Source of the DNA: Pseudoduganella albidiflava | Lineage (GTDB): Bacteria > Pseudomonadota > Gammaproteobacteria > Burkholderiales > Burkholderiaceae_D | Length of the DNA stretch: 64,000 bases | Assembly (NCBI RefSeq): GCF_004322755.1 | Contig: NZ_CP036401.1 | Coordinates: 2,232,001-2,296,000, forward strand | Reading direction: 5' to 3' | Part shown: positions 1 through 64,000 of the stretch, one piece after another | Numbering within the stretch: the stretch's first letter is position 1 | How the letters are laid out: each line of letters begins with the position of its first letter | Made by a program: the position numbers and the translations under genes | The notes under the pieces: generated by a model | The model's database searches: none | What the model was told of the DNA's origin: nothing | Seen by the model: only the letters and a program-made list of their open reading frames with translations

Positions 1-2822
1 GGTTCGCGACGCTGCGCGCGTGGGCCGCCGATCCGGCCATGGTCGGCCTGGACCTGAAGGGCGGCTGGAACCGGCTGGTGCCGGCCGGGATCGCCGAGGC
101 CTACAGCGGCAGCGATATCCCGGACGACTTCGCTGCACTGGAGGCGCTGCGGGAAGCGCTGTCCGCCCTCGAACCGCTGGCGCACCGCCTGTACCGCCAT
201 GCCGCCGGCATCATCGCCGCGCGAATGGCCGAGCTGAAAGCGCGCGACCGGCAGTTCGGCTTCGCCGACATGCTGGTGCGGCTGCAAAAGGCGCTGGAGG
301 GCGACAACGGCGCGGCGCTGCGCCAGCGCATCACCGAGCAATACCCGGTGGCGCTGGTCGATGAATTCCAGGATACCGCCCCCTTGCAATACCGTATCTT
401 CGACCTGCTGTACCGGGTGGCCGACAACGATCCGGCATCGGGCCTGTTCCTGATCGGCGATCCGAAGCAGTCGATCTACGGCTTCCGCGGCGCCGACATC
501 CACAGCTACCTGGCGGCGCGGCGCGCCACCGAAGGGCGGCACTACCAGCTCGGCACGAACTACCGGTCCACGCGCGAAGTGGTGGAAGCGGTGAACCGCA
601 TCTTCCTGCACGCCGAAGGCGCGGCCGGCGGCGGCGGCTTCGCGCAGGGCGCCTTCCGCTTCCGGCGCGGCACCGTCAATCCGCTGCCGTTCGATGCGGT
701 CGATGCCAAGGGGCGCGGCGAGCGCCTGGTGGGCGTGGACGGGCAGTTGCAGGCCCTCACCGTGTCGTGCAGCGACGTATCGGACCTGAAGGCGGACGGC
801 TACCGTGAATTCTTCGCGCACCATTGCGCCGAGCATATCGTGCGCCTGCTGAACGATCCGCGCACTGGCTTCGAGGGGCCGCGCGGCTTCGAGCGGCTGC
901 AGCCGGCCGATATCGCGATCCTCGTGCGCGACCGGAAGGAAGCCAGCGCCATCCGGCGCGCGCTGCAGCAGCGGCGCGTGCCCAGCGTCTACCTGTCCGA
1001 CAAGGATTCCGTGCTGGAGAGCGACGAGGCGAAGGACGTGCTGCGCTGGCTCGCCGCGCTGGCCAACCCGCTCGATGGCGCGCTGGCCAGGGCCGCCTTC
1101 GCCACCCGCACCGCCAATATCCCGCTGGCCGAGCTGGCGCGCATGTCGTCGGACGAACTGGCGTGGGAAGCCCGCGTCGAGCAGCTGAAGAACCTGCACA
1201 CGGTGTGGCAGCGCCAGGGTGTGCTGGCGATGCTGCGGCGCTTCATCCACGAGCTGGGCTTGCCGGCCGCGCTGCTGGCGCCCGGCAACGTGGGCGGCGA
1301 ACGCAGCCTGACCAATCTGCTGCACCTGGCCGAACTGCTGCAGGGGGCCAGCCGCCAGCTCGATGGCGAGCAGGCGCTGATCCGCTGGATGGCCGAACAG
1401 GTCGAAGGCGAGGGCGCCACGGGCGACGAACAGGTGCTGCGGCTGGAATCGGATGCCGAGCTGGTGAAGGTCGTCACGGTGCACAAGTCCAAGGGCCTGG
1501 AATACCCGATGGTGTACCTGCCGTTCGCCGTCACGGCGCGCAAGGTGGACAAGCGCAACCGCAGCTTCTTCGAGTACACCGATGCGCAGGGCACGCGCCG
1601 CATCGACATGTCCTTGTCCGAGGAGGCGCAGGCAGCCGTGGAGGCGGCCCGCATCGAGGAAGACTTGCGGCTGCTGTACGTGGCGCTGACCCGCGCCCGG
1701 CATTTCCTGTGGCTGGGCGTGGCCGCGCTGCCGGCCCGCAAGGAAGGCAGCAACGTGCTGCACGAGTCGGCGCTGGGCTACCTGCTGACCGGTGGCGCAC
1801 CGCTGCCGGCGGAAAGCCTGCAGGAACGCTGGCGTGAGCTGGCCGGCGACTGCGGCGCGATCGGCATCGCCTCGCTGTGCCACCCCGAGCGGCCCACGCT
1901 GCTCGACCGGGAAGAACGGCGCGAGCCGCTGCTCGAGCCGCGGCCCTACGATGCCCGCTTCGAGCGCGACTGGTCGGTCGGCAGCTTCACCTCGCTGGCG
2001 CGGGGCACCCAGGCCGCGCCGCGCCGCGCGCTGGAGGAAACGCTGCTGGAAGGCGAGGGCGCCGATGTCGCGGCCGGCCGGATCGACGACGCCCCGTGGC
2101 ACCGTTTCCCGCGCGGCTCCGTGCCCGGCAACTTCCTGCACGAACAGCTGGAATGGCTGGCGCAGGAAGGCTTCGATTGCGTGACCGATGCCGCCTGCGA
2201 AGTGCGCATGGCGCGCCGTATCGAGCGGGCCGGCTGGGGCCACCGGCTGGACGATGCGCTGGCCTGGCTGCGCGCGGCCGTGACGACCGAATTGCCGCCG
2301 CTGGGTGCCGCGCTGCGCGACATCGGCACGCTGATGCCGGAGATGGAATTCTGGTTCCCCAGCGAGCACCTGGCCACCGGCGCGCTCGATGCGCTGTGCC
2401 GGCGCCATCTCCTCGACGGCATCGCCCGCCCGGCACTGCCGCAGCGCGCGCTGCACGGCATGCTGAAAGGCTTCTCGGACCTGGTGTTCGAGCATGCGGG
2501 GCGCTACTGGGTGCTGGACTACAAGTCGAATGCGCTGGGCGGCAACGACGCGGCGTACCACGCCAGGGCGCTGGCGCAGGGCATGGCCGAACACCGCTAC
2601 GACGTGCAGGGCGCGATCTACCTGCTGGCGCTGCACCGCCTGCTGGCGAGCCGGCTGGGCGATGCCTACGATCCGGCCGAACAGCTGGGTGGCGCCGTGT
2701 TCTTCTTCCTGCGCGGCATCGGCAACGCCGCCACGCGCGGCTGCCATGTGCTGGAACCCGATCCGGCACTGCTGGCCGAACTGGACGAGCTGCTGCGGCG
2801 CGAAGGAAACACCGATGACTGA
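1..2822 (+). CDS. recB: RecB, beta subunit of exodeoxyribonuclease V (5' end outside window)
   Basis: This is the C-terminal ~940 residues of the helicase-nuclease subunit of RecBCD, which unwinds and degrades double-strand ends and loads RecA at Chi. The reading frame is open back to the window edge, so the N-terminus and Walker A motif lie outside. UvrD-type helicase motifs are visible: VDEFQDT (near 360), GDPKQSIYGFRG (near 460), TNYRST (near 560), VHKSKGLEYP (near 1480) and YVALTRAR (near 1680). The C-terminal nuclease motif, GFSDLVF followed by LDYKSN near 2515, carries the expected catalytic D and DxK residues. The stop codon overlaps the recD start by 8 nt, so the two are translationally coupled; recC is expected just upstream. 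The identification is secure. Confidence 0.96.
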   Translation, partial: FATLRAWAADPAMVGLDLKGGWNRLVPAGIAEAYSGSDIPDDFAALEALREALSALEPLAHRLYRHAAGIIAARMAELKARDRQFGFADMLVRLQKALEGDNGAALRQRITEQYPVALVDEFQDTAPLQYRIFDLLYRVADNDPASGLFLIGDPKQSIYGFRGADIHSYLAARRATEGRHYQLGTNYRSTREVVEAVNRIFLHAEGAAGGGGFAQGAFRFRRGTVNPLPFDAVDAKGRGERLVGVDGQLQALTVSCSDVSDLKADGYREFFAHHCAEHIVRLLNDPRTGFEGPRGFERLQPADIAILVRDRKEASAIRRALQQRRVPSVYLSDKDSVLESDEAKDVLRWLAALANPLDGALARAAFATRTANIPLAELARMSSDELAWEARVEQLKNLHTVWQRQGVLAMLRRFIHELGLPAALLAPGNVGGERSLTNLLHLAELLQGASRQLDGEQALIRWMAEQVEGEGATGDEQVLRLESDAELVKVVTVHKSKGLEYPMVYLPFAVTARKVDKRNRSFFEYTDAQGTRRIDMSLSEEAQAAVEAARIEEDLRLLYVALTRARHFLWLGVAALPARKEGSNVLHESALGYLLTGGAPLPAESLQERWRELAGDCGAIGIASLCHPERPTLLDREERREPLLEPRPYDARFERDWSVGSFTSLARGTQAAPRRALEETLLEGEGADVAAGRIDDAPWHRFPRGSVPGNFLHEQLEWLAQEGFDCVTDAACEVRMARRIERAGWGHRLDDALAWLRAAVTTELPPLGAALRDIGTLMPEMEFWFPSEHLATGALDALCRRHLLDGIARPALPQRALHGMLKGFSDLVFEHAGRYWVLDYKSNALGGNDAAYHARALAQGMAEHRYDVQGAIYLLALHRLLASRLGDAYDPAEQLGGAVFFFLRGIGNAATRGCHVLEPDPALLAELDELLRREGNTDD

Positions 2823-4809
2823 CCCGATGACTGCTCACCTGAATGCCCATGCGACGCTGTTCGAGACCATCGACACGCTGACCGAAAACGGCAAGCTGCG
2901 CCGGCTGGCCGGGGCGTTTGCCCGCTTCGTGGCCACGCTGGGCCACACCCCGCCGCCGCTGCTGCTGGCCTGCCTGCTGCTGTCCGAGCTGGAGGGCCGC
3001 GGCCACAGCTGCCTGGTGCTGGCCGACCTGGCCGGCGACCCGTCGCCGCAGGTGGGCTGGCTGGACGGCGAGTGGGCGGCATTGCGCGCGGCGGCCGCCC
3101 AGGGCGGCGGCTCGCTGCCCAGGAACGTCAACGGCTGGCGCAACGCGCTGCAGGGCTGCGAACAGGTCTGGCCGGTGGGCGACCTGGACTTCAACCAGCC
3201 GCTGGTGCTCGACGGCGAACGGCTGTACCTGCGCCGCTACTGGCGCGACGAGTCGACGGTGGCGGCCTCGGTGCGTTCTCGGGCGCTGGCCCTCGCCGGC
3301 CCCGATGGCGAGGTGGATACCGGGGGCATACGCGCATGGCTCGACAGGCTGTTCCCCCACGCGGCACGCGAGGGTGGCCCGGACTGGCAGAAGATCGCCT
3401 GCGCCGCCGCGCTGCGCGGTCAACTGGCCGTCATCACCGGCGGCCCCGGCACCGGCAAGACGTACACGGTGGCGCGGCTGCTGGCGCTGCTGTTCGCCAC
3501 CGCCGGCGAGGCCGCGCCGGCATTGCGGATCGCCCTGGCCGCGCCGACCGGCAAGGCGGCGGCCCGCCTGAAACAGTCGATCGACATGGCGCTCGATGAA
3601 CTGGCCGGCAAGCTGGGCAGCGACCTGGCCCTGCGCGACCTGGCGGCGCGCATGGGCGGCGCGCGCACCCTGCACAGCCTGCTGGGGGCTCGGCCGGACA
3701 CCCGCAGCTTCGCGCACCACGCCGGCAATCCGCTGGAGGTGGACGTGCTGATCGTCGACGAAGCGTCGATGGTGCACCTGGAGATGATGGCGGCCCTGCT
3801 GGCGGCACTGCCGTCGCATGCGCGCCTGGTCCTGCTGGGCGACAAGGACCAGCTGGCGTCGGTCGAAGCGGGCGCCGTGCTGGGCGACCTGTGCGCGCAG
3901 GCCGAAAGCGGCAACTACGATGCCGCCACCTGCGACTATGTGCTGGCCGCCACTGGCGAGACGATCCCGCCGGCGTTCCGCGAGCGCGATGGCGGGCCGC
4001 TGGCCCAGCGCATCGTGATGCTGCGCCAGAGCCGGCGCTTCGGCGGCCCGATCGGCAAGCTGGCGAACGCCGTCAACCAGGGCGACGCCGATGCCGCCCG
4101 CGAGGTGCTCAGGGCGGAAAGCGATGGGCGGCTGCGCTGGATCGAGGGGGCGCGGCCCGGCGACGTGCTGGCGCTCGCGGTGGCCGGGCGGCCCGGCGCC
4201 GGTGCCGGCTACCGCGATTACCTGGAGCGTGTGAGGGAAGGGCCGGGCGGCGACTACGAAGGCTGGGTGAACGACGTGCTCAAGCGCTTCGAGCAATTCC
4301 GCCTGCTGTGCGCCGTGCGCGAGGGCGAATGGGGCGTCGCGGGGCTGAACGAGGCGATCGAGGCCAAGCTGGAAACGGCAAAGCTGATCCGCCGGCGCGG
4401 CGAATGGTACGTGGGCCGCCCCGTGATGGTGACGCGCAACGACTACGCCACGGGTGTCTATAACGGCGACATCGGCCTGACCCTGCCCGATCCGCTGCGC
4501 CCCGATTCGCTGCGGGTCTGGTTCTCGGACGGCGAAGCGGTGCGCAGCGTGCTGGCCACGCGCCTGCGCAACGTGGAAACGGCCTTCGCGATGACGGTCC
4601 ACAAGTCGCAGGGCTCGGAATTCCTCCACACGGCGATGGTGCTGCCGCCGCAGGCGAACGCCGTGCTGGCGCGCGAACTGGTCTATACGGGGATCACGCG
4701 CGCCCGTGAATTCTTCACGCTGGTCTCGCCGAACGCCGCCGTGTTCGACCAGGCCATCGCCGGGCGCACGCAGCGGGCCAGCGGATTGCGGCAGGCACTC
4801 GGGACTTGA
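2815..4809 (+). CDS. recD: RecD, alpha subunit of exodeoxyribonuclease V
   Basis: This is the 5'-3' superfamily 1B helicase subunit of RecBCD, 664 residues, a normal family length. The ATG at 2815 is chosen because it overlaps the recB stop codon. Visible motifs in order are the Walker A GGPGTGKT (about residue 209), APTGKAAARLK (motif Ia), VDEASMV (Walker B), LLGDKDQLASVEAG (motif III), and near the C-terminus MTVHKSQGSEF and YTGITRARE (motifs V and VI). All helicase motifs are intact. It should act in the cytoplasm with RecB and RecC in double-strand break repair. About 180 nt without a gene follow it before zwf. Confidence 0.96.
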   Translation: MTDPMTAHLNAHATLFETIDTLTENGKLRRLAGAFARFVATLGHTPPPLLLACLLLSELEGRGHSCLVLADLAGDPSPQVGWLDGEWAALRAAAAQGGGSLPRNVNGWRNALQGCEQVWPVGDLDFNQPLVLDGERLYLRRYWRDESTVAASVRSRALALAGPDGEVDTGGIRAWLDRLFPHAAREGGPDWQKIACAAALRGQLAVITGGPGTGKTYTVARLLALLFATAGEAAPALRIALAAPTGKAAARLKQSIDMALDELAGKLGSDLALRDLAARMGGARTLHSLLGARPDTRSFAHHAGNPLEVDVLIVDEASMVHLEMMAALLAALPSHARLVLLGDKDQLASVEAGAVLGDLCAQAESGNYDAATCDYVLAATGETIPPAFRERDGGPLAQRIVMLRQSRRFGGPIGKLANAVNQGDADAAREVLRAESDGRLRWIEGARPGDVLALAVAGRPGAGAGYRDYLERVREGPGGDYEGWVNDVLKRFEQFRLLCAVREGEWGVAGLNEAIEAKLETAKLIRRRGEWYVGRPVMVTRNDYATGVYNGDIGLTLPDPLRPDSLRVWFSDGEAVRSVLATRLRNVETAFAMTVHKSQGSEFLHTAMVLPPQANAVLARELVYTGITRAREFFTLVSPNAAVFDQAIAGRTQRASGLRQALGT

Positions 4810-4993
4810 AGCCCGGACGCGAGCGGTTCGCCGCGATGCTGCAGGGCGGCGGCACGGCTGGATAGGCGCTTCGGGCCGGGCGCGGGAGGCGGCCGGCGAA
4901 TCCCGATCGGCAAAGTCCGGCCGCATCGGATACCATTGCAAGGTTTTCAATGCTGTCTCGATATCATCTCCCTCTCCAACCACATCGATCGAT

Positions 4994-6457
4994 ATGACCT
5001 CGTCCGCACAACCAGATAACAGCCTGCCACTCGACATGATCATCTTCGGGGGCATGGGCGACCTCGCCATGCGCAAACTGCTGCCGGCGCTGTACATGGC
5101 CCACCTGCACGGCAACCTGCCGTCCGGCACCCGCATCATTTCCACGGGACGCCAGGATTTCAACCGCGAGGCGTACCTGGCATTCGTCGAGGAGCATTCG
5201 CGCTCGTTTATCTCGGGCGGCAACTTTACCGACGAGGCGTGGCGCAGCTTCCTGCAGCGCCTGGAGTTCGTGCGCGTGGACGTGCAGCAGGACGACCTGG
5301 CCGCGCTGGCGAAGATGTCGCGCGAAGGCGCGGTGCGGGTGTTCTACCTGTCCACCGCGCCATCGCTGTTCACCACCATCTGCGAGAAGCTGTCCGCGGC
5401 TGGCCTGGTCGACGCCAATGCGCGGGTGGTGCTGGAAAAACCGCTGGGCAGCGACCTGGCCTCGGCGGTGGAAATCAACGAGGCGGTCGGCAAGCATTTC
5501 GCCGAATCGCAGATCTACCGGATCGACCATTACCTGGGCAAGGAAACGGTGCAGAACCTGATGGTGCTGCGCTTCGGGAACTCGATCCTGGAACCGCTGT
5601 GGCGCGCGCCGAACATCTCCAGCGTGCAGATCACGGTGGCCGAGGAAGTCGGCGTGGGCAGCCGCGCGGGCTTCTACGACGGCACCGGCGCCATGCGCGA
5701 CATGGTGCAGAACCACCTGCTGCAGCTGCTGTGCATCGTCGCCATGGAACCGCCGGCATCGCTGGCGCCCGACGCGGTGCGCGATGAAAAGCTCAAGGTG
5801 CTGCGCTCGCTGCGCCGCTTCAACCTGGCCACCATCGCGCGCGACACGGTGCGCGGCCAGTATGTGCGGGGCGCCAGCGGCAACCAGGCCGTGCCGGGTT
5901 ACCTGGAAGAGAAGAACGTGCCGCCGGACAGCGGCACGGAAACCTTCGTGGCGCTGCGCACGTATGTCGACACGTGGCGCTGGTCCAAGGTGCCGTTCTA
6001 CCTGCGCACTGGCAAGCGCATGGAGCGCCGTTCGTCGAAGATCGTGGTGGAATTCGCCAACCCGCCGTTCCCGCTGTTCCCGGAAAGTTCCGCGGGTGTC
6101 GCCAACCGGCTGGTGATCGAGCTGCAGCCTGAAGAAGCGATCAAGCTGCAGGTGATGGCCAAGCAGCCCGGCAGCGGCATGCACATGCAGCAGGTGGAAC
6201 TGAACCTCGACCTGCATTCGGCGTTCACGCAGCGCCGCGCCGAAGCGTACGAGCGCCTGCTGATCGACGTGGTGCGCGGCCGCCTCACGCACTTCATGCG
6301 GCGCGACGAACTGGAAGCGGCGTGGGAATGGGCCGACCCGATCATCGAGGGCTGGGGTACGCTGAATGAAAAGCCGCGCGGCTACGCGGCCGGCACCTGG
6401 GGCCCGTCCGAATCGTTCGCCCTGCTGGCGCGCGACGGCTTCAGCTGGTTCGAGTAA
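4994..6457 (+). CDS. zwf: Glucose-6-phosphate 1-dehydrogenase
   Basis: This 487-residue cytoplasmic enzyme oxidises glucose 6-phosphate to 6-phosphogluconolactone with NAD(P)+, the entry step of the oxidative pentose phosphate and Entner-Doudoroff pathways. The N-terminal Rossmann fingerprint FGGMGDLAMRKLLPALY lies near residue 18, and the signature RIDHYLGKE, with the catalytic-site His and substrate-binding Lys, near residue 176. The fingerprint has GGMGD where GASGD is commonest. The ATG at 4994 gives the usual family length; the open frame extends further upstream but has no support there. The gene stands alone, without pgl or edd beside it. A 12-bp hairpin follows the stop codon. Confidence 0.95.
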   Translation: MTSSAQPDNSLPLDMIIFGGMGDLAMRKLLPALYMAHLHGNLPSGTRIISTGRQDFNREAYLAFVEEHSRSFISGGNFTDEAWRSFLQRLEFVRVDVQQDDLAALAKMSREGAVRVFYLSTAPSLFTTICEKLSAAGLVDANARVVLEKPLGSDLASAVEINEAVGKHFAESQIYRIDHYLGKETVQNLMVLRFGNSILEPLWRAPNISSVQITVAEEVGVGSRAGFYDGTGAMRDMVQNHLLQLLCIVAMEPPASLAPDAVRDEKLKVLRSLRRFNLATIARDTVRGQYVRGASGNQAVPGYLEEKNVPPDSGTETFVALRTYVDTWRWSKVPFYLRTGKRMERRSSKIVVEFANPPFPLFPESSAGVANRLVIELQPEEAIKLQVMAKQPGSGMHMQQVELNLDLHSAFTQRRAEAYERLLIDVVRGRLTHFMRRDELEAAWEWADPIIEGWGTLNEKPRGYAAGTWGPSESFALLARDGFSWFE

Positions 6458-6466
6458 GCGGCAGGC

Positions 6467-6494
6467 GCCGGGATACCGGTTTCGGTATCCCGGC
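6467..6494 (+). terminator. Hairpin downstream of zwf
   Basis: There is a perfect 12-bp inverted repeat (GCCGGGATACCG and its complement) with a 4-nt loop, 10 nt after the zwf stop codon. No U-tract follows, so it may be only a weak intrinsic terminator or an mRNA 3' stabiliser. Confidence 0.5.
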
Positions 6495-6575
6495 TGCCTA
6501 AAAAGTGATTGGGCCGCGCCGCCGCGCGGTGGCAGACTTGGCAGCATAACAACGCTGCCACGCAGCCCTGAAACC

Positions 6576-7352
6576 ATGCCAAGAGACACTTCGCCGCCGG
6601 CTCCCGCCGCCGCTCCGTTTTCCCTGCCTGCCCCGTTTTTCCTGCCTGTTCTTTTCCTCTCCCTGACAGCCACCCCGGCCCGTGCGGCCACCGGACTCGA
6701 CCTGATGGCCCAGCTGGAGGAGGGCGGCATTCCGCTGCTGGCCATCGCCGGGCTGTCGATCCTGTTCCTTGCCGTGGCGATCGAACGGCTGGTGCATTTC
6801 CGCGCCAGCCGCGTGGTGCCCGCCGGCCTGGCGGACGAAGTGCTGCCGCTGTGGGCCAGGCACGATTTCGCCGCCATCGAAGCGGTGGCGGCGCGCAGCG
6901 ACAGCACGCTGGGCCGCGTGATCGGCTTCCTCGTCGCGCACCGGCGGCACGACCCTGCGCGGCTTGGCTCCGCCGCCGGCGACATCGCGTCGATGGAGCT
7001 GCGCCAGCACCAGCAGAAGTCCTATGCGCTGTCGATCGTCGCCACGGTGGCGCCGATCGTCGGCCTGCTCGGCACCGTGATCGGCATGATCGAGGCGTTC
7101 CACGTGATCGCGTTCTCGGAAGGCATGGGCAACCCGGCGCTGCTGGCCGGCGGCATTTCGATGGCGCTGGTGAACACGGCGGCCGGCCTGTGCGTGGCGC
7201 TGCCCGCGCTGGCCATGCACCATTACCTGAAGCACCGCACCGCCTTGCTCGGCCTGGCGCTGGAGAAGGATGTGAACCGGCTGCTGCATGCCTGGTTCCT
7301 GCCGCGCGAGGATGGCACGCCGGCCCTGCAGGTGGTGGGCCATGCGCATTGA
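6576..7352 (+). CDS. MotA/TolQ/ExbB-family proton channel protein
   Basis: This 258-residue inner-membrane protein is of the ExbB/TolQ type, which forms the proton channel of energy-transducing complexes. It begins with a hydrophobic leader ending near ATPARA, followed by a first membrane segment (GIPLLAIAGLSILFLAVAIE, residues ~50-69). Two further segments follow, around residues 150-170 (ATVAPIVGLLGTVIGMIEAF) and 190-215 (ISMALVNTAAGLCVALPALA). The Gly-rich GLLGTVIGM and the small-residue stretch are classic for the family. The start at 6576 avoids overlap with zwf. The stop overlaps the next gene (ExbD type) by 11 nt. It could also be called TolQ-like, but no tol-pal genes are near. Confidence 0.88.
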   Translation: MPRDTSPPAPAAAPFSLPAPFFLPVLFLSLTATPARAATGLDLMAQLEEGGIPLLAIAGLSILFLAVAIERLVHFRASRVVPAGLADEVLPLWARHDFAAIEAVAARSDSTLGRVIGFLVAHRRHDPARLGSAAGDIASMELRQHQQKSYALSIVATVAPIVGLLGTVIGMIEAFHVIAFSEGMGNPALLAGGISMALVNTAAGLCVALPALAMHHYLKHRTALLGLALEKDVNRLLHAWFLPREDGTPALQVVGHAH

Positions 7353-7767
7353 CCTCGGCCACGACGAGCCGCCCGAGATCGGCCTGATCGCGCTGATCGA
7401 CTGCATCTTCTTCCTGCTGATGTTCTTCATGGTGGCCACCTCGTTCAAGCAGCCCGAACAACAGGCGAAGCCCGACAAGGAACTGCCCGTGATCCTGCCG
7501 GCCGCGCAGGCCAGCCTGGAACGCGCCGCTGCCGCCCCGTCGCCGCTGGTGGTGGGCGTGGACCGCGACGGCAAGCTGTATATCGATGGCGCCAGGGTGA
7601 CGGTGCAGGCCTTTCATGACGCGCTGAAGAAGGAGGCGGCACGCCAGCCCCGGCGCCCCATCCGCATCGACGGCGACGAGCAGACACCCTACCAGCACAT
7701 CGTCCACGTGCTGGACCTGTGCCAGTTCGAGGGCTTCACGCAGATCGCCCTCCATACCAGGAAATGA
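7342..7767 (+). CDS. ExbD/TolR-family biopolymer transport protein
   Basis: This 141-residue protein has a short cytoplasmic N-terminus, one membrane segment (IGLIALIDCIFFLLMFFMVA, residues ~14-33) and a periplasmic domain. The aspartate within that segment (LID) corresponds to the proton-carrying Asp of ExbD/TolR. The C-terminal part contains VGVDRDGKLYIDGARV and a final FTQIALHTRK strand as in TolR-like periplasmic domains. It starts inside the ExbB-type gene and its stop codon overlaps the next start (ATGA). The three genes therefore form a tightly coupled operon and probably one proton-driven complex. Confidence 0.9.
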   Translation: MRIDLGHDEPPEIGLIALIDCIFFLLMFFMVATSFKQPEQQAKPDKELPVILPAAQASLERAAAAPSPLVVGVDRDGKLYIDGARVTVQAFHDALKKEAARQPRRPIRIDGDEQTPYQHIVHVLDLCQFEGFTQIALHTRK

Positions 7768-9290
7768 GGGCGCACCCGAGCGCACAATGGAGCGCACACC
7801 TGGGCCCGCACCTGCGCCGGTACCGGTACTGGTATGTGTCGGCCGCCGCGCACGCGGTGCTGCTGGCCTTCGCGGTCCACCTCGGCGCCTGGCAGCCGGC
7901 GGCCCGGGCGCAGGCCCGCGAGATCGCGGCGGGTGCCGCCATGTCCAGCCATGCGCAGATGCGGCAGCGCGTGGCCGACATGGAGCGCATCAAGGAGCTG
8001 ATGGAACAAAGCATGGGCCGGGACGAGGCTGCGCGCGGGGATGGCACGGGAAAGGACCCCGGCAACCTGGCCAGCGACGTGGCGGACAGGCAGGCCGGCA
8101 ATGAGCCGAGCAACGAGGCCAACAGCGAGGCCAACAGCGAGGACGAGCGCGCGCCGCGCTTCGATGCGACGACCGCACCGGAGCGGCCGGAGGAATTGCT
8201 GGCCCGGGCCGAGGCGCTGGCGGACGACATCGATGCGCTGGCGGCACAGGCCCGCGAGGCTGCGGCGGAAAAGCTGCTGGCGCGCCTGCCCCAGGAGCAC
8301 GACGCGGACGGGGCCGCGCAGCCGCAGACTACGCCACCGGATGGGCCGGCGCCCCCGGCCGGGGCAGCTCCGCAGGGCATGCAGCCGGCCCCCGGACTCG
8401 CCGCGCTCCAGCCGGGCATGAAGCCGCCGGCGGACGCGGCGCAGGGCGCGGCCGGCGGCCAGGCAGCCGGGCCGATGGACGAGGCGGCGGCCACGGCGCG
8501 CGTTGCCCGGCTGGCAGCCCAGGCGCGGGACCGGCTGGCGCAGCGCCAGCGCCAGCTACAGCAAGAGGTGCAAAGGGACCAGCATGGCGTCGCGGTGGAG
8601 GCGAGCAGGCAGATCTCCCGCTTCCTCAACCGCGACGTGGCGCAGGTCGCCGACAAATCGGGGCGCTACGGCGGCACCGGCATCGAGCTGTTCGGCACCG
8701 GGTCCGGCCGCATTCCCGCCCTGGACGGCGGCCCGCTGGCCAGGGCCAGTGGCCGCGGCATCGGCACGGGCGGTATCTACACGAACCGGCTCTACGTCAA
8801 CAGCTGGTACCTGATCGGGCCTTTCGAAGGCCGGCATGGCCTGCAACTGTTCGACAACTTCAGCCACCCGCCGGAACAGGCGGTGGTGCTCGACGCGGCC
8901 TATCGGGGCAAGGAAGGCCGCGTCCTGAAATGGCGCTACGTGAACAGTCCGGGCTACCCGCTGGTGCCGCCCGATCCGGTGGAGAACGGCGTCTACTACG
9001 GCTACACGGAGCTGATGTTCGACGAGGATCGCGAGATGGTGGTGTGGATCGGCGGCGACGACGATGCCCGGCTGTGGATCAACGACCGGCTGGTCTGGAA
9101 GGGCGGCAACCGGAACAAGGCATGGTTCTGGAACGAGATATACGGCACCCGCAACAGCTACGCCGAGCAGTACAACCTCACCGAAGGCAAGGTGCGGGTG
9201 CGCTTCCGCAAGGGCCGCAACAAGGCTTTCTTCAAGGTGGCGAATGGCCCCAGCCGCATGTATTTCTCGATGGTGCTGACGCCGCCCTGA
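7764..9290 (+). CDS. Unknown envelope protein coupled to ExbB-ExbD genes
   Basis: This 508-residue protein is of unrecognised function. A probable N-terminal membrane anchor (YWYVSAAAHAVLLAFAVHL, residues ~21-39) is followed by a long Ala/Gln/Glu/Pro-rich region with coiled-coil character (~50-290). The C-terminal ~170 residues are rich in Trp, Tyr and Gly (for example VVWIGGDDDARLWINDRLVW), which resembles PA14-like or carbohydrate-binding beta-sandwich domains. The ATG at 7764 overlaps the ExbD-type stop by 4 nt. Its place in the operon is where TonB or TolA would be expected, and the single N-terminal anchor fits that topology. The C-terminus is not TonB-like. It may carry proton-motive energy to a wall or outer-membrane target, but that is inference only. 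Confidence 0.75.
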   Translation: MRAHPSAQWSAHLGPHLRRYRYWYVSAAAHAVLLAFAVHLGAWQPAARAQAREIAAGAAMSSHAQMRQRVADMERIKELMEQSMGRDEAARGDGTGKDPGNLASDVADRQAGNEPSNEANSEANSEDERAPRFDATTAPERPEELLARAEALADDIDALAAQAREAAAEKLLARLPQEHDADGAAQPQTTPPDGPAPPAGAAPQGMQPAPGLAALQPGMKPPADAAQGAAGGQAAGPMDEAAATARVARLAAQARDRLAQRQRQLQQEVQRDQHGVAVEASRQISRFLNRDVAQVADKSGRYGGTGIELFGTGSGRIPALDGGPLARASGRGIGTGGIYTNRLYVNSWYLIGPFEGRHGLQLFDNFSHPPEQAVVLDAAYRGKEGRVLKWRYVNSPGYPLVPPDPVENGVYYGYTELMFDEDREMVVWIGGDDDARLWINDRLVWKGGNRNKAWFWNEIYGTRNSYAEQYNLTEGKVRVRFRKGRNKAFFKVANGPSRMYFSMVLTPP

Positions 9291-9299
9291 ATGGGCGGC
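9281..9299 (+). terminator. Hairpin overlapping the stop of the ExbB-ExbD operon
   Basis: GCCGCCC and GGGCGGC form a 7-bp stem with a 5-nt loop that contains the stop codon of the preceding gene. There is no T-run, so termination activity is uncertain. Confidence 0.35.
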
Positions 9300-9331
9300 G
9301 CCCCGGGATTACCGGACCGGCGCGGGGCCGC

Positions 9332-9760
9332 TTACCACGTGATATGCACGGATGGCGCGCTGCGCTTCGATTCGCCGTGGAACACGGCTTCGATATTGTT
9401 GCCGTCCGGGTCGATGACGAACGCCGCATAGTAGCCGGGGTGGTAGGGCCGCTCGCCCGGCGCGCCGTTGTCCCGGCCGCCGCCATCGAGCGCGGCCCGG
9501 TGGAAGGCATCGACCATGGCGCGGTCGCGGGCCTGGAACGCCAGGTGATGGCGGCCCGTCAGGTGGCCCTGCGCGGTCTCGCTGTCCTGCGCGGAGACGA
9601 ACAGCTCGTCGACCCAGAAATAATCCTCGGCCGTGCCGCCGATCGGAATGTCCAGCGCGCCGAAGACGGCGGTATAGAACTTCTGCGACGCGGGCAGGTC
9701 TTTCACGACCAGCTGGATGTGGTCGATCAGGCGGCCACGGTGAACCTCTTGTGCTTCCAT
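9332..9760 (-). CDS. VOC-family (glyoxalase/dioxygenase-fold) protein
   Basis: This 142-residue cytoplasmic protein has the vicinal-oxygen-chelate fold. The first half starts with a typical strand (LIDHIQLVVKDLPASQKFY). The second half has HHLAFQARDRAMVDAFHRAA and ends with YYAAFVIDPDGNNIEAVFHG, the usual C-terminal signature with its metal-site Glu. His residues in the first strand and HHLAF are candidate metal ligands. The ATG at 9760 is preferred over an upstream in-frame start because GGGGAG lies 7-12 nt before it. The substrate cannot be predicted; it could be an antibiotic-resistance-like or a lyase-type member. It is divergent from the following acetyltransferase. Confidence 0.85.
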   Translation of the reverse strand: MEAQEVHRGRLIDHIQLVVKDLPASQKFYTAVFGALDIPIGGTAEDYFWVDELFVSAQDSETAQGHLTGRHHLAFQARDRAMVDAFHRAALDGGGRDNGAPGERPYHPGYYAAFVIDPDGNNIEAVFHGESKRSAPSVHITW

Positions 9761-9966
9761 GCTGTGCTCCCCGACAGAGTTGGTGGGCCGTACAGTATCG
9801 CAGGTTTTGCCACCGGAAGTCGCACAAGACTGGCGGCCGGGGCCACGCCGGCCGGGCATTGCCGGGATGCCCGGGCTTCGCTAAGATGGGGGAACATCAT
9901 GACTTTTTGCCAACGCCAGCCCGCAGCGCCAGCCCGGCGATGCGGCACCATGACCAGGGATGCCCG

Positions 9967-10524
9967 ATGACCCAGCTTCGCACCGCCGATTTCCTGTTGC
10001 GCCCCCTGGTGCCGGCCGACGCGCCGGCGCTCGCCGCCGCCGTGCGCGAGTCCGCGGACACCGTCGGCAAATGGATGGGCTGGGCGCACCCGGCGTATGG
10101 CTTGAGCGATGCGGAGGAGTGGATTGCCCACTGCGCGGCCGCGCGGCGCGATGGCGTGTCGCACGAGTTCGGCATCTTCCGCGCCGAAGGCGAAGTCCTC
10201 CTCGGCGCGGCCGGCCTGAACCAATTCAACAGGATCAATGCCTTCTGCAACCTGGGTTACTGGCTCCGGCAGTCGGCCCAGCGGCAGGGCGCCGGCCTGG
10301 CCGCCGTGCACCTGCTGGCGCGCCATGCCTTCGAACAGCTGGGCCAGCATCGCGTGGAGATCATCGTCGCCGAGGGCAACGCGGCGAGCCTGGGCCTGGC
10401 GCGCAAGGCGGGCGCCCTGCACGAATGCCTGGCGCGCAACCGCGTGCAGTTGCACGGCCGGCCCCACCCCGCGCACGTGCTGTCGCTGGTGCCGGAGACG
10501 CCTGCCGAACGATCAATGTCCTGA
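9967..10524 (+). CDS. GNAT-family N-acetyltransferase, RimJ/RimL type
   Basis: This 185-residue acetyl-CoA-dependent acetyltransferase starts with the RimJ/RimL-type FLLRPLVPADAPALAAAV. Motif A follows around residues 100-125 (LGYWLRQSAQRQGAGLAAV, with the QRQGAG acetyl-CoA pyrophosphate loop), then motif B with VEIIVAEGNAASLGLARKAG near residue 140. The ATG at 9967 gives the normal family length. Candidate substrates are ribosomal-protein N-termini or small amines; nothing nearby decides between them. Confidence 0.88.
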   Translation: MTQLRTADFLLRPLVPADAPALAAAVRESADTVGKWMGWAHPAYGLSDAEEWIAHCAAARRDGVSHEFGIFRAEGEVLLGAAGLNQFNRINAFCNLGYWLRQSAQRQGAGLAAVHLLARHAFEQLGQHRVEIIVAEGNAASLGLARKAGALHECLARNRVQLHGRPHPAHVLSLVPETPAERSMS

Positions 10525-10663
10525 CTATTTCCGCCGCGGGCCCGCGCGGCCATAGGAAAAACCGCGTCGCCTCATCAATACTACGGGCGGCAGCGCAGGC
10601 CGGCCCGGCAACGGGCGCCGCGCCGCTGCCGTGTCCACCCAAGCATTGAAGAGGAGACCGCGC

Positions 10664-13567
10664 ATGTCCCAGCGCCCCCCACGCCCGTTCCGCGCCGCAC
10701 CGGCAAGCGCCCCGACCACTCCGGCCGCCGCGGCCGTCCTGTTGCGGCGGGGCGTGCTGGCGGCGGCCGCTGTAGCCTGCCTGGCGCACGCTTCGCCGCA
10801 CGATCCAGCGCCACGCGATCCTGCGCCGCAAGATCCATCGCCGCACAAGCGCTCCGCGCACGACCCGACCGTCTACCAGCGCATCGGCGACGTCGCCCGG
10901 CACCTGGCCACGCCGCCTGCCGATGCGCGGCCGATGATGCGCTGGTGGTGGTTCGGCCCCGCCGTCGAGAAAAGCCAGCTGGCCCTCGAGATCGACCGGA
11001 TGAAGGAAGGCGGGATCGGCGGGGTGGAAATCCAGGCCGTGTATCCGATGGCGCTGGACGATCCGTCGCGCGGCGTGAAGAACCTGCCCTTCCTGTCGCC
11101 GGAACACCTGGACGCGGTGCGCTTCGCCAACGAGAAGGGCCGCGCGGCCGGCCTGCGCGTCGATCTCACGCTGGGCAGCGGCTGGCCGTTCGGCGGCCCG
11201 CACATCGGCATCGGAGACGCGATCGGCAAGATGCGCGTGGCGGCGGTGGAAGTGCCGGCCGGCGCGGCCAGCTACCCGCTGCCGGTGGTGACGGAAGGCG
11301 AGAAGATCGAAGCCGCGTTCATCGGCGCCGGCACGGCGAAGGAATACGATGCCACGCGCCTGAAGGCGTTGCCGGCCGTGGCGGCGCCCGATGGCCGCGG
11401 CACCGTGGCGCCGGCGGCCGGGCCGCGCGTGGCCGTGTACTACATCGCCAGCCGCTCCGGCATGCAGGTGAAGCGCCCGGCGGTGGGCGGCGAAGGCTTC
11501 GTGCTCGACCACATGAGCCGCCGCGCCATCGACAACCACCTGAAGAACGTGGGCGAGCCGCTGCTGAAGGCCTTCGGCGACCAGCCGCCGTACGCGATCT
11601 TCTCGGACAGCCTGGAAAGCTACGGCACCGACTGGACCGGCGATTTCCTGGAGCAGTTCCAGCGCCGGCGCGGCTATGACCTGCGGCCCTACCTGCCGCT
11701 GGTGTTTTCCGGGCAGGGCGCCGACGCGCCCGCACTGCGGCACGACTGGGCCCTCACGCAGACGGAGCTGGTGGAAGACAATTACCTGAAACCGGTCACC
11801 GACTGGGCGCACCGCCACGGCACCCGGTTCCGCTCGCAGACCTATGGCGAGCCGCCGGCGTCGCTGTCGAGCTTCCGCCACCAGGACCTGTTCGAGGGCG
11901 AGGGCGCGCAGTACCGGCAATTCTCGTTCACGCGCCTGGCCTCGTCGGCGGCGCACCTGTACGGCAAGCCGGTGGTATCGGCCGAAACGTGGACGTGGCT
12001 GCGTTCGCCCGCGCACACCGCCGGCCCGCTGGACATGAAGGCCGAGGCGGACCGCATGTTCGTGCAGGGGGTCACGCAGATCATCGGCCACGGCTGGCCG
12101 TACACGCCGCCAGACGCGCCGGAACCGGGCTACCAGCTGTACGCCGCCGCCGTGTTCAACCATCACCAGCCGTGGTACATGGTGATGCCGGAGGTGTCCG
12201 GCTACCTCGCCCGCGTCAGCTACCTGCTGCGCCAGGGCGCGCCGGCCAACCAGGTGGCCGTGCTGCTGCCGAACGACGATGTGTACGCGATCAACCGGCC
12301 CGGCAAGACGTCGCTGTCGGGCGAGCTGCCGAAGTTCATCAAGCCCGAGCTGGTCCAGCAGATCATGGACAGCGGCCACAATCTCGACTACGTCGATCCG
12401 GAAGCCGTGCTGCGCGTGGGCCTGGACCGCTACCCGGTGCTGGTGATGCCGAACGTGACGCGCCTTGCGCCCGAGGTCCTGGCCAGGCTGGATGCGTATG
12501 TGAAGAAGGGCGGCAAGATCATCGCGATCGGCGCCACGCCATCGCTGGCGCCGGGCTTCCTGGATGCGCAGCGCATCACCGCCGAGGTGAAACGCGCCTC
12601 GGCCGCGCTGTTCGGGCGCGGCCAGGACGTCACGAAGAACGTGACGAAGATCGCCACCGACCTCGAACTGGGCCGCGCGCTTCAGTCCGTGCTGCCCGGC
12701 GACGTCCGCGTAGCGGACATTCGTGCAGGCGACGTGCGCGTGGGCGACGTGCAAAAACGCATCAGCTTCGTGCGCCGCAAGCTGGCCGATGCCGACATCT
12801 ACTTCATCGCCAACACCAGCAACGAACCGGTAGCGGCCAGCCTGGTCTTCCGCGAGCCGCGCCGCCACGCCACCCGGCTCGACCCGGACAGCGGCAAGCT
12901 GGCGCAATCGGCGCTGGCGCCGGCGCTGACGCTGGCGCCATACGAGTCGGTGGTGTACGTGATGAGCGATGCGCCGCTGCCGGGCGCCGCGCCGGAAACG
13001 AAGGCCAGGGAGGCCGCCGTGGTCGCCGACCTGTCGACCGGCTGGCAGGTGCGCTTCCCCGGGCGGGCGCCCGTGGCGATGGACAAGCTGGTGTCCTGGA
13101 CCGACAGCGAGGCGACCCGGTATTTCTCCGGCCAGGCGGTATATGGCAAGACGCTCACGGTGACGCCGGAGCAGCTGGCCGGCATGCGCCTGTCGCTCGA
13201 TTTCGGTACCGGCACGCCGTTGCCGGACAGCGGCGTGCATGCGCACCATTCGGGCATGCGGGCGATGTACGAACCGGCGCTGCGCGACGCCGCGATCGTG
13301 ACCGTCAACGGCCAGCGCGCCGGCACGCTGTGGCATCCGCCGTACCGGCTCGACGTGACGCCGTTCCTGAAGGCGGGCGCCAACCAGGTCGAGGTGAAGG
13401 TGGCCAACCTGGGCGTGAACACGCTGGCCGGGCGCGAGCTGCCGGACTTCAGGCTGCTGCGCCTGCGCTACGGCAACCGCTTCGAATTGCAGGACACGGC
13501 GAAGATCGCGCCGCAGCCGGCCGGGTTGCTGGGGCCGGTGACGCTGGTGGGGGAGGCGATGAGGTAA
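10664..13567 (+). CDS. GH106-like glycoside hydrolase (putative alpha-L-rhamnosidase)
   Basis: This 967-residue secreted enzyme resembles family GH106 and related large alpha-L-rhamnosidase-type proteins. An N-terminal Arg-rich and Ala-rich hydrophobic stretch (RRGVLAAAAVACLAHA) looks like a signal sequence. It is followed by low-complexity DPAPRDPAPQDP repeats and then the catalytic part, with PMMRWWWFGPAVEKSQLALE and GGIGGVEIQAVYPM near residue 100, which are characteristic of this group. The C-terminal ~120 residues form a probable beta-sandwich carbohydrate-binding module. The ATG at 10664 is chosen over a GTG at 10631 because GAGGAG lies about 8 nt upstream. It probably releases terminal sugars from plant or bacterial polysaccharides; the exact specificity is uncertain. 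It is not in a visible utilisation locus. Confidence 0.8.
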   Translation: MSQRPPRPFRAAPASAPTTPAAAAVLLRRGVLAAAAVACLAHASPHDPAPRDPAPQDPSPHKRSAHDPTVYQRIGDVARHLATPPADARPMMRWWWFGPAVEKSQLALEIDRMKEGGIGGVEIQAVYPMALDDPSRGVKNLPFLSPEHLDAVRFANEKGRAAGLRVDLTLGSGWPFGGPHIGIGDAIGKMRVAAVEVPAGAASYPLPVVTEGEKIEAAFIGAGTAKEYDATRLKALPAVAAPDGRGTVAPAAGPRVAVYYIASRSGMQVKRPAVGGEGFVLDHMSRRAIDNHLKNVGEPLLKAFGDQPPYAIFSDSLESYGTDWTGDFLEQFQRRRGYDLRPYLPLVFSGQGADAPALRHDWALTQTELVEDNYLKPVTDWAHRHGTRFRSQTYGEPPASLSSFRHQDLFEGEGAQYRQFSFTRLASSAAHLYGKPVVSAETWTWLRSPAHTAGPLDMKAEADRMFVQGVTQIIGHGWPYTPPDAPEPGYQLYAAAVFNHHQPWYMVMPEVSGYLARVSYLLRQGAPANQVAVLLPNDDVYAINRPGKTSLSGELPKFIKPELVQQIMDSGHNLDYVDPEAVLRVGLDRYPVLVMPNVTRLAPEVLARLDAYVKKGGKIIAIGATPSLAPGFLDAQRITAEVKRASAALFGRGQDVTKNVTKIATDLELGRALQSVLPGDVRVADIRAGDVRVGDVQKRISFVRRKLADADIYFIANTSNEPVAASLVFREPRRHATRLDPDSGKLAQSALAPALTLAPYESVVYVMSDAPLPGAAPETKAREAAVVADLSTGWQVRFPGRAPVAMDKLVSWTDSEATRYFSGQAVYGKTLTVTPEQLAGMRLSLDFGTGTPLPDSGVHAHHSGMRAMYEPALRDAAIVTVNGQRAGTLWHPPYRLDVTPFLKAGANQVEVKVANLGVNTLAGRELPDFRLLRLRYGNRFELQDTAKIAPQPAGLLGPVTLVGEAMR

Positions 13568-13643
13568 TGAGGTGGGCGGACGACAACCGGTGTCCGACAT
13601 CTGGGGCCTTGTTCTAATGCCGGCAAGTTTAGAGTTACCCGAT

Positions 13644-13891
13644 ACATTGAAAGCGCATGCATTCACCCCAACGGCGAAGGGCTGGGGTCAGGAAGGAATG
13701 CTGGCATGCATGCCAGCATCGTTCCGCAGGCGCGAAGCATGCTTCGCGAAACCCCTGCTCCACCCCGGCGGGGCGTAGCCGGGGTTTCAAGGAGCATCGC
13801 TCCTTGCCGGCGTAGCGGTACTGGCCTACCAGCCAGTACTCCCTCCTGACCCCGGCATTTGCACTTGGGGTGGGCTTGTCAAAGCGGCATT
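13644..13891 (+). repeat. Palindromic dispersed repeat, copy A
   Basis: The left arm (13644-13692) contains CACCCCAACGGCGAAGGG and the right arm (13845-13891) CCTGACCCCGGCATTTGCAC. Between them are perfect palindromes: a 22-bp one at 13698-13719 around GGCATGCATGCC, an 18-bp one at 13731-13748 (CGCGAAGCATGCTTCGCG), a 7-bp stem at 13788-13806 (CAAGGAG/CTCCTTG) and a stem near 13818-13839. Related copies lie at 34371-34620, 61865-62038 and 24086-24195. The repeat fills most of the 362-nt gap between the glycoside hydrolase and the PhoX gene; I see no gene there. Confidence 0.9.
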
Positions 13892-13929
13892 AGCGCCTGC
13901 CCGGGTGTCCGACACCAGTGTACGGAACC

Positions 13930-16062
13930 TCAGATGCCGATCACGCCGCCATCGATGCGCGTGATGGCGACCGTGGCGGAGCGCACGATGCCGCCCTGGC
14001 TCACCGGCACCTTGTCGGGCCACGTCATCGCGTCGATCGGGATGTCGCGCGGCTGCTCGGTGCCCGGGTGCTGGATGTTGACAAACAGCGTGCGGCCATC
14101 GGCCGTCATCTGCGTGCCGCACACCTCGGCGCCGTCCGGCGCGATCAGGAAGCGTTTCACCTGGCCGCTGCGGGTGTCCATCGCCAGCAGCATGTCGTTG
14201 CCCAGGCCCGACCAGTCGGTGCCGGCACCGCTCCAGTCGGATGCTTTCAGCGCGTCGCCGGCATCGGTGCCGATCCACAGGCGCTGCCAGCCATCGAACA
14301 TCACGCTGTCCGGCGAGCTGAAGGCGTCGCCCTTGATGGTGCCGCGGTTGGCGGGATCGGGCGTGTCGGCCGTGCCGGTACCGGCCAGCACCACCATCTC
14401 CCAGTTGAAGCGCGTGCCGGCCACGTTGCCGCCGGCATCGCGCATGCGGATGATGTGGCCATGCAGGTTCTTGTCGCGCGGGTTCATGGCGTTCTTCGCC
14501 TGCGCGGCGCGCGGCGTGGCCGTGCTGTTGCCGGGCGCGGTGGCGTTGCCGCGGCTGGTGTTGTTCGACAGCGTGGCGTAGACCCAGCCGCTGGCCGCGT
14601 CCGAGGCCAGCCATTCCGGCCGGTCCATTTGCGTGGCGCCCACCTTGTCGGCCGCCAGGCGTGCCCAGATCAGCACCGACGCCTGGTCGGGGAAGCCGTT
14701 TTCCGCCGTCAGGCCATTCTGGCCGTGCACCAGCGGCAGCCATTCGCCGCTGCCATCCTCGGCGAACTTCGCCACGTACAGCGTGCCCTCGTCGAGCAGG
14801 CCGCGGTTGGCGGTGCGGTTGTCCGGGTCCATTGCCTTCGCGGTCACGAACTTGTAGATGTAGTCGAAGCCCTGGTCGTCGCCCATGTAGAAGGCCACGC
14901 GCTTGTCGGCATTCACCAGGTGCGCCACGTTCTCGTGCGCGAAGCGGCCCAGCGCCGTGCGCTTCACCGGCTGCCAGGAAGGGTCGTACGGATCGATCTC
15001 GACGACCCAGCCGAAGCGGTTGGTTTCATTGGGTTCTACCGCCAGGTCGAAGCGCTTGTCGACGAAGTGCCAGGTGTAGTCGCGCACGTAGCCGCCGACG
15101 ATGTTGTAGCGCGCCCATTTCGGGTCCTGGAAGCGCGCATCGCTGGCCGGCAGTTCGCGCGTGGCGAAGTAGTTCTTGTGGCAGTCTTCTTCGCAGGTGA
15201 GGTAGGTTCCCCATGGCGTGGCGCCGCTGCCGCAATTGCCCAGCGTGCCGCGCACCTGTTCGCCGGCCGGATCGCCGCCGGTGCGCATCGCCGCGTGGCC
15301 CCGCGCCGGGCCGCCGATGGCGATCCACGTATCGGCATGCACCTTGCGGGCGTAGGCCGAATCGCGCTGCACCTGCCACTGGCCGGCGGCATCGCGGTAC
15401 ACCTCGGCCACCGACACGCCGTGGTAAGCCTTCTGCTTGCGCACCACGTCCGGGTTCATCGCCGTTTCGCCGGCCGGGTCCAGCGTGGCCGGATCGGTCG
15501 TGGCGGTCACGCCGGTGAAGCGGAAACCGCTGATCACGCCGGCTCGCGCCGCCTCGTGGTTGATGGCCAGCAGGCCGCGGTCGCTGCTCTTCGAGCCGTA
15601 GGGCAGCGGGAAGTACGCCATGCCGTCGTGGTTGTCGCCGAACTGGAGTTCCGCTTCGGCGCCCGTGGTGTCGAAACGGCGCGCGGCGCTGGTGCGGAAG
15701 GCGGGGGCGCCCAGCTTGCTGCCGATCGGGTCGCCCTGTTTCGTCACGGCGGTCCAGCGGTAGCCGGGCGGCACGACCAGGTCGTCGCCGGCCAGCATCG
15801 GCGTGCGCTTCACGCTCTCGAAGTTCAGCGTGTTGGCGGGCAGTGCCGGCTCGGCCGGTGCGGGCGTGGCCGGCGCGGTTGTGGCGGGGGCGGCATCGTC
15901 GCTGCCGCCGCAGCCGAACAATGCCAGCGCTACCGTGCTGAGGCCGCCGGTCAGGATGGCGCGGCGCGACAGCCTGGCGTGGACGATGTCGCCGAAATAC
16001 GGGTTGCCGGACTGGTTGGTGCCGAAGTCTTCGGGTTCGGGAGGACGGGAGATTTTGCTCAT
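13930..16062 (-). CDS. PhoX-family phosphatase (DUF839)
   Basis: This 710-residue secreted alkaline phosphatase-like protein is of the PhoX type, which uses Ca and Fe to release phosphate from organic esters. The N-terminus carries a twin-arginine signal (RLSRRAILTGG) followed by a hydrophobic stretch and a Cys in FGCGGSD that could be a lipid-attachment site. LTCEEDCHKNYF, near residue 295, is the typical metal-binding motif region. HGHIIRMRDAGG near residue 540 and the C-terminal FVNIQHPGT are also family signatures. It probably serves phosphate scavenging. No Pho-box could be assigned in the 180-nt upstream region. The gene faces the IS1595-type transposase gene and the repeat copy. Confidence 0.9.
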   Translation of the reverse strand: MSKISRPPEPEDFGTNQSGNPYFGDIVHARLSRRAILTGGLSTVALALFGCGGSDDAAPATTAPATPAPAEPALPANTLNFESVKRTPMLAGDDLVVPPGYRWTAVTKQGDPIGSKLGAPAFRTSAARRFDTTGAEAELQFGDNHDGMAYFPLPYGSKSSDRGLLAINHEAARAGVISGFRFTGVTATTDPATLDPAGETAMNPDVVRKQKAYHGVSVAEVYRDAAGQWQVQRDSAYARKVHADTWIAIGGPARGHAAMRTGGDPAGEQVRGTLGNCGSGATPWGTYLTCEEDCHKNYFATRELPASDARFQDPKWARYNIVGGYVRDYTWHFVDKRFDLAVEPNETNRFGWVVEIDPYDPSWQPVKRTALGRFAHENVAHLVNADKRVAFYMGDDQGFDYIYKFVTAKAMDPDNRTANRGLLDEGTLYVAKFAEDGSGEWLPLVHGQNGLTAENGFPDQASVLIWARLAADKVGATQMDRPEWLASDAASGWVYATLSNNTSRGNATAPGNSTATPRAAQAKNAMNPRDKNLHGHIIRMRDAGGNVAGTRFNWEMVVLAGTGTADTPDPANRGTIKGDAFSSPDSVMFDGWQRLWIGTDAGDALKASDWSGAGTDWSGLGNDMLLAMDTRSGQVKRFLIAPDGAEVCGTQMTADGRTLFVNIQHPGTEQPRDIPIDAMTWPDKVPVSQGGIVRSATVAITRIDGGVIGI

Positions 16063-16242
16063 GCGCTCTGATGTAAGTAATGCAAGGGTTGATGAGAGCG
16101 GGGAATTCTAGGGGGCTCCCGTGACCGCTTGATGACGCTGGCGCATGTGACCGGCCATGAAAAAGGCGCTGTTCGCGTTGATTGGCCTTGCCGTTGATCA
16201 CGGAACTTTTTTGGATGCCGAGCCCGACAGAGAGCCGACGCC

Positions 16243-17196
16243 CTATGCTGGCGCTACGGCATTACGCAACCATTGCCGCGGTGCCGTCAGCTCGGCGGCA
16301 TCGAGTACACGTTGCCAGCCGGTGTAATTGGCCAGGTAGCGGCTCGCGACACCATTGAATCTCCGCAGCCACGTCTTGAAGCGGCTGTGCCATCCGTTGA
16401 CACCCTGGATATGGAGTGCGCCGCGCGCGCGGATGCCGGCGCGCACATTGATCGCTTCGTGCGTGATGCCGGCCTGCTTCGCAAATGCCTGGTACGCCTT
16501 GGCGGCATCGGTGACGAGCAGCACATCGGGCGCCAGCACAGGCTTCAGGTGCTTCATCAGTTGGCCGGCGCTGACCGGGCCGCGGCCCGTGACGAAGTCA
16601 CAGGTCTGTCGGTTTCTGTCCCGGGCAACGAGGATGCAGTCCAGCTCGCTGCTGATGCCGTGCCGGGTGGCCTTGCCGCCACGCTTTCGGGGCGGGCGGT
16701 TCAACTGCCGCGAGCCTTTTTGTGATTCCAAATGATAGGTTTCGTCAGCCTCGACGATGCCGGAAAGCTGCGGACGGGGCGTCCGGAGAATAGCGGCGAT
16801 AAAACGGTGGCGCCATCGAAAGCTGGTCGACTTGGCCACCGCCACACGCTTGGCCGCCGAGCGCACAGAGAGCGACTCGATCACGCACTGAAGATAATGC
16901 AGCCACTTGTCGCGCAGGCGCAGACGCGCCAGCGGAGTGCCGGTCAAGGCGTTGAAGCTGCGCCGGCATATTACGCAGCGATAGCGCTGCAAGCCGCTGG
17001 CCTGCCCACAACGGTGGGGCCGCGGGCACCCGCAATGCGGACATGGCGGTCTTCCGGCTGCTTCCCCGATCTGGCGAAGGCACTGGCCTGGCTGCTCGAG
17101 GTTGGCCAAGAAGCCCTGCAGCAATGCGACCTGATCTTCTGAAAGCTGTTCCTGCATCAACGCGTTAATCAGTACTCGAACATCCGCCGTGTCCAT
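16243..17196 (-). mobile_element. IS1595-family transposase (ISSod11-like)
   Basis: This 317-residue transposase has an N-terminal zinc ribbon (PCPHCGCPRPHRCG followed by RYRCVICRRSFN). The DDE-type domain shows VEADETYHLESQKG (first Asp), TDAAKAYQAF (second Asp) and the ISSod11-type terminal motif VNGWHSRFKTWLRRFNGVAS. It appears intact, with no frameshift. Possible 7-bp inverted ends GGAACTT (16202-16208) and AAGTTCC (17256-17262) flank it, but no 8-bp target duplication is convincing, so element borders are unsure. It may be an old immobile copy. Confidence 0.85.
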
Positions 17197-17336
17197 GTCG
17201 CCTCCTGATATACATGAAGTATCTCAATAGGAAGTCAGACCGTGATGCCGACGGGAAGTTCCCACAATTGGCGCGAACAGCGCCATGAAAAAAGCCGGCG
17301 CGAGGCCGGCTTTGTCGGGCGGAACGTCGTGCGTGC

Positions 17337-18323
17337 CTACGAGGCGCGGCGGCGCACCGGCTTTTTCTTGTCGTTCCGGGGGATCGCCTTCTTGCGCGCG
17401 CTGCTCTTGGCGGCGGTCTTGCGGACGCTGCTCTTCGCGGTGGCCTTGCGCACCTTCGTCGAGGCAGGGAGCACGCGCATCTTCGCGGAGACCGGATTGC
17501 CGCGCACCTTCGTCGAAGCCGTGATCGCGCGGGGTTCGTCATTGCCGGTGATCAGGCGGCGGATGTTGAGCGCGTCGGCGATGCGCGCGGAGGAGCCGCT
17601 GGCGTTCAGCAGCACCATCGTGGCGTTCTTGCCGGCGGCCTTGATGCGCATGATCAGGCAGCGGCCCGCTTCTTCGGTGTAGCCGGTCTTCGACAGGCCG
17701 ATGTCCCAGCCCTTGGCGCCGACCAGGCGGTTGGTGTTGTGGTATTCGACCTGGCGGCCCTTGATCTGCATGATGTCGCTCTTGTCGGTCGTCATGCTGG
17801 CGATGGTGGGATAGCGCGCCGCGGCGGCGGCCATTTTGACCAGGTCCTCGGCGGTCGATGTGTTGTGCGGCGACAGGCCGGTGGGTTCGTCGATGCGCGT
17901 GCGCGTCATGCCCAGCGCGCGGATCTTGGCGTTGACGGCGGCCTTGAACGCAGCGGGACCGCCAGGGAAGGTGCGGGCCAGCGACGCGGCGGCGCGGTTA
18001 TCCGACGACATCAGGGCCAGGTGCAGGACATCGGCGCGGGATAGCGTGGCGCCGACCGGCACGCGCGACGTGCTGTGCTTCAGCGTGTCGACGTCTTCGC
18101 GGTCGATGCTGATCTGTTCCTGCATGTCCAGCCTGGAATCGAGCACGACCATCGCCGTCATCAGCTTGGTCAGCGAGGCGATCGGCACGATGGCGCCGGC
18201 ATTCTTTTCAACGATGACTTTGCCGGCGTCGTCAACGACCAGCACGGATTGCGAACCGAGCGGCACGGCGAGCGCGGCTGCGGAGGCGGATAGCAGCAGG
18301 GCGGCTGCGAGTTTCTTGATCAT
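17337..18323 (-). CDS. pbpG: D-alanyl-D-alanine endopeptidase (PBP7/PbpG type)
   Basis: This 328-residue periplasmic penicillin-binding protein of the S11 peptidase family trims cross-links in peptidoglycan. The signal peptide MIKKLAAALLLSASAAALA is followed by the catalytic SLTK tetrad (about residue 50), SDN (about residue 108) and KTG within LSKTGYTEEAG (about residue 215). Met at 18323 was chosen because a signal peptide follows directly; an upstream in-frame Met lacks support. The last ~65 residues form an unusual Lys/Arg/Ala-rich tail with KATAKSS/KTAAKSS repeats, reminiscent of histone H1-like tails. This tail is longer and more basic than in E. coli PBP7. Confidence 0.9.
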   Translation of the reverse strand: MIKKLAAALLLSASAAALAVPLGSQSVLVVDDAGKVIVEKNAGAIVPIASLTKLMTAMVVLDSRLDMQEQISIDREDVDTLKHSTSRVPVGATLSRADVLHLALMSSDNRAAASLARTFPGGPAAFKAAVNAKIRALGMTRTRIDEPTGLSPHNTSTAEDLVKMAAAAARYPTIASMTTDKSDIMQIKGRQVEYHNTNRLVGAKGWDIGLSKTGYTEEAGRCLIMRIKAAGKNATMVLLNASGSSARIADALNIRRLITGNDEPRAITASTKVRGNPVSAKMRVLPASTKVRKATAKSSVRKTAAKSSARKKAIPRNDKKKPVRRRAS

Positions 18324-18488
18324 TATTGTTCGTGGGATGGGCGAGCGGATGGAGCAATGCTGTAGAGCAATGTCCAGGAGGCCGAAAGATAGCATGCGCG
18401 CGGCGGCCCAGTCCAGACTATCCCAGCCGTGCGGGACGAAACATTACAAATATGTGATCAAGTAATGTTTATGTGCTATCAAAATGAC

Positions 18489-18522
18489 GGCGCGCCCGTC
18501 CCCGGTAAGGGACGGGCGCGCC
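18489..18522 (-). terminator. Rho-independent-like terminator of the sbp gene
   Basis: A perfect 14-bp stem (GGCGCGCCCGTCCC with its complement) and a 6-nt loop lie 73 nt after the sbp stop codon. On the minus strand it is followed within a few bases by TTTTG. Confidence 0.7.
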
Positions 18523-18594
18523 TGGAGATGCAAATGCCGTGAGATGCCGCCTCGCTCCGCTGGCGGTCTTCCTTCGCGTTTGGCCGGCCCTTGC

Positions 18595-19629
18595 TTACTT
18601 GCCGCCGTAGATCTTGTCGAACTCGCCGCCATCGTCGAAGTGGCGCTTCTGGGCCGCGCGCCAGCCACCGAACACGTCATCGACCGTGAACAGCTTGATG
18701 GGCTTGAACTGCGCCGCGTACTTCTTGGCGACCGCCGCCGAACGGGGGCGCAGGTAATGCTTGGCGATGATTTCCTGGCCCGCTTCCGAGTACAGGAAGT
18801 TCAGGTAGGCGGTGGCTTCCTTGCGGATGCCGCGCTTGTCGACCACCTTGTCCACCACGGCGACAGGCGATTCGGCCAGGATCGACACGGAGGGATAGAC
18901 GATGTCGAAGTTGCTGCCCATTTCGGCGCGCACCAGGCTGACTTCGTTCTCGAACGTCACCAGCACGTCGCCGATCTGGCGCTGCGTGAACGTTGTGGTG
19001 GCCGCGCGGCCGCCGCCGTCCAGCACCGGCACGTTGCGGAAGATCTTCGTCACCAGTTCGCGGGCCTGCGCGTCGTTGCCGCCGTTCTGCAGCACCGAGC
19101 CCCAGGCGGCCAGGTACGTATAGCGGCCGTTGCCGGCGGTCTTCGGGTTCGGGATCACCACCTGCACGCCCGGCTTGGCCAGGTCGGCCCAGTCCTTGAT
19201 GCCTTTTGGATTGCCCTTGCGCACCAGGTACACCATCGTCGAATACATCGGCGCGGCATTGTTCGGGAACCGTTTTGCCCAGTCCTTCGCCACCAGGCCG
19301 CGGTCGGACAGCATGTCGATGTCGTTGGCCTGGTTCATCGTGACGACCGACGCTTCCAGGCCGTCGGCCACCGAGCGCGCCTGCTTCGAGGAGCCGCCAT
19401 GCGACTGCTTGACTTCGATGCTCTTGCCCGACTGTTTCTGGTACTGGGCTTCGAAGACGGGGTTGATTTCCTTGTACAGCTCGCGCGCCACGTCGTACGA
19501 CACGTTCAGCAGCGTGACGTCGGCCGCATGGGCTGGGGCGATGGCCATGGCGGAGGCCGCGACGCCGGCCAGCAGGAGCCTGCGGGCCGGGCTGCATACT
19601 GCGCTAAATGCGATTTTTTTATTTGGCAT
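18595..19629 (-). CDS. sbp: Sulfate ABC transporter substrate-binding protein
   Basis: This 344-residue periplasmic protein delivers sulfate or thiosulfate to a CysTWA-type ABC importer. The signal peptide ends near AIAPAHAAD. The mature part begins with VTLLNVSYDVARELYKEINP, the family hallmark, and contains QSHGGSSKQARSVADGL, whose Ser and Gly residues bind sulfate, and NPKTAGNGRYTYLAAWG. The Met at 19629 is used because the signal peptide follows; an upstream in-frame Met would spoil it. The permease and ATPase genes are not adjacent, so this is an orphan binding protein in the window. Confidence 0.94.
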   Translation of the reverse strand: MPNKKIAFSAVCSPARRLLLAGVAASAMAIAPAHAADVTLLNVSYDVARELYKEINPVFEAQYQKQSGKSIEVKQSHGGSSKQARSVADGLEASVVTMNQANDIDMLSDRGLVAKDWAKRFPNNAAPMYSTMVYLVRKGNPKGIKDWADLAKPGVQVVIPNPKTAGNGRYTYLAAWGSVLQNGGNDAQARELVTKIFRNVPVLDGGGRAATTTFTQRQIGDVLVTFENEVSLVRAEMGSNFDIVYPSVSILAESPVAVVDKVVDKRGIRKEATAYLNFLYSEAGQEIIAKHYLRPRSAAVAKKYAAQFKPIKLFTVDDVFGGWRAAQKRHFDDGGEFDKIYGGK

Positions 19630-19830
19630 GGTGTGCTCGTGTAGAAAACAGATAAGCAATGGTCGTCAAATCCCGTTCGGAAAGATACTATATTTTTGTA
19701 ATTTGCTTAGATGGGATGGCTGCGTGGGATGGCTGCGCACGGTGCCGGCGGCTTCCGGCTGACTGGTGTATAGTCCGCCTAATCAGCTGACCAACAAGTG
19801 ACCCGCATTGCGCTGTCTGCACAAGTTTCC

Positions 19831-20352
19831 ATGAGTTTCGAGATCCGTCCCGCCACACCTCCCGATGCCGTTGCCGCCTGCCAGGTCCTGCGCCGCTCGA
19901 TCGCCGAGTGCTGCGTGCTCGACCATCGCGACGACCCGGACATCCTCGCGGCGTGGCTGGGCAACAAGCATCCGGGCACGGTCGCTTCCTGGTTCGAGTC
20001 GCCGACCAATTATTCGCTGGTGGCGGTACAGGATGGCGGCATCGTCGGCGTCTCGCTGCTGACCGGTGCCGGCAAGCTGGCGCTGTGCTACCTGCTGCCG
20101 GAAGCGCAGCGCCAGGGCGCCGGCAGCGCGCTGCTGCGGCGGATGGAAGAGCGCGCGCTGGCCCTGGGCATGAAGGCCCTGTACCTGCATAGCACCGCCA
20201 CCGCCGAAGGCTTTTTTGCGGCGGCTGGCTACCGGCGCGATGGAAACGTGCGTTCGCCCTACGGCGTGGAAACGATCCTGTTCTGGAAACCGCTGGTGCA
20301 GGGCGCCCAGCCCGATGCGCGCAAGCGTTTTTGCAACTGCAACTCGGCCTGA
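19831..20352 (+). CDS. GNAT-family N-acetyltransferase
   Basis: This 173-residue acetyltransferase has the layout FEIRPATPPDAVAACQVLRR at the N-terminus, a central LALCYLLPEAQRQGAGSALL (acetyl-CoA loop QRQGAG, about residue 95) and LYLHSTATAEGFFAAAGYRR near residue 125, the usual motif B with a Tyr proton donor candidate. The ATG at 19831 is preferred; a GTG at 19798 would add 11 residues outside the fold. The substrate is unknown. It is divergent from sbp and convergent with the PP2C-like gene, only 6 nt from its end. Confidence 0.87.
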   Translation: MSFEIRPATPPDAVAACQVLRRSIAECCVLDHRDDPDILAAWLGNKHPGTVASWFESPTNYSLVAVQDGGIVGVSLLTGAGKLALCYLLPEAQRQGAGSALLRRMEERALALGMKALYLHSTATAEGFFAAAGYRRDGNVRSPYGVETILFWKPLVQGAQPDARKRFCNCNSA

Positions 20353-20358
20353 CGGATT

Positions 20359-21234
20359 CTAGGGCCGGGCCGGCCGCCACAGCACCGCCGACGCATCGTC
20401 GGCGCGCTTGACCGCCATGACAGCCTTCATTTCTTCCTCGTGGCTGCGCAGCACCCGCAGCCCCGCCTCCACGCCTTGTTCCATGCACAGATCCAGCAGC
20501 GACGCCGGGGTATGGACCCCGTACGGGTCGACCAGCCGGTAGTAACCATCCGTCATGCCGAGCAGCGTGGCGCCTGCCGGCATCGGCAGCACGCGGCGCC
20601 GCGCGGCGAACGCGCCATCCGGCCGCAGACACAGGATGGCTGGATTCGCGCAACTGTTCTGGTATTCGCGCCGCGCGCGCAGCATCGGCAGCAGGCGGGC
20701 GTGGCGGACCGCCGGGTCGTCGATGCCGGCCGCGCGCAGCCGGGCGATTTCCGCCTGCAGCACGGCTTCCTGGGGATTGGTGTACGGGTCGAGATCGGCG
20801 ACGCCGCCGTCCGGCAGGCGCATCAGCGTTATGCAGTCGCCCAGGCAGTAGAGGTGGAGCATGCCATCGGACGTCGCGCGGATCCACGTCAGCGCGGCGA
20901 TCGGCCAGGCATGGACCGGAATGGCCGCGCCACCGGCCCGGGCCAGGAATTCGGCATGTACCGTGTCGATGGCCCGGTGCACGGCGGCGTGCTGGTCGAG
21001 GCCGTCGCGGATCGCCGGTTCGAGGGCGGCGGTGAAACGGTGCACGAACCACGCGACGTCGCCGCCGTCATCGAGATAATTTCGCTCTGCAACGGAGGTC
21101 GCGCCGTCCAGCACGACAAGGTCGGTGAGCCCGGGGGCCTGGAAGACGGCGACGTGGTCTTCGTTGTGCCCGGCGGTGGCGCCGCTGGAGATCCAGTCGA
21201 TGCGGGCCTGGGCGGTGTGGTAGTTGGCGTTCAT
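20359..21234 (-). CDS. PP2C-like protein phosphatase
   Basis: This 291-residue protein resembles metal-dependent Ser/Thr phosphatases (PPM/PP2C). Conserved parts are TAGHNEDHVAVF (motif 1 Asp, about residue 26), LVVLDGATSVAE (corresponding to the DGxxG region, about residue 41), LYCLGDCITL (about residue 128), GMTDGYYRLV (about residue 227) and RADDASAVLW (final metal-site Asp, about residue 280). No signal peptide or membrane segment is seen, so it acts in the cytoplasm. No kinase is adjacent, so its partner is unknown. The second motif is DGAT rather than DGMG, so catalytic activity is likely but not certain. Confidence 0.8.
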   Translation of the reverse strand: MNANYHTAQARIDWISSGATAGHNEDHVAVFQAPGLTDLVVLDGATSVAERNYLDDGGDVAWFVHRFTAALEPAIRDGLDQHAAVHRAIDTVHAEFLARAGGAAIPVHAWPIAALTWIRATSDGMLHLYCLGDCITLMRLPDGGVADLDPYTNPQEAVLQAEIARLRAAGIDDPAVRHARLLPMLRARREYQNSCANPAILCLRPDGAFAARRRVLPMPAGATLLGMTDGYYRLVDPYGVHTPASLLDLCMEQGVEAGLRVLRSHEEEMKAVMAVKRADDASAVLWRPARP

Positions 21235-21287
21235 GGCGCCCGATTATAGCGGGCGCCGGACTCGGCAGTTAAGTGTGCCGCCGTAAA

Positions 21288-21977
21288 TCAGGGATGCAGC
21301 GCGCCGCTCCCGAACGCTTTCAGTTCTCCCGCGGCGAACGCGACCCAGCCGTCGCGCGTGTCGACCGGCTGGGTGGCGATCATCGCGCGGCCATCGTCCA
21401 GGCGGTAGTGCAGGTGCGTGGAGCAGTGCGCGAACAGCGTTTCGCCATTCGACAGGATGAAATTGAAGGTGCCGTGCGCGGCGATCTCGGCGGCCACCTC
21501 GGCCAGCGCGTCGCGCAGCACGGAGGTGGCTGGTTCGCCGTGCGGGAAGCGGGCAGCCAGGCGCGACAGCAGCAGGCAGAATGCCGCCTCGCTGTCGGTG
21601 TCGCCCTGCGGCACGAAGCGCCCCGGCGCCGGCGCGAATTCCTTCAGGTCGCCATTGTGCGCGAAGCACCAGGTGCGGCCCCACAGCTGGCGGGCGAACG
21701 GGTGCACGTTTTCGATGGCGATGCGGCCCTGCGTGGCCTTGCGGATATGCGCGAGGATGTTGCGGGCGCGCAGCGCGCCGCGGCGGACACGCACCGCCAG
21801 CGGCGAATCGATCGCGGCACGGTGGTCCGTGTACAGCCGGCAACGCTTGCCGCTATGGAAGGCGATGCCCCAGCCATCCTTGTGCTCGTCGGTGCGGCCA
21901 CCCCGTTCGGCGAACACGTCGAAGAATGGCCCGAGTCCGGCGGGTACGCTGCTGTTCAATCCGAGGAGCTGGCACAT
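21288..21977 (-). CDS. Class II glutamine amidotransferase (YafJ-like)
   Basis: This 229-residue stand-alone glutaminase-type protein has an N-terminal-nucleophile fold. Cys2 in MCQLLGLNS becomes the catalytic residue after Met removal, which fixes the start at 21977 although the frame is open further upstream. Other family residues are HKDGWGIAFH (about residue 33), NILAHIRKATQG (about residue 75), WCFAHNGDL (about residue 104) and GDTDSEAAF (about residue 126). Members of this group are often annotated YafJ/DUF2293-like; the ammonia acceptor is unknown. The 330 nt upstream are shared with the divergent EAL-like gene. Confidence 0.88.
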   Translation of the reverse strand: MCQLLGLNSSVPAGLGPFFDVFAERGGRTDEHKDGWGIAFHSGKRCRLYTDHRAAIDSPLAVRVRRGALRARNILAHIRKATQGRIAIENVHPFARQLWGRTWCFAHNGDLKEFAPAPGRFVPQGDTDSEAAFCLLLSRLAARFPHGEPATSVLRDALAEVAAEIAAHGTFNFILSNGETLFAHCSTHLHYRLDDGRAMIATQPVDTRDGWVAFAAGELKAFGSGALHP

Positions 21978-22307
21978 GGTGGCGTCGAAAATCGTTGAAG
22001 TTGAGTCCAAGATACCCGTGCACGCCCTGGCCAGGAACGAATCTTTTTCAATATGCTTATGTGCCGGCGCGATGCTTTCGAGCAAAACGATGCCGTCCGC
22101 TGCCCTGCAGGGCCGTGAATCGCCCCGGTGCCGGAGCATCGAACCCGCCGGTTCCATATGTATTGATCCATATGTATTGATCTCTTCTGTCGTGCCGATG
22201 CGGCGGCGATATGCATGGGACGAATATCCATCGGCAAAACGATTCGTTCTGAAATTGCCCGCCGCGCCTTAGCCTTGTCGCACCGCATCTGCTTCAGAAA
22301 GGCTGCA
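21978..22307. promoter_or_regulatory. Divergent intergenic region with a 14-bp tandem duplication
   Basis: This 330-nt region lies between the class II amidotransferase and the EAL-like gene. It is visibly less GC-rich than its surroundings and probably holds both promoters, although I cannot point to confident -35/-10 boxes. The word CCATATGTATTGAT occurs twice in direct tandem at 22154-22167 and 22168-22181. No gene was found. Confidence 0.5.
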
Positions 22308-23135
22308 ATGAGTTTCCCCATCCTGCAACAGTACCTGGCCCGGCTGGCCGATCCCGCCGAAGCCAGGTCGCCGTCATCGCTGTGGCTCGACGCCGCCGGC
22401 CGCGCCCATGGCCGCTTCTTCAATTGCACGATGACGAGCGTGTTCCACCCGATCCGCGAACTCGACAGCGGCAGCGCCGTTGCCTGCGAGGGGCTGGCGC
22501 GCGGGCTGTCGGCCGAGGATGAGGGATTGTCGCTGTGGCGCCTGCTGGAAAACGCGGCCAGCGACGACGAGTCGGTGGAACTCGACCGCCTGTGCCGCAT
22601 GCTCCACGCGATCAATTTCTTCCGCCAGCCCGATTGCGAACGGCTGGACCTGCACCTGAACGTCCATGGCCGGCTGCTGTCCGCCGTCAGCAGCAACCAT
22701 GGCCATGCGTTCCGGCGCATCCTCGACGCGCTCGAACTGCCGGTGGCGCGCATCGTGCTGCAACTGCCGCCGACCACGCCGCAGCAGAACTGGCTGCTGG
22801 GTTACGTGGCCGACAATTACCGGCGCAACGGTTTCCGGTTCGCCGTGCATGCCGGCAGCGTGCAGGAAGGGCTGGCGCTGCTCGAGCGCGTGCGGCCGGA
22901 CGTGATCCGCTGCGATGCGCGTACCGCGCGCGACTGGGAAGGCCTGGCGCGCCTGCTGTCGGCCGCGGCCGGGCGGGGTACCAGGATCGTGTTCCACCAT
23001 GCCGAGGGTGCCGCGGCGCTGGGGGCCCTGCACGCCATCGCGGAACTGGCCGGCGTGCAGCCGCTGGCGCAGGGCCATGCGCTGGACCTGCCGCGCGCCG
23101 CGCTGCCGGCCCGGCTGGAGCAGGTGGCCGCCTGA
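22308..23135 (+). CDS. Degenerate EAL-domain protein
   Basis: This 275-residue protein has an overall EAL fold but lacks the phosphodiesterase active site. The region equivalent to the EAL motif reads ACEGLARG (about residue 60), so the key Glu is kept but the motif is changed. The ELTES-type segment is replaced by IVLQLPPT (about residue 148), and the DDFGTG loop by FAVHAGSV (about residue 180). LHLNVHGRLL and RPDVIRCDA still match the secondary-structure elements. It is likely a non-catalytic c-di-GMP receptor or a protein scaffold in the cytoplasm. The ATG at 22308 follows AGAAAGG at suitable spacing. Confidence 0.75.
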   Translation: MSFPILQQYLARLADPAEARSPSSLWLDAAGRAHGRFFNCTMTSVFHPIRELDSGSAVACEGLARGLSAEDEGLSLWRLLENAASDDESVELDRLCRMLHAINFFRQPDCERLDLHLNVHGRLLSAVSSNHGHAFRRILDALELPVARIVLQLPPTTPQQNWLLGYVADNYRRNGFRFAVHAGSVQEGLALLERVRPDVIRCDARTARDWEGLARLLSAAAGRGTRIVFHHAEGAAALGALHAIAELAGVQPLAQGHALDLPRAALPARLEQVAA

Positions 23136-23306
23136 AAGCGGGCGGACCACACAGGGCATCGACAAGCCGGCATTGCTTAGGCCGGCCTTAAATGTTGAGC
23201 CATGAATGATACATTTTACGCCACACAGTTAAAGAGCTTTCTCAAGTTCCCGCGCCATCGGCTATAGTGACGCTCGCATCCGTTTCACCGCACCAATGGG
23301 ATAGCT

Positions 23307-23936
23307 ATGGCAACGCGCAGAGATTTTCTACACAAGACACTGGGGGCAGCCGCCGCCAGCTTCATCGGGGCACCGCTGGTCGGCCTGGCGCCGGCGCGCG
23401 CGCAGGCGCTGGAGCCGCCGCCCGATATTTTCGACGCCCAGGCGCTGGACCTGGAATTCTGGCTCAAGCCCCGTACGCTGACCGTGACCCGGCCGCAGAG
23501 CGGCGAAAAGGCCTCGGTCCTGTACTGGAAGGACGGCGAACTGATCGACTCCGGCTACCAGCAGCTATGCCACCTGCTGCGCGACGTCAACGGCAAGTCG
23601 ACCGCGCCGATGGATCCGAAGCTGCTGGAAACGCTGTGGGGCGCACAGGCCTTCGTGGCGCGCTACGGCATCAACAGCCCGATCGAGATCCTGTCCGGCT
23701 ACCGCACGCCCGCGTCGAACCAGCGGCTGCGCGAGCAGGGCATCCCGGCCGCGCGCCAGTCGCTGCACCTGGAGGGGAAGGCCGCCGACATCCGCATCGC
23801 CAACCTGAACGAGGAAGTCGTCGGTGGACTCATCAAGAGCTTCCGGCAGGGCGGCGTCGGGTTCTACTTCCGTGGTGGGCCGCGCGGCGGGTGGATCCAT
23901 GCCGACACCGGCCTGAAACGCACATGGAAGGGGTGA
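23307..23936 (+). CDS. YcbK/MepK-like murein peptidase (DUF882, M15 fold)
   Basis: This 209-residue exported protein has a twin-arginine-like leader (ATRRDFLHKTLGAAAASFIG). The C-terminal domain is an M15-type zinc peptidase: IEILSGYRTPASNQRLRE (about residue 128), SLHLEGKAADIR with the first zinc ligands His and Asp (about residue 152), and GWIHADTG with the third His (about residue 195). E. coli YcbK (MepK) cleaves 3-3 cross-links in peptidoglycan; the same role is likely here. No L,D-transpeptidase gene is adjacent. The stop codon lies inside a large hairpin. Confidence 0.88.
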   Translation: MATRRDFLHKTLGAAAASFIGAPLVGLAPARAQALEPPPDIFDAQALDLEFWLKPRTLTVTRPQSGEKASVLYWKDGELIDSGYQQLCHLLRDVNGKSTAPMDPKLLETLWGAQAFVARYGINSPIEILSGYRTPASNQRLREQGIPAARQSLHLEGKAADIRIANLNEEVVGGLIKSFRQGGVGFYFRGGPRGGWIHADTGLKRTWKG

Positions 23937-23976
23937 CCCAGGGAATTCGCGGAGCCCTGCTCCGCGCCTGGGTCAC
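23933..23976 (+). terminator. Hairpin over the stop codon of the YcbK-like gene
   Basis: GTGACCCAGG at 23933-23942 pairs perfectly with CCTGGGTCAC at 23967-23976, with a smaller nested stem CGGAG/CTCCG. A second 9-bp stem (GGCCTGGCC/GGCCAGGCC, 23977-24000) follows directly. It is probably a transcription barrier or part of the nearby repeat cluster. Confidence 0.45.
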
Positions 23977-24085
23977 GGCCTGGCCTTGCAGGGCCAGGCC
24001 TGGGGCAGCGTACCGTTGAACGAACCGAAGTCAGTCGAACGGCCTTGCCTTGCAAGGCTCGGCCTGGGCCAGCGTAGTCATTCCC

Positions 24086-24195
24086 TGATGCCGCTTGGAC
24101 AAGCCCAACCCAAGTGCAAATTCCGGGGTCAGACCCGGCGGGTCTGACCCCAGCCCTTCGCCGTTGGGGGGAGAGCATGCGCTTTCAATGTGTCG
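24086..24195 (-). repeat. Palindromic dispersed repeat, copy D (arms only)
   Basis: This short copy has the right arm (24086-24132) and left arm (24143-24195) in the opposite orientation to copy A, joined by only about 10 nt. The junction GGGGTCAGACCC-ggc-GGGTCTGACCCC at 24125-24151 is a perfect 12-bp stem. It lies in a 357-nt gap between the YcbK-like gene and DUF3460 that holds no gene and is dense in hairpins. Confidence 0.85.
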
Positions 24196-24293
24196 ATACG
24201 CCGCTCCGGCAGACCCTGGACGCAGGCGCCCCCCTGAACATCAAACGTCGAGCAGCCCAACCCCGGGGCGAGGCCGGCCACAACAACCCTGCA

Positions 24294-24479
24294 TCACCCG
24301 TAATAATACGGCTTGGTCTCCACCGAATCCCGCCGCTGCCGGTCCAGCGCATCGAGGTCCTGCCGGTGGTCCCACCAGATCTTCCAGCCGCGGCGCTGGT
24401 CCGCTTCCACATTGGGGTGCTCTTCCTTGTACCGATTCAGGAACTGCTCGAATTCCGATACATAGCGCGTATATTTCAT
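24294..24479 (-). CDS. DUF3460 family small protein
   Basis: This 61-residue protein matches the short DUF3460 family found in Burkholderiales: KYTRYVSEFEQFLNRYKEEH at the N-terminus, GWKIWWDHRQDLDALDRQR in the middle and VETKPYYYG at the C-terminus. The function is unknown. It is charged, without a membrane segment, so cytoplasmic. A purine-rich AGGAGAAAT precedes the ATG. It is divergent from the following small membrane protein gene. Confidence 0.88.
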   Translation of the reverse strand: MKYTRYVSEFEQFLNRYKEEHPNVEADQRRGWKIWWDHRQDLDALDRQRRDSVETKPYYYG

Positions 24480-24572
24480 GATTTCTCCTTTCTTCGGTTA
24501 CACTGCCGGGCCGCATCGAGGACCGGTCGCGGTACGTTGAACACGCAGCGCGAACACGAACACGAAAGACCC

Positions 24573-24977
24573 ATGCAGCACGAAAAAGACGATGGGGCGC
24601 AACCACGGTTCCGCCCCGTGCCGTGGACGGCACTGGAAACCCCCGCCGATGCCGAACTGTGGATCGCCGAGCATGACCTGGCGTTGCAGGAGCATGTCGG
24701 CAAGAACGAGACCGGCTATGGGGTGTGCTTCACGCTGGCCGCCGGAGGCGACATCTTCATGCAGACCTCGGATGACGCCGTCGTTCTCGATATTACGCCG
24801 GACGCCGAGTGGGTGGCGCCACTGATCGCCGCGGTCGCCCAGGCGGAGCCGCCGAAAGGGTCGATGTGGATCCTGCCCGCGGACAAGCTGGTGCAGCTGA
24901 TCCTCGGCCTGTCTACGCTGGTGGCCAGCACCACGCTGGTGGTCGGCCACAACTTCGGGCGCCGCCGCCACTACTGA
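24573..24977 (+). CDS. Hypothetical protein with a C-terminal membrane segment
   Basis: This 134-residue protein is not recognised. The N-terminal 95 residues are acidic and globular (QPRFRPVPWTALETPADAEL and onward). The C-terminus has one hydrophobic stretch (LVQLILGLSTLVASTTLVVG, residues ~107-126) followed by a basic HNFGRRRHY, which suggests a tail-anchored inner-membrane protein facing the cytoplasm. The start at 24573 is the first Met of the compositionally coherent part. Confidence 0.6.
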   Translation: MQHEKDDGAQPRFRPVPWTALETPADAELWIAEHDLALQEHVGKNETGYGVCFTLAAGGDIFMQTSDDAVVLDITPDAEWVAPLIAAVAQAEPPKGSMWILPADKLVQLILGLSTLVASTTLVVGHNFGRRRHY

Positions 24978-25281
24978 AGGGACGGGTACCGCCGCCTCGT
25001 CCGGCAGCGCCATCCCGCACCGCAATCCGGCACCGCAATGCCGTCGCGTGGCACCCGCGCCGCGCGGTCGATGCACCGTCGCTGCACTGTCACAGCACCA
25101 TCGTCGCACGGTCGCCGCGCATCGCCGCACCGTCACTGAACCATCGCCGCACCATCAGCGCGCTCCAGCCGGCGCAGGTGCGCCCGCGTGCGGCGTGCGC
25201 TCGACTTGGCGAAGCGTGCATGCTAGGCTGATCCGGCATTCTCGACAGCCGTCAGTCAGTTTACGAGGGTTTCATCACGAT
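24978..25281. other. Low-complexity intergenic region
   Basis: This 304-nt gap lies before the PAS-GGDEF-EAL gene. From about 25010 to 25180 it consists of degenerate repeats of the words GCACCGTC, GCACCATC and CGCCGCACC. No gene, hairpin terminator or clear promoter was recognised. Confidence 0.5.
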
Positions 25282-27588
25282 ATGGATAACCTCATGGACC
25301 ATCCCAGCGACAATCCGTCCAACAGCCCGCCGTACAGCCCGCCCGACAGGCCGCTCGAGAGCCCGCTCGACAGCGCTGTCACCGAGCCGGTGCCAGCACT
25401 GCTGCCGGGCTTGCCCGCCGGGTTGTCGCAGGAAGGATTGCTGGCGGCCCTTGGCGGCAGCGACCTGGCGCCGCGCGGCGCCGGGCCGGAGCACGAGCGG
25501 TTCGACGACCTGTACCTGCTGGCACCGGTCGGCGTATTCCTGCTGGCGCAGGATGCGACGATCCTGCAGGCCAACCTGGCCGGCGCCGCCCTGCTGGGCA
25601 TCGACCGCGCCGGCGCGGGGCGGAAAAGTTTTCGCGCCTACGTGGCACAACGCTTCCTGCCGGATTTCGATGCTTTCGCCGCGCGTGCGCTGGCCAGCCA
25701 CGAGCCGGTTCGCTGCGGCGTCCAGCTGGAGCGCGACCGGGGCGACCGGGGCGTGCCCGTCACGCTGCTCGGTTGCGGCACGGCCGGCGCGCTGCGCCTC
25801 ACCGTGGAACCGGCGGAAGGGCGCCTTGCCGCCCTGGAGAAAAGCGAGGAGCGCTTCCGCCGCATCGTGCAGACCGCGCGCGAAGGCATCTGGGAATTCG
25901 ACGCTGCCGCGCGCACCAGTTTCGCCAACCCGCGCATGGCCGAGATGCTGGGCTACCCGGTCGAAGCGATGGTCGGCCGGCCGCTGGTCTCCTTCCTCGA
26001 CGCGGAAGGGCGCTCGCTGCTGGAGCGCAATGTCGCGCGGCAGCAGGAAGGCATGCCCGGGCGGCACGAGCTGAAGTTCATGCGCAGCGACGGCACGCCG
26101 CTGTGGGTGCACCTGACCGCCAATCCGCTGTTCGATGCCGACGGCGGCTTCCTCGGCGCGCTGGCGCTGGCTGCCGACATCACCGAACACCGCGAGTCGG
26201 CCGAGCTGGCTTACCAGCAAGCCAATTTCGATGCGCTGACCGGCCTGCCGAACCGCAACATGTTCCAGGAACGGCTGCGCCACGAGATGAAGAAGGCGCG
26301 CCGCGAGCGCAGTTTCCTGGCGCTGCTGTTCATCGACCTCGACCAGTTCAAGCAGATCAACGACCGCTTCGGCCACCAGCAGGGCGATGCGCTGCTGGTG
26401 CAGGCGGCGGCCCGGCTGGGGGCGTGCATGCGCGCGACGGATACGCTGGCCCGGATCGGCGGCGACGAGTTCGTCGCCATCCTGCCAGGTCTCGGCCACG
26501 TGCAGGATGCCGAGCGGGTGGCGGAGGATATCGTGTCGGTATTGCAAAGGCCATTCGAACTGGCCGGCGGCGCGCAGGGCACGATTTCGGGCAGCGTTGG
26601 CATCGCGCTGTACCCTTCCGACGCGGCCGACGCCGAAGAGTTGCTGCGGCACGCCGACCAGGCCATGTACGCGGCCAAGAACAGTGGCCGCAACCGCTAT
26701 ACCTATTTCACCGACGACATGCAGTCGGCCGCCCAGCAGCGCGCCCGGCTGGCAGTGGACCTGCGCCGCGCCGCCGTGCAGCAGGAATTCGAATTGCACT
26801 ACCAGCCCATCGTCAACCTGAAGACAGGCGTGGTGGAACGCGCCGAAGCGCTGCTGCGCTGGCGCCACCCGGAGCGCGGCCTGCTGAACCCTGCCGATTT
26901 CATCGCCGGCGCGGAATCGTCCGGCGTGCTGCTCGATATCGGCGACCGGGCCTTCCGCCAGGCGGCCGACCAGGTGCTGGCGTGGCAGCGCGAGCTGGGA
27001 CGGCCGTTCCAGGTCACCATCAACGTGACGTCGGCCCAGTTGCGCGACGAGGCGCACGGCTGGCTGGGGTATGTGGAAAGCCTGCGGCTGCCGCCGCGCA
27101 GCCTGGTCGCCGATGTGTCGGAAGATATCCTGAACGAACCGGCCGGACATGTGTTCGAGCGGCTCGGGCGCCTGCACGCGCTGGGCATGCAGGTGGCGCT
27201 GGACGACTTCGGCACCGGCCATTCCGCGCTGGCCCAGTTGACGAAGTTCGACATCGACTACCTGAAGATCGACCGCAGCTTCGTGGCCGGGCTGACCGGC
27301 GATTCCGGCGACCTGGCGCTGTGCGAAGCCATCATCCTGCTGGCCCACAAGCTGGGCCTGGAAGTCGTGGCGGAAGGAGTGGAAACGGAAGCGCAGCTGG
27401 CGCTGCTGACCGCCGCCGGCTGCGACCTGGCGCAGGGATATGTGTTTGCGCGGCCGGCGCCAGCGGACGAGTTGCTGGCGCTGGCGCGGCAGGTGCGGCT
27501 GGACTGGTCCGGCGGCGTTGCTGATTCCGGTGCTGGTGCTGGTACAGCTATCGCAAGCTCAGCAGCGAAACCACCCGGTCCCGGTTGA
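25282..27588 (+). CDS. PAS-GGDEF-EAL cyclic-di-GMP protein
   Basis: This 768-residue cytoplasmic signalling protein has a Pro/Ser-rich N-terminus with short DNPSNSPPYSPPD-like repeats (1-50), a PAS-like segment (~70-170) and a canonical PAS/PAC (~185-310, SEERFRRIVQTAREGIWEFD). A GGDEF domain follows with intact RIGGDEFVAILPG (~residue 390), so diguanylate cyclase activity is possible. The EAL domain has AEALLRWRHPE (~residue 520), INVTSAQL, LDDFGTGHSAL (~residue 640) and VVAEGVETEAQL. In the segment normally reading ELTES it has ADVSEDIL, with Asp in place of the metal-ligand Glu, so phosphodiesterase activity may be altered. The ATG at 25282 follows GAGGG. The gene ends 41 nt inside the convergent flagellar gene. 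Confidence 0.93.
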   Translation: MDNLMDHPSDNPSNSPPYSPPDRPLESPLDSAVTEPVPALLPGLPAGLSQEGLLAALGGSDLAPRGAGPEHERFDDLYLLAPVGVFLLAQDATILQANLAGAALLGIDRAGAGRKSFRAYVAQRFLPDFDAFAARALASHEPVRCGVQLERDRGDRGVPVTLLGCGTAGALRLTVEPAEGRLAALEKSEERFRRIVQTAREGIWEFDAAARTSFANPRMAEMLGYPVEAMVGRPLVSFLDAEGRSLLERNVARQQEGMPGRHELKFMRSDGTPLWVHLTANPLFDADGGFLGALALAADITEHRESAELAYQQANFDALTGLPNRNMFQERLRHEMKKARRERSFLALLFIDLDQFKQINDRFGHQQGDALLVQAAARLGACMRATDTLARIGGDEFVAILPGLGHVQDAERVAEDIVSVLQRPFELAGGAQGTISGSVGIALYPSDAADAEELLRHADQAMYAAKNSGRNRYTYFTDDMQSAAQQRARLAVDLRRAAVQQEFELHYQPIVNLKTGVVERAEALLRWRHPERGLLNPADFIAGAESSGVLLDIGDRAFRQAADQVLAWQRELGRPFQVTINVTSAQLRDEAHGWLGYVESLRLPPRSLVADVSEDILNEPAGHVFERLGRLHALGMQVALDDFGTGHSALAQLTKFDIDYLKIDRSFVAGLTGDSGDLALCEAIILLAHKLGLEVVAEGVETEAQLALLTAAGCDLAQGYVFARPAPADELLALARQVRLDWSGGVADSGAGAGTAIASSAAKPPGPG

Positions 27589-28612
27589 TGCCCACCAGGG
27601 CCGAGGTCAGGGCCAGCAGCGACTGGTAGCCCGGTTCGTTGGCGATGGTGGAAAAGCGCGTTGCCAGGTCATCCACGCCGGCCACTTCGATGTCGGGCAT
27701 GGCGCTCTGGGCACGCTGGGTCGCCATGTTCAATTCGCCATGGACCTTGGCCAGCGCCGCTTCCACGTGCGACAGCGCCTGCATCACCTGCTGCAGCGTG
27801 TCGCGCATCGATTCGATGTCGTCGGTGCCCCAGCCTTCGGGTGCCACCACGGGCGCTTCCGGCTCCGCCTTCAGGCGGCTCAGCTGGCCAGTGGGGAAGC
27901 GGATGCCGCTGCCCTGCACGGCGATCGAATCGCGCACGCCGGGCCAGCTGTTCTCGCTGGTGGAAAACACCAGTTCGCCATCGTCGTTCGACGAAACCCG
28001 CACGCCCACCGGGCCCAGGGCCTGGTCGAAGCGCGCGACGATTTCCTCGTCCGACAGGCCGGGCGACAGGTGCACCGAACGCAGCCCCTGCGCGCCACCG
28101 CCGACGGCGACGGCCAGCGTCTCGCGGGCGCCATTGCGCAGGTTCGCCAGCGACATGCCGCGCACCGTAAAGCGCTGGCTGGACGGTTCCGCGCCGCTGA
28201 ACTTGAGGCGCGCATCGAGCGAGCCGCCGGTTGCCTCGCGGCGGTTGCGCCAGGTATCGGCGAATTGCCGCACCTGCTGTTCGAGCTGCCCGTCGCGCAT
28301 CTGGCGCGCCGCCAGCTTGGTGGCGAGGTCGGTCTTCAGCGCGCGCAGTTGCGCGGCGCTTTGTTCGAGGAAATCCACCGCTTGCTGGGCGCTGGAAATA
28401 TCGTTCTGCAGGGGCTGGTCCCAGTTGCTCAGCCCGCGCCGGAGCGGCGCGGCCTGGGTGGGGGGCGCGGCCGAGGCCCCCGGCGCCGGCCCGTGGGCCG
28501 ACGTTTTTCCCTGGGCAGCGCCTGCCAGGCCGGCCTGGTCGAGCCCGGTCGTCGTCGACGCCGACGAGTCCTTGCTGACGCCGGCAGTGCTGGAGCGCTG
28601 TACGATTTGCAT
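27548..28612 (-). CDS. Unknown flagellar-locus protein after flgL (LafW-like by position)
   Basis: This 354-residue protein is unrecognised by sequence. It is exported neither by a Sec signal nor by a membrane anchor. The N-terminus is Ser/Ala/Gln-rich and flexible (1-60), then comes a coiled-coil-like helix (NDISSAQQAVDFLEQSAAQL, ~70-110). A central mixed region follows (LRSVHLSPGLSDEEIVARFD) and a C-terminal helical part (RDTLQQVMQALSHVEAALAK). This alpha-beta-alpha plan resembles axial proteins secreted by the flagellar export apparatus. In Flag-2 loci lafW, a putative hook-associated protein gene, follows flgL. Position and architecture support an equivalent here; sequence proof is missing. 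Confidence 0.55.
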   Translation of the reverse strand: MQIVQRSSTAGVSKDSSASTTTGLDQAGLAGAAQGKTSAHGPAPGASAAPPTQAAPLRRGLSNWDQPLQNDISSAQQAVDFLEQSAAQLRALKTDLATKLAARQMRDGQLEQQVRQFADTWRNRREATGGSLDARLKFSGAEPSSQRFTVRGMSLANLRNGARETLAVAVGGGAQGLRSVHLSPGLSDEEIVARFDQALGPVGVRVSSNDDGELVFSTSENSWPGVRDSIAVQGSGIRFPTGQLSRLKAEPEAPVVAPEGWGTDDIESMRDTLQQVMQALSHVEAALAKVHGELNMATQRAQSAMPDIEVAGVDDLATRFSTIANEPGYQSLLALTSALVGINRDRVVSLLSLR

Positions 28613-28784
28613 GGCGAGTGTTAAATCAAAGTGGTTACATCAATCGGATGGATCGACCGGACTGCATCGATCGGGTTCGATCAACCGGTACTGACTGAAA
28701 AACGTGAAGCTTGAAGAACATGACTGCTTAAAAACTATTTGCTGAGCATCATCTGCCAAACATCATTTACCAGACGTCACTTAC

Positions 28785-29681
28785 TCAAAGAACATTGAAC
28801 AGCGACAGATTGCTGATCTTCGAATAGGACTGGTAAGTGGCTTGCAGAGCCATATTGTAGCCTGACAGTTCGCTGGCGGCGACACCGTAATCGAGCTGTC
28901 CCAGTTCCGTCATCGCCGACTTGTTCGACAGGCTCACGTTGGCGTGGTTGCTGTCGAGCGTGGCCAGCACGTTCTGCGCGCCGCCCAGTTTGGCGACCTT
29001 GCCGGCCAGGTCGTCCTGGGTCGACTGCACCATCGTCATCGTCTCGGAGATCAAGCCCTTCAGCGGTTCGGCCGACGAGTCGGTGGTGGTGTTGCGCAAC
29101 GCGTCGATCGCTTCGGTCAGCTTGTTCAGCAGCGCATCCACGCCGCCGGCATTGACGTTGACGGTCTGCGTGATGCCATTGCCGACCACGACTTTCTGTT
29201 CGCCGGCATTGCCGGCATAGCTGTAGCTGGCGCCGTCGAACGCGATGGGCGGGGTGTCGGTCATGGTACCGGAAAACAGGTACTTGCCTTCCTGGTCGCG
29301 GGTATTGGCCGTGTACAGCACACTGTCGCGTATCGCCACGAGGCTGTCCACCATCGACTTCAAATCGTCCGGCGTGTTGCCGCCATCGGCCGCCCACACC
29401 AGCAGGTCGTTCGCCTTGGTCAGGTCGCCGACCATGCCGGACAGGTAGCTTTCGTTCTTCGACAGGCGGATCTTGACCGCGCCGATATTCTCGCGGTACT
29501 GGTCGATGATGGCCTCTTCGCGCGTCAGGCGCGAGATCCGCACATGGCTGATCGGGTCGTCCGACGGCAGCATGACGGCTTTGCCGGACGCCATCTGCTG
29601 GGTCAGGCGCGACGCCATCGTCTGGTTCAGCTCGAGCGAGCGGGCGAGGGTGGCCTGGTACTGGGTGGTTGCGATACGCAT
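28785..29681 (-). CDS. flgL: Flagellar hook-associated protein 3, FlgL
   Basis: This 298-residue junction protein between hook and filament is secreted by the flagellar type III apparatus. It begins with MRIATTQYQATLARSLELNQ and QMASGKAVMLPSDDPISHVR, the conserved flagellin-like N-terminal helix, and ends with YNMALQATYQSYSKISNLSL, the matching C-terminal helix. It lies 11 nt after flgK, so co-transcription is expected. The size is close to that of typical FlgL (~300-400 residues), with a small central domain. Confidence 0.95.
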   Translation of the reverse strand: MRIATTQYQATLARSLELNQTMASRLTQQMASGKAVMLPSDDPISHVRISRLTREEAIIDQYRENIGAVKIRLSKNESYLSGMVGDLTKANDLLVWAADGGNTPDDLKSMVDSLVAIRDSVLYTANTRDQEGKYLFSGTMTDTPPIAFDGASYSYAGNAGEQKVVVGNGITQTVNVNAGGVDALLNKLTEAIDALRNTTTDSSAEPLKGLISETMTMVQSTQDDLAGKVAKLGGAQNVLATLDSNHANVSLSNKSAMTELGQLDYGVAASELSGYNMALQATYQSYSKISNLSLFNVL

Positions 29682-29692
29682 GGTGGAATCCT

Positions 29693-31063
29693 TTAGCCGA
29701 ACATCGCCAGCGTGGCGTCGAACAGCGAGTTCGCCACGGCGATGACCTTCATGTTGGCCTGGTACATGTTCTGGAACTCGACGAGGTTCATGGCTTCCTC
29801 GTCGCGGTTGACGCCGGACGTCGCCGCCCAGTCATCCTCCGACTGCTGGCGGATCGTCGTCGCGGTGTTGAGCAGCGACTTGTTCTGCTGGCTGTCGATG
29901 GCCAGCTTGCCCACCAGCTGGGTATCGGCGTCGCCCAGGATCACGGTGCCGACGGAGCCCAGCGTGATGGTCTGGTTCTTGATGTCCACCAGCATCTGCA
30001 GGTTGGCCGAATCGCCCGGCGTGCCGTCCGCGGACAGGGCCAGGTCGTCGGCGCTGTAGCCGGCCGAGACGGACAGGATGCCGCCCCCGCCGCCGCCATT
30101 GATGGCGAACATCGGCTTGCCCGGATTGCCGGCGCTGTCCGTGCCGGCGCCCAGCTGGTCGTTGATCCTGGTGGCCAGTTGCGAGGCCATCGACACGATC
30201 GAATCCTGCAGCGGCTGCAGCACATTCTTCTCGAAGGTGCCCAGGCCGCCGATCTGGCCGCCCACCGCGGTGTCGTCCACTCCGTACACGGAGCGTGCGA
30301 AGGTCACCTGCATCTGCGGCGTGCCGCCGCTGGTGTCGATACCCAGCGAAGCGGCCTGGTTGCCCACTACCAGCGGCTGGCCCGATTTCAGCGAGACCGC
30401 GCGGCTGCCGTCCGGCTGTTCCAGCACTTCGAGGGCGGCCAGTTGCGACAGGCTGTCGATGGCCATGTCGCGCTCGTCGATCAGCGAGGAAACATTGGTG
30501 CCGGTGGCGCTCGCGGCGACGATGCGCGTATTGAGCGCGGCGATGTTCTGCGTCAGCGTATTGAACTTCGGCACGATCGCGTCGCGCTGCTGCTGCACCG
30601 ACAATTGCTGGTTGCGGGTGACCTGGTAGATGCTGTTGAAGCTTTCCGCCAGCGCGCCGGCCTGCGCCACCACCTGGCCGCGCAGCGGTGCCGACGTGGG
30701 TTCCTCGCCGACCGCGTTGAGCGCCTTGAAGAAGTTGTCGACGCCATACGACAGGCTCGACTTGTCGTCGCCCATCACCTGTTCCAGCTGGGTCAGGTAA
30801 GGCTGCGTGGTCGCATAGCGGCCCTGCTCGGCGTTGGCGCGCCACATCTGCTGCGTCTTGTAGGCATCCGAGATGCGCAGCAGCGAGCTGACTTCCACGC
30901 CATTGCCGGCCTGCTTGGTGCCGCTGCCCGGGGCGATGGCGGCCAGCAGCACGCCCTGGCGCGTGTAGCCCGGGGTCTGCAGGTTGGCCACGTTCTGGCT
31001 GGCCGCGTTCAGCGCGGCTTGCGCGGCGATGGCGCCCGACAATGCGTTATTGATGATGGTCAT
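29693..31063 (-). CDS. flgK: Flagellar hook-associated protein 1, FlgK
   Basis: This 456-residue first hook-filament junction protein has the diagnostic N-terminal motif IINNALSGAIAAQAALNAAS followed by NVANLQTPGYTRQ. The C-terminus is VEFQNMYQANMKVIAVANSL with FDATLAMFG. It is somewhat shorter than enteric FlgK (547), mostly in the variable centre, where a Gly-rich stretch (INGGGGGGILS) lies. A 91-nt gap from flgJ leaves room for an internal promoter. Confidence 0.95.
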   Translation of the reverse strand: MTIINNALSGAIAAQAALNAASQNVANLQTPGYTRQGVLLAAIAPGSGTKQAGNGVEVSSLLRISDAYKTQQMWRANAEQGRYATTQPYLTQLEQVMGDDKSSLSYGVDNFFKALNAVGEEPTSAPLRGQVVAQAGALAESFNSIYQVTRNQQLSVQQQRDAIVPKFNTLTQNIAALNTRIVAASATGTNVSSLIDERDMAIDSLSQLAALEVLEQPDGSRAVSLKSGQPLVVGNQAASLGIDTSGGTPQMQVTFARSVYGVDDTAVGGQIGGLGTFEKNVLQPLQDSIVSMASQLATRINDQLGAGTDSAGNPGKPMFAINGGGGGGILSVSAGYSADDLALSADGTPGDSANLQMLVDIKNQTITLGSVGTVILGDADTQLVGKLAIDSQQNKSLLNTATTIRQQSEDDWAATSGVNRDEEAMNLVEFQNMYQANMKVIAVANSLFDATLAMFG

Positions 31064-31154
31064 GACTGATCCGTTGAAGTGGGCCCGCCAGGTCAGGGCC
31101 TGGCGGACTGCGACTTTCTCTTAACTAGTCAAGGCGACTGCGCGCCCCGGGAGA

Positions 31155-31604
31155 TTAAGTCTTTGTGGAAATTTTTTGTGCGGCCGGCTGCGCCGCCGGT
31201 TCGCTCGCCGTGGCCGGCATCGGTGCCGCGGGCGCGGCCGGCGCCTTGGGGAGCAGCTGGCGCAGGATCGCGTCGGCGATGCCGAAGGCCCGCTGGTTCG
31301 CCATCTGGTCGGCCACCATGTTGTCGGCCATGTCCAGCATGTCGCTGTTGATCGAATCCTTGTAGATGCTGTCGTCGCCGGCCAGCTCCTTGGTGGAGCT
31401 GCGCATCTGTTTCAGCATGTGGCCAATGAAGAAGCTTTCGAACTTCACCGCCGCTTCGCTGGCCTTCTTCTTGTACGCGGCCGCCGCCGGATCGGTCTCG
31501 GCGGGCGCCACGGCCTGCGGCAGCACCGAACTGGCTTCGTTCAGGCCGAGCGCGCCGCCGGCCGGGCCGGCGGCGGCGTTCGTGGATACCAAACGCGAAT
31601 CCAT
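31155..31604 (-). CDS. flgJ: FlgJ rod-cap protein, single-domain form
   Basis: This 149-residue protein contains only the rod-binding domain of FlgJ: KFESFFIGHMLKQMRSSTKE and DMADNMVADQMANQRAFGIA. It ends in a Pro/Ala-rich tail (LLPKAPAAPAAPMPA). Enteric FlgJ is ~313 residues with a C-terminal glucosaminidase, which is missing here; a separate gene at 40936-41712 carries that domain. The start at 31604 overlaps the flgI stop by 1 nt (TGATG), which sets the choice over the longer open frame. It caps rod assembly in the periplasm. Confidence 0.9.
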   Translation of the reverse strand: MDSRLVSTNAAAGPAGGALGLNEASSVLPQAVAPAETDPAAAAYKKKASEAAVKFESFFIGHMLKQMRSSTKELAGDDSIYKDSINSDMLDMADNMVADQMANQRAFGIADAILRQLLPKAPAAPAAPMPATASEPAAQPAAQKISTKT

Positions 31605-32710
31605 CAGATCACCACCAGTTCGCCTTCGATGGCGCCGGCCTGGTCGAGTGCCTGCAGGATCGCCATGATGTCGTCCGGCGTGGCGCCCAGGCTGTTCACC
31701 GTGTCGACGATGGTCTGCAGCTTGGCGCCCGGCGGCCACTGGAACATCGGGCGGCCGCCCTGGTCCACCGACACGTTCGATTGCGGCGTGACGGCGGTCT
31801 GTCCGCCGGACAGCGGGCCCGGCTGGCTGACCTTCGAGCTTTCCGAGATCACCACCTTCAGCGAGCCGTGCGTGACGGCGGCCGCCTTCACGCGCAAGCC
31901 CTCGGCGATGACGACGGTGCCGGTGCGCGAGTTGAACACCACGCGCGGATTTTCCTGGCCCGCCTCGATCGCCAGCGCTTCCAGCTTGGCCATGAAGGCG
32001 ACGCGCTGGGTCGGGTTTTCCGGTGCCACCACGGACACGCTGGTGGCATCCTCGGTGGTGGCGATGCCGCCGAATTTCCGGTTGATCGACTCGACTATGT
32101 TGGTGGCCGTCTCGAAGCTGGGGCGCTTGAGCGACAGGCGCACCGCGCCGGCGGTCGAGAAATCGGTGGGGATTTCCCGTTCGATCATCGCGCCGTTGGG
32201 AACGCGGCCCGCGGTCGGGGTGTTGACCGTCACGGACGAGCCGCTCTTGCCGGCCGCCGACAGGCCGCCGACCACCACGTTGCCCTGCGCCAGCGCATAG
32301 ACTTCGTTGTCGGCCGCGCGGAGCGGCGTCAGCAGCAGGGCGCCGCCGCGCAGCGATTTCGCATCGCCCAGCGACGAGACGGTGATGTCGATCGCCTGGC
32401 CGCGGCGGTAGCCGGGCGGGAACACCGCCGACACCATCACGGCGGCCACGTTCTTGCTCTTGGCATCGGCGCCGTCGGGCATTTTCACGCCGAACTGCTT
32501 GAGCATGTTGACCACCGACTGGCTGGCGAACTTCACCTGGGTGGAGTCGCCGCTGCCGTTCAGGCCCACCACGAGGCCGTAGCCGACCAGCGGGTTTTCA
32601 CGCACGCCCTCGATCGAGACCAGGTTGCGCAGCGCCTGGGCCGCCTGCGCGGGTACGGCGGCCAGCGCGAGCGCGCCCACGGCCATCAGTGAAGCAAGGA
32701 ATTTTTTCAT
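31604..32710 (-). CDS. flgI: Flagellar P-ring protein FlgI
   Basis: This 368-residue P-ring subunit has a Sec signal peptide ([20 protein letters not shown], cleavage near AQA). It carries hallmark sequences [20 protein letters not shown] (~residues 31-50), [20 protein letters not shown] (~residue 105) and the C-terminal [20 protein letters not shown]. The length equals that of E. coli FlgI. It forms the periplasmic bushing with peptidoglycan. It is located 8 nt after flgH. Confidence 0.96.
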
Positions 32711-32718
32711 CGGTGTCC

Positions 32719-33390
32719 TCAGAACGGCATCAGGGGGCCGAGGAAGAAGCGCTGCAGCCAGCCCGGCTGGTTGGTGTCGGCCAGCGTGCCCTGCGCCGAG
32801 TAGGCGATGCGCGCGTTGGCGATGCGCTGCGACGACACCTGGTTGTTGGCATCGATGTCGGCGGCGCGCAGGTAGCCGCGCAGGCGCAGGAATTCCTCGC
32901 CCTGGTTCAGCGTGACACCCTTTTCACCGGCCACTTTCAGCAAGCCGTTCGGCATCACTTCCTGCACGATCACGGTGATCGCGCCGGTCAGCGCATTTTG
33001 CTGGGTGGCGGTGGCGTCGCCCTGGAACGAGTGGCCCGCCGACAGGTCGATGCCCGCCTTCGGGAACGTCTTGCCGAGCAGTGCGGGCGGCGTGACGGAA
33101 ATGCCGGAATCCTTGCCCAGCTTGGTGCCGGCGCTCTTCGAGGCTTGCGTGGTTTCCTGCAGGATCACGGTGACCACGTCGCCGACGCGGAAGGCGCGGC
33201 TGTCCGAGGTCAGCGACAGGCCGGCATCGGCGGAGAACACGCCGCCCGACGTACCGCGCGGCGCGGCAGAACGTACCACCTGCGGCGGTTCGTCGAACGG
33301 GCCGGGACGCACGGCGGGAGGGGCGAGAGTGGAAGCGCAACCGGCCAGCAGCATCGCGGCCATTGCGCACAGTGGCGCTTTGATCATCAA
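32719..33390 (-). CDS. flgH: Flagellar L-ring lipoprotein FlgH
   Basis: This 223-residue outer-membrane lipoprotein forms the L ring. It has a lipoprotein signal with lipobox LAGC (Cys at residue 18), then [20 protein letters not shown] with [17 protein letters not shown], and the C-terminal half [20 protein letters not shown] and [20 protein letters not shown], all strong FlgH signatures. Two adjacent Met codons make the start uncertain by one residue. It follows flgG by 27 nt. Confidence 0.96.
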
Positions 33391-33417
33391 ACGGTACTTT
33401 CGTGTCGGTGAAAGAAA

Positions 33418-34209
33418 TCAGCGGGCGGCTTGCGCCAGGTACTGCAGCATGTTGTCGGCGGCCGACAGCACCTTCGTGTTCATTTCATAGGTACGTTGCG
33501 CGGCGATCATGTCGACCATTTCCTCGACCACCTGCACGTTCGACGCTTCCAGCGCGCCCTGCTTGATCTTGCCGAACTGGGCATCGCCCGGGCGGCCTTC
33601 CGTCGCCGCGCCGGACGAGGCGGTTTCCGAGAACAGGTTTTCGCCCAGCGCCTGCAGGCCGGCCGGATTGATGAAGGTGGTCAGCGTCAGCTGGCCCAGT
33701 TCGGTCGGCTGGGTATTTCCGGGGATCGTTGCGGTGACGGTGCCGTTCTCGCCGATCGTGATCGACGTGGCGTTGTTCGGCACGGTGATCTGCGGCACCA
33801 GGGGCAGGCCCTGTGCGTTGATCAGCACGCCGTTGGCGTCCAGGCCCAGCTGGCCGGCGCGGGTGAACGCCGCTTCGCCGTTCGGGCGGCGCACCTGCAG
33901 GAAACCGTTGCCCATCACGGCCACGTCGTACTGGTTGCTGGTGATCTGGGTGCTGCCGGTGGTGAACACCTTCTGGGTGCCGACGATGTTGGTACCGTTA
34001 CCCAGCTGCACGCCGGTCGGCGCCAGCGTGTTGTTGTCGGCACGCTGCGCGCCCGGCTGGCCTTCGACCGAGTAGAACAGGTCTTCGAAGACCACGCGGT
34101 CCTTCTTGAAGCCGACGGTGTTGGCGTTGGCCAGGTTGTTGGCGATGGCTTGCAGCTTGGCGTCCTGCGCTTGCACGCCGGTCTTGCTGATCCACATTGC
34201 TGGATTCAT
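33418..34209 (-). CDS. flgG: Flagellar distal rod protein FlgG
   Basis: This 263-residue distal rod subunit has the N-terminal rod/hook motif WISKTGVQAQDAKLQAIANN and NLANANTVGFKKDR, a central QITSNQYDVAVMGNGFLQVR, and the C-terminal LEASNVQVVEEMVDMIAAQR with YEMNTKVLSAADNMLQYLAQ. Length and motifs are normal. A start four codons downstream (MWISKTG) is an alternative. The gene is separated from flgF by 472 nt that contain repeat copy B, which is unusual inside a flg operon, so it may need its own promoter. Confidence 0.96.
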   Translation of the reverse strand: MNPAMWISKTGVQAQDAKLQAIANNLANANTVGFKKDRVVFEDLFYSVEGQPGAQRADNNTLAPTGVQLGNGTNIVGTQKVFTTGSTQITSNQYDVAVMGNGFLQVRRPNGEAAFTRAGQLGLDANGVLINAQGLPLVPQITVPNNATSITIGENGTVTATIPGNTQPTELGQLTLTTFINPAGLQALGENLFSETASSGAATEGRPGDAQFGKIKQGALEASNVQVVEEMVDMIAAQRTYEMNTKVLSAADNMLQYLAQAAR

Positions 34210-34681
34210 ACGATGCTCCTGAGTGTGTTCTGTGTGCCGGGAAACTTTACCCGGTTACGACAATCCGTACGGCAACTTTAGTGCCGCGTGGAAAAACCTG
34301 TCGCACGGCAGGCGACGGTGTTGTATGGGGACGTCAAAGCGGTGACAGCCAACAATGCCGTTTGGTTAGCACACATCGAAGTGCATGCATTCACCCCAAC
34401 GGCGAAGGGCTGGGGTCAGGGAGGAATACTGGCTTGCAGGCCAGTATCGCTACGTCGGCAAGGAGCGATGCTCCTTGAAACCCCGACTACGCCCCGGCGG
34501 GGTGAAGCAGGGGTTTCGCGAAGCATGCTTCGCGCCTGCGTAACGGTCCTGGCATGCATGCCAGGACTCCATCCTGACCCCGGCATTTGCACTAGGGGTG
34601 GGTTCATCCAAGTCGCATCACTGTCAACGTTTTTCTTGCAGTATCTACGGCCGAGATGCAACGCCGGCAGCGGGCAAAAAA
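34210..34681. other. 472-nt intergenic gap inside the flg operon
   Basis: The gap between flgF and flgG holds repeat copy B (34371-34620) and about 160 nt before it. I see no gene. The other flgC-flgL junctions in the operon are 91 nt or less. Possible promoter elements for flgG could not be identified by eye. Confidence 0.6.
34371..34620 (+). repeat. Palindromic dispersed repeat, copy B
   Basis: The arms are in the same orientation as copy A: left 34371-34420, right 34573-34620. The inner block is reversed. Its order is ATACTGGC...GCCAGTAT (34426-34447), CAAGGAG/CTCCTTG (34459-34477), CGCGAAGCATGCTTCGCG (34517-34534), then a 22-bp palindrome around GGCATGCATGCC (34546-34567). In copy A these modules run in the opposite order and strand. 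Confidence 0.9.
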
Positions 34682-35413
34682 TCAGTTGCCGCTGACCAGG
34701 CGGTTGCCGGCCTGGGTCATGTCGTCCGCGGCCTTGAACAGTTTCATCTGCACTTCGAACGTCCGGTTCAGGCTCATCGTCGCCACCATCTCTTCGACAG
34801 CGGAGACGTTCGAGCCTTCCAGGTGGCCCGGGCGCACGGTGACGGTGTTGTCCGTCATCAGCGGCTGGCCGTCGCGGGACACGATCAGGCCCGCCTCGTT
34901 CTTGGTCAGCTCGCTGCCTTCGGCGCGCACCAGTTTCAGCTTGTCGATGACCTGCATCTCGCCGCGGCCGCCCGGGCTCTGGATCGACACGGTACCGTCC
35001 TGGCCGATCTCGACCTTGCTGTGGATCGGCAGCGTGATCGGGCCGCCTTCGCCCAGGATCGGCATGCCGTTCACGGTCATGGTGCCATCCTGGTCCAGCG
35101 TGATCGCGCCGGCGCGGGTGTAGGCTTCGCCGGTCGGACCTTCGACGGCGAAGTAGCCGGGGCCGGAAATGGCCACGTCCATGTCGCGGCCGGTCGGGCG
35201 CAGCGTGCCCTGCTTGGTCGAGATCGCATTGGCCTGCATGGTGGCCATGTGGCGGTCGTCGTAGCCATAGCCGGCCGCCTTTTGCGCGGTGGCCAGTTCC
35301 AGGTTGGCCCGGAAGCCACCCGTGTCCATGTTCGCGAGATTGTTGGCGTGTACCTGCTGGCCCCGCAGGGCCCGCTCGGCACCGCTCATCGCGGTATAGA
35401 TCAGCGCATCCAT
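34682..35413 (-). CDS. flgF: Flagellar proximal rod protein FlgF
   Basis: This 243-residue proximal rod subunit shows MDALIYTAMSGAERALRGQQ with VHANNLANMDTGGFRA at the N-terminus, RDMDVAISGPGYFAVEGPTG in the middle and HLEGSNVSAVEEMVATMSLN with FEVQMKLFKAADDMTQAGNR at the C-terminus. All are standard for FlgF. It lies 12 nt behind flgE and is the last gene before the repeat-containing gap. Confidence 0.95.
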   Translation of the reverse strand: MDALIYTAMSGAERALRGQQVHANNLANMDTGGFRANLELATAQKAAGYGYDDRHMATMQANAISTKQGTLRPTGRDMDVAISGPGYFAVEGPTGEAYTRAGAITLDQDGTMTVNGMPILGEGGPITLPIHSKVEIGQDGTVSIQSPGGRGEMQVIDKLKLVRAEGSELTKNEAGLIVSRDGQPLMTDNTVTVRPGHLEGSNVSAVEEMVATMSLNRTFEVQMKLFKAADDMTQAGNRLVSGN

Positions 35414-35425
35414 GTCAGCTCAGCC

Positions 35426-36628
35426 TTACATTGCCTGCATCAGGGATTGCAGCATCTGGTTCTCGGTGGTGATTACCTTCGAGTTGGCCTGGTAATTACG
35501 CTGCGAACCCATCAGGCCCACCAGTTCGGACGTGATGTCCACGTTCGAGCCTTCCAGCGTGGCGGTCGACAGGCTGCCGGCCACGCTCTTGCCCGGGTTG
35601 TCCAGGCTGACCGTGCCGACGTCGGCGCCGTTCGCGGTCCAGCTGGTGTCGCTCACCGGGATCAGCGCATCTTCGTTCGAGAAGGTGGCCAGCTTGATCT
35701 GGCCGACGGCCTGCTGTTCGCCGTTCGAGTACTTGGCGACTACCTTGCCGTCCGACGCCAGTTCCACGCCGACATACTGGCCGGTCGTGTAGCCATCGGC
35801 GATGTTGACCGAGGTGGTCGCTTCGCCCGCCTGGAACGTGGTGCCCACGTAGTCCAGCGTGATGTTCATCTCGGCGGCCGGCGCCGGGTCGTAGGTCATC
35901 GCCAGCGTGGTCGGGTCGTTGGTCAGCTTGCCGTCCTGGTCGAAGGTGAGGGTGATGCCGGTGCCGGCCGAAGGCGCCTGGCCGTCGATCAGCGTGTACA
36001 CGGCAACGCTGTTGGTGGCGTCGTCGGTACGGGCGAAGTACTGGCTCACCGTGTGGCTCTTGCCCTGGCTGTCATACGCCAGCGTGACCTTGGTCATGTT
36101 GTAGCTGGCGGGGTCCGGGGCGGCCGGGTCGAAGGCGATGGCCGGCTTCTTCCAGTCGGCCGACAGGTTGGCGGCGAAGTCGATCTCGGTGGTCGGCTTG
36201 GCCTTCAGCGTCTGCGTCGGCACCTTGATATCGCCCGGCACGCCGTCCGATTCCACGCCCGGCGTCAGCTGGTTGCCCTGCACGCGGCGGCCGGCGCTGT
36301 CGACCAGGAAGTCGGAGCCGTCCTTGGTGAAGATGCCGACGCGGCTGTACACGGTCTCGCCGGAGCCGGTCTTGCTGACGAAGAAGCCGCGGCCATTGAT
36401 CGAGGCATCCAGCGAGCGGCCGGTGGACAGCACGCCGCCGGACAGGCCGATGTTCTGCGTGGTCGAACCCACCTGCACGCCGGTCGGCTGGCTGCCCGCG
36501 TACATCGAGGAGAAGTTGGCGCGCTGCGCCTTGTAGCCGTAGGTGCTGGCGTTGGCGATGTTGTTCGAAATGCTGTTCAGCTGCTCGTTGACGGCCTGGA
36601 TGCCGGACAGTGCGATATTGAAGCTCAT
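35426..36628 (-). CDS. flgE: Flagellar hook protein FlgE
   Basis: This 400-residue hook subunit has the N-terminus MSFNIALSGIQAVNEQLNSI and SNNIANASTYGYKAQRANFS, the hook-type GLSGGVLSTGRSLDASINGR, and the C-terminus LEGSNVDITSELVGLMGSQR with YQANSKVITTENQMLQSLMQ. The length is typical of FlgE (~400). It is secreted through the flagellar export gate, capped by FlgD and length-controlled by FliK. It lies 12 nt after flgD. Confidence 0.96.
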   Translation of the reverse strand: MSFNIALSGIQAVNEQLNSISNNIANASTYGYKAQRANFSSMYAGSQPTGVQVGSTTQNIGLSGGVLSTGRSLDASINGRGFFVSKTGSGETVYSRVGIFTKDGSDFLVDSAGRRVQGNQLTPGVESDGVPGDIKVPTQTLKAKPTTEIDFAANLSADWKKPAIAFDPAAPDPASYNMTKVTLAYDSQGKSHTVSQYFARTDDATNSVAVYTLIDGQAPSAGTGITLTFDQDGKLTNDPTTLAMTYDPAPAAEMNITLDYVGTTFQAGEATTSVNIADGYTTGQYVGVELASDGKVVAKYSNGEQQAVGQIKLATFSNEDALIPVSDTSWTANGADVGTVSLDNPGKSVAGSLSTATLEGSNVDITSELVGLMGSQRNYQANSKVITTENQMLQSLMQAM

Positions 36629-36640
36629 GACGGGTCCTTG

Positions 36641-37360
36641 TTACAGAGAGGTGGTGGCGGCGCCGGCAGCGGCGACAGCGGTGGAGTTGGATTTACCGTT
36701 GAAGGCGGTAATTGCGCTCGGTGCGACTTCGCCCACATTGGCGACGTTCAGCACAATGCTGCCGTTCGAGCCCAGGCGCACACTGTTCAGGCGGCCGGCG
36801 ATATCGAGCGCCGGCGTTTCGCCCGAGGAAGTGACGACCTGCATCTTGTAATTCCCCGGCGGCAAGCCCATCGCCGTCGGGTCGATCGACACCGGCGACG
36901 TGCCCGCGGTCAGCGGGCCCAGTGCCAGTTCGTGGGGGACGCCGTCGGCGCCGGTCAGCACCAGGGTCGTCTTGCTGCTGTTCGAGCCCAGCGTGACCGC
37001 GCCGCCGACCTTTGCGCCGTCCAGCTGCACGCTGGTGGCGCTGGCCATCACTTCGGAGCCCACCTGGGCGCCCAGGCCCAGCACCTGCATGCTTTGCAGC
37101 ACGCTGGCGTTGTTGCTGGTCAGCGAAGCCAGGCTTTGCAGCGCTTCGGTCTGCGACAGCTGGGTCAGCTGTTGGACGAACTGCGCCGGGTCCGACGGGG
37201 CCAGCGGATCCTGGTTCTGGATCTGCGCCACCAGCAGCTTGGTGAACATTTCCTGGGTTTCGCTGGTCTTGCCAGCGGCGCTGGTGCCATTGGCGAGCGG
37301 GGTAGTGCTCGCGTTCGCCGCGGCTGCGCCGGCGGAATTGGTAAAGAGATTGGTTTCCAT
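36641..37360 (-). CDS. flgD: Flagellar hook capping protein FlgD
   Basis: This 239-residue scaffold for hook assembly contains the conserved FTKLLVAQIQNQDPLAPSDP and AQFVQQLTQLSQTEALQSLA (residues ~38-78). A C-terminal Ig/FN3-like part follows, with GLPPGNYKMQVVTSSGETPA. Its gene lies 2 nt after flgC. No signal peptide is present, as expected for export by the flagellar system. Confidence 0.95.
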   Translation of the reverse strand: METNLFTNSAGAAAANASTTPLANGTSAAGKTSETQEMFTKLLVAQIQNQDPLAPSDPAQFVQQLTQLSQTEALQSLASLTSNNASVLQSMQVLGLGAQVGSEVMASATSVQLDGAKVGGAVTLGSNSSKTTLVLTGADGVPHELALGPLTAGTSPVSIDPTAMGLPPGNYKMQVVTSSGETPALDIAGRLNSVRLGSNGSIVLNVANVGEVAPSAITAFNGKSNSTAVAAAGAATTSL

Positions 37361-37362
37361 GA

Positions 37363-37779
37363 TCAGCTTTCGCCCAGTTTCAGGAGGGATTGCTGCATGC
37401 CGCGCAGGCGGCCCAGCACTTCGACATTCGTTTCAAAGGCACGCGAGGCGGACATCATGTCCGTCATTTCGGCGACCTGGTTGACGTTCGGGTAGAACAC
37501 GATGCCGTCGGCATTGGCCATCGGATTGTCGGGTTCGTACACCTTGCGCAGCGGCTCGGCGCTCTCGACCACGTCGAGCACCTGCACGCGCCCGCCGCTG
37601 TCGGCGTTCGGGCCTTCGTTCATGACAGCGGCAAACACGGGCTTGCGGGCCCGGTACGTGTCGTTTTCATTGCCGGACACCGAATCGGCATTGGCCAGGT
37701 TCGATGCCACCGTATTCAGGCGCACCGTCTGCGCCGCCATGGCGGAACCGGCGATCTGGGAAATATCCTTGAAACTCAT
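37363..37779 (-). CDS. flgC: Flagellar proximal rod protein FlgC
   Basis: This 138-residue rod subunit reads DISQIAGSAMAAQTVRLNTV with ASNLANADSVSGNE at the N-terminus and VNQVAEMTDMMSASRAFETN with VEVLGRLRGMQQSLLKLGE at the C-terminus, as in FlgC. The first gene of the operon, flgB, lies 98 nt upstream. Confidence 0.95.
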   Translation of the reverse strand: MSFKDISQIAGSAMAAQTVRLNTVASNLANADSVSGNENDTYRARKPVFAAVMNEGPNADSGGRVQVLDVVESAEPLRKVYEPDNPMANADGIVFYPNVNQVAEMTDMMSASRAFETNVEVLGRLRGMQQSLLKLGES

Positions 37780-37877
37780 TAGTTCTCCTGCTGGGCTGAC
37801 AGGGCGGTTATCGACGCGCCCCGAGCTTTCTGAATGACAAACTCGCCATGATGTGCGGAAATATTTTCCCGCCCGGC

Positions 37878-38240
37878 TTACTGTCCGTTGATCGCCTTGG
37901 CCAGGCCGCGCAGCTTCATGTTGACGAAGGTGAGGCTGGTCTGGAAGTCGGTGGCATTCTGCGAGAACGCTGCCTGTTCGACGCCGATCTCGACGGTGTT
38001 GCCGTCGGTGCTCGGGTGGAACGGCACGCGGTACAGCGGATCGCTGTCACCCATCAGCGCCAGACCGCCCGCGTCCTGCGAGCGCAGCTGCGCCATCGAT
38101 GCGGCGAAGTCGATATCCTGGGCCTGGAAGCCCGGCGTGTTTTCGTTGGCGATGTTCGAGGCCAGGACGCGGGTCCGTTCCGCCCGCAGGTGAAGCGCAT
38201 CGGCGTGGACCCCGGTGGCTTCCTTGAAGTTGATTCCCAT
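37878..38240 (-). CDS. flgB: Flagellar proximal rod protein FlgB
   Basis: This 120-residue rod subunit and first gene of the flg operon shows LRAERTRVLASNIANENTPG and FQAQDIDFAASM, then AAFSQNATDFQTSLTFVNMK at the C-terminus. The start at 38240 is set by a GGGAGA ribosome site just upstream; the open frame extends far beyond into non-homologous sequence. The 123 nt to the divergent flgA should carry both promoters. A sigma-54-like TGGC-TTGC pair there has the wrong spacing. Confidence 0.95.
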   Translation of the reverse strand: MGINFKEATGVHADALHLRAERTRVLASNIANENTPGFQAQDIDFAASMAQLRSQDAGGLALMGDSDPLYRVPFHPSTDGNTVEIGVEQAAFSQNATDFQTSLTFVNMKLRGLAKAINGQ

Positions 38241-38363
38241 TATTTCTCCCTGTGAGACGAGCCGCCCTACATGGCGTGACAGCCCATGTAAAATGGCCGC
38301 CGGCTGGCATGAAACATTGCCGGCCGTTTTGATCCAGATCAGGCCCTGCAGAAGGTGTTGCCC

Positions 38364-39074
38364 ATGTTCAACAAACGAATTGTACTCCGGTTTTTCCCTC
38401 TGTTGCTCATCGGCACCATCAAGTTTTCGGTGGCAGCACCGGTCACGAGCGAACAACTTGTCGCCCAGGTGCAACAGGCCGCGCAGGAACAGCTGAAAAG
38501 ACATGCCAGCCTGGCAAATTGGGTGGACGCCCAGTTCACTGTCGAGGTAGTGCGCAATAACCGGCCGATCGGTGCCTGCGCCCAGCCGCCCAGAGTGGAG
38601 CCGGCCGATGTGCGGACCCCGGCGCGCATGCGCTTCGTGGCAATCTGTCCAGACCAGGGTGGCTGGCGTTATGAATTCGTCACCCGCGCGAAGATTTCAG
38701 CGAAGGTGGCCGTTGCGGCAACGGACTTGCCAACAGGGAAAACCCTGTCGCCAGAAGATGTGTTGCTCGAGCGCCACGATATCAGCGGCATGCCCGACAG
38801 TTTCTCCGATCTGACGATGGTGCAGGACCTGGCCACGCGCCGCACCATCCGCGCCGGCGACGTGCTGCGGCAAAACATGCTGGTCGCCCCCACGCTGGTC
38901 AAGCGCGGCGACGCGGTCCGCATCGTGGCGAAACGCGAAGGCATCGAGGTCAGCATGGCCGGCGAGGCGCTGGACGGCGGCGGGCGCGGCACCTCGATTC
39001 GGGTGAAGAACGCCAGCGGTGTCACGATCCGGGCCCGGGTGACGGACATCGGCCAGGTCGAGCCCGCTGAGTGA
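38364..39074 (+). CDS. flgA: Flagellar P-ring assembly chaperone FlgA
   Basis: This 236-residue periplasmic chaperone assists FlgI polymerisation. A signal peptide (VLRFFPLLLIGTIKFSVAAP) precedes a mature part with the SAF domain near residue 125: AVAATDLPTGKTLSPEDVLL and TRRTIRAGDVLRQNML. VKRGDAVRIVAKREGIEVSM and the C-terminal RVKNASGVTIRARVTDIGQV are typical. The ATG at 38364 lies 8 nt after GAAGG, which favours it over a GTG at 38355. It is divergent from flgB, the standard arrangement. Confidence 0.94.
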   Translation: MFNKRIVLRFFPLLLIGTIKFSVAAPVTSEQLVAQVQQAAQEQLKRHASLANWVDAQFTVEVVRNNRPIGACAQPPRVEPADVRTPARMRFVAICPDQGGWRYEFVTRAKISAKVAVAATDLPTGKTLSPEDVLLERHDISGMPDSFSDLTMVQDLATRRTIRAGDVLRQNMLVAPTLVKRGDAVRIVAKREGIEVSMAGEALDGGGRGTSIRVKNASGVTIRARVTDIGQVEPAE

Positions 39075-39238
39075 CTGCGGAGTACAGCTTAAGTTCCCCT
39101 TGAAATCCGGTCACTTGGGCCGGCATCAAGGGCCGCGCCGGTTGCGGTCGACCCTGCCGCATGGCCTGCTAAGTTGAATGCGTATGCCGTAGCGATCGCA
39201 GCCGCGGTTCCGGCATGCACACCAACGGGGACCATGCC

Positions 39239-39880
39239 ATGAACGACCTGATGAAAACGCTGCGACAGCGATGCTTCGCCGCCGCAGCCATCGCTGCCTT
39301 TGCACTGAATGCCCACGCCGCCATCGGCAGCGCGAGTGCCGCCGACGTGACGCTCGACGGCGCACCTGCCGATGCGTTCGCCTACCAGGATGGCTGGAAC
39401 CCCCATGCCGGTCCGATGGGCGACACCAGCGGCTTCGGCACCGCCTTCGACGCCTTCGGCACGGGCGATTTCACGCTGCTGGCCAAGTACGAGGACTCCG
39501 GTTTTCCGGATACGAGTCCGCTGACGTTCACTTTCGCCCAGGCACCTGGCGGGACCAGCGGCACCTGGTCCGTCACCAATACCGGCAGCGACATCATCAC
39601 GCTCGACCTGGTATTCGCGATCCACGCCGGCAACCAGGGCGGTGCCTGGCTGTTCGACGACCAGGTCATCAATCCCGGCGCCACCGAAACGCTGCCCGGC
39701 ACGTGGCAGATCCTGTGGACCGTGGGAAATAACGGCTCGAATCCCGCATTCTCGAACCTGACGCTGTTCGAACGCGACAGGGTGACGACGCCGGTGCCGG
39801 AACCGGGCACGTACACGATGCTGCTGGCTGGCCTGGTGGTGACGGGCGTGGCGATGCGCCGGAGGAACAGGGCGCACTGA
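39239..39880 (+). CDS. PEP-CTERM sorting domain protein (first paralogue)
   Basis: This 213-residue exported protein has a signal peptide (residues ~8-32, ending near LNAHAA). A beta-rich domain follows that starts with AIGSASAADVTLDGAPADAF. The C-terminal PEP-CTERM anchor consists of VPEPGTYTMLLAGLVVTGVA and the basic MRRRNRAH. Such proteins are processed by exosortase and linked to extracellular polymer or biofilm matrix. The ATG at 39239 is chosen for GGGGA upstream. A close paralogue follows at 40187. Its place within a flagellar locus is unexplained; the mature function is unknown. Confidence 0.88.
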   Translation: MNDLMKTLRQRCFAAAAIAAFALNAHAAIGSASAADVTLDGAPADAFAYQDGWNPHAGPMGDTSGFGTAFDAFGTGDFTLLAKYEDSGFPDTSPLTFTFAQAPGGTSGTWSVTNTGSDIITLDLVFAIHAGNQGGAWLFDDQVINPGATETLPGTWQILWTVGNNGSNPAFSNLTLFERDRVTTPVPEPGTYTMLLAGLVVTGVAMRRRNRAH

Positions 39881-40186
39881 GCGGCGCGGACGGCGGCCCG
39901 GGCGGTCCGCCAGGCGGAGACGGGCGGCTGCCCTGAGCTGCAACGGCGGGGTGGCCGGGAAAACCAGAAGTCAACGTCTGAAAGGGTTTCGATATGGCAC
40001 TCTCTGTGCCCGGGCTACCAATGGATATTGAGCAGGTAGAACTTTTTATCCAATAAAACAAGGACTTGGACGACAACAAACGTCAAATAATGTACTTTAT
40101 TTCAATGTTTCCCTGTTAGACTTCAACTGTCTGCCTCGCCTGGCATTCCGTCGTCGGCGCTTCCGGCAATAACAAGTGGGGAAAAA
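39881..40186. promoter_or_regulatory. 306-nt intergenic region between PEP-CTERM paralogues
   Basis: The second half (about 40020-40130) is clearly AT-richer than the genome and probably carries the promoter of the second PEP-CTERM gene. A weak box pair TTGGAC and TAATGT with 16-nt spacing can be seen near 40066-40095, with only 3 of 6 matches each. No gene is evident. Confidence 0.35.
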
Positions 40187-40810
40187 ATGAAACTTCTAGT
40201 TCAAAAACTGGCTGCCGCATCGGCCATCCTGGCCTTTGCATTCAATGCGCACGCCGCGATCGGCAGCGCCAGCGCGGCGGATGTCACGCTCGACGGCCAG
40301 GCCGCCGACGCGTTCGCCTACGAGGCCGGCTGGAATCCGCATGCAGGGCCGAACGGCGATACCAGCGGCTTCGGCACGGCGTTCGACGGCACCGGCACGG
40401 AAAGCTTTTCGCTGCTGGACAAATACGACCATGACGAAGGCTTTGCCAATCTCGGTCCGCTGACGTTCACGTTCTCCGAAACCACCGGCAACAATGGCCT
40501 GTGGACGGTCACCAACACGAGCGCCACGTCGAACATCACGCTCGACCTCGTGTTCGCCATCCACGCCGGCAACCAGGGCGGCGCCTGGCTGTTCGATAAC
40601 CAGACCGTGCTGGCCGGCCAGACCTTGCAGGGCGACTGGGAAATCCTCTGGACCGTTGGCCAGGGCCAGGGCAACTCGCCCGACTTCTCCAACCTGACCC
40701 TGTTCTCGCGCGACGTGGTCACGACGCCGGTACCGGAGCCGGGCACCTATGCGATGCTGCTGGCCGGCCTGGCTGTCACGGCCGTGGTGCGCCGCCGCCG
40801 CAAGAGCTGA
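40187..40810 (+). CDS. PEP-CTERM sorting domain protein (second paralogue)
   Basis: This 207-residue paralogue of the preceding gene has the same layout. The signal peptide (KLLVQKLAAASAILAFAFNA) is followed by AIGSASAADVTLDGQAADAF, a WNPHAG.NGDTSGFGTAFDG segment, LDLVFAIHAGNQGGAWLFDN and VPEPGTYAMLLAGLAVTAVV plus RRRRKS. GTGGGGAAAAA precedes the ATG. The two proteins are alike along their whole length and clearly arose by tandem duplication. A strong terminator follows. They are likely surface or matrix proteins; the ligand is unknown. Confidence 0.9.
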   Translation: MKLLVQKLAAASAILAFAFNAHAAIGSASAADVTLDGQAADAFAYEAGWNPHAGPNGDTSGFGTAFDGTGTESFSLLDKYDHDEGFANLGPLTFTFSETTGNNGLWTVTNTSATSNITLDLVFAIHAGNQGGAWLFDNQTVLAGQTLQGDWEILWTVGQGQGNSPDFSNLTLFSRDVVTTPVPEPGTYAMLLAGLAVTAVVRRRRKS

Positions 40811-40826
40811 TTGGTCGACGGGCGTG

Positions 40827-40866
40827 AAAAAGGGGGCGGGCCCATCATGGGACCGCCCCCTTTTTT
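40827..40866 (+). terminator. Rho-independent terminator after the PEP-CTERM gene
   Basis: AAAAAGGGGGCGG pairs with CCGCCCCCTTTTT across a short loop and runs directly into a T-run. The element is symmetrical enough to work for the convergent glucosaminidase gene as well. Confidence 0.9.
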
Positions 40867-40935
40867 CATCGCCGCGCGCTGCAATGGCGCGTCACGCCAA
40901 CAATATCGTCAACAACCAGGCCAACAATCAGGCCA

Positions 40936-41712
40936 TCAATAGTCCGTGCGCGCGATGCGCGAGGCCAGTTTCGACAGTTTCTGCACATAGGCCGGGTCGG
41001 TGGCATAACCGCCGCGCGCCAGTCCGCTGGCGAACGCATGCGCGTCATCGCCGGCGTTGAGGGCTTTCTGGTAGCGCGGGTTGGACGCCAGCAGGTCGGC
41101 ATAGTCGCGGAACGCGCTGGCCTGGTCCGGGTAGCTGCGGAATTTCTCCACTTTCTTCACGGGCGTGCCGTGCTCGTACTCGGTGGTGACGTTGGCCGCC
41201 ACGTCGCCCTGCCATCCGCTGCCGGCCTTGATGCCGAACAGGTTGTTGCTGTCGGCGGTACCGTTGCGCAGCGGGCGCTGGCCCCAGCCGGACTCGAGCG
41301 CGGCGTGGGCCGCCACGATATCCGGCGACACACCGAGCCTGGCCGCGGCGACTTCCGCATGCGGCCGGATGGTTGCCAGGAATTGCTGCTGGGCGTCGCC
41401 ATCGATGCCGTTGCCATCGACCGCGCCGCTGACCGCGCCGTTACCCAATTCGGTGCCGCCGAGCGCCTGGGCCGCCAGCCTGGCGCGCAGCGCGGCGCCG
41501 TCGGCCGACAGCGGGGTGTCCGGGCTGTCGAAGGACATCCCGCCGCCCTGCGCGATGAAGGTCGCCACGTCGGCCTGCACGGCCTGGAACGCCGGCGAAA
41601 AGCCGGTACTGCCGCCGCCGCCGGCAAACGCGGACGGCAGGGCAGGGCGTGCCGAGGTCATGTTCGACACGGTGGCCGCGGTGGCCTGGGTGGGCATGGT
41701 CGGGAACGTCAT
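40936..41712 (-). CDS. Stand-alone FlgJ-type N-acetylglucosaminidase
   Basis: This 258-residue protein carries the glucosaminidase domain that normally forms the C-terminal half of FlgJ: IVAAHAALESGWGQRPLRNG with the catalytic Glu (~residue 141), SNNLFGIKAGSGWQGDV and RDYADLLASNPRYQKALNAG. The first ~105 residues are Ala/Gly-rich and not homologous to the rod-cap domain. No Sec signal is visible, consistent with export through the flagellar apparatus like FlgJ. The gene overlaps flgN by 1 nt. It probably opens peptidoglycan for the rod, with the single-domain FlgJ at 31155-31604 supplying the cap function. Confidence 0.85.
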   Translation of the reverse strand: MTFPTMPTQATAATVSNMTSARPALPSAFAGGGGSTGFSPAFQAVQADVATFIAQGGGMSFDSPDTPLSADGAALRARLAAQALGGTELGNGAVSGAVDGNGIDGDAQQQFLATIRPHAEVAAARLGVSPDIVAAHAALESGWGQRPLRNGTADSNNLFGIKAGSGWQGDVAANVTTEYEHGTPVKKVEKFRSYPDQASAFRDYADLLASNPRYQKALNAGDDAHAFASGLARGGYATDPAYVQKLSKLASRIARTDY

Positions 41713-42170
41713 CAGGCGGGTTCGTACGTCTGGTTATCGCCATGCAGCACGCGCTGCATGATCGTGAACTGTTCGGCGAGCAGGTCGCCATTGCGCTTGC
41801 TGGCCGCCTTGGCCGCCAGCACCATCTGTTCCAGCGCGCTCCAGTCGGCTTCCAGCCGGGCGCGCGGTTCCGGGCGCAGCAGGGTGAACACCTGCGCCAT
41901 CGACGCGCTTGCCCCTGTCAGCCGCGTGGCGAACTCAACGCGTTCCGCGCGCCGGCTTTCCAGCGTGTCGACCAGCGTGCCGATCTCGGCCGCGAGCTGG
42001 CCCAGCCGTTCCTGCTGGTGGCGGATGGCCGCATCGAACTGCTGCTCCAGCAGGTCGAGCAGGGTGCGGTACGCCGCCATGTCGTCGGCCACGCCCTGCA
42101 GCAATTGCGTCATCGCCGCCTGGCGGGTCGTGCCGGTCGTGCCCACCGTGGCATTCACTGCTGCCGTCAC
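41712..42170 (-). CDS. flgN: Flagellar export chaperone FlgN
   Basis: This 152-residue, helical, cytoplasmic chaperone for the hook-associated proteins FlgK and FlgL has LLQGVADDMAAYRTLLDLLE with QQFDAAIRHQQERL, matching the FlgN helix, and SALEQMVLAAKAASKRNGDL in the C-terminal half. It lies 1 nt after flgM and its stop overlaps the glucosaminidase start, so the three genes form one unit. Confidence 0.87.
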   Translation of the reverse strand: MTAAVNATVGTTGTTRQAAMTQLLQGVADDMAAYRTLLDLLEQQFDAAIRHQQERLGQLAAEIGTLVDTLESRRAERVEFATRLTGASASMAQVFTLLRPEPRARLEADWSALEQMVLAAKAASKRNGDLLAEQFTIMQRVLHGDNQTYEPA

Positions 42171-42171
42171 G

Positions 42172-42474
42172 TCACTGGCCCCCGTGGAAACGCTGGATCA
42201 TGCCGGCCAGCTTGCCGGCGTTGAATGGCAGCTCGCCCTTGGCGAGCGCGTCGCGCAACATCGCCACCTTGGCATGGTCGAAGTCGGGCATCTCCTTCAT
42301 CGCCTGCATGGCGGGCTGGAGCACGGAAGACTGCAGCGGCGCGCTGGCCGCCGGGGCGGCTGCCTTGGGCGCCTCCGCCGGGGCCGTGTCGGTAACGGTC
42401 TGTACCGGCATCACGCCCGGGGTTCCACTGGAAATTCGCATACGTTGACCTCTTGACTTGGTTTCGATCGCCAT
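42172..42474 (-). CDS. flgM: Anti-sigma-28 factor FlgM
   Basis: This 100-residue inhibitor of FliA is secreted through the finished hook so that late genes are switched on. It has a flexible Ala/Pro-rich N-terminus and a C-terminal sigma-binding part: FDHAKVAMLRDALAKGELPF with NAGKLAGMIQRF. It lies 5 nt after motB, in the same operon as fliA, so regulator and inhibitor are co-expressed. flgM with flgN at the end of a motor operon differs from the usual flgA-flgM-flgN grouping. Confidence 0.88.
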   Translation of the reverse strand: MAIETKSRGQRMRISSGTPGVMPVQTVTDTAPAEAPKAAAPAASAPLQSSVLQPAMQAMKEMPDFDHAKVAMLRDALAKGELPFNAGKLAGMIQRFHGGQ

Positions 42475-42479
42475 GTCCG

Positions 42480-43454
42480 TTAACCTCCCGCCGGCTGCAT
42501 CTTGCTGCGCAGCTGCTTCAACTCGGCGGCATCGGGCAGTTCCGTCTCGACGCCCGGAGCGACCGCTTCGGTGTTGCCCGGCATGCCGAACATGCCGGCA
42601 ATCGCATTGGCCTGGCTGCTCGTCAGGATCAGCAGCTCGATGCGGCGGTTGACCCCGGCCCTGGCATGTTTCGTATTGAGGGGAGCACGGTCGGCCATGC
42701 CGACCACCTGCAGCACGCTGTCGGCCGGCATGCTGCCGGCAAGCAGTTGAGCGCGCGCGGACATGGCGCGGTTCGACGACAGGTTCCAGTTGGAGAACGC
42801 GGCGTGGCTGGTATCTTCGTATTGTAACGAATCCGTGTGGCCGACGATCAGCATCTGGTTCTTCATGCGTGCAAACAAGGGTCCCATTTTACGCAAAAGC
42901 GACTGGAACTTGCCGGTGGGCACTGCACTACCGCGCACAAACATGCCTTGCTTGTCGGTATCGTGCAACATGACACGAAGACCATACGGCGTAATCACCG
43001 ATTCCAGGTTGCTTTTCAGGCCAGCATCCTGGCTCATCTGCTGCAGCGCCTTGGCCAGCAGGGCCAGGTCGTCGCGCGTCTCGTAAGCCACCTTTTCCGG
43101 CGCCTGTTGCGGATTCTGCTGGGTACTCTGTTCTTCGCGGCCTTCCACGTCGGAGTTGCCGGTACGCGGCATCGGGAAACGCTCGATCAGGCTGCCGCGC
43201 GGGCCGCCCACGGCTTCCGGCATCACGCCCTTGCCCTGGTCGGTCCGGTTGCCATCGGACTGCGTAAGGATCTGCTCCAGGCTCTCGGTATTGCGCGCCG
43301 CCATCAGCCACAGCACCAGGAACAGGCACATCAGGGCCAGGCAGAAGTCCGCGAACGCCACCTTCCATGCGCCGCCGTGATCGTCGTGCGCATGCTTGCC
43401 GCCGCTGCGCTTGACGATCGTGGTTTCATGGTGTTTCTCATGCGGCTTTTGCAC
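42480..43454 (-). CDS. motB: Flagellar motor protein MotB (LafU-like)
   Basis: This 324-residue stator subunit anchors MotA to peptidoglycan. The start is probably a GTG at 43454, inside the motA end, with GGAGG six nt before it; no ATG fits better. The membrane segment WKVAFADFCLALMCLFLVLW holds the proton-binding Asp at residue 36, as in proton-driven motors. The C-terminal OmpA-like domain shows LIVGHTDSLQYEDTSHAAFS, NWNLSSNRAMSARAQL and RAGVNRRIELLIL. The position after motA equals lafU in lateral systems. Confidence 0.92.
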   Translation of the reverse strand: MQKPHEKHHETTIVKRSGGKHAHDDHGGAWKVAFADFCLALMCLFLVLWLMAARNTESLEQILTQSDGNRTDQGKGVMPEAVGGPRGSLIERFPMPRTGNSDVEGREEQSTQQNPQQAPEKVAYETRDDLALLAKALQQMSQDAGLKSNLESVITPYGLRVMLHDTDKQGMFVRGSAVPTGKFQSLLRKMGPLFARMKNQMLIVGHTDSLQYEDTSHAAFSNWNLSSNRAMSARAQLLAGSMPADSVLQVVGMADRAPLNTKHARAGVNRRIELLILTSSQANAIAGMFGMPGNTEAVAPGVETELPDAAELKQLRSKMQPAGG

Positions 43455-44331
43455 GGCCGCCTCCACTTTCGCCACTTTCCATCGCGTTGATCCAGCTTTC
43501 CAGCTGGGCAAAGCTCGGCTTGGTATTCAGCTGCACCAGGCGCCGGCCGGCGTCGATCGCCAGGAGCGGTGGTTTGCCGGATACGTGCGTGACCAGCACC
43601 ACCTTCACCGATTCCAGCGCGCCGGCTTCCTCGCTGACCAGCTGCTTGAGCATGTTGCAGATCGGGTCGATCAAGCCATAGCACAGGAAAATGCCGATAA
43701 AGGTACCGACCATCGCCGCGCCGACCTTTTCGGCGATCTCGCCGGACGAGGCGCCGCCGCCCACGGTACCCATGGTGATCACGATGCCCAGCACGGCGGC
43801 CAGAATGCCGAAGCCCGGCATGGCTTCGCCGATCTTGCCCAGCGACTTGGCCGGCTGCGTCAGCTCTTCGTGGATCAGTTCCAGTTCCTGCTCCAGCACG
43901 CCTTCCAGCTCGTGCGCGTTGATCTTGCCCATGGCCATCAGGCGGAAGTTGTCGACGATGAACGCCAGCAGCTTCTGCTCTTCCAGCACGGAAGGGTAGC
44001 GCTGGAAGATCGCGCTGTCCTTCGGTGCCTCGACGTGCGCATCCAGCGCCTTCAGGCCGCCAGCGGCCAGTTGCAGCAGTTCGTACATCAGCAGCAGCAA
44101 CTGGCGCTGGAATTCGGAGTCGTATTTCTTGCGCACGATGATCTTCTTCAGCTGGTGCGCCAGCTCGTGCAGGATGTGGCCGGGATTGCCCAGCACCAGC
44201 GCGCCAGCGCCGGCACCGGCGATCACCAGGATCTCGATCGGGTGCCAGATGGCGGCGAAGGTGCCGCCCATCAGGATGTAGCCGCCGAAGACGCTGCCGA
44301 AAATAATGATAAGGCCGACAATTTGCTGCAT
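43438..44331 (-). CDS. motA: Flagellar motor protein MotA (LafT-like)
   Basis: This 297-residue membrane stator subunit has four membrane segments: residues ~1-20 (IVGLIIIFGSVFGGYILMGG), 30-50, 170-190 and 200-220. MPGFGILAAVLGIVITMGTV carries the conserved Pro of segment 3, and the cytoplasmic loop holds KYDSEFQRQLLLLMYELLQL and NAHELEGVLEQELELIHEEL, which include the charged rotor-contact residues. It is the partner of the overlapping motB and is probably proton driven. It follows fliA by 28 nt. Confidence 0.94.
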   Translation of the reverse strand: MQQIVGLIIIFGSVFGGYILMGGTFAAIWHPIEILVIAGAGAGALVLGNPGHILHELAHQLKKIIVRKKYDSEFQRQLLLLMYELLQLAAGGLKALDAHVEAPKDSAIFQRYPSVLEEQKLLAFIVDNFRLMAMGKINAHELEGVLEQELELIHEELTQPAKSLGKIGEAMPGFGILAAVLGIVITMGTVGGGASSGEIAEKVGAAMVGTFIGIFLCYGLIDPICNMLKQLVSEEAGALESVKVVLVTHVSGKPPLLAIDAGRRLVQLNTKPSFAQLESWINAMESGESGGGRAKAA

Positions 44332-44359
44332 GGTGAATTCCTTTATCTGTGCCGGCGGG

Positions 44360-45142
44360 TCAACCCTGCAGCACGGCTTTCATCTTGTTCAGGGCCGCCT
44401 TGTTCAGCTGGCACACGCGCGCATCCGTCAATTCCAGCACGGCGGCGATTTCCTTGTAGCTGAGCTCGAACTCGTAGTACATCTGCACCACGCGCTGCTC
44501 GCGTTCATTCAAGCCGTTCAGGGCCTGTTCCAGGCTGCGCCGGACCATCAGCTGCTCTTCCGGGCTGGGCGCGCTGCCGGCACTGCCTTCGGCGGCGCCT
44601 TCCTGCAGCAGGTCGTCGAAGCTGGCCATCACCTCGGCATTTTCATCGAGCTGGTACGCCATGTACTCGTCGGCCGTGATGCCCAGGCCGGCAATGGCTT
44701 CCTGCTCGCTGGGCTCGCGGCCCAGCTTGCGGGTGAGAGCGCGCACGCCGTCGCGCAATTTGTGGCTTTGCTGGCGCACCGCGCGGGGACGCCAGTCCTG
44801 CCGGCGCAGCTCGTCCAGGATCGCGCCGCGGATGCGCAGGCTGGCGAAGCTGCCGAACGCGGCATCCGGTTCGCCGTAGCGGCGCAGTGCCTCGAGCAGG
44901 CCCATCAGGCCGATCTGCTCCATGTCTTCGCGGTCGATCGCGCCGCCCACCTGCGAGTTCAGCTGGCGCACGATCTTCTTCACCAGCGGCGCATACGACA
45001 TCAGGTGTTTCTGCTCGGCCGCCGGCGACAGCGCCTGCGCGGCCGCGCGGACTTCGTAGGTTTCGCCATAGCTTTCGCCATAGCCATCGGCATAGCCGCC
45101 GCCGTAATTCCCGGCGGAGGATTCGGTTGCTGCATATACCAT
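44360..45142 (-). CDS. fliA: RNA polymerase sigma-28 factor FliA (LafS-like)
   Basis: This 260-residue flagellar sigma factor has region 2 with YAPLVKKIVRQLNSQVGGAI and EQIGLMGLLEALRRYG, region 3 with RALTRKLGREPSEQEAIAGL, and region 4 with LNEREQRVVQMYYEFELSYK followed by the helix-turn-helix EIAAVLELTDARVCQLNKAA. All are intact. The first ~47 residues form an extension with Tyr-Gly repeats (GGGYADGYGESYGETYE) not usual in FliA. It lies 9 nt after fliL and directs late genes (flagellin, stator) once FlgM is exported. Its position between fliL and motA equals lafS. Confidence 0.93.
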   Translation of the reverse strand: MVYAATESSAGNYGGGYADGYGESYGETYEVRAAAQALSPAAEQKHLMSYAPLVKKIVRQLNSQVGGAIDREDMEQIGLMGLLEALRRYGEPDAAFGSFASLRIRGAILDELRRQDWRPRAVRQQSHKLRDGVRALTRKLGREPSEQEAIAGLGITADEYMAYQLDENAEVMASFDDLLQEGAAEGSAGSAPSPEEQLMVRRSLEQALNGLNEREQRVVQMYYEFELSYKEIAAVLELTDARVCQLNKAALNKMKAVLQG

Positions 45143-45151
45143 ATCGGCCCC

Positions 45152-45640
45152 TTACTCCAGGATCAGCTTGCCGATCATGACTTCCTTGAACGGCTGCTCG
45201 CGCTCGTCTTTCTCGTATTCGGCCTCGAACGCCTTGTTCAGCGCTTCGGCGAACTCGTCGATTGTCATCGCCTGCGCCTTGTCCATCGGCAGTCCCGACA
45301 GCGTGCGCACCGCCACGCTGCGCAGCAGCGGCAGGTGTTCCTTGGCTTCCTTTTCCAGCTTGACCGGGGTGGCCACCACGAGGTCGGCCGACAGGTAATG
45401 CGGCACGGCTTCGTTCGGCGAGCGGCGCAGCATGACGATGACCTTGTCGACGGTCAGGTACTTGAGCGGACCGACTTCTTCCTCGTCTTCCTTCTTTTTC
45501 TTCTTCTTGGCGGTCTTGTCCTCGGCGTGGGCAGCCTCGGCGGCATCGGCCTTGGGCGCCAGGAACCACACGGCCGCGCCGGCACCGCCGCCGCAGACCA
45601 GTGCGACGCCAAGGATGATCATGATGAGTTTCTTGTTCAT
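45152..45640 (-). CDS. fliL: Flagellar basal-body protein FliL
   Basis: This 162-residue single-pass membrane protein is associated with the stator. It has membrane segment KLIMIILGVALVCGGGAGAA (residues ~4-23), a highly charged linker (KTAKKKKKKEDEEE) and a periplasmic stomatin-like part with YLTVDKVIVMLRRSP and YLSADLVVATPVKL. It lies between fliK and fliA, as lafF does in lateral operons. Confidence 0.93.
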   Translation of the reverse strand: MNKKLIMIILGVALVCGGGAGAAVWFLAPKADAAEAAHAEDKTAKKKKKKEDEEEVGPLKYLTVDKVIVMLRRSPNEAVPHYLSADLVVATPVKLEKEAKEHLPLLRSVAVRTLSGLPMDKAQAMTIDEFAEALNKAFEAEYEKDEREQPFKEVMIGKLILE

Positions 45641-45647
45641 TTAACGC

Positions 45648-47018
45648 TTACTCCCGCAGCATCGCGAAGGTGGTGTTGGTATCGTTGCCCTCGTTCAGCG
45701 CGCGGCCTGGACCGCGCTGTTCACGCTGCTGTTCTGCTTCCCGCTCGGGCTGGCGGCCGCGGCCTTCGCTGTCTGCCAGCGAGCGCGATGAAGCTTGCGA
45801 GACCGTCACGGCCACATCGCCTTGCTGGCGTTGCGACAAATCCTGGCGCATCGAATCGCCCACCGCGTTCAGCTGGCGCACGACTTCGCTGTTGGTGGCC
45901 GACATGCTGACATGCAGCGCACCGGCGGTCTGGCGGATCGAGATCTCGATGCTGCCCAGATTGGGCGGCTCAAGGCGTATAACGGCTTGATCGTTCCCTT
46001 TCTGAAGGGTAACTTGCAAACGATCGCCGAGCGCGGCGCGCAGCGGTTGCTGCCACTGCTCCGGCGTGCCCGCCAGCCGGACCGTATCGGCGGGCGCGGC
46101 GGTGCCGGTCGCAGGGGCCGTCGCGGCCATTACGCCGCGGAACGTTGCCTGGCTGTCACCCTGGGGCTGGCCGGAGTGACCTTCAGCGCCGGGCTGGGCC
46201 GAACTGTCCTGCGCGGCCAGCACGGTGGCCGGCGCAACGCCGGCGGCCGGCGTGGCGTTGCCATGTGCAGTCGCCACGGCGGGCATCGCCACGGCATTGC
46301 GCGCGGCAGCACTGTCGCGATCGGCTGCGGCGGCGAAGCGGAACGGCATGGCATTGATGCGCAACGACATCGCGTCGCCGGTCGCCAGCCGCGCCTGCGC
46401 AGCCTGGGGCGCCGCGACGGCGGCAGCGGCGGCGGTGATCGCGTCAGCGGTAGCCTGGCGCGCACTGTCCGCGCCGGCTGCCGGCAGCGTGACGCCGGCG
46501 GCCTGGCCAGGGATCGCGCCGCTCAGGGCGATACCGCGGGCCTGCACCAGTGCGCTGTCGGGCAAGGTCGCGCCCGCGACCGGCGCGGTGGCCGACCCGG
46601 CCGGCGCGATGGCGCGCTCCTGGCCGGCCAGCGCATCGGTGCCATTGGCCACCAGGGCCAGGTTGACCGCCATGGCCGCAGCCTGTGCGGGCAGGGCGAA
46701 TGGCAGTGCCGGCATCATCGCCGCCAGCGGCGCTTCCGCGGAGGCCTGCTCGGCCGGCACGTCGGTGGCGCTGGCCTCCGAGGCAGGCTCGCCGGCGCCG
46801 TCAGCGGTCGCGGCCGTGCCGGCGGGAATCGCCAGTGCGGCCACGTCGAACAGCTGGGCGAACATCATCGGCAGGCCGGCCTCTTCGGGCGTGCCGGTCG
46901 GCACGCCTTCCAGCGTGGCAGGCGTTGCAGCAGAAGCGGCGTCGCCCGAAATAATGGCAGACTGCGCGCCATGCGCCGCGGCCGCGCCACCCGGCGCGGA
47001 AGGGATAGTCATCATCAT
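45648..47018 (-). CDS. fliK: Flagellar hook-length control protein FliK (LafE-like)
   Basis: This 456-residue secreted ruler protein has a long Ala-rich, low-complexity region (1-~320) and a compact C-terminal Flg_hook domain: LQVTLQKGNDQAVIRLEPPN, LGSIEISIRQTAGALHVSMS and VRQLNAVGDSMRQDL. The Pro-X-Leu-Gly element is conserved. A Gln/Arg/Glu-rich tail ends the protein. The gene overlaps fliT by 4 nt. A second FliK-like gene sits at 62074-63114. Confidence 0.9.
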   Translation of the reverse strand: MMMTIPSAPGGAAAAHGAQSAIISGDAASAATPATLEGVPTGTPEEAGLPMMFAQLFDVAALAIPAGTAATADGAGEPASEASATDVPAEQASAEAPLAAMMPALPFALPAQAAAMAVNLALVANGTDALAGQERAIAPAGSATAPVAGATLPDSALVQARGIALSGAIPGQAAGVTLPAAGADSARQATADAITAAAAAVAAPQAAQARLATGDAMSLRINAMPFRFAAAADRDSAAARNAVAMPAVATAHGNATPAAGVAPATVLAAQDSSAQPGAEGHSGQPQGDSQATFRGVMAATAPATGTAAPADTVRLAGTPEQWQQPLRAALGDRLQVTLQKGNDQAVIRLEPPNLGSIEISIRQTAGALHVSMSATNSEVVRQLNAVGDSMRQDLSQRQQGDVAVTVSQASSRSLADSEGRGRQPEREAEQQREQRGPGRALNEGNDTNTTFAMLRE

Positions 47019-47326
47019 GCTTGGTTTCCGGCAAAGTCATTGTCGAGGGCATAGGCCAGCCAGCCCTCTTTATGGGTATTCATCTGTTGCAGTTGCTTGC
47101 CCAGGTCCGCGCTGGCCGCGCCGACCTTTTGTACCGCCTGCCGATGCTGCTCGCGCAGCGCGGCCAGCGCGGCACGCTCGGCGGGCGACCACGGGCCCTG
47201 GGCCGCCATCGCCGGCAGGGCCGCCGACAGCTGGGTGTTCAGTGCAGCCAGCGCCTTCCATTCGGCGGCGGCGGCCGCCGCGGCGACATCCTGCGCCAGG
47301 CGCTGCAGTTGCTGTAGCCTAGCCAT
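47015..47326 (-). CDS. fliT: Flagellar export chaperone FliT (LafD-like)
   Basis: This 103-residue helical protein (ARLQQLQRLAQDVAAAAAAA, LREQHRQAVQKVGAASADLG) ends in KEGWLAYALDNDFAGNQA. Sequence signals for FliT are weak. Size, helical make-up and position between fliS and fliK agree with FliT/LafD, the chaperone of the filament cap FliD. The start at 47326 lies 8 nt inside fliS, so the genes are translationally coupled. Confidence 0.72.
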   Translation of the reverse strand: MARLQQLQRLAQDVAAAAAAAEWKALAALNTQLSAALPAMAAQGPWSPAERAALAALREQHRQAVQKVGAASADLGKQLQQMNTHKEGWLAYALDNDFAGNQA

Positions 47327-47708
47327 GCTTGGCCTGCACGCCGAGCCAGCCCTGCTTGATGGTCGACAGCAGGCCGACCACTTCATCGATGATGGCGGGA
47401 TCGAGATCGATGCCGGCACGGTACAGCCGCGCCGCGCAATAGTCATAAAGACGGCCCAGGTTGGCGACGACTTCGCCGCCATTGTCGAAGTCCAGCGAGC
47501 TGGACAGGCCGTTGATGATTTGCGTGCACTTGTCGAGACTGACTGCCTTCTGTTCGTAGCGCCGGCCGGCGATATGGCCGCGCGCGCGCGCCAGCTCTTC
47601 CAGCAGGCCGTCGGTCAGCACGAGCACCAGTTCGACCGGTGAAGCGCGCGCGGTCTGCGCGTCGAGGTTGGTCGCGTGGTATTCGCCGTAGGCATCGAGA
47701 TTCATCAT
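47319..47708 (-). CDS. fliS: Flagellin chaperone FliS (LafC-like)
   Basis: This 129-residue chaperone prevents flagellin polymerisation in the cytoplasm. Typical parts are DAYGEYHATNLDAQTARASP with VELVLVLTDGLLEELARARG, KCTQIINGLSSSLDFDNGGE and VANLGRLYDYCAARLYRAGI. It lies 28 nt after fliD. Confidence 0.94.
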   Translation of the reverse strand: MMNLDAYGEYHATNLDAQTARASPVELVLVLTDGLLEELARARGHIAGRRYEQKAVSLDKCTQIINGLSSSLDFDNGGEVVANLGRLYDYCAARLYRAGIDLDPAIIDEVVGLLSTIKQGWLGVQAKHG

Positions 47709-47736
47709 GTAGTCACCATTGAGATTTGACGCGGCG

Positions 47737-49122
47737 TCAATCGTCGTTCGAGAACATCGCGTCGAACATAGAGGTATTGCTATCCATCTGCGCCTGCAGT
47801 GTCTGCAGCGTCGTGAACTGGTTCAGGTAGCGGATGTAAGCGGATTCGTATTGCGTGTCGAGCCGGGACTGGCGTTCGAGCAGCGATTCCTGCAGCTGCG
47901 AATTGACGTCGCTGCGTTTCGAGATCTGGCCTGAGGTGATATCGGTCCAGCCGCCCAGCAGCTTGTCCAGTTCGCCCATCACGCCGCTCTGCGTACCGAT
48001 GCCGTTGTTGCCCATGATCTGGTCGAGCGCGCCCGGATTGGCGGCCAGCGCCTTGGTCAGGCGACCGGAGTCCAGCGACAGCGTGCCATCGCGGTTGCCG
48101 GTGATGCCGAAATTGACCATCGACAGGCCGCCCGACTGCTGGCGCAGCACCGACTGCATGCGTGTCTGCAATGCCTGCAAGCCGGCATCGGCGTGGAACA
48201 CGCCAGCCGACGTGCCATCCTTCACGCTGCCGGCGTCGGTCAGCGATTTCAGCGTGGTGACGAGCTTGTTCCAGCCATCCACGAAGCCTTGCAGGTTGGC
48301 CGTCGTGGCGGCCGTGTCGGTGGCCACCGTGAGGCTGACCGGACTTTCACCCGGCGCCTGCGCCTTGGTGAACGTCATCGACACGCCGTCGACCACGGTG
48401 AAGGTATTCGAGGGCTGCTCGATGCGCGTGCCGGTACCCTGTTCACCCAGGTAGATCACGGCATCGCGGGCCACCGTCAGGTCGGTGCGGTTGGCGGGAT
48501 CGGCCAGCGCGTCCTGCAGCGCGCCGGCGGGCAGGCCGCTGCCGTCGATCGATACCGTGTTGGCGGCGCCCGTCTCGGTCGAGGCCAGCACCAGCTGCTG
48601 CACGCCGCCGATCGTCATCGTCGAGGCGGTCACCTTCGAGGTATTGCCGGCGGCGCCATTGATGGCCGTCGCCAATTCCTTGATCGACAGGACGCCGTCA
48701 CCGCTCGTGTCCGCCTGGGTCAGGTCGACCGGGAAGGTCGTGCCGCCCACGCTGATGTTGATGGTGCCGGTCTCGCTCATCGGCGTGGTATCGGAGAGGT
48801 TGCTGTACTGCGCCTGGTTGGCCGTGGCCAGCTGCTCGACATAGAACGAGTAGGTGCCGGCGGTGGCCGAGATGCCGGCCGTGGCCGTACCGACGGGCGA
48901 GCTGAACGTGGCGGACGTGGCCAGCACCGTCTTCTTCATCGACAGGGTCGACATCGCGCCTTCGAACGTCGACATCGCCGACTTCAGCGACGTCAGCGCC
49001 TTGTCGGTGGCCGTGGCCACGTCGTTCTGGGTCGTCAGGATGGACTGGCGGGCCTGGATGGACAGCGTCGCCAGCTGGGTGGCGGTGCTCTTCGGATCGT
49101 AGGTAGGTGCGGTCGTTGCCAT
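47737..49122 (-). CDS. fliD: Flagellar filament capping protein FliD (LafB-like)
   Basis: This 461-residue cap protein helps flagellin monomers insert at the filament tip. It has a helical N-terminus (STATQLATLSIQARQSILTT) and a middle part with a flagellin-hook-like KVTASTMTIGGVQQLVLAST. The C-terminal half contains VVDGVSMTFTKAQAPGESPV, MVNFGITGNRDGTLSLDSGR and YLNQFTTLQTLQAQMDSNTS, which are FliD signatures. It heads the fliDSTKLA-motAB operon, with 96 nt to fliJ upstream. Confidence 0.95.
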   Translation of the reverse strand: MATTAPTYDPKSTATQLATLSIQARQSILTTQNDVATATDKALTSLKSAMSTFEGAMSTLSMKKTVLATSATFSSPVGTATAGISATAGTYSFYVEQLATANQAQYSNLSDTTPMSETGTINISVGGTTFPVDLTQADTSGDGVLSIKELATAINGAAGNTSKVTASTMTIGGVQQLVLASTETGAANTVSIDGSGLPAGALQDALADPANRTDLTVARDAVIYLGEQGTGTRIEQPSNTFTVVDGVSMTFTKAQAPGESPVSLTVATDTAATTANLQGFVDGWNKLVTTLKSLTDAGSVKDGTSAGVFHADAGLQALQTRMQSVLRQQSGGLSMVNFGITGNRDGTLSLDSGRLTKALAANPGALDQIMGNNGIGTQSGVMGELDKLLGGWTDITSGQISKRSDVNSQLQESLLERQSRLDTQYESAYIRYLNQFTTLQTLQAQMDSNTSMFDAMFSNDD

Positions 49123-49218
49123 TTTAGTGCTCCGAGGAAATTATTGAGAGTGTACCTTGGGGAAAGGCGACAGAAAGCCTTCCCTCATGAAATTTATTTC
49201 CGTACGGATCTATTTGCC

Positions 49219-49653
49219 TTATTTTTGGGAACGAAGCCACACTTGCGTTGCCAGGTCGTCATGCACTTTACGTTCCTGCACGGCGCCCTTGCTGGCCAGC
49301 GCCTTTTCATTCTTTTCCAGCACCTGGCCCAGCACTTCGCATTTCACATAGGCCTGGTTCAGCGCGCGCTGCGACACCGCCATGTCGGCCTCGTGCATCG
49401 TGAGGTCGAGCCGGTGGCTGTCGGCCATCGCCAGCACGGCCTGCTTGTAGTTGCCGCAGTTGGCGGCCAGCGCCAGCGGCAGGCTGCCGGAGGCGCCGCT
49501 GTTGGTGGCCAGGCTGTGCAGGCGCTCCAGGTTTTTCTTGTAGCGCTCGGCGGTGGCGACCTTCTCGGCTTGCGCCGCCTGCAGCTTTTCCAGCTGGGTA
49601 TTGCGCAGGGCAACCAGCGAGGTCAGGTTCTGGATCAGCAGGCGGTCGCTCAT
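49219..49653 (-). CDS. fliJ: Flagellar export protein FliJ
   Basis: This 144-residue coiled-coil stalk protein of the FliI-FliH ATPase complex has long helices NTQLEKLQAAQAEKVATAER and ADMAVSQRALNQAYVKCEVL. It is an expected size for FliJ. Its start overlaps the fliI stop by 4 nt. No other known flagellar gene would fit here. An imperfect hairpin (GGGAAGGC/GCCTTTCCC, 49159-49185) lies between its end and fliD. Confidence 0.88.
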   Translation of the reverse strand: MSDRLLIQNLTSLVALRNTQLEKLQAAQAEKVATAERYKKNLERLHSLATNSGASGSLPLALAANCGNYKQAVLAMADSHRLDLTMHEADMAVSQRALNQAYVKCEVLGQVLEKNEKALASKGAVQERKVHDDLATQVWLRSQK

Positions 49654-50960
49654 TTCATCAGTCTTTCAAGTCCTTCGACGCAGCCGGTGTACGGCGCGTC
49701 TTCCTTGGTGCCCTGGCACAGGAAGTTTTCGATGTGGGGATTCAGCTGCACTGCGCGGTCCGTCACCGGATCGGCGCCGGGTACATAGGCGCCCAGCGGG
49801 ATCAGGTCGCGCACGCGGTCGTGCTTGGCCATGGCCGCCTTCAGCGACCGCGCGGCCAGCATGTGTTCCTTGCTGATGATGCCGTTCATGCAGCGGCTGA
49901 TCGACTGGCCCACGTCGATCGCCGGGTAGTGGCCGCGCTCGGCCAGCGAGCGCGTCAGCACGATGTGGCCGTCCAGGATGGCCCGCGCCGTGTCGACGAT
50001 CGGGTCCTGCTGGTCGTCGCCTTCCGCCAGCACCGTGTAGATGGCGCTCATCGAGCCGTGCTCGTGTTCGCCGTTGCCGGCCGATTCCACCAGCTGCGGC
50101 AGGTTCGAGAACACCGAGGGCGGATAACCCTTGGTGGCCGGCGGTTCGCCCAGCGCCAGCGCGACTTCGCGCAGCGCCATCGCGTAGCGGGTCAGCGAAT
50201 CGACCAGCAGCAGCACGTTCTTGCCCTGGTCGCGGTAGTGCGCCGCGATCGTATGGCACAGCTCGGTCGCCATCACGCGCATCATCGGCGATTCATCGGC
50301 CGGCGCGATCACCAGCACGGCTTTCTTGAGGCCTTCCGCGCCCAGCGACAAGTCGATGAACTCGCGCACTTCGCGCGAGCGCTCGCCGATCAGGCCCACC
50401 ACCACCACGTCGGCCACGGTCTGGCGCGTCATGATCCCCAGCAGCACCGACTTGCCCACGCCGGAGCCGGCCATCAGGCCCACGCGCTGGCCCTTGCCCA
50501 GCGTGAGCATGGAATTGATGGCCCGCACGCCCACGTCGAGCGGTTCGTGCACGGGCTTCTTGCGCAGCGGGTTGACGCGCGGCGGATGCATGTCCAGCTC
50601 GTGCTCGCCGGTCAGCTTGCCCATGCCGTCGATCGGCTCGCCCAGGCCGTTGACCATGCGGCCCAGCCAGGCCTGGCCGATCTTCAGCGTGGCCTTCTCC
50701 TGCTGGGGCAGCACGCGGGCGCCCGTCTGCAGGCCGGTGGCCTTCTTGAACGGCATCAGGTACGACACCTTGTCGCGGAAGCCCACCACCTGGGCATCCA
50801 GCCACTGGCCGTCCACCGTTTCGATGCGGGCGCGCTGCCCCGTGTGCAGGGGGCAGCCGACCGCCTCCAGCAACAGGCCGGAGGCACCGACCAGCCGCCC
50901 GGTGGGCGTGGCCATCGGTACGGCATCCAGTTCCAGCTTGCGCAGCGCGTCTGCAATCAT
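49650..50960 (-). CDS. fliI: Flagellum-specific ATPase FliI
   Basis: This 436-residue hexameric ATPase of the export apparatus has the Walker A motif MAGSGVGKS (~residue 160), VVGLIGERSREVREFIDLSL, Walker B-type KNVLLLVDSLTRYAMALREV, and GEPPATKGYPPSVFSNLPQL with AEGDDQQDPIVDTAR, all conserved. The length is normal. It overlaps fliH upstream and fliJ downstream by 4 nt each. Confidence 0.97.
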   Translation of the reverse strand: MIADALRKLELDAVPMATPTGRLVGASGLLLEAVGCPLHTGQRARIETVDGQWLDAQVVGFRDKVSYLMPFKKATGLQTGARVLPQQEKATLKIGQAWLGRMVNGLGEPIDGMGKLTGEHELDMHPPRVNPLRKKPVHEPLDVGVRAINSMLTLGKGQRVGLMAGSGVGKSVLLGIMTRQTVADVVVVGLIGERSREVREFIDLSLGAEGLKKAVLVIAPADESPMMRVMATELCHTIAAHYRDQGKNVLLLVDSLTRYAMALREVALALGEPPATKGYPPSVFSNLPQLVESAGNGEHEHGSMSAIYTVLAEGDDQQDPIVDTARAILDGHIVLTRSLAERGHYPAIDVGQSISRCMNGIISKEHMLAARSLKAAMAKHDRVRDLIPLGAYVPGADPVTDRAVQLNPHIENFLCQGTKEDAPYTGCVEGLERLMK

Positions 50961-51652
50961 TCGTCGTTCTCTTCTTCATCGCCGCCATCGGCGGCCTGCA
51001 ACTGTTTGTCCACCTGGTCCATCACGGCGGCCAGGCGCTGGGTGCAGCCGGCATCGACTTCGTTGTCGCCGGCGCGGATGCGGCATTCGCCCGGGTCCAG
51101 GCTGGCATCGGCGATCAGGTTCCACTTCTTGGCGCGCTTCGGGTCCAGTTCCGATACCCGCTTCAGTTCTTCCGGGTTCAGGTAGACGTCGATGTCTTCG
51201 CGGGTCGGCGGCATCGATGCCAGCGTCTCGTCGACCAGCGCCATGATCTGCACCGGCTGCAGCGCCAGCTCGGCGCGGATCACCGAACGGGCCACCTTGG
51301 CCACCAGGTCCACCACTTCCTTGCGCTGCGCGGCGCGATAGTCGCTGCGCAGTTTCTTCAGGCTTTTCAGCATCGCATCGATGGGGCGGGCCAGGTCGTC
51401 CATCGCCACCGCGGTCTCGGCGCGGCCTTCCTCGCGGCCCTGGGCGATGCCCTGCACGCGGCCGGCTTCGAAACCTTCTTCCTGGCCGCGCTGCAGCCCG
51501 ATCTCGTAGCCGTCGCGCTGGCCCTGTTCGAATCCCTCGCTGATCGATGCCTGCCATGCGGCCGGATCGGGCGTTGCCGTGCCGTCACCACGCGCCGCGG
51601 GCGGCGTGTGGTGCGACAGCGGCGGGAAGCGATAAGGGCGGAACTGCTTCAT
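50957..51652 (-). CDS. fliH: Flagellar assembly protein FliH
   Basis: This 231-residue regulator of FliI links the ATPase to the C ring. It has GFEQGQRDGYEIGLQRGQEE with GFEAGRVQGIAQGREEGRAE, the Gly-rich (GxxxG) repeat stretch of FliH (residues ~44-85), followed by VVDLVAKVARSVIRAELALQ and YLNPEELKRVSELDP in the C-terminal domain. The start at 51652 overlaps the fliG stop by 4 nt and fits the KQFRPYRFPPL N-terminus used by FliH. Confidence 0.93.
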   Translation of the reverse strand: MKQFRPYRFPPLSHHTPPAARGDGTATPDPAAWQASISEGFEQGQRDGYEIGLQRGQEEGFEAGRVQGIAQGREEGRAETAVAMDDLARPIDAMLKSLKKLRSDYRAAQRKEVVDLVAKVARSVIRAELALQPVQIMALVDETLASMPPTREDIDVYLNPEELKRVSELDPKRAKKWNLIADASLDPGECRIRAGDNEVDAGCTQRLAAVMDQVDKQLQAADGGDEEENDE

Positions 51653-52695
51653 TCGACCACCGTCTCGGCGAACAGCTGTACCTCGACTTCGCCGGCATCG
51701 GCCAGGGCCTTGACGGTGGCCATGATTTCCGAGCGGGCCGCCTCGATGCGCGACATCGGCACCGGGCCGGCGCGGCGCATCATGTCCTCGAATGCCTGCG
51801 CCTGGCGCTTCGGCATGGTCTTCAGCACGGCGTCGCGGATCGACGGCTCGGCGCCCTTCAGGGCGATCGACCATTGCTCCAGCGGCACTTCCTCGATGAG
51901 GCGGGTCAGCACCGCTTCGGTCTGCGTCGCCAGGATCAGGAAGTCGTACATCGACAGTTCGATCTGCTCGACGATCGACGGATCGTGCGCACGCAGCAGT
52001 TCCACGACCTGCGCGCGGTTGCCCGGCAGGCGGTTCAGGATCTCGGCCACCTGCTTGACGCCTTCGATGCTGGTGCTCTGCATGTCGAACGAGGCCAGGC
52101 AGCGGTCCACCAGTTCATCCAGCTCGGCCAGCAGGTCGCGGTCGATCTCGTCCAGGCGTGCCAGGCTCAGCAGCACCAGGTCGCGGCCTTCGACAGGCAG
52201 GCCGTCGATGATCTGGCCGGCCAGCGCGGGCGGCAGGAAGGCCAGGAACACGGCCTGGATGCGCACGTGCTCGTTGGCGATGTAGTCGGCCAGCCACTTC
52301 GGCGATGCCCACTGCAGGCGCGCCATCTTCGGGCGCAGTTCGTCGCCGTAGATATTGTTCAGCACGGTGTTGGCGATGTCGCCGCCCAGCGCCAGGTCCA
52401 GCGAGCGCTTCAGGTACTGGCGCGAGGCGCCGTGCACGCCGGACTGCTGGCGGTAGTCGTCGAAGAAGGTCTGGATCGCGCCCTTGACGGATTCGACCTT
52501 GATGCCGCTCATGCGCGACATGACTTGCGTGACTTCCAGCAGTTCCTCGCGGGACAGGCAGCGCAGCACGGCCGCCGCCTGTTCCTCGCCGATCGACAGC
52601 AGCACGATGGCAGCCTGCTCGACGGGGGAAAGGGTCGCACCTTCGGCAGGTGCCAGATCGTTCAGATTCGCGTTCATGTTATTGAGCTCGGCCAT
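51649..52695 (-). CDS. fliG: Flagellar motor switch protein FliG
   Basis: This 348-residue rotor subunit transmits torque from MotA. It has SPVEQAAIVLLSIGEEQAAA and LSREELLEVTQVMSRMSGIK (N domain), WLADYIANEHVRIQAVFLAF (middle; EHPQ is replaced by EHVR) and LDEIDRDLLAELDELVDRCL plus MYDFLILATQTEAVLTRLIE (C domain). The start at 52695 lies inside fliF (17-nt overlap); a Met six codons later, just after the fliF stop, is an equally possible start. Confidence 0.95.
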   Translation of the reverse strand: MAELNNMNANLNDLAPAEGATLSPVEQAAIVLLSIGEEQAAAVLRCLSREELLEVTQVMSRMSGIKVESVKGAIQTFFDDYRQQSGVHGASRQYLKRSLDLALGGDIANTVLNNIYGDELRPKMARLQWASPKWLADYIANEHVRIQAVFLAFLPPALAGQIIDGLPVEGRDLVLLSLARLDEIDRDLLAELDELVDRCLASFDMQSTSIEGVKQVAEILNRLPGNRAQVVELLRAHDPSIVEQIELSMYDFLILATQTEAVLTRLIEEVPLEQWSIALKGAEPSIRDAVLKTMPKRQAQAFEDMMRRAGPVPMSRIEAARSEIMATVKALADAGEVEVQLFAETVVE

Positions 52696-54439
52696 TTTTC
52701 TGCATCCACTGTTTGACGACTTCCGCAACACGCTCCGGCTCTTTCTCGGCCAGAACCTTCAGGTGATCGACCATCACGTCGACCGGCGAACCGGCGGGCG
52801 GCAGGTCGTAGTTCTCCAGCAGCGGCTGGACGGCGATCGCGCCGGCTTCGCCTGCCGGGATCACGGCGCCGCCAGCCAGGTCCGCGGCCAGCGCGGCCGG
52901 GGTGGCGCTGCTTGCCGGAAGTGCTTCCACCGTGCCCGGCAGGGCATTCGCTTCGCCGGCCCGGCGTTCGCCGCCGGTGCGGGTGCCGATCGCGGTCGGT
53001 ACCGGGGTGGCCGGTGCCAGGCTGTTCGTCAGCAGCTTCAGCAGCGGACGCAGGATCAGGAAGTAACCCAGCAGCGCGGCCAGCGCGTAGCTGATCCAGC
53101 CACCGATGTCGACGATGTTGTCGCGTTCTTCCCACCACTGCACCGGAGCCGCCTTGGCCGGGAAGCGCATCGCCGACACCACCAGCGTATCGCCACGTTC
53201 TTCATTGATGCCCAGGCCGTTGCGCAGCACCTTGTCGATATTGCTCAGCTCGGCGGCGCTCCAGCCCGTTTTCGGGTCGGCGGCGGCGGACTGGGCCAGC
53301 ACGATCGCCACGTTCTGGCGTTCCAGGCGGCCACGGGCACGTTTCGTCTGCACGATACTGCGATCGTAGGCGTACTGGCGCGTGGTTGCATTCTTGCGGG
53401 CCGAGCCATCCGGCTGCTGGGCCGGGGCGCCGGCGGCGGCGGGATCGGCGCCTGGCGCTGCCGGGGCGGCTTCGGCCGGCGGGCGGTTCGACAGCGTGCC
53501 CGGTACACCCATCACCATGCGGTTGCGGTCCTGCTCTTCGCGCATCGCTTCGCTGGTGACCTTCGGCGCTTCGCCGAACTTCTCGACCGTTTCCTCGACC
53601 TTGTCGTTGTCCACCGTGGCGGTGACGCTGACCTTGAAGTTGTCGTCGCCGACGATCGGGCCCAGCAGGCCGCGGATGTTGTTCTTGATGCCGTCCTGGA
53701 TGTTCTTCTGGCCTTCGTTGCCGGCGGCGTTCGCGTCGAAACCGTCGGACAGGTCGACATGCGAGCTCAGCAGGTTACCGGCCTGGTCGACCAGGCTGAC
53801 GCGGGTCGGGTCCAGGCTGGCGACCGAACCGGCCACCATGTTGACCACGGCGGCGATGTGTTCCGGCGACAGCGTGCGGCCCGGCTTCAGGCCGATCACG
53901 ACGGCGGCGGACGACTTTTCACCGTCCGACGACACGAACGAGGTCGACTTGGCGATCGACAGGTGGACCCGGGCCGAGGCGATCGCATCGAGCGTCATGA
54001 TGCTCTGCGACAGTTCGCCTTCCAGGCCGCGGCGGAAGCGCACGTCCTGCACGAACTGCGACACGCCCAGCGGATCGTTCTTGTCCATCAGCTCCAGGCC
54101 GGCCGGCAGCTGCGCGGTGACGCCTTTCGACGCCAGCAGCATGCGCACCTTGCCCAGTTCCGATTCCGGCACCAGCACCTGGCCGCTGTCCGGGTGGATG
54201 CGGTAGGCGATCTGCTCGGCATCGAGCACGGTCATCATGTCGGCCGCGACGACTTTTTCGCGGGCGCCGAAGACGGCCTTGTAGCCGGACTGGTCCTTCC
54301 AGAGGAACATCAGCACGATGGCGGTCACGCCGACAGCCAGCATCAGCATCGGGTACAGGTTCTTGACGAGGGCAGGGGGCATGGCGGTGGCGCCATTGCC
54401 GCGCCAGCGCCCATAAGCGGACTTAAGGGTGTTGATCAC
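52679..54439 (-). CDS. fliF: Flagellar MS-ring protein FliF
   Basis: This 586-residue MS-ring protein forms the base of the flagellum. It has an N-terminal membrane segment (LYPMLMLAVGVTAIVLMFLW, ~29-48) and a periplasmic ring domain with PLGVSQFVQDVRFRRGLEGE, ELSQSIMTLDAIASARVHLS and AVVNMVAGSVASLDPTRVSL. A Pro/Ala-rich insertion spans residues 310-340. The second membrane segment is near residue 455 (ISYALAALLGYFLILRPLL), followed by a FliG-binding tail. It follows fliE by 54 nt. Confidence 0.96.
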   Translation of the reverse strand: MINTLKSAYGRWRGNGATAMPPALVKNLYPMLMLAVGVTAIVLMFLWKDQSGYKAVFGAREKVVAADMMTVLDAEQIAYRIHPDSGQVLVPESELGKVRMLLASKGVTAQLPAGLELMDKNDPLGVSQFVQDVRFRRGLEGELSQSIMTLDAIASARVHLSIAKSTSFVSSDGEKSSAAVVIGLKPGRTLSPEHIAAVVNMVAGSVASLDPTRVSLVDQAGNLLSSHVDLSDGFDANAAGNEGQKNIQDGIKNNIRGLLGPIVGDDNFKVSVTATVDNDKVEETVEKFGEAPKVTSEAMREEQDRNRMVMGVPGTLSNRPPAEAAPAAPGADPAAAGAPAQQPDGSARKNATTRQYAYDRSIVQTKRARGRLERQNVAIVLAQSAAADPKTGWSAAELSNIDKVLRNGLGINEERGDTLVVSAMRFPAKAAPVQWWEERDNIVDIGGWISYALAALLGYFLILRPLLKLLTNSLAPATPVPTAIGTRTGGERRAGEANALPGTVEALPASSATPAALAADLAGGAVIPAGEAGAIAVQPLLENYDLPPAGSPVDVMVDHLKVLAEKEPERVAEVVKQWMQKNGRAQ

Positions 54440-54493
54440 GTCGGGTCTTTCGCGGTGAAGGGTGCTGCGGAGAAAGGAATGGCTGGCGGTCGC

Positions 54494-54853
54494 TTACAGC
54501 GGCAGCTTGATGAGCTCGTCGACGGCGCCCATCACTTTGTTGCGAACTTGCATCAGCATCGAGAACGAGAGGCTGGCTTCCTGGCTGGCCATCATGGCGC
54601 CTACCAGGTCGTCGCTGCGGCCGGCGTCGACATCGGCCATTTTTTCACCCGCAGCCTTGTCGGCCGCGTTCACGCTGGAGACAGCGCTCATCATTGCGTC
54701 GGCGAAGCCGCCGGATTGCCCGGCATGGGCGCCGGACTGTGCGTCGAACTGCATGGCCGGCGCAATCGCGCCCGCCTGGCTGGCGAGGTCGGATGCGGCA
54801 TTGGTGAGTGCCGCCAGGTCCGCCTTGATCATGCCGCCGATATCATTTGCCAT
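54494..54853 (-). CDS. fliE: Flagellar hook-basal body protein FliE
   Basis: This 119-residue protein joins MS ring and rod. The conserved C-terminal half contains GFADAMMSAVSSVNAADKAA, VGAMMASQEASLSFSMLMQV and RNKVMGAVDELIKLPL. It is the first gene of fliEFGHIJ. It is divergent from fliM across 547 nt. Confidence 0.94.
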   Translation of the reverse strand: MANDIGGMIKADLAALTNAASDLASQAGAIAPAMQFDAQSGAHAGQSGGFADAMMSAVSSVNAADKAAGEKMADVDAGRSDDLVGAMMASQEASLSFSMLMQVRNKVMGAVDELIKLPL

Positions 54854-55400
54854 CTGCCATCTCCACTTGAATACAACGTTGAACTTCGTCCTACCGCCGG
54901 CGGGGCCGGGGGGGGACAGCAGGAATTGCTACACATCATCAATTCTTGCTGCCGACTTGCTTGTGGGTATCGGTCGCCAGCGCTGCAACTTGATACTCAC
55001 AAAGAAAAACTTCCGATTTTCTCGCTCCGCGTTGGCGGAATTAAAAAGCATGGCCGTTTTAAATGGGTCACTCGGTCGTTATTGGCCAGGAACGTTTAGT
55101 TGCGCTGCGTTGTTTCTCATGTAAGAAACTTGAAATCGTGGCAAAACTCGTTAAAAATCATGCACTAAGCATCAACCTGATTAACTGCCGCTAATTGCTG
55201 AGTAGCAGCATTAATTGACGCCCGACAGAAAGAAGCTTACCGCGTGGCAACAACACTGTAAAGGCCCATTTCAATCGTGCGCGGTATTGATGCGTGGCAA
55301 TACGCAACGAATTCGGTTATGCTACGTGCCCTGCACGGACCCTTCGTGGTGTTCGCGCGCATTTGCGCTACGATGTGGCGTGCAGAGGGAAAACAAGACC
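54854..55400. promoter_or_regulatory. Divergent fliE-fliM intergenic region
   Basis: This 547-nt non-coding stretch is much less GC-rich than its neighbours (especially 54940-55340). It should contain promoters for both the fliE and the fliM operons. An inverted repeat GTTTCT-N6-AGAAAC lies near 55113-55130. I searched for sigma-54 (GG-N10-GC) and sigma-28 boxes and found only one near miss with 11-nt spacing (55089-55103). In lateral flagellar loci the regulator gene lafK lies between fliM and fliE; it is absent here. Confidence 0.6.
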
Positions 55401-56273
55401 ATGACCACGCTGACCACCACCGCACCGCACCAGGTACTGGATCCGAGCCTGCTGGGCCGCCCGGTTCACCGCCTGCCGCACTTCGCTGCCCAGTTGCGCG
55501 ACGACCTTGCCGCCGCGCTGCGCCACCCCGCGAGCCGCCGCTACTGGGGCGGCACCGAGGTCGAGCAGGTTGGCTTCTCGCAGTTGACCGGCAGCGAGCC
55601 GCGCACGCGCTGGCAGTACTTCGCCGCGGGCAGTGGCGTGATCGCCTTCGCGATCGAACGGCCGCTCCTGCTGGCTGCGCTGGACCAGCGCTACGGTGCG
55701 GCCAAGGCCGGCGCGCCCGCACCATCCGCCGACCCCGCACAGGTGCGCGTGACCGCCACGGAAGAACGGCTGAGCGTTGCGTTGGGGCAACAGCTGGCGC
55801 ATGTGGTGGGTTCGCGCATCGCCGCCAGCCTGCCCGGCGGCCAGCCGCTGGCCGCGCCGCTGCCGCCCGCCGCGCCCGCCGCCGGCGGCCAGCCGGGCAA
55901 GGGCACGTGGCTCATCACGATGAATGTGCGCGCCGGGGAACTGGCAGGCAGGGTATGGTTTGCACTGGATAAGCATTTGATATCGGACGTGCTGCATGGC
56001 CTGGCGCCGCAGCGTGAAACAGGCCGGGGCGCCGGCGGGCAAGCGCCGAAGCCGGCGGCGCCGCTGGCGCAGCGGCTGCAGGTGACGCTGGCCGGGCAGC
56101 TGGTCAGCAAGGAAGTCACGCTGGGCGCGCTGTTCGACCTGCGGATCGGCGACGTGATTCCGGTCAGCCTGGACAGGGCAGACGTGATGCTCGAGGATTC
56201 GCGGCTGTACACGGCCGCGGTGACCGAGCACAAGGGAAAACTGTGCCTGACCTCTTTTGAAGACATCGAATGA
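55401..56273 (+). CDS. fliM: FliM/FliN-family motor switch protein, short FliM (LfiM-like)
   Basis: This 290-residue switch protein is a divergent FliM. The C-terminal SPOA domain is clear: AQRLQVTLAGQLVSKEVTLG with ALFDLRIGDVIPVSLDRADV. The middle part has FAAQLRDDLAAALRHPASRR and EERLSVALGQQLAHVVGSRI. The CheY-binding N-terminal peptide of normal FliM (LSQxEIDALL type) is missing, and the protein is shorter than the usual ~330 residues. The ATG at 55401 is preceded by GAGGGA, and upstream sequence is not protein-like. It heads the fliMNPQR-flhBA operon; the stop overlaps fliN. Confidence 0.85.
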   Translation: MTTLTTTAPHQVLDPSLLGRPVHRLPHFAAQLRDDLAAALRHPASRRYWGGTEVEQVGFSQLTGSEPRTRWQYFAAGSGVIAFAIERPLLLAALDQRYGAAKAGAPAPSADPAQVRVTATEERLSVALGQQLAHVVGSRIAASLPGGQPLAAPLPPAAPAAGGQPGKGTWLITMNVRAGELAGRVWFALDKHLISDVLHGLAPQRETGRGAGGQAPKPAAPLAQRLQVTLAGQLVSKEVTLGALFDLRIGDVIPVSLDRADVMLEDSRLYTAAVTEHKGKLCLTSFEDIE

Positions 56274-56650
56274 CCATGATGAACGAAAACGGAAACAACG
56301 ACGCGCTGCTTGACGACACCGAAGAGATGATCATCGAACCGGTGCCCAGCCCGATGGCTGGTGACTTCACCCAGGCGCCGCTCGCACCGCGCCGCGACCT
56401 GCCACAAATGATGCGCAAGATCCCCGTGACGCTGACCCTGGAAGTGGGATCGGCGCGCATTTCCCTGCAGGACCTGATGAACATCGGGCCGGACAGCGTG
56501 GTGGAACTGGACGCGCTGGCCGGCGAGCCGCTGGTCATCAAGGTGAACGGCACCGCGATCGGGCGCGCCGAAGTGGTGGTGGCGGGCGAGAACTACGGGC
56601 TGAAGGTGATCGACCTGGATGGGCTCAATCTCGACATGATGACCTCATGA
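56270..56650 (+). CDS. fliN: Flagellar motor switch protein FliN
   Basis: This 126-residue C-ring protein has an acidic N-terminus (ALLDDTEEMIIEPVP) and a C-terminal SPOA domain: MMRKIPVTLTLEVGSARISL, LQDLMNIGPDSVVELDALAG and INVN-type IKVNGTAIGRAEVVVAG. It starts at 56270 inside the fliM stop (ATGA); a second Met two codons later is possible. fliO, which often follows fliN, is absent and fliP overlaps its stop directly. Confidence 0.93.
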   Translation: MTMMNENGNNDALLDDTEEMIIEPVPSPMAGDFTQAPLAPRRDLPQMMRKIPVTLTLEVGSARISLQDLMNIGPDSVVELDALAGEPLVIKVNGTAIGRAEVVVAGENYGLKVIDLDGLNLDMMTS

Positions 56651-57486
56651 TGCGCGCCGGCGCGCTGGAAACCCGCGCTGCCGGCGCCACACCGGTAACG
56701 CCGCGCCGGGCGTTCGCGCCGCGGGCCGCGCTGGTGGCCGGGCTTGCGCTGGTGCTTGCGCTCATCCTGGCGTTCCTGCTGCCCGCGCTGGCCTTCGCCC
56801 AGGAGGCGAACACGCCCGACCTGCTGGCCGGCGTGGTGCCCGGCGCGCGCACCGACCTGTCGGTGAAGATGCAGATCCTGGTCGTCATGACCCTGCTGGG
56901 CTTGCTGCCCGTGCTGGTCATGATGATGACGAGCTTCACCCGCTTCGTCATCGTGCTGTCGCTGCTGCGTTCGGCGCTGGGCTTGCAGCAGGGCTTGCCG
57001 AACCGGATCATCACCGGCATCGCGCTGATCCTGACCCTGCTGGTGATGAAGCCGATCGGCGACCAGGTGTGGCGCGATGCGTTCGTGCCCTACGACCAGG
57101 ACCGCATCGGCCTGCAGGATGCGCTGCGCATCGCCGAGCAGCCGGTGTCCCGCTTCATGCTGGCCCAGACCAGCAAGGCCGCGCTGCGGCAGATCGCCAC
57201 GCTGGCCGGCGAACAGAACGTGGCGAACCCCATGCAGCACGGTTTCCCCGTGAAGCTGGCCGCCTTCGTGCTGTCCGAGCTGAAGACGGCGTTCCAGATC
57301 GGCTGCATGCTGTTCATTCCGTTCCTGATCATCGACCTGGTGGTGTCGTCGGTGCTGATGGCGATGGGCATGATGATGCTGTCGCCGCTGGTGATCTCGC
57401 TGCCGTTCAAGCTGCTGCTGTTCGTGCTGGTGGATGGCTGGACGCTGACGGTGAACACGCTCGTCACCAGCATCCAGGCGTATTAG
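56647..57486 (+). CDS. fliP: Flagellar export gate protein FliP
   Basis: This 279-residue membrane protein of the export gate has a signal-like N-terminal segment (ALVAGLALVLALILAFLLPA) and a core beginning with MQILVVMTLLGLLPVLVMMM. MTSFTRFVIVLSLLRSALGL follows, then FMLAQTSKAALRQIATLAGE, LKTAFQIGCMLFIPFLIIDL and MGMMMLSPLVISLPFKLLLF, all FliP signatures. The N-terminus before the signal is about 25 residues longer than in E. coli. It overlaps fliN by 4 nt. Confidence 0.96.
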   Translation: MMRAGALETRAAGATPVTPRRAFAPRAALVAGLALVLALILAFLLPALAFAQEANTPDLLAGVVPGARTDLSVKMQILVVMTLLGLLPVLVMMMTSFTRFVIVLSLLRSALGLQQGLPNRIITGIALILTLLVMKPIGDQVWRDAFVPYDQDRIGLQDALRIAEQPVSRFMLAQTSKAALRQIATLAGEQNVANPMQHGFPVKLAAFVLSELKTAFQIGCMLFIPFLIIDLVVSSVLMAMGMMMLSPLVISLPFKLLLFVLVDGWTLTVNTLVTSIQAY

Positions 57487-57505
57487 CTAACCGAAAAGTA
57501 AAACT

Positions 57506-57778
57506 ATGCTGACTCCCGACGTGGCCGTCGACCTGGTGGCCGAGGCCCTGCATATCACGATGGTGCTGGTGCTGGTGCTGGTGGTGCCGGGCCTGGCCGC
57601 GGGTCTCGTCGTGGCGCTGTTCCAGGCCGCCACGCAGATCAACGAACAGACGCTGTCGTTCCTGCCGAAGCTGCTGATCACGCTGCTGGCCATCATCATC
57701 ACCGGGCGCTGGATGGCCGGCTACCTGATGGACTACTGCGTGTCGATCTTCACCCGCGCGGCCACGCTGGTCGGCTGA
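57506..57778 (+). CDS. fliQ: Flagellar export gate protein FliQ
   Basis: This 90-residue protein with two membrane segments reads LTPDVAVDLVAEALHITMVL, VPGLAAGLVVALFQAATQIN and EQTLSFLPKLLITLLAIIIT, the family pattern. It lies 19 nt after fliP and is part of the FliP-FliQ-FliR gate complex. Confidence 0.96.
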   Translation: MLTPDVAVDLVAEALHITMVLVLVLVVPGLAAGLVVALFQAATQINEQTLSFLPKLLITLLAIIITGRWMAGYLMDYCVSIFTRAATLVG

Positions 57779-57787
57779 CCCGCCAGG

Positions 57788-58597
57788 ATGGAACAGGTCC
57801 TCGCCAACCTGCTGCCCCTGCTGAACGCGCTGTGGTGGCCGTTCGTGCGTTCGATGGCGCTGCTGTCGGCCGCCCCGGTGCTGGGCGAGGCGATGGTGCC
57901 GGTGATGATCCGGGTGCTCGTCTCGGTGGCGCTTGCCGTGATGATGCTGCCGGTGACGGGCAAGGCGCAGGTCATCGAGGATCCGTTTACGCTGGCGATG
58001 GTGGTGGCCACCATCGAACAGGCCATCATCGGCTTCGTGCTGGGACTGGCGTTCTATTTCGCCATGGCCGCGATCGGCGTGCTGGGCTTCGTGGTGTCGT
58101 CGCAGGTGGGTTTCTCGATGGCGGTGATGAACGATCCGCTGAACGGCTCGTCGTCGGACGTGATCTCGACGCTGCTGTCGATGCTGTCGATCATCGTGTT
58201 CTTCGCCATCGATGGCCACCTTGTCATCATCGGCGTGATCGGGGCCAGCTTCAAGGCCTGGCCGCCGGGCGGCGCTCATTGGCCAGATGCTGGCCCGCTG
58301 CTGTTGCAGACCGTGGCCTGGAACGTGGCCTGGGTGTTCTCGGCGGCGATGCTGCTGGCCATCCCGGTGGTGTTCTCGACGGTGGTGGTGCAGATCGGCT
58401 TCGGCTTCCTGAACCGCGTGGCGCCGTCGCTGAACCTGTTCTCGCTGGGTTTTTCCGTAATCACGCTGTTCGGCCTGCTGATGCTGGGCCAGCTGGTGCG
58501 CTTCATTCCCGACCATTACACGCGCATGACGAGCCAGGTGCTGGCCATGATCCAGCAGCAGATGACGGCGGAGGAGGCCAGGCGCGATGGCCGATAG
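57788..58597 (+). CDS. fliR: Flagellar export gate protein FliR
   Basis: This 269-residue polytopic gate protein has VRSMALLSAAPVLGEAMVPV near the N-terminus, QAIIGFVLGLAFYFAMAAIG and PVVFSTVVVQIGFGFLNRVA. The last, with its Gly-Phe-Asn-Arg element, is typical of FliR (AQxxFGxxxR position). It lies 9 nt after fliQ. Its end overlaps flhB by 11 nt. Confidence 0.93.
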   Translation: MEQVLANLLPLLNALWWPFVRSMALLSAAPVLGEAMVPVMIRVLVSVALAVMMLPVTGKAQVIEDPFTLAMVVATIEQAIIGFVLGLAFYFAMAAIGVLGFVVSSQVGFSMAVMNDPLNGSSSDVISTLLSMLSIIVFFAIDGHLVIIGVIGASFKAWPPGGAHWPDAGPLLLQTVAWNVAWVFSAAMLLAIPVVFSTVVVQIGFGFLNRVAPSLNLFSLGFSVITLFGLLMLGQLVRFIPDHYTRMTSQVLAMIQQQMTAEEARRDGR

Positions 58598-59723
58598 CGG
58601 CGACAAGACCGAGAAGGCGTCACAGCAGAAGCTGAAGAAGGCGCGCGAGGAAGGGCAGGTCACCCGCTCGAAGGACCTGGCGACGGCGATCGGTATCCTG
58701 GTCAGCCTGCGCCTGTTCGTATACCTGCTGCCCGATTACCTGGACCACTTCCGCACCATCTTCGCGGCCAGCTTCATCCGCATGGACGACGGCGGCGACG
58801 TGCTGATGAACGCGATGTCGGACGTCTTCTACGAATCGAGCATCCTGCTGGTCAAGATGGTGGCGCCGCTGTTCGTGGTGCCCCTGTTCATCGTGCTGTC
58901 GTCGATGCTGCCGGGCGGCTGGATGTTCAGCACGAAGAACCTGATGCCGAAGTTCTCCAAGATGAATCCCGTGTCGAACCTGGGCCGGCTGTTCGGCGGC
59001 AAGGCCATGTTCGAGCTGGGCGTGTCGATCGTCAAGGTCGGCATCCTGATCGCCGTGCTGGTGCACATGGCGCGCTCCACGCTGAACCAGTACACGCAGC
59101 TGCAGGCGCTGCCGATGCAGCGGGCGATGACCGAAGGCGCCGCGCTGATGCTCGATGGCGTGATGTCGATGGTGGTGATCTTCATCCTGTTCGCCGTGAT
59201 CGACGTGCCGGCGCAGGCGTTCTTCTTCGCCAAGAACCAGCGCATGAGCAAGCAGGACCTGAAGGAAGAGCACAAGAGCAGCGAAGGGCGCCCCGAAGTG
59301 AAGGGGCGCATCCGCCAGCTGCAGCGGGCCATGTCGCAGCGCGCCGCGCGCAAGACGGTACCGACCGCCGACGTGGTGATCGTCAACCCGGAACACTATG
59401 CGGTCGCCCTGAAGTACGACGACAAGCGCGCCGAGGCGCCGTTCGTGGTCGCCAAGGGCGTCGACGAACTGGCGCAGTACATCCGCCTGATCGCCGAGGA
59501 GCACGATATCGAGGTGCTGCGCCTGGCCCCGCTGGCGCGCGCCATCTACAATACGGCCCAGGTCAACCAGCAGATTCCCGTGCCGCTGTACCAGGCGGTA
59601 TCGCAGGTGCTGCACTACGTGTTCCAGATGAAGGCTTTCCGTACCGGCGGCCGCCAGGCCCGCCCCGACTTCCCCGACCAGATCGTGGTACCAACATCGA
59701 TGAGTGAGGCTTCGCAGACATGA
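58587..59723 (+). CDS. flhB: Flagellar export switch protein FlhB
   Basis: This 378-residue protein selects export substrates. The N-terminus (GDKTEKASQQKLKKAREEGQ with VTRSKDLATA) precedes four membrane segments and then MSKQDLKEEHKSSEGRPEVK. The autocleavage site is NPEH at residues 267-270; Thr of the commoner NPTH is Glu here, but the cleaved Asn-Pro bond is kept. The final region YIRLIAEEHDIEVLRLAPLA is typical. The stop overlaps the flhA start by 4 nt. Confidence 0.96.
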   Translation: MADSGDKTEKASQQKLKKAREEGQVTRSKDLATAIGILVSLRLFVYLLPDYLDHFRTIFAASFIRMDDGGDVLMNAMSDVFYESSILLVKMVAPLFVVPLFIVLSSMLPGGWMFSTKNLMPKFSKMNPVSNLGRLFGGKAMFELGVSIVKVGILIAVLVHMARSTLNQYTQLQALPMQRAMTEGAALMLDGVMSMVVIFILFAVIDVPAQAFFFAKNQRMSKQDLKEEHKSSEGRPEVKGRIRQLQRAMSQRAARKTVPTADVVIVNPEHYAVALKYDDKRAEAPFVVAKGVDELAQYIRLIAEEHDIEVLRLAPLARAIYNTAQVNQQIPVPLYQAVSQVLHYVFQMKAFRTGGRQARPDFPDQIVVPTSMSEASQT

Positions 59724-61810
59724 ATTTCCTGAACTCCCTGGTGGCCGAACTGCGCCGCCACAAGTTCGCCACGCCGCTGTTCGTGATGTCCATCCTCGCG
59801 ATGATCATCCTGCCGCTGCCGCCGATCCTGCTCGACGTGCTGTTCACCTTCAACATCGTGCTGTCGCTGATCGTGATCCTGGTCTCGGTGCAGGCCAAGC
59901 GGCCGCTGGACTTCTCGGTGTTCCCCACCGTGATCCTGCTGACCACGATGCTGCGGCTGACGCTGAACGTGGCGTCCACCCGCGTGGTGCTGCTGCATGG
60001 CCACGAGGGCACGCATGCCGCCGGCGCGGTGGTCGAAGCATTCGGCAACGTCGTCATCGGCGGCAATTTCGTGGTCGGCCTGGTGGTGTTCGTGATCCTG
60101 ATGATCATCAACTTCGCCGTCGTCACGAAAGGCGCCGAGCGGATCTCGGAAGTGTCGGCGCGCTTTACCCTCGATGCGCTGCCCGGTAAGCAGATGGCCA
60201 TCGACGCCGACCTGAACGCGGGCCTGATCAACCAGGAAAAGGCCCAGCTGCGCCGCAAGGAAGTGGCGATGGAAGCCGATTTCTACGGCGCCATGGACGG
60301 CGCCTCCAAATTCGTGCGCGGCGATGCGATCGCCTCGATCCTGATCCTCATCATCAACCTCGTCGGCGGCGTGGCGATCGGTTCGATCATGCAGGGCATG
60401 GGCTTCGGCGACGCGTTCCGCCAGTATGCGCTGCTGACGATCGGCGACGGCCTGGTGGCGCAGATCCCGGCCCTGCTGCTGTCGGCCGCGGCGGCGATCA
60501 TCGTTACCCGCGTGTCGGACGCGGGCGACTTCGAGGAGGAAGTCAGCATCCAGCTGCTGGCCAATCCGAGCGTGCTGTACTCTGCCGCCGGCCTGATGGT
60601 CATCATGGGCGTCGTGCCCGGCATGCCATGGCTGCCGTTCCTGTCGTTCGCCGGTGCGCTGGCCTATGTGGGCTGGCGCATGCAGCAGCGCGCCGTGGCG
60701 CCGCCCGACACCCGGCAGCTGGAAGCCATCGAGGCCGTGCTGCGCGAGGAAAAGACCCCGGAACTGGAGTGGCAAAGCCTGCCGGTGGTGCATCCGCTGC
60801 AGGTCATGCTGGGTTATAAACTCGTCGGCCTGGTCGACAAGGCGCATGGCGAGGTACTGACCAAGCGCGTGCGGGGCGTGCGGCAAAGCCTGTCGGAGGC
60901 GATGGGCCTGGTGCTGCCGCCGATCGGCGTGCGCGACGACCTGGGCCTGAAGCCGTCGCAGTACTCGGTGGTGCTGGGCGGCGCCGTGATCGCCCAGGCC
61001 GAAGTGTTCCCCGACCGGCTGATGGCGATCCCGTCGCCGAACCTGTATGGCCAGATCGATGGCATTCCCGGCGTGGAACCGGCCTACGGCATGCCCGTCG
61101 TCTGGATCGAGCCGGGCGACAAGGCGCAGGCGCTGGGGCTGGGCTACCAGGTGGTGGAAGCACCCAGCGCGATCGCCACGCACCTGTCGAAACTGGTCCG
61201 CGAATACCTGCCCGAGCTGTTCCGGCACGACGACGTGGCCGCCGTGCTCGAACGCCTCACCGCGCTGGCGCCGAAGCTGGGCTCCGCACTGGACAAGGCG
61301 ATGACCCACACGCAGCTGCTGCGCGTGTTCCGCGTGCTGCTGGCCGAGAACGTGTCGCTGAAGGATATCGTGCCGATCGCCACCACCCTGCTGGACAGTG
61401 CGGAAACCACCAAGGATCCGATCCTGCTGGCGGCCGAGGTGCGCTGCGCGCTGCGGCGCCAGATCGTCGCCGCGCTGTTCGGCCAGCGCAAGGAATTGCT
61501 GGCCTTTAACCTGGGCGGGGAACTGGAGAACATGCTGCTGGGTTCGCTGAACCAGGCGCGCCAGTCCGGCAAGGTGGTGCTCGACAATTATCCGATCGAT
61601 CCGCACCTGCTGGGCCAGCTCCAGGTGAACATGCCGGTCGCGCGCGAGCAGATGAAGCAGCAGGGCACGCCGCCGCTGCTGCTGGTGCTGCCGCAGATCC
61701 GGCCGCTGCTGGCCCGCTACGCCCGGCTGTTCGCCCCCGGCCTGCATGTGCTGTCGTATAACGAAATCCCGGAGAACCGCGAAGTGTCGATCATCGGCAC
61801 GGTCGGGTGA
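59720..61810 (+). CDS. flhA: Flagellar export protein FlhA
   Basis: This 696-residue protein is the largest export gate component. The membrane part (1-~310) carries RPLDFSVFPTVILLTTMLRL and LNVASTRVVLLHGHEGTHAA, then AERISEVSARFTLDALPGKQ with MAIDADLNAGLINQEKAQLR, the FHIPEP signature region. The cytoplasmic part ends with LPQIRPLLARYARLFAPGLH and NEIPENREVSIIGTVG. The length is normal. It is the last gene of the fliMNPQR-flhBA operon; repeat copy C follows. Confidence 0.97.
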   Translation: MNFLNSLVAELRRHKFATPLFVMSILAMIILPLPPILLDVLFTFNIVLSLIVILVSVQAKRPLDFSVFPTVILLTTMLRLTLNVASTRVVLLHGHEGTHAAGAVVEAFGNVVIGGNFVVGLVVFVILMIINFAVVTKGAERISEVSARFTLDALPGKQMAIDADLNAGLINQEKAQLRRKEVAMEADFYGAMDGASKFVRGDAIASILILIINLVGGVAIGSIMQGMGFGDAFRQYALLTIGDGLVAQIPALLLSAAAAIIVTRVSDAGDFEEEVSIQLLANPSVLYSAAGLMVIMGVVPGMPWLPFLSFAGALAYVGWRMQQRAVAPPDTRQLEAIEAVLREEKTPELEWQSLPVVHPLQVMLGYKLVGLVDKAHGEVLTKRVRGVRQSLSEAMGLVLPPIGVRDDLGLKPSQYSVVLGGAVIAQAEVFPDRLMAIPSPNLYGQIDGIPGVEPAYGMPVVWIEPGDKAQALGLGYQVVEAPSAIATHLSKLVREYLPELFRHDDVAAVLERLTALAPKLGSALDKAMTHTQLLRVFRVLLAENVSLKDIVPIATTLLDSAETTKDPILLAAEVRCALRRQIVAALFGQRKELLAFNLGGELENMLLGSLNQARQSGKVVLDNYPIDPHLLGQLQVNMPVAREQMKQQGTPPLLLVLPQIRPLLARYARLFAPGLHVLSYNEIPENREVSIIGTVG

Positions 61811-61864
61811 TGTTCCTGAAAACGGTGGCGGAGCGGAATGTCTTCGGAAAGCGGTGACAGCGCA

Positions 61865-62038
61865 GATGCCGTCAAATTAGGTCACCCAAGGGCAGATTCC
61901 GGGGTCAGGAAGGAATGCCGGCATGCATGCCGGCATCGTTCCGCAGGCGCGAAGCATGCTTCGCGAAACCCCTTCTACACCCCGCCGGGTCTGACCCCAG
62001 CCCTTCGCCGTTGGGGTGAATGCATGCGTTTCCAATAT
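61865..62038 (-). repeat. Palindromic dispersed repeat, copy C (shortened)
   Basis: The arms are in reverse orientation to copies A and B: the right arm equivalent is 61865-61909, the left arm equivalent 61990-62038. The inner block is shortened to a 22-bp palindrome around GGCATGCATGCC (61915-61936) and CGCGAAGCATGCTTCGCG (61948-61965). Relative to its arms, the core lies as in copy B. It fills most of the gap between flhA and the FliK-like gene. Confidence 0.88.
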
Positions 62039-62073
62039 GCCGGATGGCGCATTTGCCCGCACAGGCCTGCGCA

Positions 62074-63114
62074 TCAACGCCCGGCGCCTGATGCGGCGAT
62101 GAACTGATCGTCCGAACGCTGCGGTTGCGACAGCAGCACCGCCACTTCGGCCATGGCCCGGAACACTGGCGCCGTCAGCGCGGCGAGCTGGTGGCGCTCC
62201 GGCTGCGCCAGGCCGGGCGGGGGCAGCGCCCGCATCAGCCGCACGCGCAGGATGCGCACGCCGCACCGGCTGGCGATGTTGCCGATCTCCGGCAGCTGGG
62301 CGCGCATGTGCTGCATCGCGCCCGCCTGGGCCGCGCCGATCTCCAGCACCACGCCACCGCCTTCCGCCGGCTCCATCTGCAACACGACCTTGCCCAGCTC
62401 GGGCAGGTGCACTTCCAGCCGCAGCGCAATGCGGGGATGCCGTTGCGCCGGGCCGTCTTCTTCATCCGGATCGCGCGTGACGACGCGCAGGACAAGTTTT
62501 TCGGCGCCCCAGGCATACACGGCGAAGCGCCAGGCATCGAGTTCCGAGACCAGCTGCTGCGGCAGGCTGCCATCGCGCAGTACCTGCGGCACCCCGTCCG
62601 ACTGGAACAGGCTGGCCGGTACGTTGCGGCCCCGCGATTGTGCGGCCAGTGCGGCGCGCTGCTGGCCGTAGGTCTGGATCATTGCCATCCACGAGGCGGC
62701 CAGGGCCGACGGGTCCGGCGCATGCCAGACCATCTGGCGCGACATGAACAGCTGGTTGGGCTGCATCGACGCGGCTTCGGCAAGCACCGCCTGGGCCACC
62801 AGCGTGCGCGCCAGCGCCGCCGGAACCGTAGACCCTTTGCCTTCCATCGCTTCGAGCAGCGCGCCGACGGCACCCGGCAAGTCCACGTCGAACCCGCCCG
62901 GCGCGGACCCGCCTGGCGCATGGGCTGGCTCGTCGTGGACCGCATGGGGATTGACGAACAGCGGGGCGGTTGGCGTCTGCGTGGAAGGGGACGCGGATGA
63001 GGGCGAAGACGAGGGCGGCGGCGGCATCGGCCGCGCCTGGCCCGGCCGTTCGCGGGCATTCCGGTCTGGAATCGTCAACGCCGCGCCGGCGGGGATTACT
63101 CGGTCGATGGCCAT
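62074..63114 (-). CDS. Second FliK-like hook-length control protein
   Basis: This 346-residue protein has a Pro/Ser-rich N-terminus (PPPPSSSPSSASPSTQTPTA), a helical middle part (LARTLVAQAVLAEAASMQPN) and a C-terminal segment like the FliK Flg_hook domain. That segment reads ALRLEVHLPELGKVVLQMEP, VVLEIGAAQAGAMQHMRAQL with PEIGNIASRCGVRILRVRLM, where the Pro-Glu-Leu-Gly element and the following strands and helices match. It has no signal peptide. It lies downstream of the flagellin gene and its terminator on the same strand. It differs strongly from the fliK at 45648, so it is not a recent copy. Assignment is by domain pattern only. Confidence 0.6.
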   Translation of the reverse strand: MAIDRVIPAGAALTIPDRNARERPGQARPMPPPPSSSPSSASPSTQTPTAPLFVNPHAVHDEPAHAPGGSAPGGFDVDLPGAVGALLEAMEGKGSTVPAALARTLVAQAVLAEAASMQPNQLFMSRQMVWHAPDPSALAASWMAMIQTYGQQRAALAAQSRGRNVPASLFQSDGVPQVLRDGSLPQQLVSELDAWRFAVYAWGAEKLVLRVVTRDPDEEDGPAQRHPRIALRLEVHLPELGKVVLQMEPAEGGGVVLEIGAAQAGAMQHMRAQLPEIGNIASRCGVRILRVRLMRALPPPGLAQPERHQLAALTAPVFRAMAEVAVLLSQPQRSDDQFIAASGAGR

Positions 63115-63138
63115 TGCAGCAGCTTATCATGGGTGGAT

Positions 63139-63167
63139 AAAAAAAAAGCCAACCGAGTCCGGTTGGC
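63139..63167 (-). terminator. Rho-independent terminator of the flagellin gene
   Basis: GCCAACCG and CGGTTGGC form a perfect 8-bp stem with a 4-nt loop, followed on the minus strand by nine T. It lies 48 nt after the flagellin stop codon. Confidence 0.92.
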
Positions 63168-63214
63168 CCTGTGCGGCGCCGCCCCCGTTACCGGGGCCGG
63201 CGCAGTCCTGACGA

Positions 63215-64000
63215 TTACTGCAGCAGGGACATGACCAGCGACGACTGGCTGTTCGACTGCTTCAGCATGGCGGTGCCGGCTTGCAGCAGCATCTGGTTCG
63301 ACGTCATCGAAGCCGATTCGGTGGCGAAGTCGACGTCCATGATGCGGCCGGCGGCGGCCTTGGTGTTGGTCGAGATGTTCGACAGGTTGCTGTTCACGTG
63401 GTCCAGGCGGTTCGACACGGCACCGATCTTCGAGCGCAGGGCCGAGACGGAATCGATCGCGGTGGCCAGCTTCGAGATGGTAGCGTTGGCTGCGCCGGTC
63501 AGTTCGGTGCCCACGCCGCCAGGTACGGCGTTGTCGGCGCTGAAGCGGGCGGAGACGCTGCCGATACCCGAGTTGGCATCGGTGGCGGTACCCAGTTCGG
63601 TGGTGAAGTCGGCATCCAGCTTTTCAGCGGAATCGGCACCGATCTGGAACGAGATCGCTGCATTGAGCTTGCCGCCGGTGGTCTTGAACAGTTCCGTGCC
63701 GCCGAACTTGGTGTTGCCGAAGATGTTGGTCAGTTCATCGGCCAGCGAGTCGTACTCGCCCTGCATCGCGGTCTTGTCGGCGGCGGTCGAGGAACCGTCG
63801 GCGGCCTGGGTTGCCAGGTCCTTCATGCGGTTCAGGATGTTGGTCGTCTGGTCCAGCGCGCCGTCGGCGGTCTGCAGCATGGAGATCGAGTTCTGCGTGT
63901 TGCGCATGGCCACTTGCATGCCGCTGGTTTGCGTCTTCAGGCGGGTAGCGATCTGCAGGCCAGCAGCGTCGTCCATGGCAGAGTTGATGCGGTAGCCGGT
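63215..64000 (-). CDS. fliC: Flagellin (N-terminus beyond the window), LafA-like
   Basis: These are the C-terminal 261 residues of a flagellin. The frame runs open to the window end with TGYRINSAMDDAAGLQIATR, the conserved flagellin segment at about residue 40-60, so roughly 40 residues are missing. The second conserved region reads ALDQTTNILNRMKDLATQAA, a short variable centre follows, and the C-terminal helix is KIGAVSNRLDHVNSNLSNIS with ESASMTSNQMLLQAGTAMLK. The estimated total of ~300 residues is short, like LafA-type lateral flagellins. It is secreted with FliS help and probably transcribed by FliA, but the promoter is outside the window. Confidence 0.93.
   Translation of the reverse strand, partial: TGYRINSAMDDAAGLQIATRLKTQTSGMQVAMRNTQNSISMLQTADGALDQTTNILNRMKDLATQAADGSSTAADKTAMQGEYDSLADELTNIFGNTKFGGTELFKTTGGKLNAAISFQIGADSAEKLDADFTTELGTATDANSGIGSVSARFSADNAVPGGVGTELTGAANATISKLATAIDSVSALRSKIGAVSNRLDHVNSNLSNISTNTKAAAGRIMDVDFATESASMTSNQMLLQAGTAMLKQSNSQSSLVMSLLQ

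Follow-up and report, generated by a model that had tools for sequence, protein, structure and literature searches.

Bacteria with two flagella need to keep two similar assembly lines apart. The 64,000-nucleotide stretch analyzed here (the window) carries one of two separate flagellar gene sets in a 7.44-Mb Pseudoduganella-like genome, raising the questions of what this set builds, how it would be controlled, and where it came from. A sequence-only reading had proposed a self-contained lateral (Flag-2/laf) system. Here, we report that the locus very probably builds a second, lateral-type flagellum, of a variant without LafK.

Content and setting of the locus

The locus runs from window position 27548 to about 64147; it does not stop at the window end (64000), where it had been closed before, as flagellin 1 runs past that point and two further flagellins (2 and 3) lie beyond the window (Table 1). 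Chance as the source of the locus was ruled out by 35 flagellar genes in one locus with profile matches of their own (Pfam or NCBIfam). All flagellar open reading frames (ORFs) of the window are uninterrupted, and the one locus encodes rod, hook, export gate, C-ring, stator, cap, three flagellins, sigma-28, and the anti-sigma factor FlgM.

Table 1. Features of the lateral flagellar locus, in window coordinates
Feature	Position	Strand	Basis
LafW homologue (hook-associated protein, Flag-2 marker)	27548..28612	-	33% over 144 aa to E. coli Flag-2 LafW, E 8e-9; after flgL as in E. coli; 10/10 syntenic relatives
flgL	28785-29681	-	NCBIfam TIGR02550
flgK	29693-31063	-	NCBIfam TIGR02492
Predicted lateral sigma-28 promoter of flgK	31127..31159	-	Weight-matrix score 19.2
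flgJ, rod-binding domain only	31155..31604 (ORF to 31739)	-	Pfam Rod-binding 2.8e-6
flgI, flgH, flgG, flgF, flgE, flgD, flgC, flgB	31604..38240	-	NCBIfam and Pfam
flgA, divergent from flgB	38355..39074	+	Pfam ChapFlgA 3.7e-30
Two PEP-CTERM proteins, tandem, downstream of flgA	39215-39880, 40187-40810	+	Pfam PEP-CTERM 9e-8, 3e-8
Separate glucosaminidase (as muramidase half of FlgJ)	40936..41712	-	Pfam Glucosaminidase 3.5e-32; 10/10 relatives
flgN and flgM (anti-sigma-28)	41712..42474	-	Pfam FlgN 2.5e-12, FlgM 6.5e-7
motB (lafU) and motA (lafT), own stator	42480..44331	-	Pfam
fliA (lafS), lateral sigma-28	44360..45142	-	Pfam sigma-70 regions 2 and 4
fliL, fliK (45648-47018), fliT (about 47015-47326), fliS, fliD	45152..49122	-	Pfam; fliT by position and conservation
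fliJ, fliI, fliH, fliG, fliF, fliE	49219..54853	-	Pfam
fliE-fliM intergenic region, without lafK	54854..55400	.	Site of lafK in V. campbellii lateral cluster
fliM, fliN, fliP, fliQ, fliR, flhB, flhA	55401..61810	+	Pfam; without fliO
ORF62, likely second FliK-like (T3S4/Flg_hook) protein	62074..63114	-	Weak Flg_hook and Foldseek similarity; 19/22 named loci
Lateral flagellin 1	63215..64000, on to about 64147	-	Pfam

The order fliD-fliS-fliT-fliK-fliL-fliA-motA-motB (lafB to lafU in lateral nomenclature) proved real and is the annotated order of an E. coli Flag-2 record; the blocks fliM-N-P-Q-R-flhB-flhA, fliEFGHIJ, and flgBCDEFGHIJKL were likewise borne out by profile matches and stand in the E. 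coli Flag-2 block order. FliT, which had no Pfam match, was assigned on its place in the order, a size of about 103 aa, and conservation in 10/10 relatives. The ORF at the locus edge was identified as a LafW homologue, for which Pfam and NCBIfam hold no family of its own. Recognized genes keep the same order in 10/10 relatives carrying six genus labels.

Two placements had to be corrected: flgM and flgN, formerly put beside flgA, follow motB instead, together with a separate glucosaminidase (48% over 137 aa to primary FlgJ), and flgA is followed by two PEP-CTERM genes. This tandem is probably a recent insertion; BLAST against 10 relatives found one homologue at the same place in each of G345 and G304 and none in the other 8/10. 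The PEP-CTERM genes were dropped as parts of the machine, being at this place only in the window, G345, and G304 among 11 loci compared.

The primary flagellar set, which had been surmised to exist elsewhere, lies at 1.04-1.09 Mb of the genome, with flhF, fliO, and its own stator. In the lateral locus, fliO is judged absent, as claimed before, because fliN and fliP overlap; flhF, flhG, and che genes were also missing among the ORFs scanned (only 12 in the 27 kb before the locus), and CheA-type domains are encoded elsewhere in the genome.

Control and function

The lateral (Flag-2/laf) reading is supported: lateral clade, gene order, and LafW speak for it, and neither outcome named as refuting it (grouping with primary betaproteobacterial flagella, seen for FlhA to be wrong, and a genome with no second flagellar set) was observed. 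LafK and LafZ were not found, and without LafK the locus is not a standard Flag-2. No LafK match was obtained in the window (E 1e-5) or in the fetched stretches of 22 named relatives' loci. A genome search gave 17 matches (best, 46% over residues 118-426, the AAA+ part only; one full-length at 40%), which were set aside because all look like general sigma-54 activators or receivers, among which a LafK orthologue may still lie. LafZ had no match in the flagellar proteins of the window or in the primary proteins picked (E 0.01), and MotY was not found. With these three not found, textbook regulation does not apply. Early genes would be switched on by a regulator encoded outside the locus; the genome encodes one FlhD.

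A promoter-like element (YTTAA-N15-GGTCGYCTTG) is common to 35/38 lateral flagellin starts, and one of the same kind precedes flgK in 11/11 genomes (weight-matrix scores, 9.8-27.0). Exact copies number three in the genome, all at lateral flagellins. Sites with two mismatches were rejected as promoters, a total of 29 sites with up to two mismatches against 70 for a reversed control being background, and no flagellar gene was seen near the two one-mismatch sites outside the locus. We infer that the lateral sigma-28 reads the GGTCGYCTT element. In the Salmonella model, FlgM exits after hook completion; a like exit here would leave the lateral sigma-28 to read promoters with this -10 element ahead of flgKL and the three flagellins, an arrangement that would separate the lateral circuit from the primary one. 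A search of open-licence papers, at the level of titles and abstract openings, found none on a lateral sigma-28 promoter or on ORF62 in this group.

The window FliM is without the LSQxEVDALL-type (CheY-binding) motif present in primary FliM, and its motor would therefore be expected to ignore chemotactic signals, in line with descriptions of other lateral motors. Judging from relatives, its use would be surface motility. It is unlikely, but worth weighing, that the locus is intact in sequence and yet silent, or serves something other than swarming, e.g., adhesion: LafK is absent, and in Burkholderia dolosa, a polar flagellin mutant was reportedly without a visible lateral filament and a lafA mutant swam more (PMC5773237). 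Such silence or other use sits poorly with the uninterrupted flagellar ORFs, with the conserved gene order and promoter element, and with the spread of lateral-type FlhA, found in 148/392 family (Oxalobacteraceae) genomes. By that count, part of the family commonly carries lateral-type flagella. A working second flagellum is the reading we prefer.

ORF62, a candidate switch protein

ORF62 was present in 19/22 named loci; the loci of Vibrio and E. coli compared here yielded no counterpart. It is likely a second FliK-like (T3S4) protein. Among its 22 homologues, 19 matched Flg_hook with E-values no higher than 1 (best, 1.7e-7), the window ORF62 alone scoring 18.9 bits (below the cut-off of 29.8), and an ORF62 profile matched the primary-locus FliK-like protein (E 7e-7; probability, 92%). 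Foldseek gave PscP and FliK as first matches, weak and none under 0.001; similarity to lateral FliK was also weak (hhalign P 0.098, 0.022). That ORF62 is instead an unrelated accessory factor sharing a small beta-alpha fold, and no switch protein, is improbable given the Flg_hook matches among its homologues and the profile match to the primary-locus protein. As a FliK-like protein, ORF62 may act in the export switch or in hook length.

Comparison of the ORF62 tail (28 columns) with FhlB gave P 9e-4 (probability, 23%) and with FlhB 0.008, both uncorrected for the comparisons made; for seven other flagellar families, P lay at 0.18-0.92. FhlB topped a plain HMM search (E 0.015), but an unrelated ORF ranked second (0.021), so that the FlhB-like tail is only suggestive. 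As a tentative joint scheme, which we rate as possible but doubtful, an insulated lateral sigma-28 circuit (own -10 GGTCGYCTT, no shared late promoters, without LafK) would be combined with ORF62 as a fused switch protein (FliK-type T3S4 domain plus FlhB/FhlB-end-like tail), the lateral counterpart of the primary-locus pair of FliK-like gene and FhlB, tuning export switching. The clade offers a testable case, combining a distinct late promoter element recognizable in the sequence itself, a locus that lacks LafK, and a conserved switch-like extra protein.

Ancestry and comparison with known systems

In an FlhA tree, the window protein grouped with the FlhA proteins of Vibrio lateral flagella and E. 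coli Flag-2 (lateral clade support, 100), as the sequence-only reading had foreseen, and constraining it with Oxalobacteraceae primary FlhA was rejected (p-AU, 1e-6). The one-clade test of the lateral group as named beforehand gave a p-AU of 0.0295, owing to V. breoganii, which had been assigned to the primary group but came out on a long branch within the lateral clade. Tree-based placement was made with FlhA alone; FliF, FlgE, and MotA were compared pairwise.

The window had matches to 33 of the 35 proteins of E. coli Flag-2; 32 of them scored higher with the window than with the primary proteins picked, 9 of these having no primary match. Here and in the Vibrio comparison below, some cases without a primary match are empty comparisons, because the crude ORF picker used for the primary proteins missed genes (including fliE, fliK, and fliL) and did not extend to the primary flagellins. 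E. coli FlgJ was a better match to primary FlgJ than to the window. The stator and sigma-28/FlgM pair, claimed as the system's own, have Pfam matches, and E. coli LafT (54% to window MotA vs 25% to primary MotA) and LafS (50% to window FliA vs 33% to primary FliA) lie nearer the window. Matches were obtained for 18 ORFs of the V. campbellii lateral cluster, 12 with a lower E-value to the window than to the primary set and 3 without a primary match; FliN and FliQ matched both sets about equally, and FlhA gave E 0 to both (60% to window vs 46% to primary). By these comparisons, FlhA and most compared proteins of the locus are of lateral ancestry. A duplicated primary betaproteobacterial flagellum that gained a laf-like order by chance would suit a betaproteobacterial host whose primary set has homologues of most core genes, but it is highly improbable, being refuted for FlhA by the tree and AU test and opposed by LafW and by the comparisons above, in which most lateral proteins of E. 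coli and Vibrio lie nearer the window than the host primary set.

With the Enterobacterales (E. coli) Flag-2, the locus shares 33/35 proteins, LafW, a short rod-binding flgJ, and block order; here, lafZ and the lafK typical of the fliM-fliE block were not found, flgMN has moved behind motB, and a separate glucosaminidase and ORF62 are present. With the Vibrio lateral system (a V. campbellii chromosome-2-like record; V. parahaemolyticus also has such a system), it shares FlhA at 60%, the 18 matching ORFs, a lafBCDEFSTU-type order, nothing between fliN and fliP, and its own sigma-28 and stator. Unlike the locus here, V. campbellii has two ORFs in the fliE-fliM gap, a sigma-54 activator (read as LafK) and an OmpA-like match (read as MotY), and between flhA and flagellin it carries another ORF where ORF62 lies here on the other strand.

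Plesiomonas shigelloides is reported to have lateral flagella also without LafK, in which FliAL controls fliC, flgMN, flgKL, and others, with the polar regulator FlaK proposed as a stand-in for LafK (PMC11242183); this is a likeness by published description rather than by sequence, between a gammaproteobacterium and a betaproteobacterial host. Nearer the host, the literature reports putative lateral flagella in the betaproteobacterium B. dolosa (PMC5773237), polar and lateral flagella in Janthinobacterium SLB01 (PMC8929069), and LafA homologues in Duganella and Janthinobacterium (PMC5773237, PMC8929069). The B. dolosa lateral genes reportedly lie in three regions, seemingly without fliL and fliT (PMC5773237), whereas here one continuous locus holds both. 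Loss of fliO is described as frequent in lateral sets (PMC12248157). The kind of system is already known; less ordinary here are the missing lafK, a late-gene promoter element of its own, and ORF62.

Layout of the lateral locus

The window covers bases 2232001-2296000 of a single 7.44-Mb contig, and profile searches placed the flagellar genes in it from position 27548 to past its end. The assignment of fliT was made from place, length and conservation, as Pfam gave no match. The three lateral flagellins were 96-99.7% identical to one another and 52-54% identical to the lateral flagellin of Vibrio campbellii.

Features of the lateral locus and of other regions (window positions unless marked; G000, host genome; L172 and L173, stretches around orphan flagellins)
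Feature	Position	Strand	Remark
IS1595-type transposase ORF	16243-17196
PAS-GGDEF-EAL protein	25048-27588		immediately adjoins lafW
lafW, flgL, flgK, flgJ, flgI to flgB		minus	first block; flgJ has rod-binding part only
flgA and two PEP-CTERM genes		plus	after flgB
PEP-CTERM tandem pair	39215-40810		inside locus, after flgA
Separate glucosaminidase, flgN, flgM, motB, motA, fliA, fliL, fliK, fliT, fliS, fliD, fliJ to fliE		minus
fliM, fliN, fliP, fliQ, fliR, flhB, flhA		plus	after fliE
ORF62 (likely second FliK-like protein) and three flagellins		minus	after flhA; flagellins 2, 3 and start of first beyond window
Primary flagellar set	about 1.037-1.086 Mb (G000)
FlhD	1.69 Mb (G000)		single occurrence in genome
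Orphan lateral-type flagellin	G000:C1:6184875-6185786 (L172:4875-5786)		46% to window flagellin
Short orphan flagellin, 270 aa	G000:C1:117503-118315 (L173:5503-6315)		33% to lateral flagellin
Partial second lateral flhA of a relative	G374:C1:1054313-1055290		residues 371-696, 90%; about 2.2 kb after full copy

Ancestry and the primary flagellar set

The sequence-only reading had suggested a lateral flagellum, possibly beside a primary system, and proposed a genome search and a phylogeny of FlhA, FliF, FlgE and MotA as checks; the genome search and the FlhA tree bore it out. The second set carried flhB, flhA, FlhF (an SRP54-type GTPase in its usual place), FliA, MotA/B, flgA to flgL, fliR to fliF with FliO, FliS, FliD, FliT, a FliK-like protein with FhlB and three long flagellins, although the crude ORF picker left FlhG, fliE, fliK and fliL out of the set as named. 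Four CheA-type dimer domains lay outside the window and none within it.

An FlhA phylogeny (42 proteins) put the window copy in an 18-member clade with an SH-aLRT of 100, whose other members are E. coli Flag-2, V. campbellii, Vibrio breoganii and 14 named lateral copies from beta- and gammaproteobacteria. The host's primary FlhA clustered with E. coli Flag-1 and the primary copies of betaproteobacteria. Placement among Oxalobacteraceae primaries was rejected (510 log units, p-AU 1e-6). The lateral group as predefined was also rejected as one clade (p-AU 0.0295), because V. breoganii, labelled primary beforehand, falls inside the lateral clade on a long branch; its flhA is on a plasmid (L116), beside a flagellin gene.

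Of 35 E. coli Flag-2 proteins drawn from an annotated record, 33 (all but lafD and lafZ) matched window proteins at an E-value of at most 0.01, and 24 matched the primary set. The window outscored the primary set for 32 of the 33, nine of which had no primary match; the sole exception was FlgJ, which scored higher with the primary set. Eighteen ORFs of the V. campbellii lateral cluster matched, 12 with a lower E-value against the window and three without a primary match. Its FlhA was 60% identical to the window copy versus 46% for the primary (E 0 with both), and FliN and FliQ matched the two sets about equally.

Distribution and a promoter-like element

Within the family, 148 of 392 genomes had a lateral-type FlhA (score of at least 1136 bits, manual count), among them 51/55 of the same genus label; in an order-level sample of 120 genomes, three had it. 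Named relatives (72-97% FlhA identity; closest, Pseudoduganella umbonata, 97%) included Pseudoduganella, Duganella, Janthinobacterium, Massilia, Methyloversatilis, Zoogloea, Azoarcus, Acidovorax and Steroidobacteraceae. The closest match points to Pseudoduganella as the probable genus of the host. Across ten relatives (six genus labels, 40 kb each, some genes skipped by the ORF picker in each), recognised genes kept the same order except in G100, with two flagellins between flhA and ORF62, and G304, with neither ORF62 nor a flagellin recognised in the 40 kb read. BLAST found lafW, flgA, glucosaminidase, flgJ, flgM, flgN and fliT in all ten. A PEP-CTERM homologue occupied the same place in G345 and G304 and was lacking there in the other eight.

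A scan for the usual sigma-28 site, TAAA-N15-GCCGATAA, came up empty in the window and gave a single hit in the primary region. TTAA-N16-GTCGNCT preceded 35 of 38 lateral flagellin starts (picked by pattern in 33 sources), its -10 part beginning 66-79 bases ahead of the start codon; it was missing at starts in L063, L070 and L080. The Massilia loci L065, L066 and L067 had lateral flagellin genes in tandem arrays of six, five and four, respectively, with the -10 part in two versions, CGGTCGTCTTG and GTGTCGCCTTG.

A weight matrix was trained on 30 relatives' sites selected by this pattern, leaving out the window and including no flgK sites. In 84 kb it ranked the three window flagellins highest (45.9, 45.9 and 39.1), followed by sites 163 bases upstream of lafW (19.6) and ahead of flgK (19.2); after these the score dropped to 6.8, and the best in the 80-kb primary region was 6.3. 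The flgK site was found in 11/11 genomes (9.8-27.0), and scores above 6 were obtained for lafW in two (window and G298) and for fliD in four. Eleven other gene heads scored below zero, save fliM in G300 (8.7) and G335 (2.9) and fliE in G298 (3.0). Genome-wide, all three exact copies lay at lateral flagellins, and four of six sites with at most one mismatch lay in the lateral locus; sites with up to two mismatches mean nothing, since the reversed control was commoner (70 versus 29). LafS, the lateral sigma-28, is predicted to read this element; in Plesiomonas, FliAL controls fliC, flgKL and others (PMC11242183).

Two orphan flagellins lie elsewhere in the host genome. The longer is downstream of a putative transposase and beside putative carotenoid genes (both named from reading), with a weak promoter-like site upstream (5.6, background level); no lateral-type site was found at the short one.

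Comparison with known lateral systems

The locus encodes a flagellum of lateral type that some of the Oxalobacteraceae have retained. It is of a known kind, partly reported already for these genera (PMC5773237, PMC8929069). In Enterobacterales, Flag-2 is marked by lafK, lafW and lafZ (PMC6993521). The locus shares lafW; the flagellar proteins of the window and the primary proteins yielded no lafZ match. Queried with V. campbellii LafK, the window gave no match, nor did 22 named loci, each covered for up to 10 kb on both sides of flhA within the limits of its contig; in the host genome the query hit only what look like general sigma-54 activators. Because two markers tested were not found, the locus is classed among lateral systems, as a variant lacking LafK, and not as an Enterobacterales Flag-2 locus; Plesiomonas, which likewise lacks LafK (PMC11242183), is a precedent. 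Lateral sets are often without FliO through loss (PMC12248157). Weaker look-alikes of the promoter-like element occur upstream of E. coli lafA (score 5.5) and of V. campbellii fliD (9.1), and none before V. campbellii lafA (-6.5) or E. coli flgK (-5.8), lafB (-12.8) and lafW (-8.5). The window FliM is without the LSQxEVDALL motif of the primary FliM, as are its counterparts in E. coli Flag-2 and the V. campbellii lateral system; lateral motors are described as non-chemotactic, with diverged C-ring proteins (PMC8042155).
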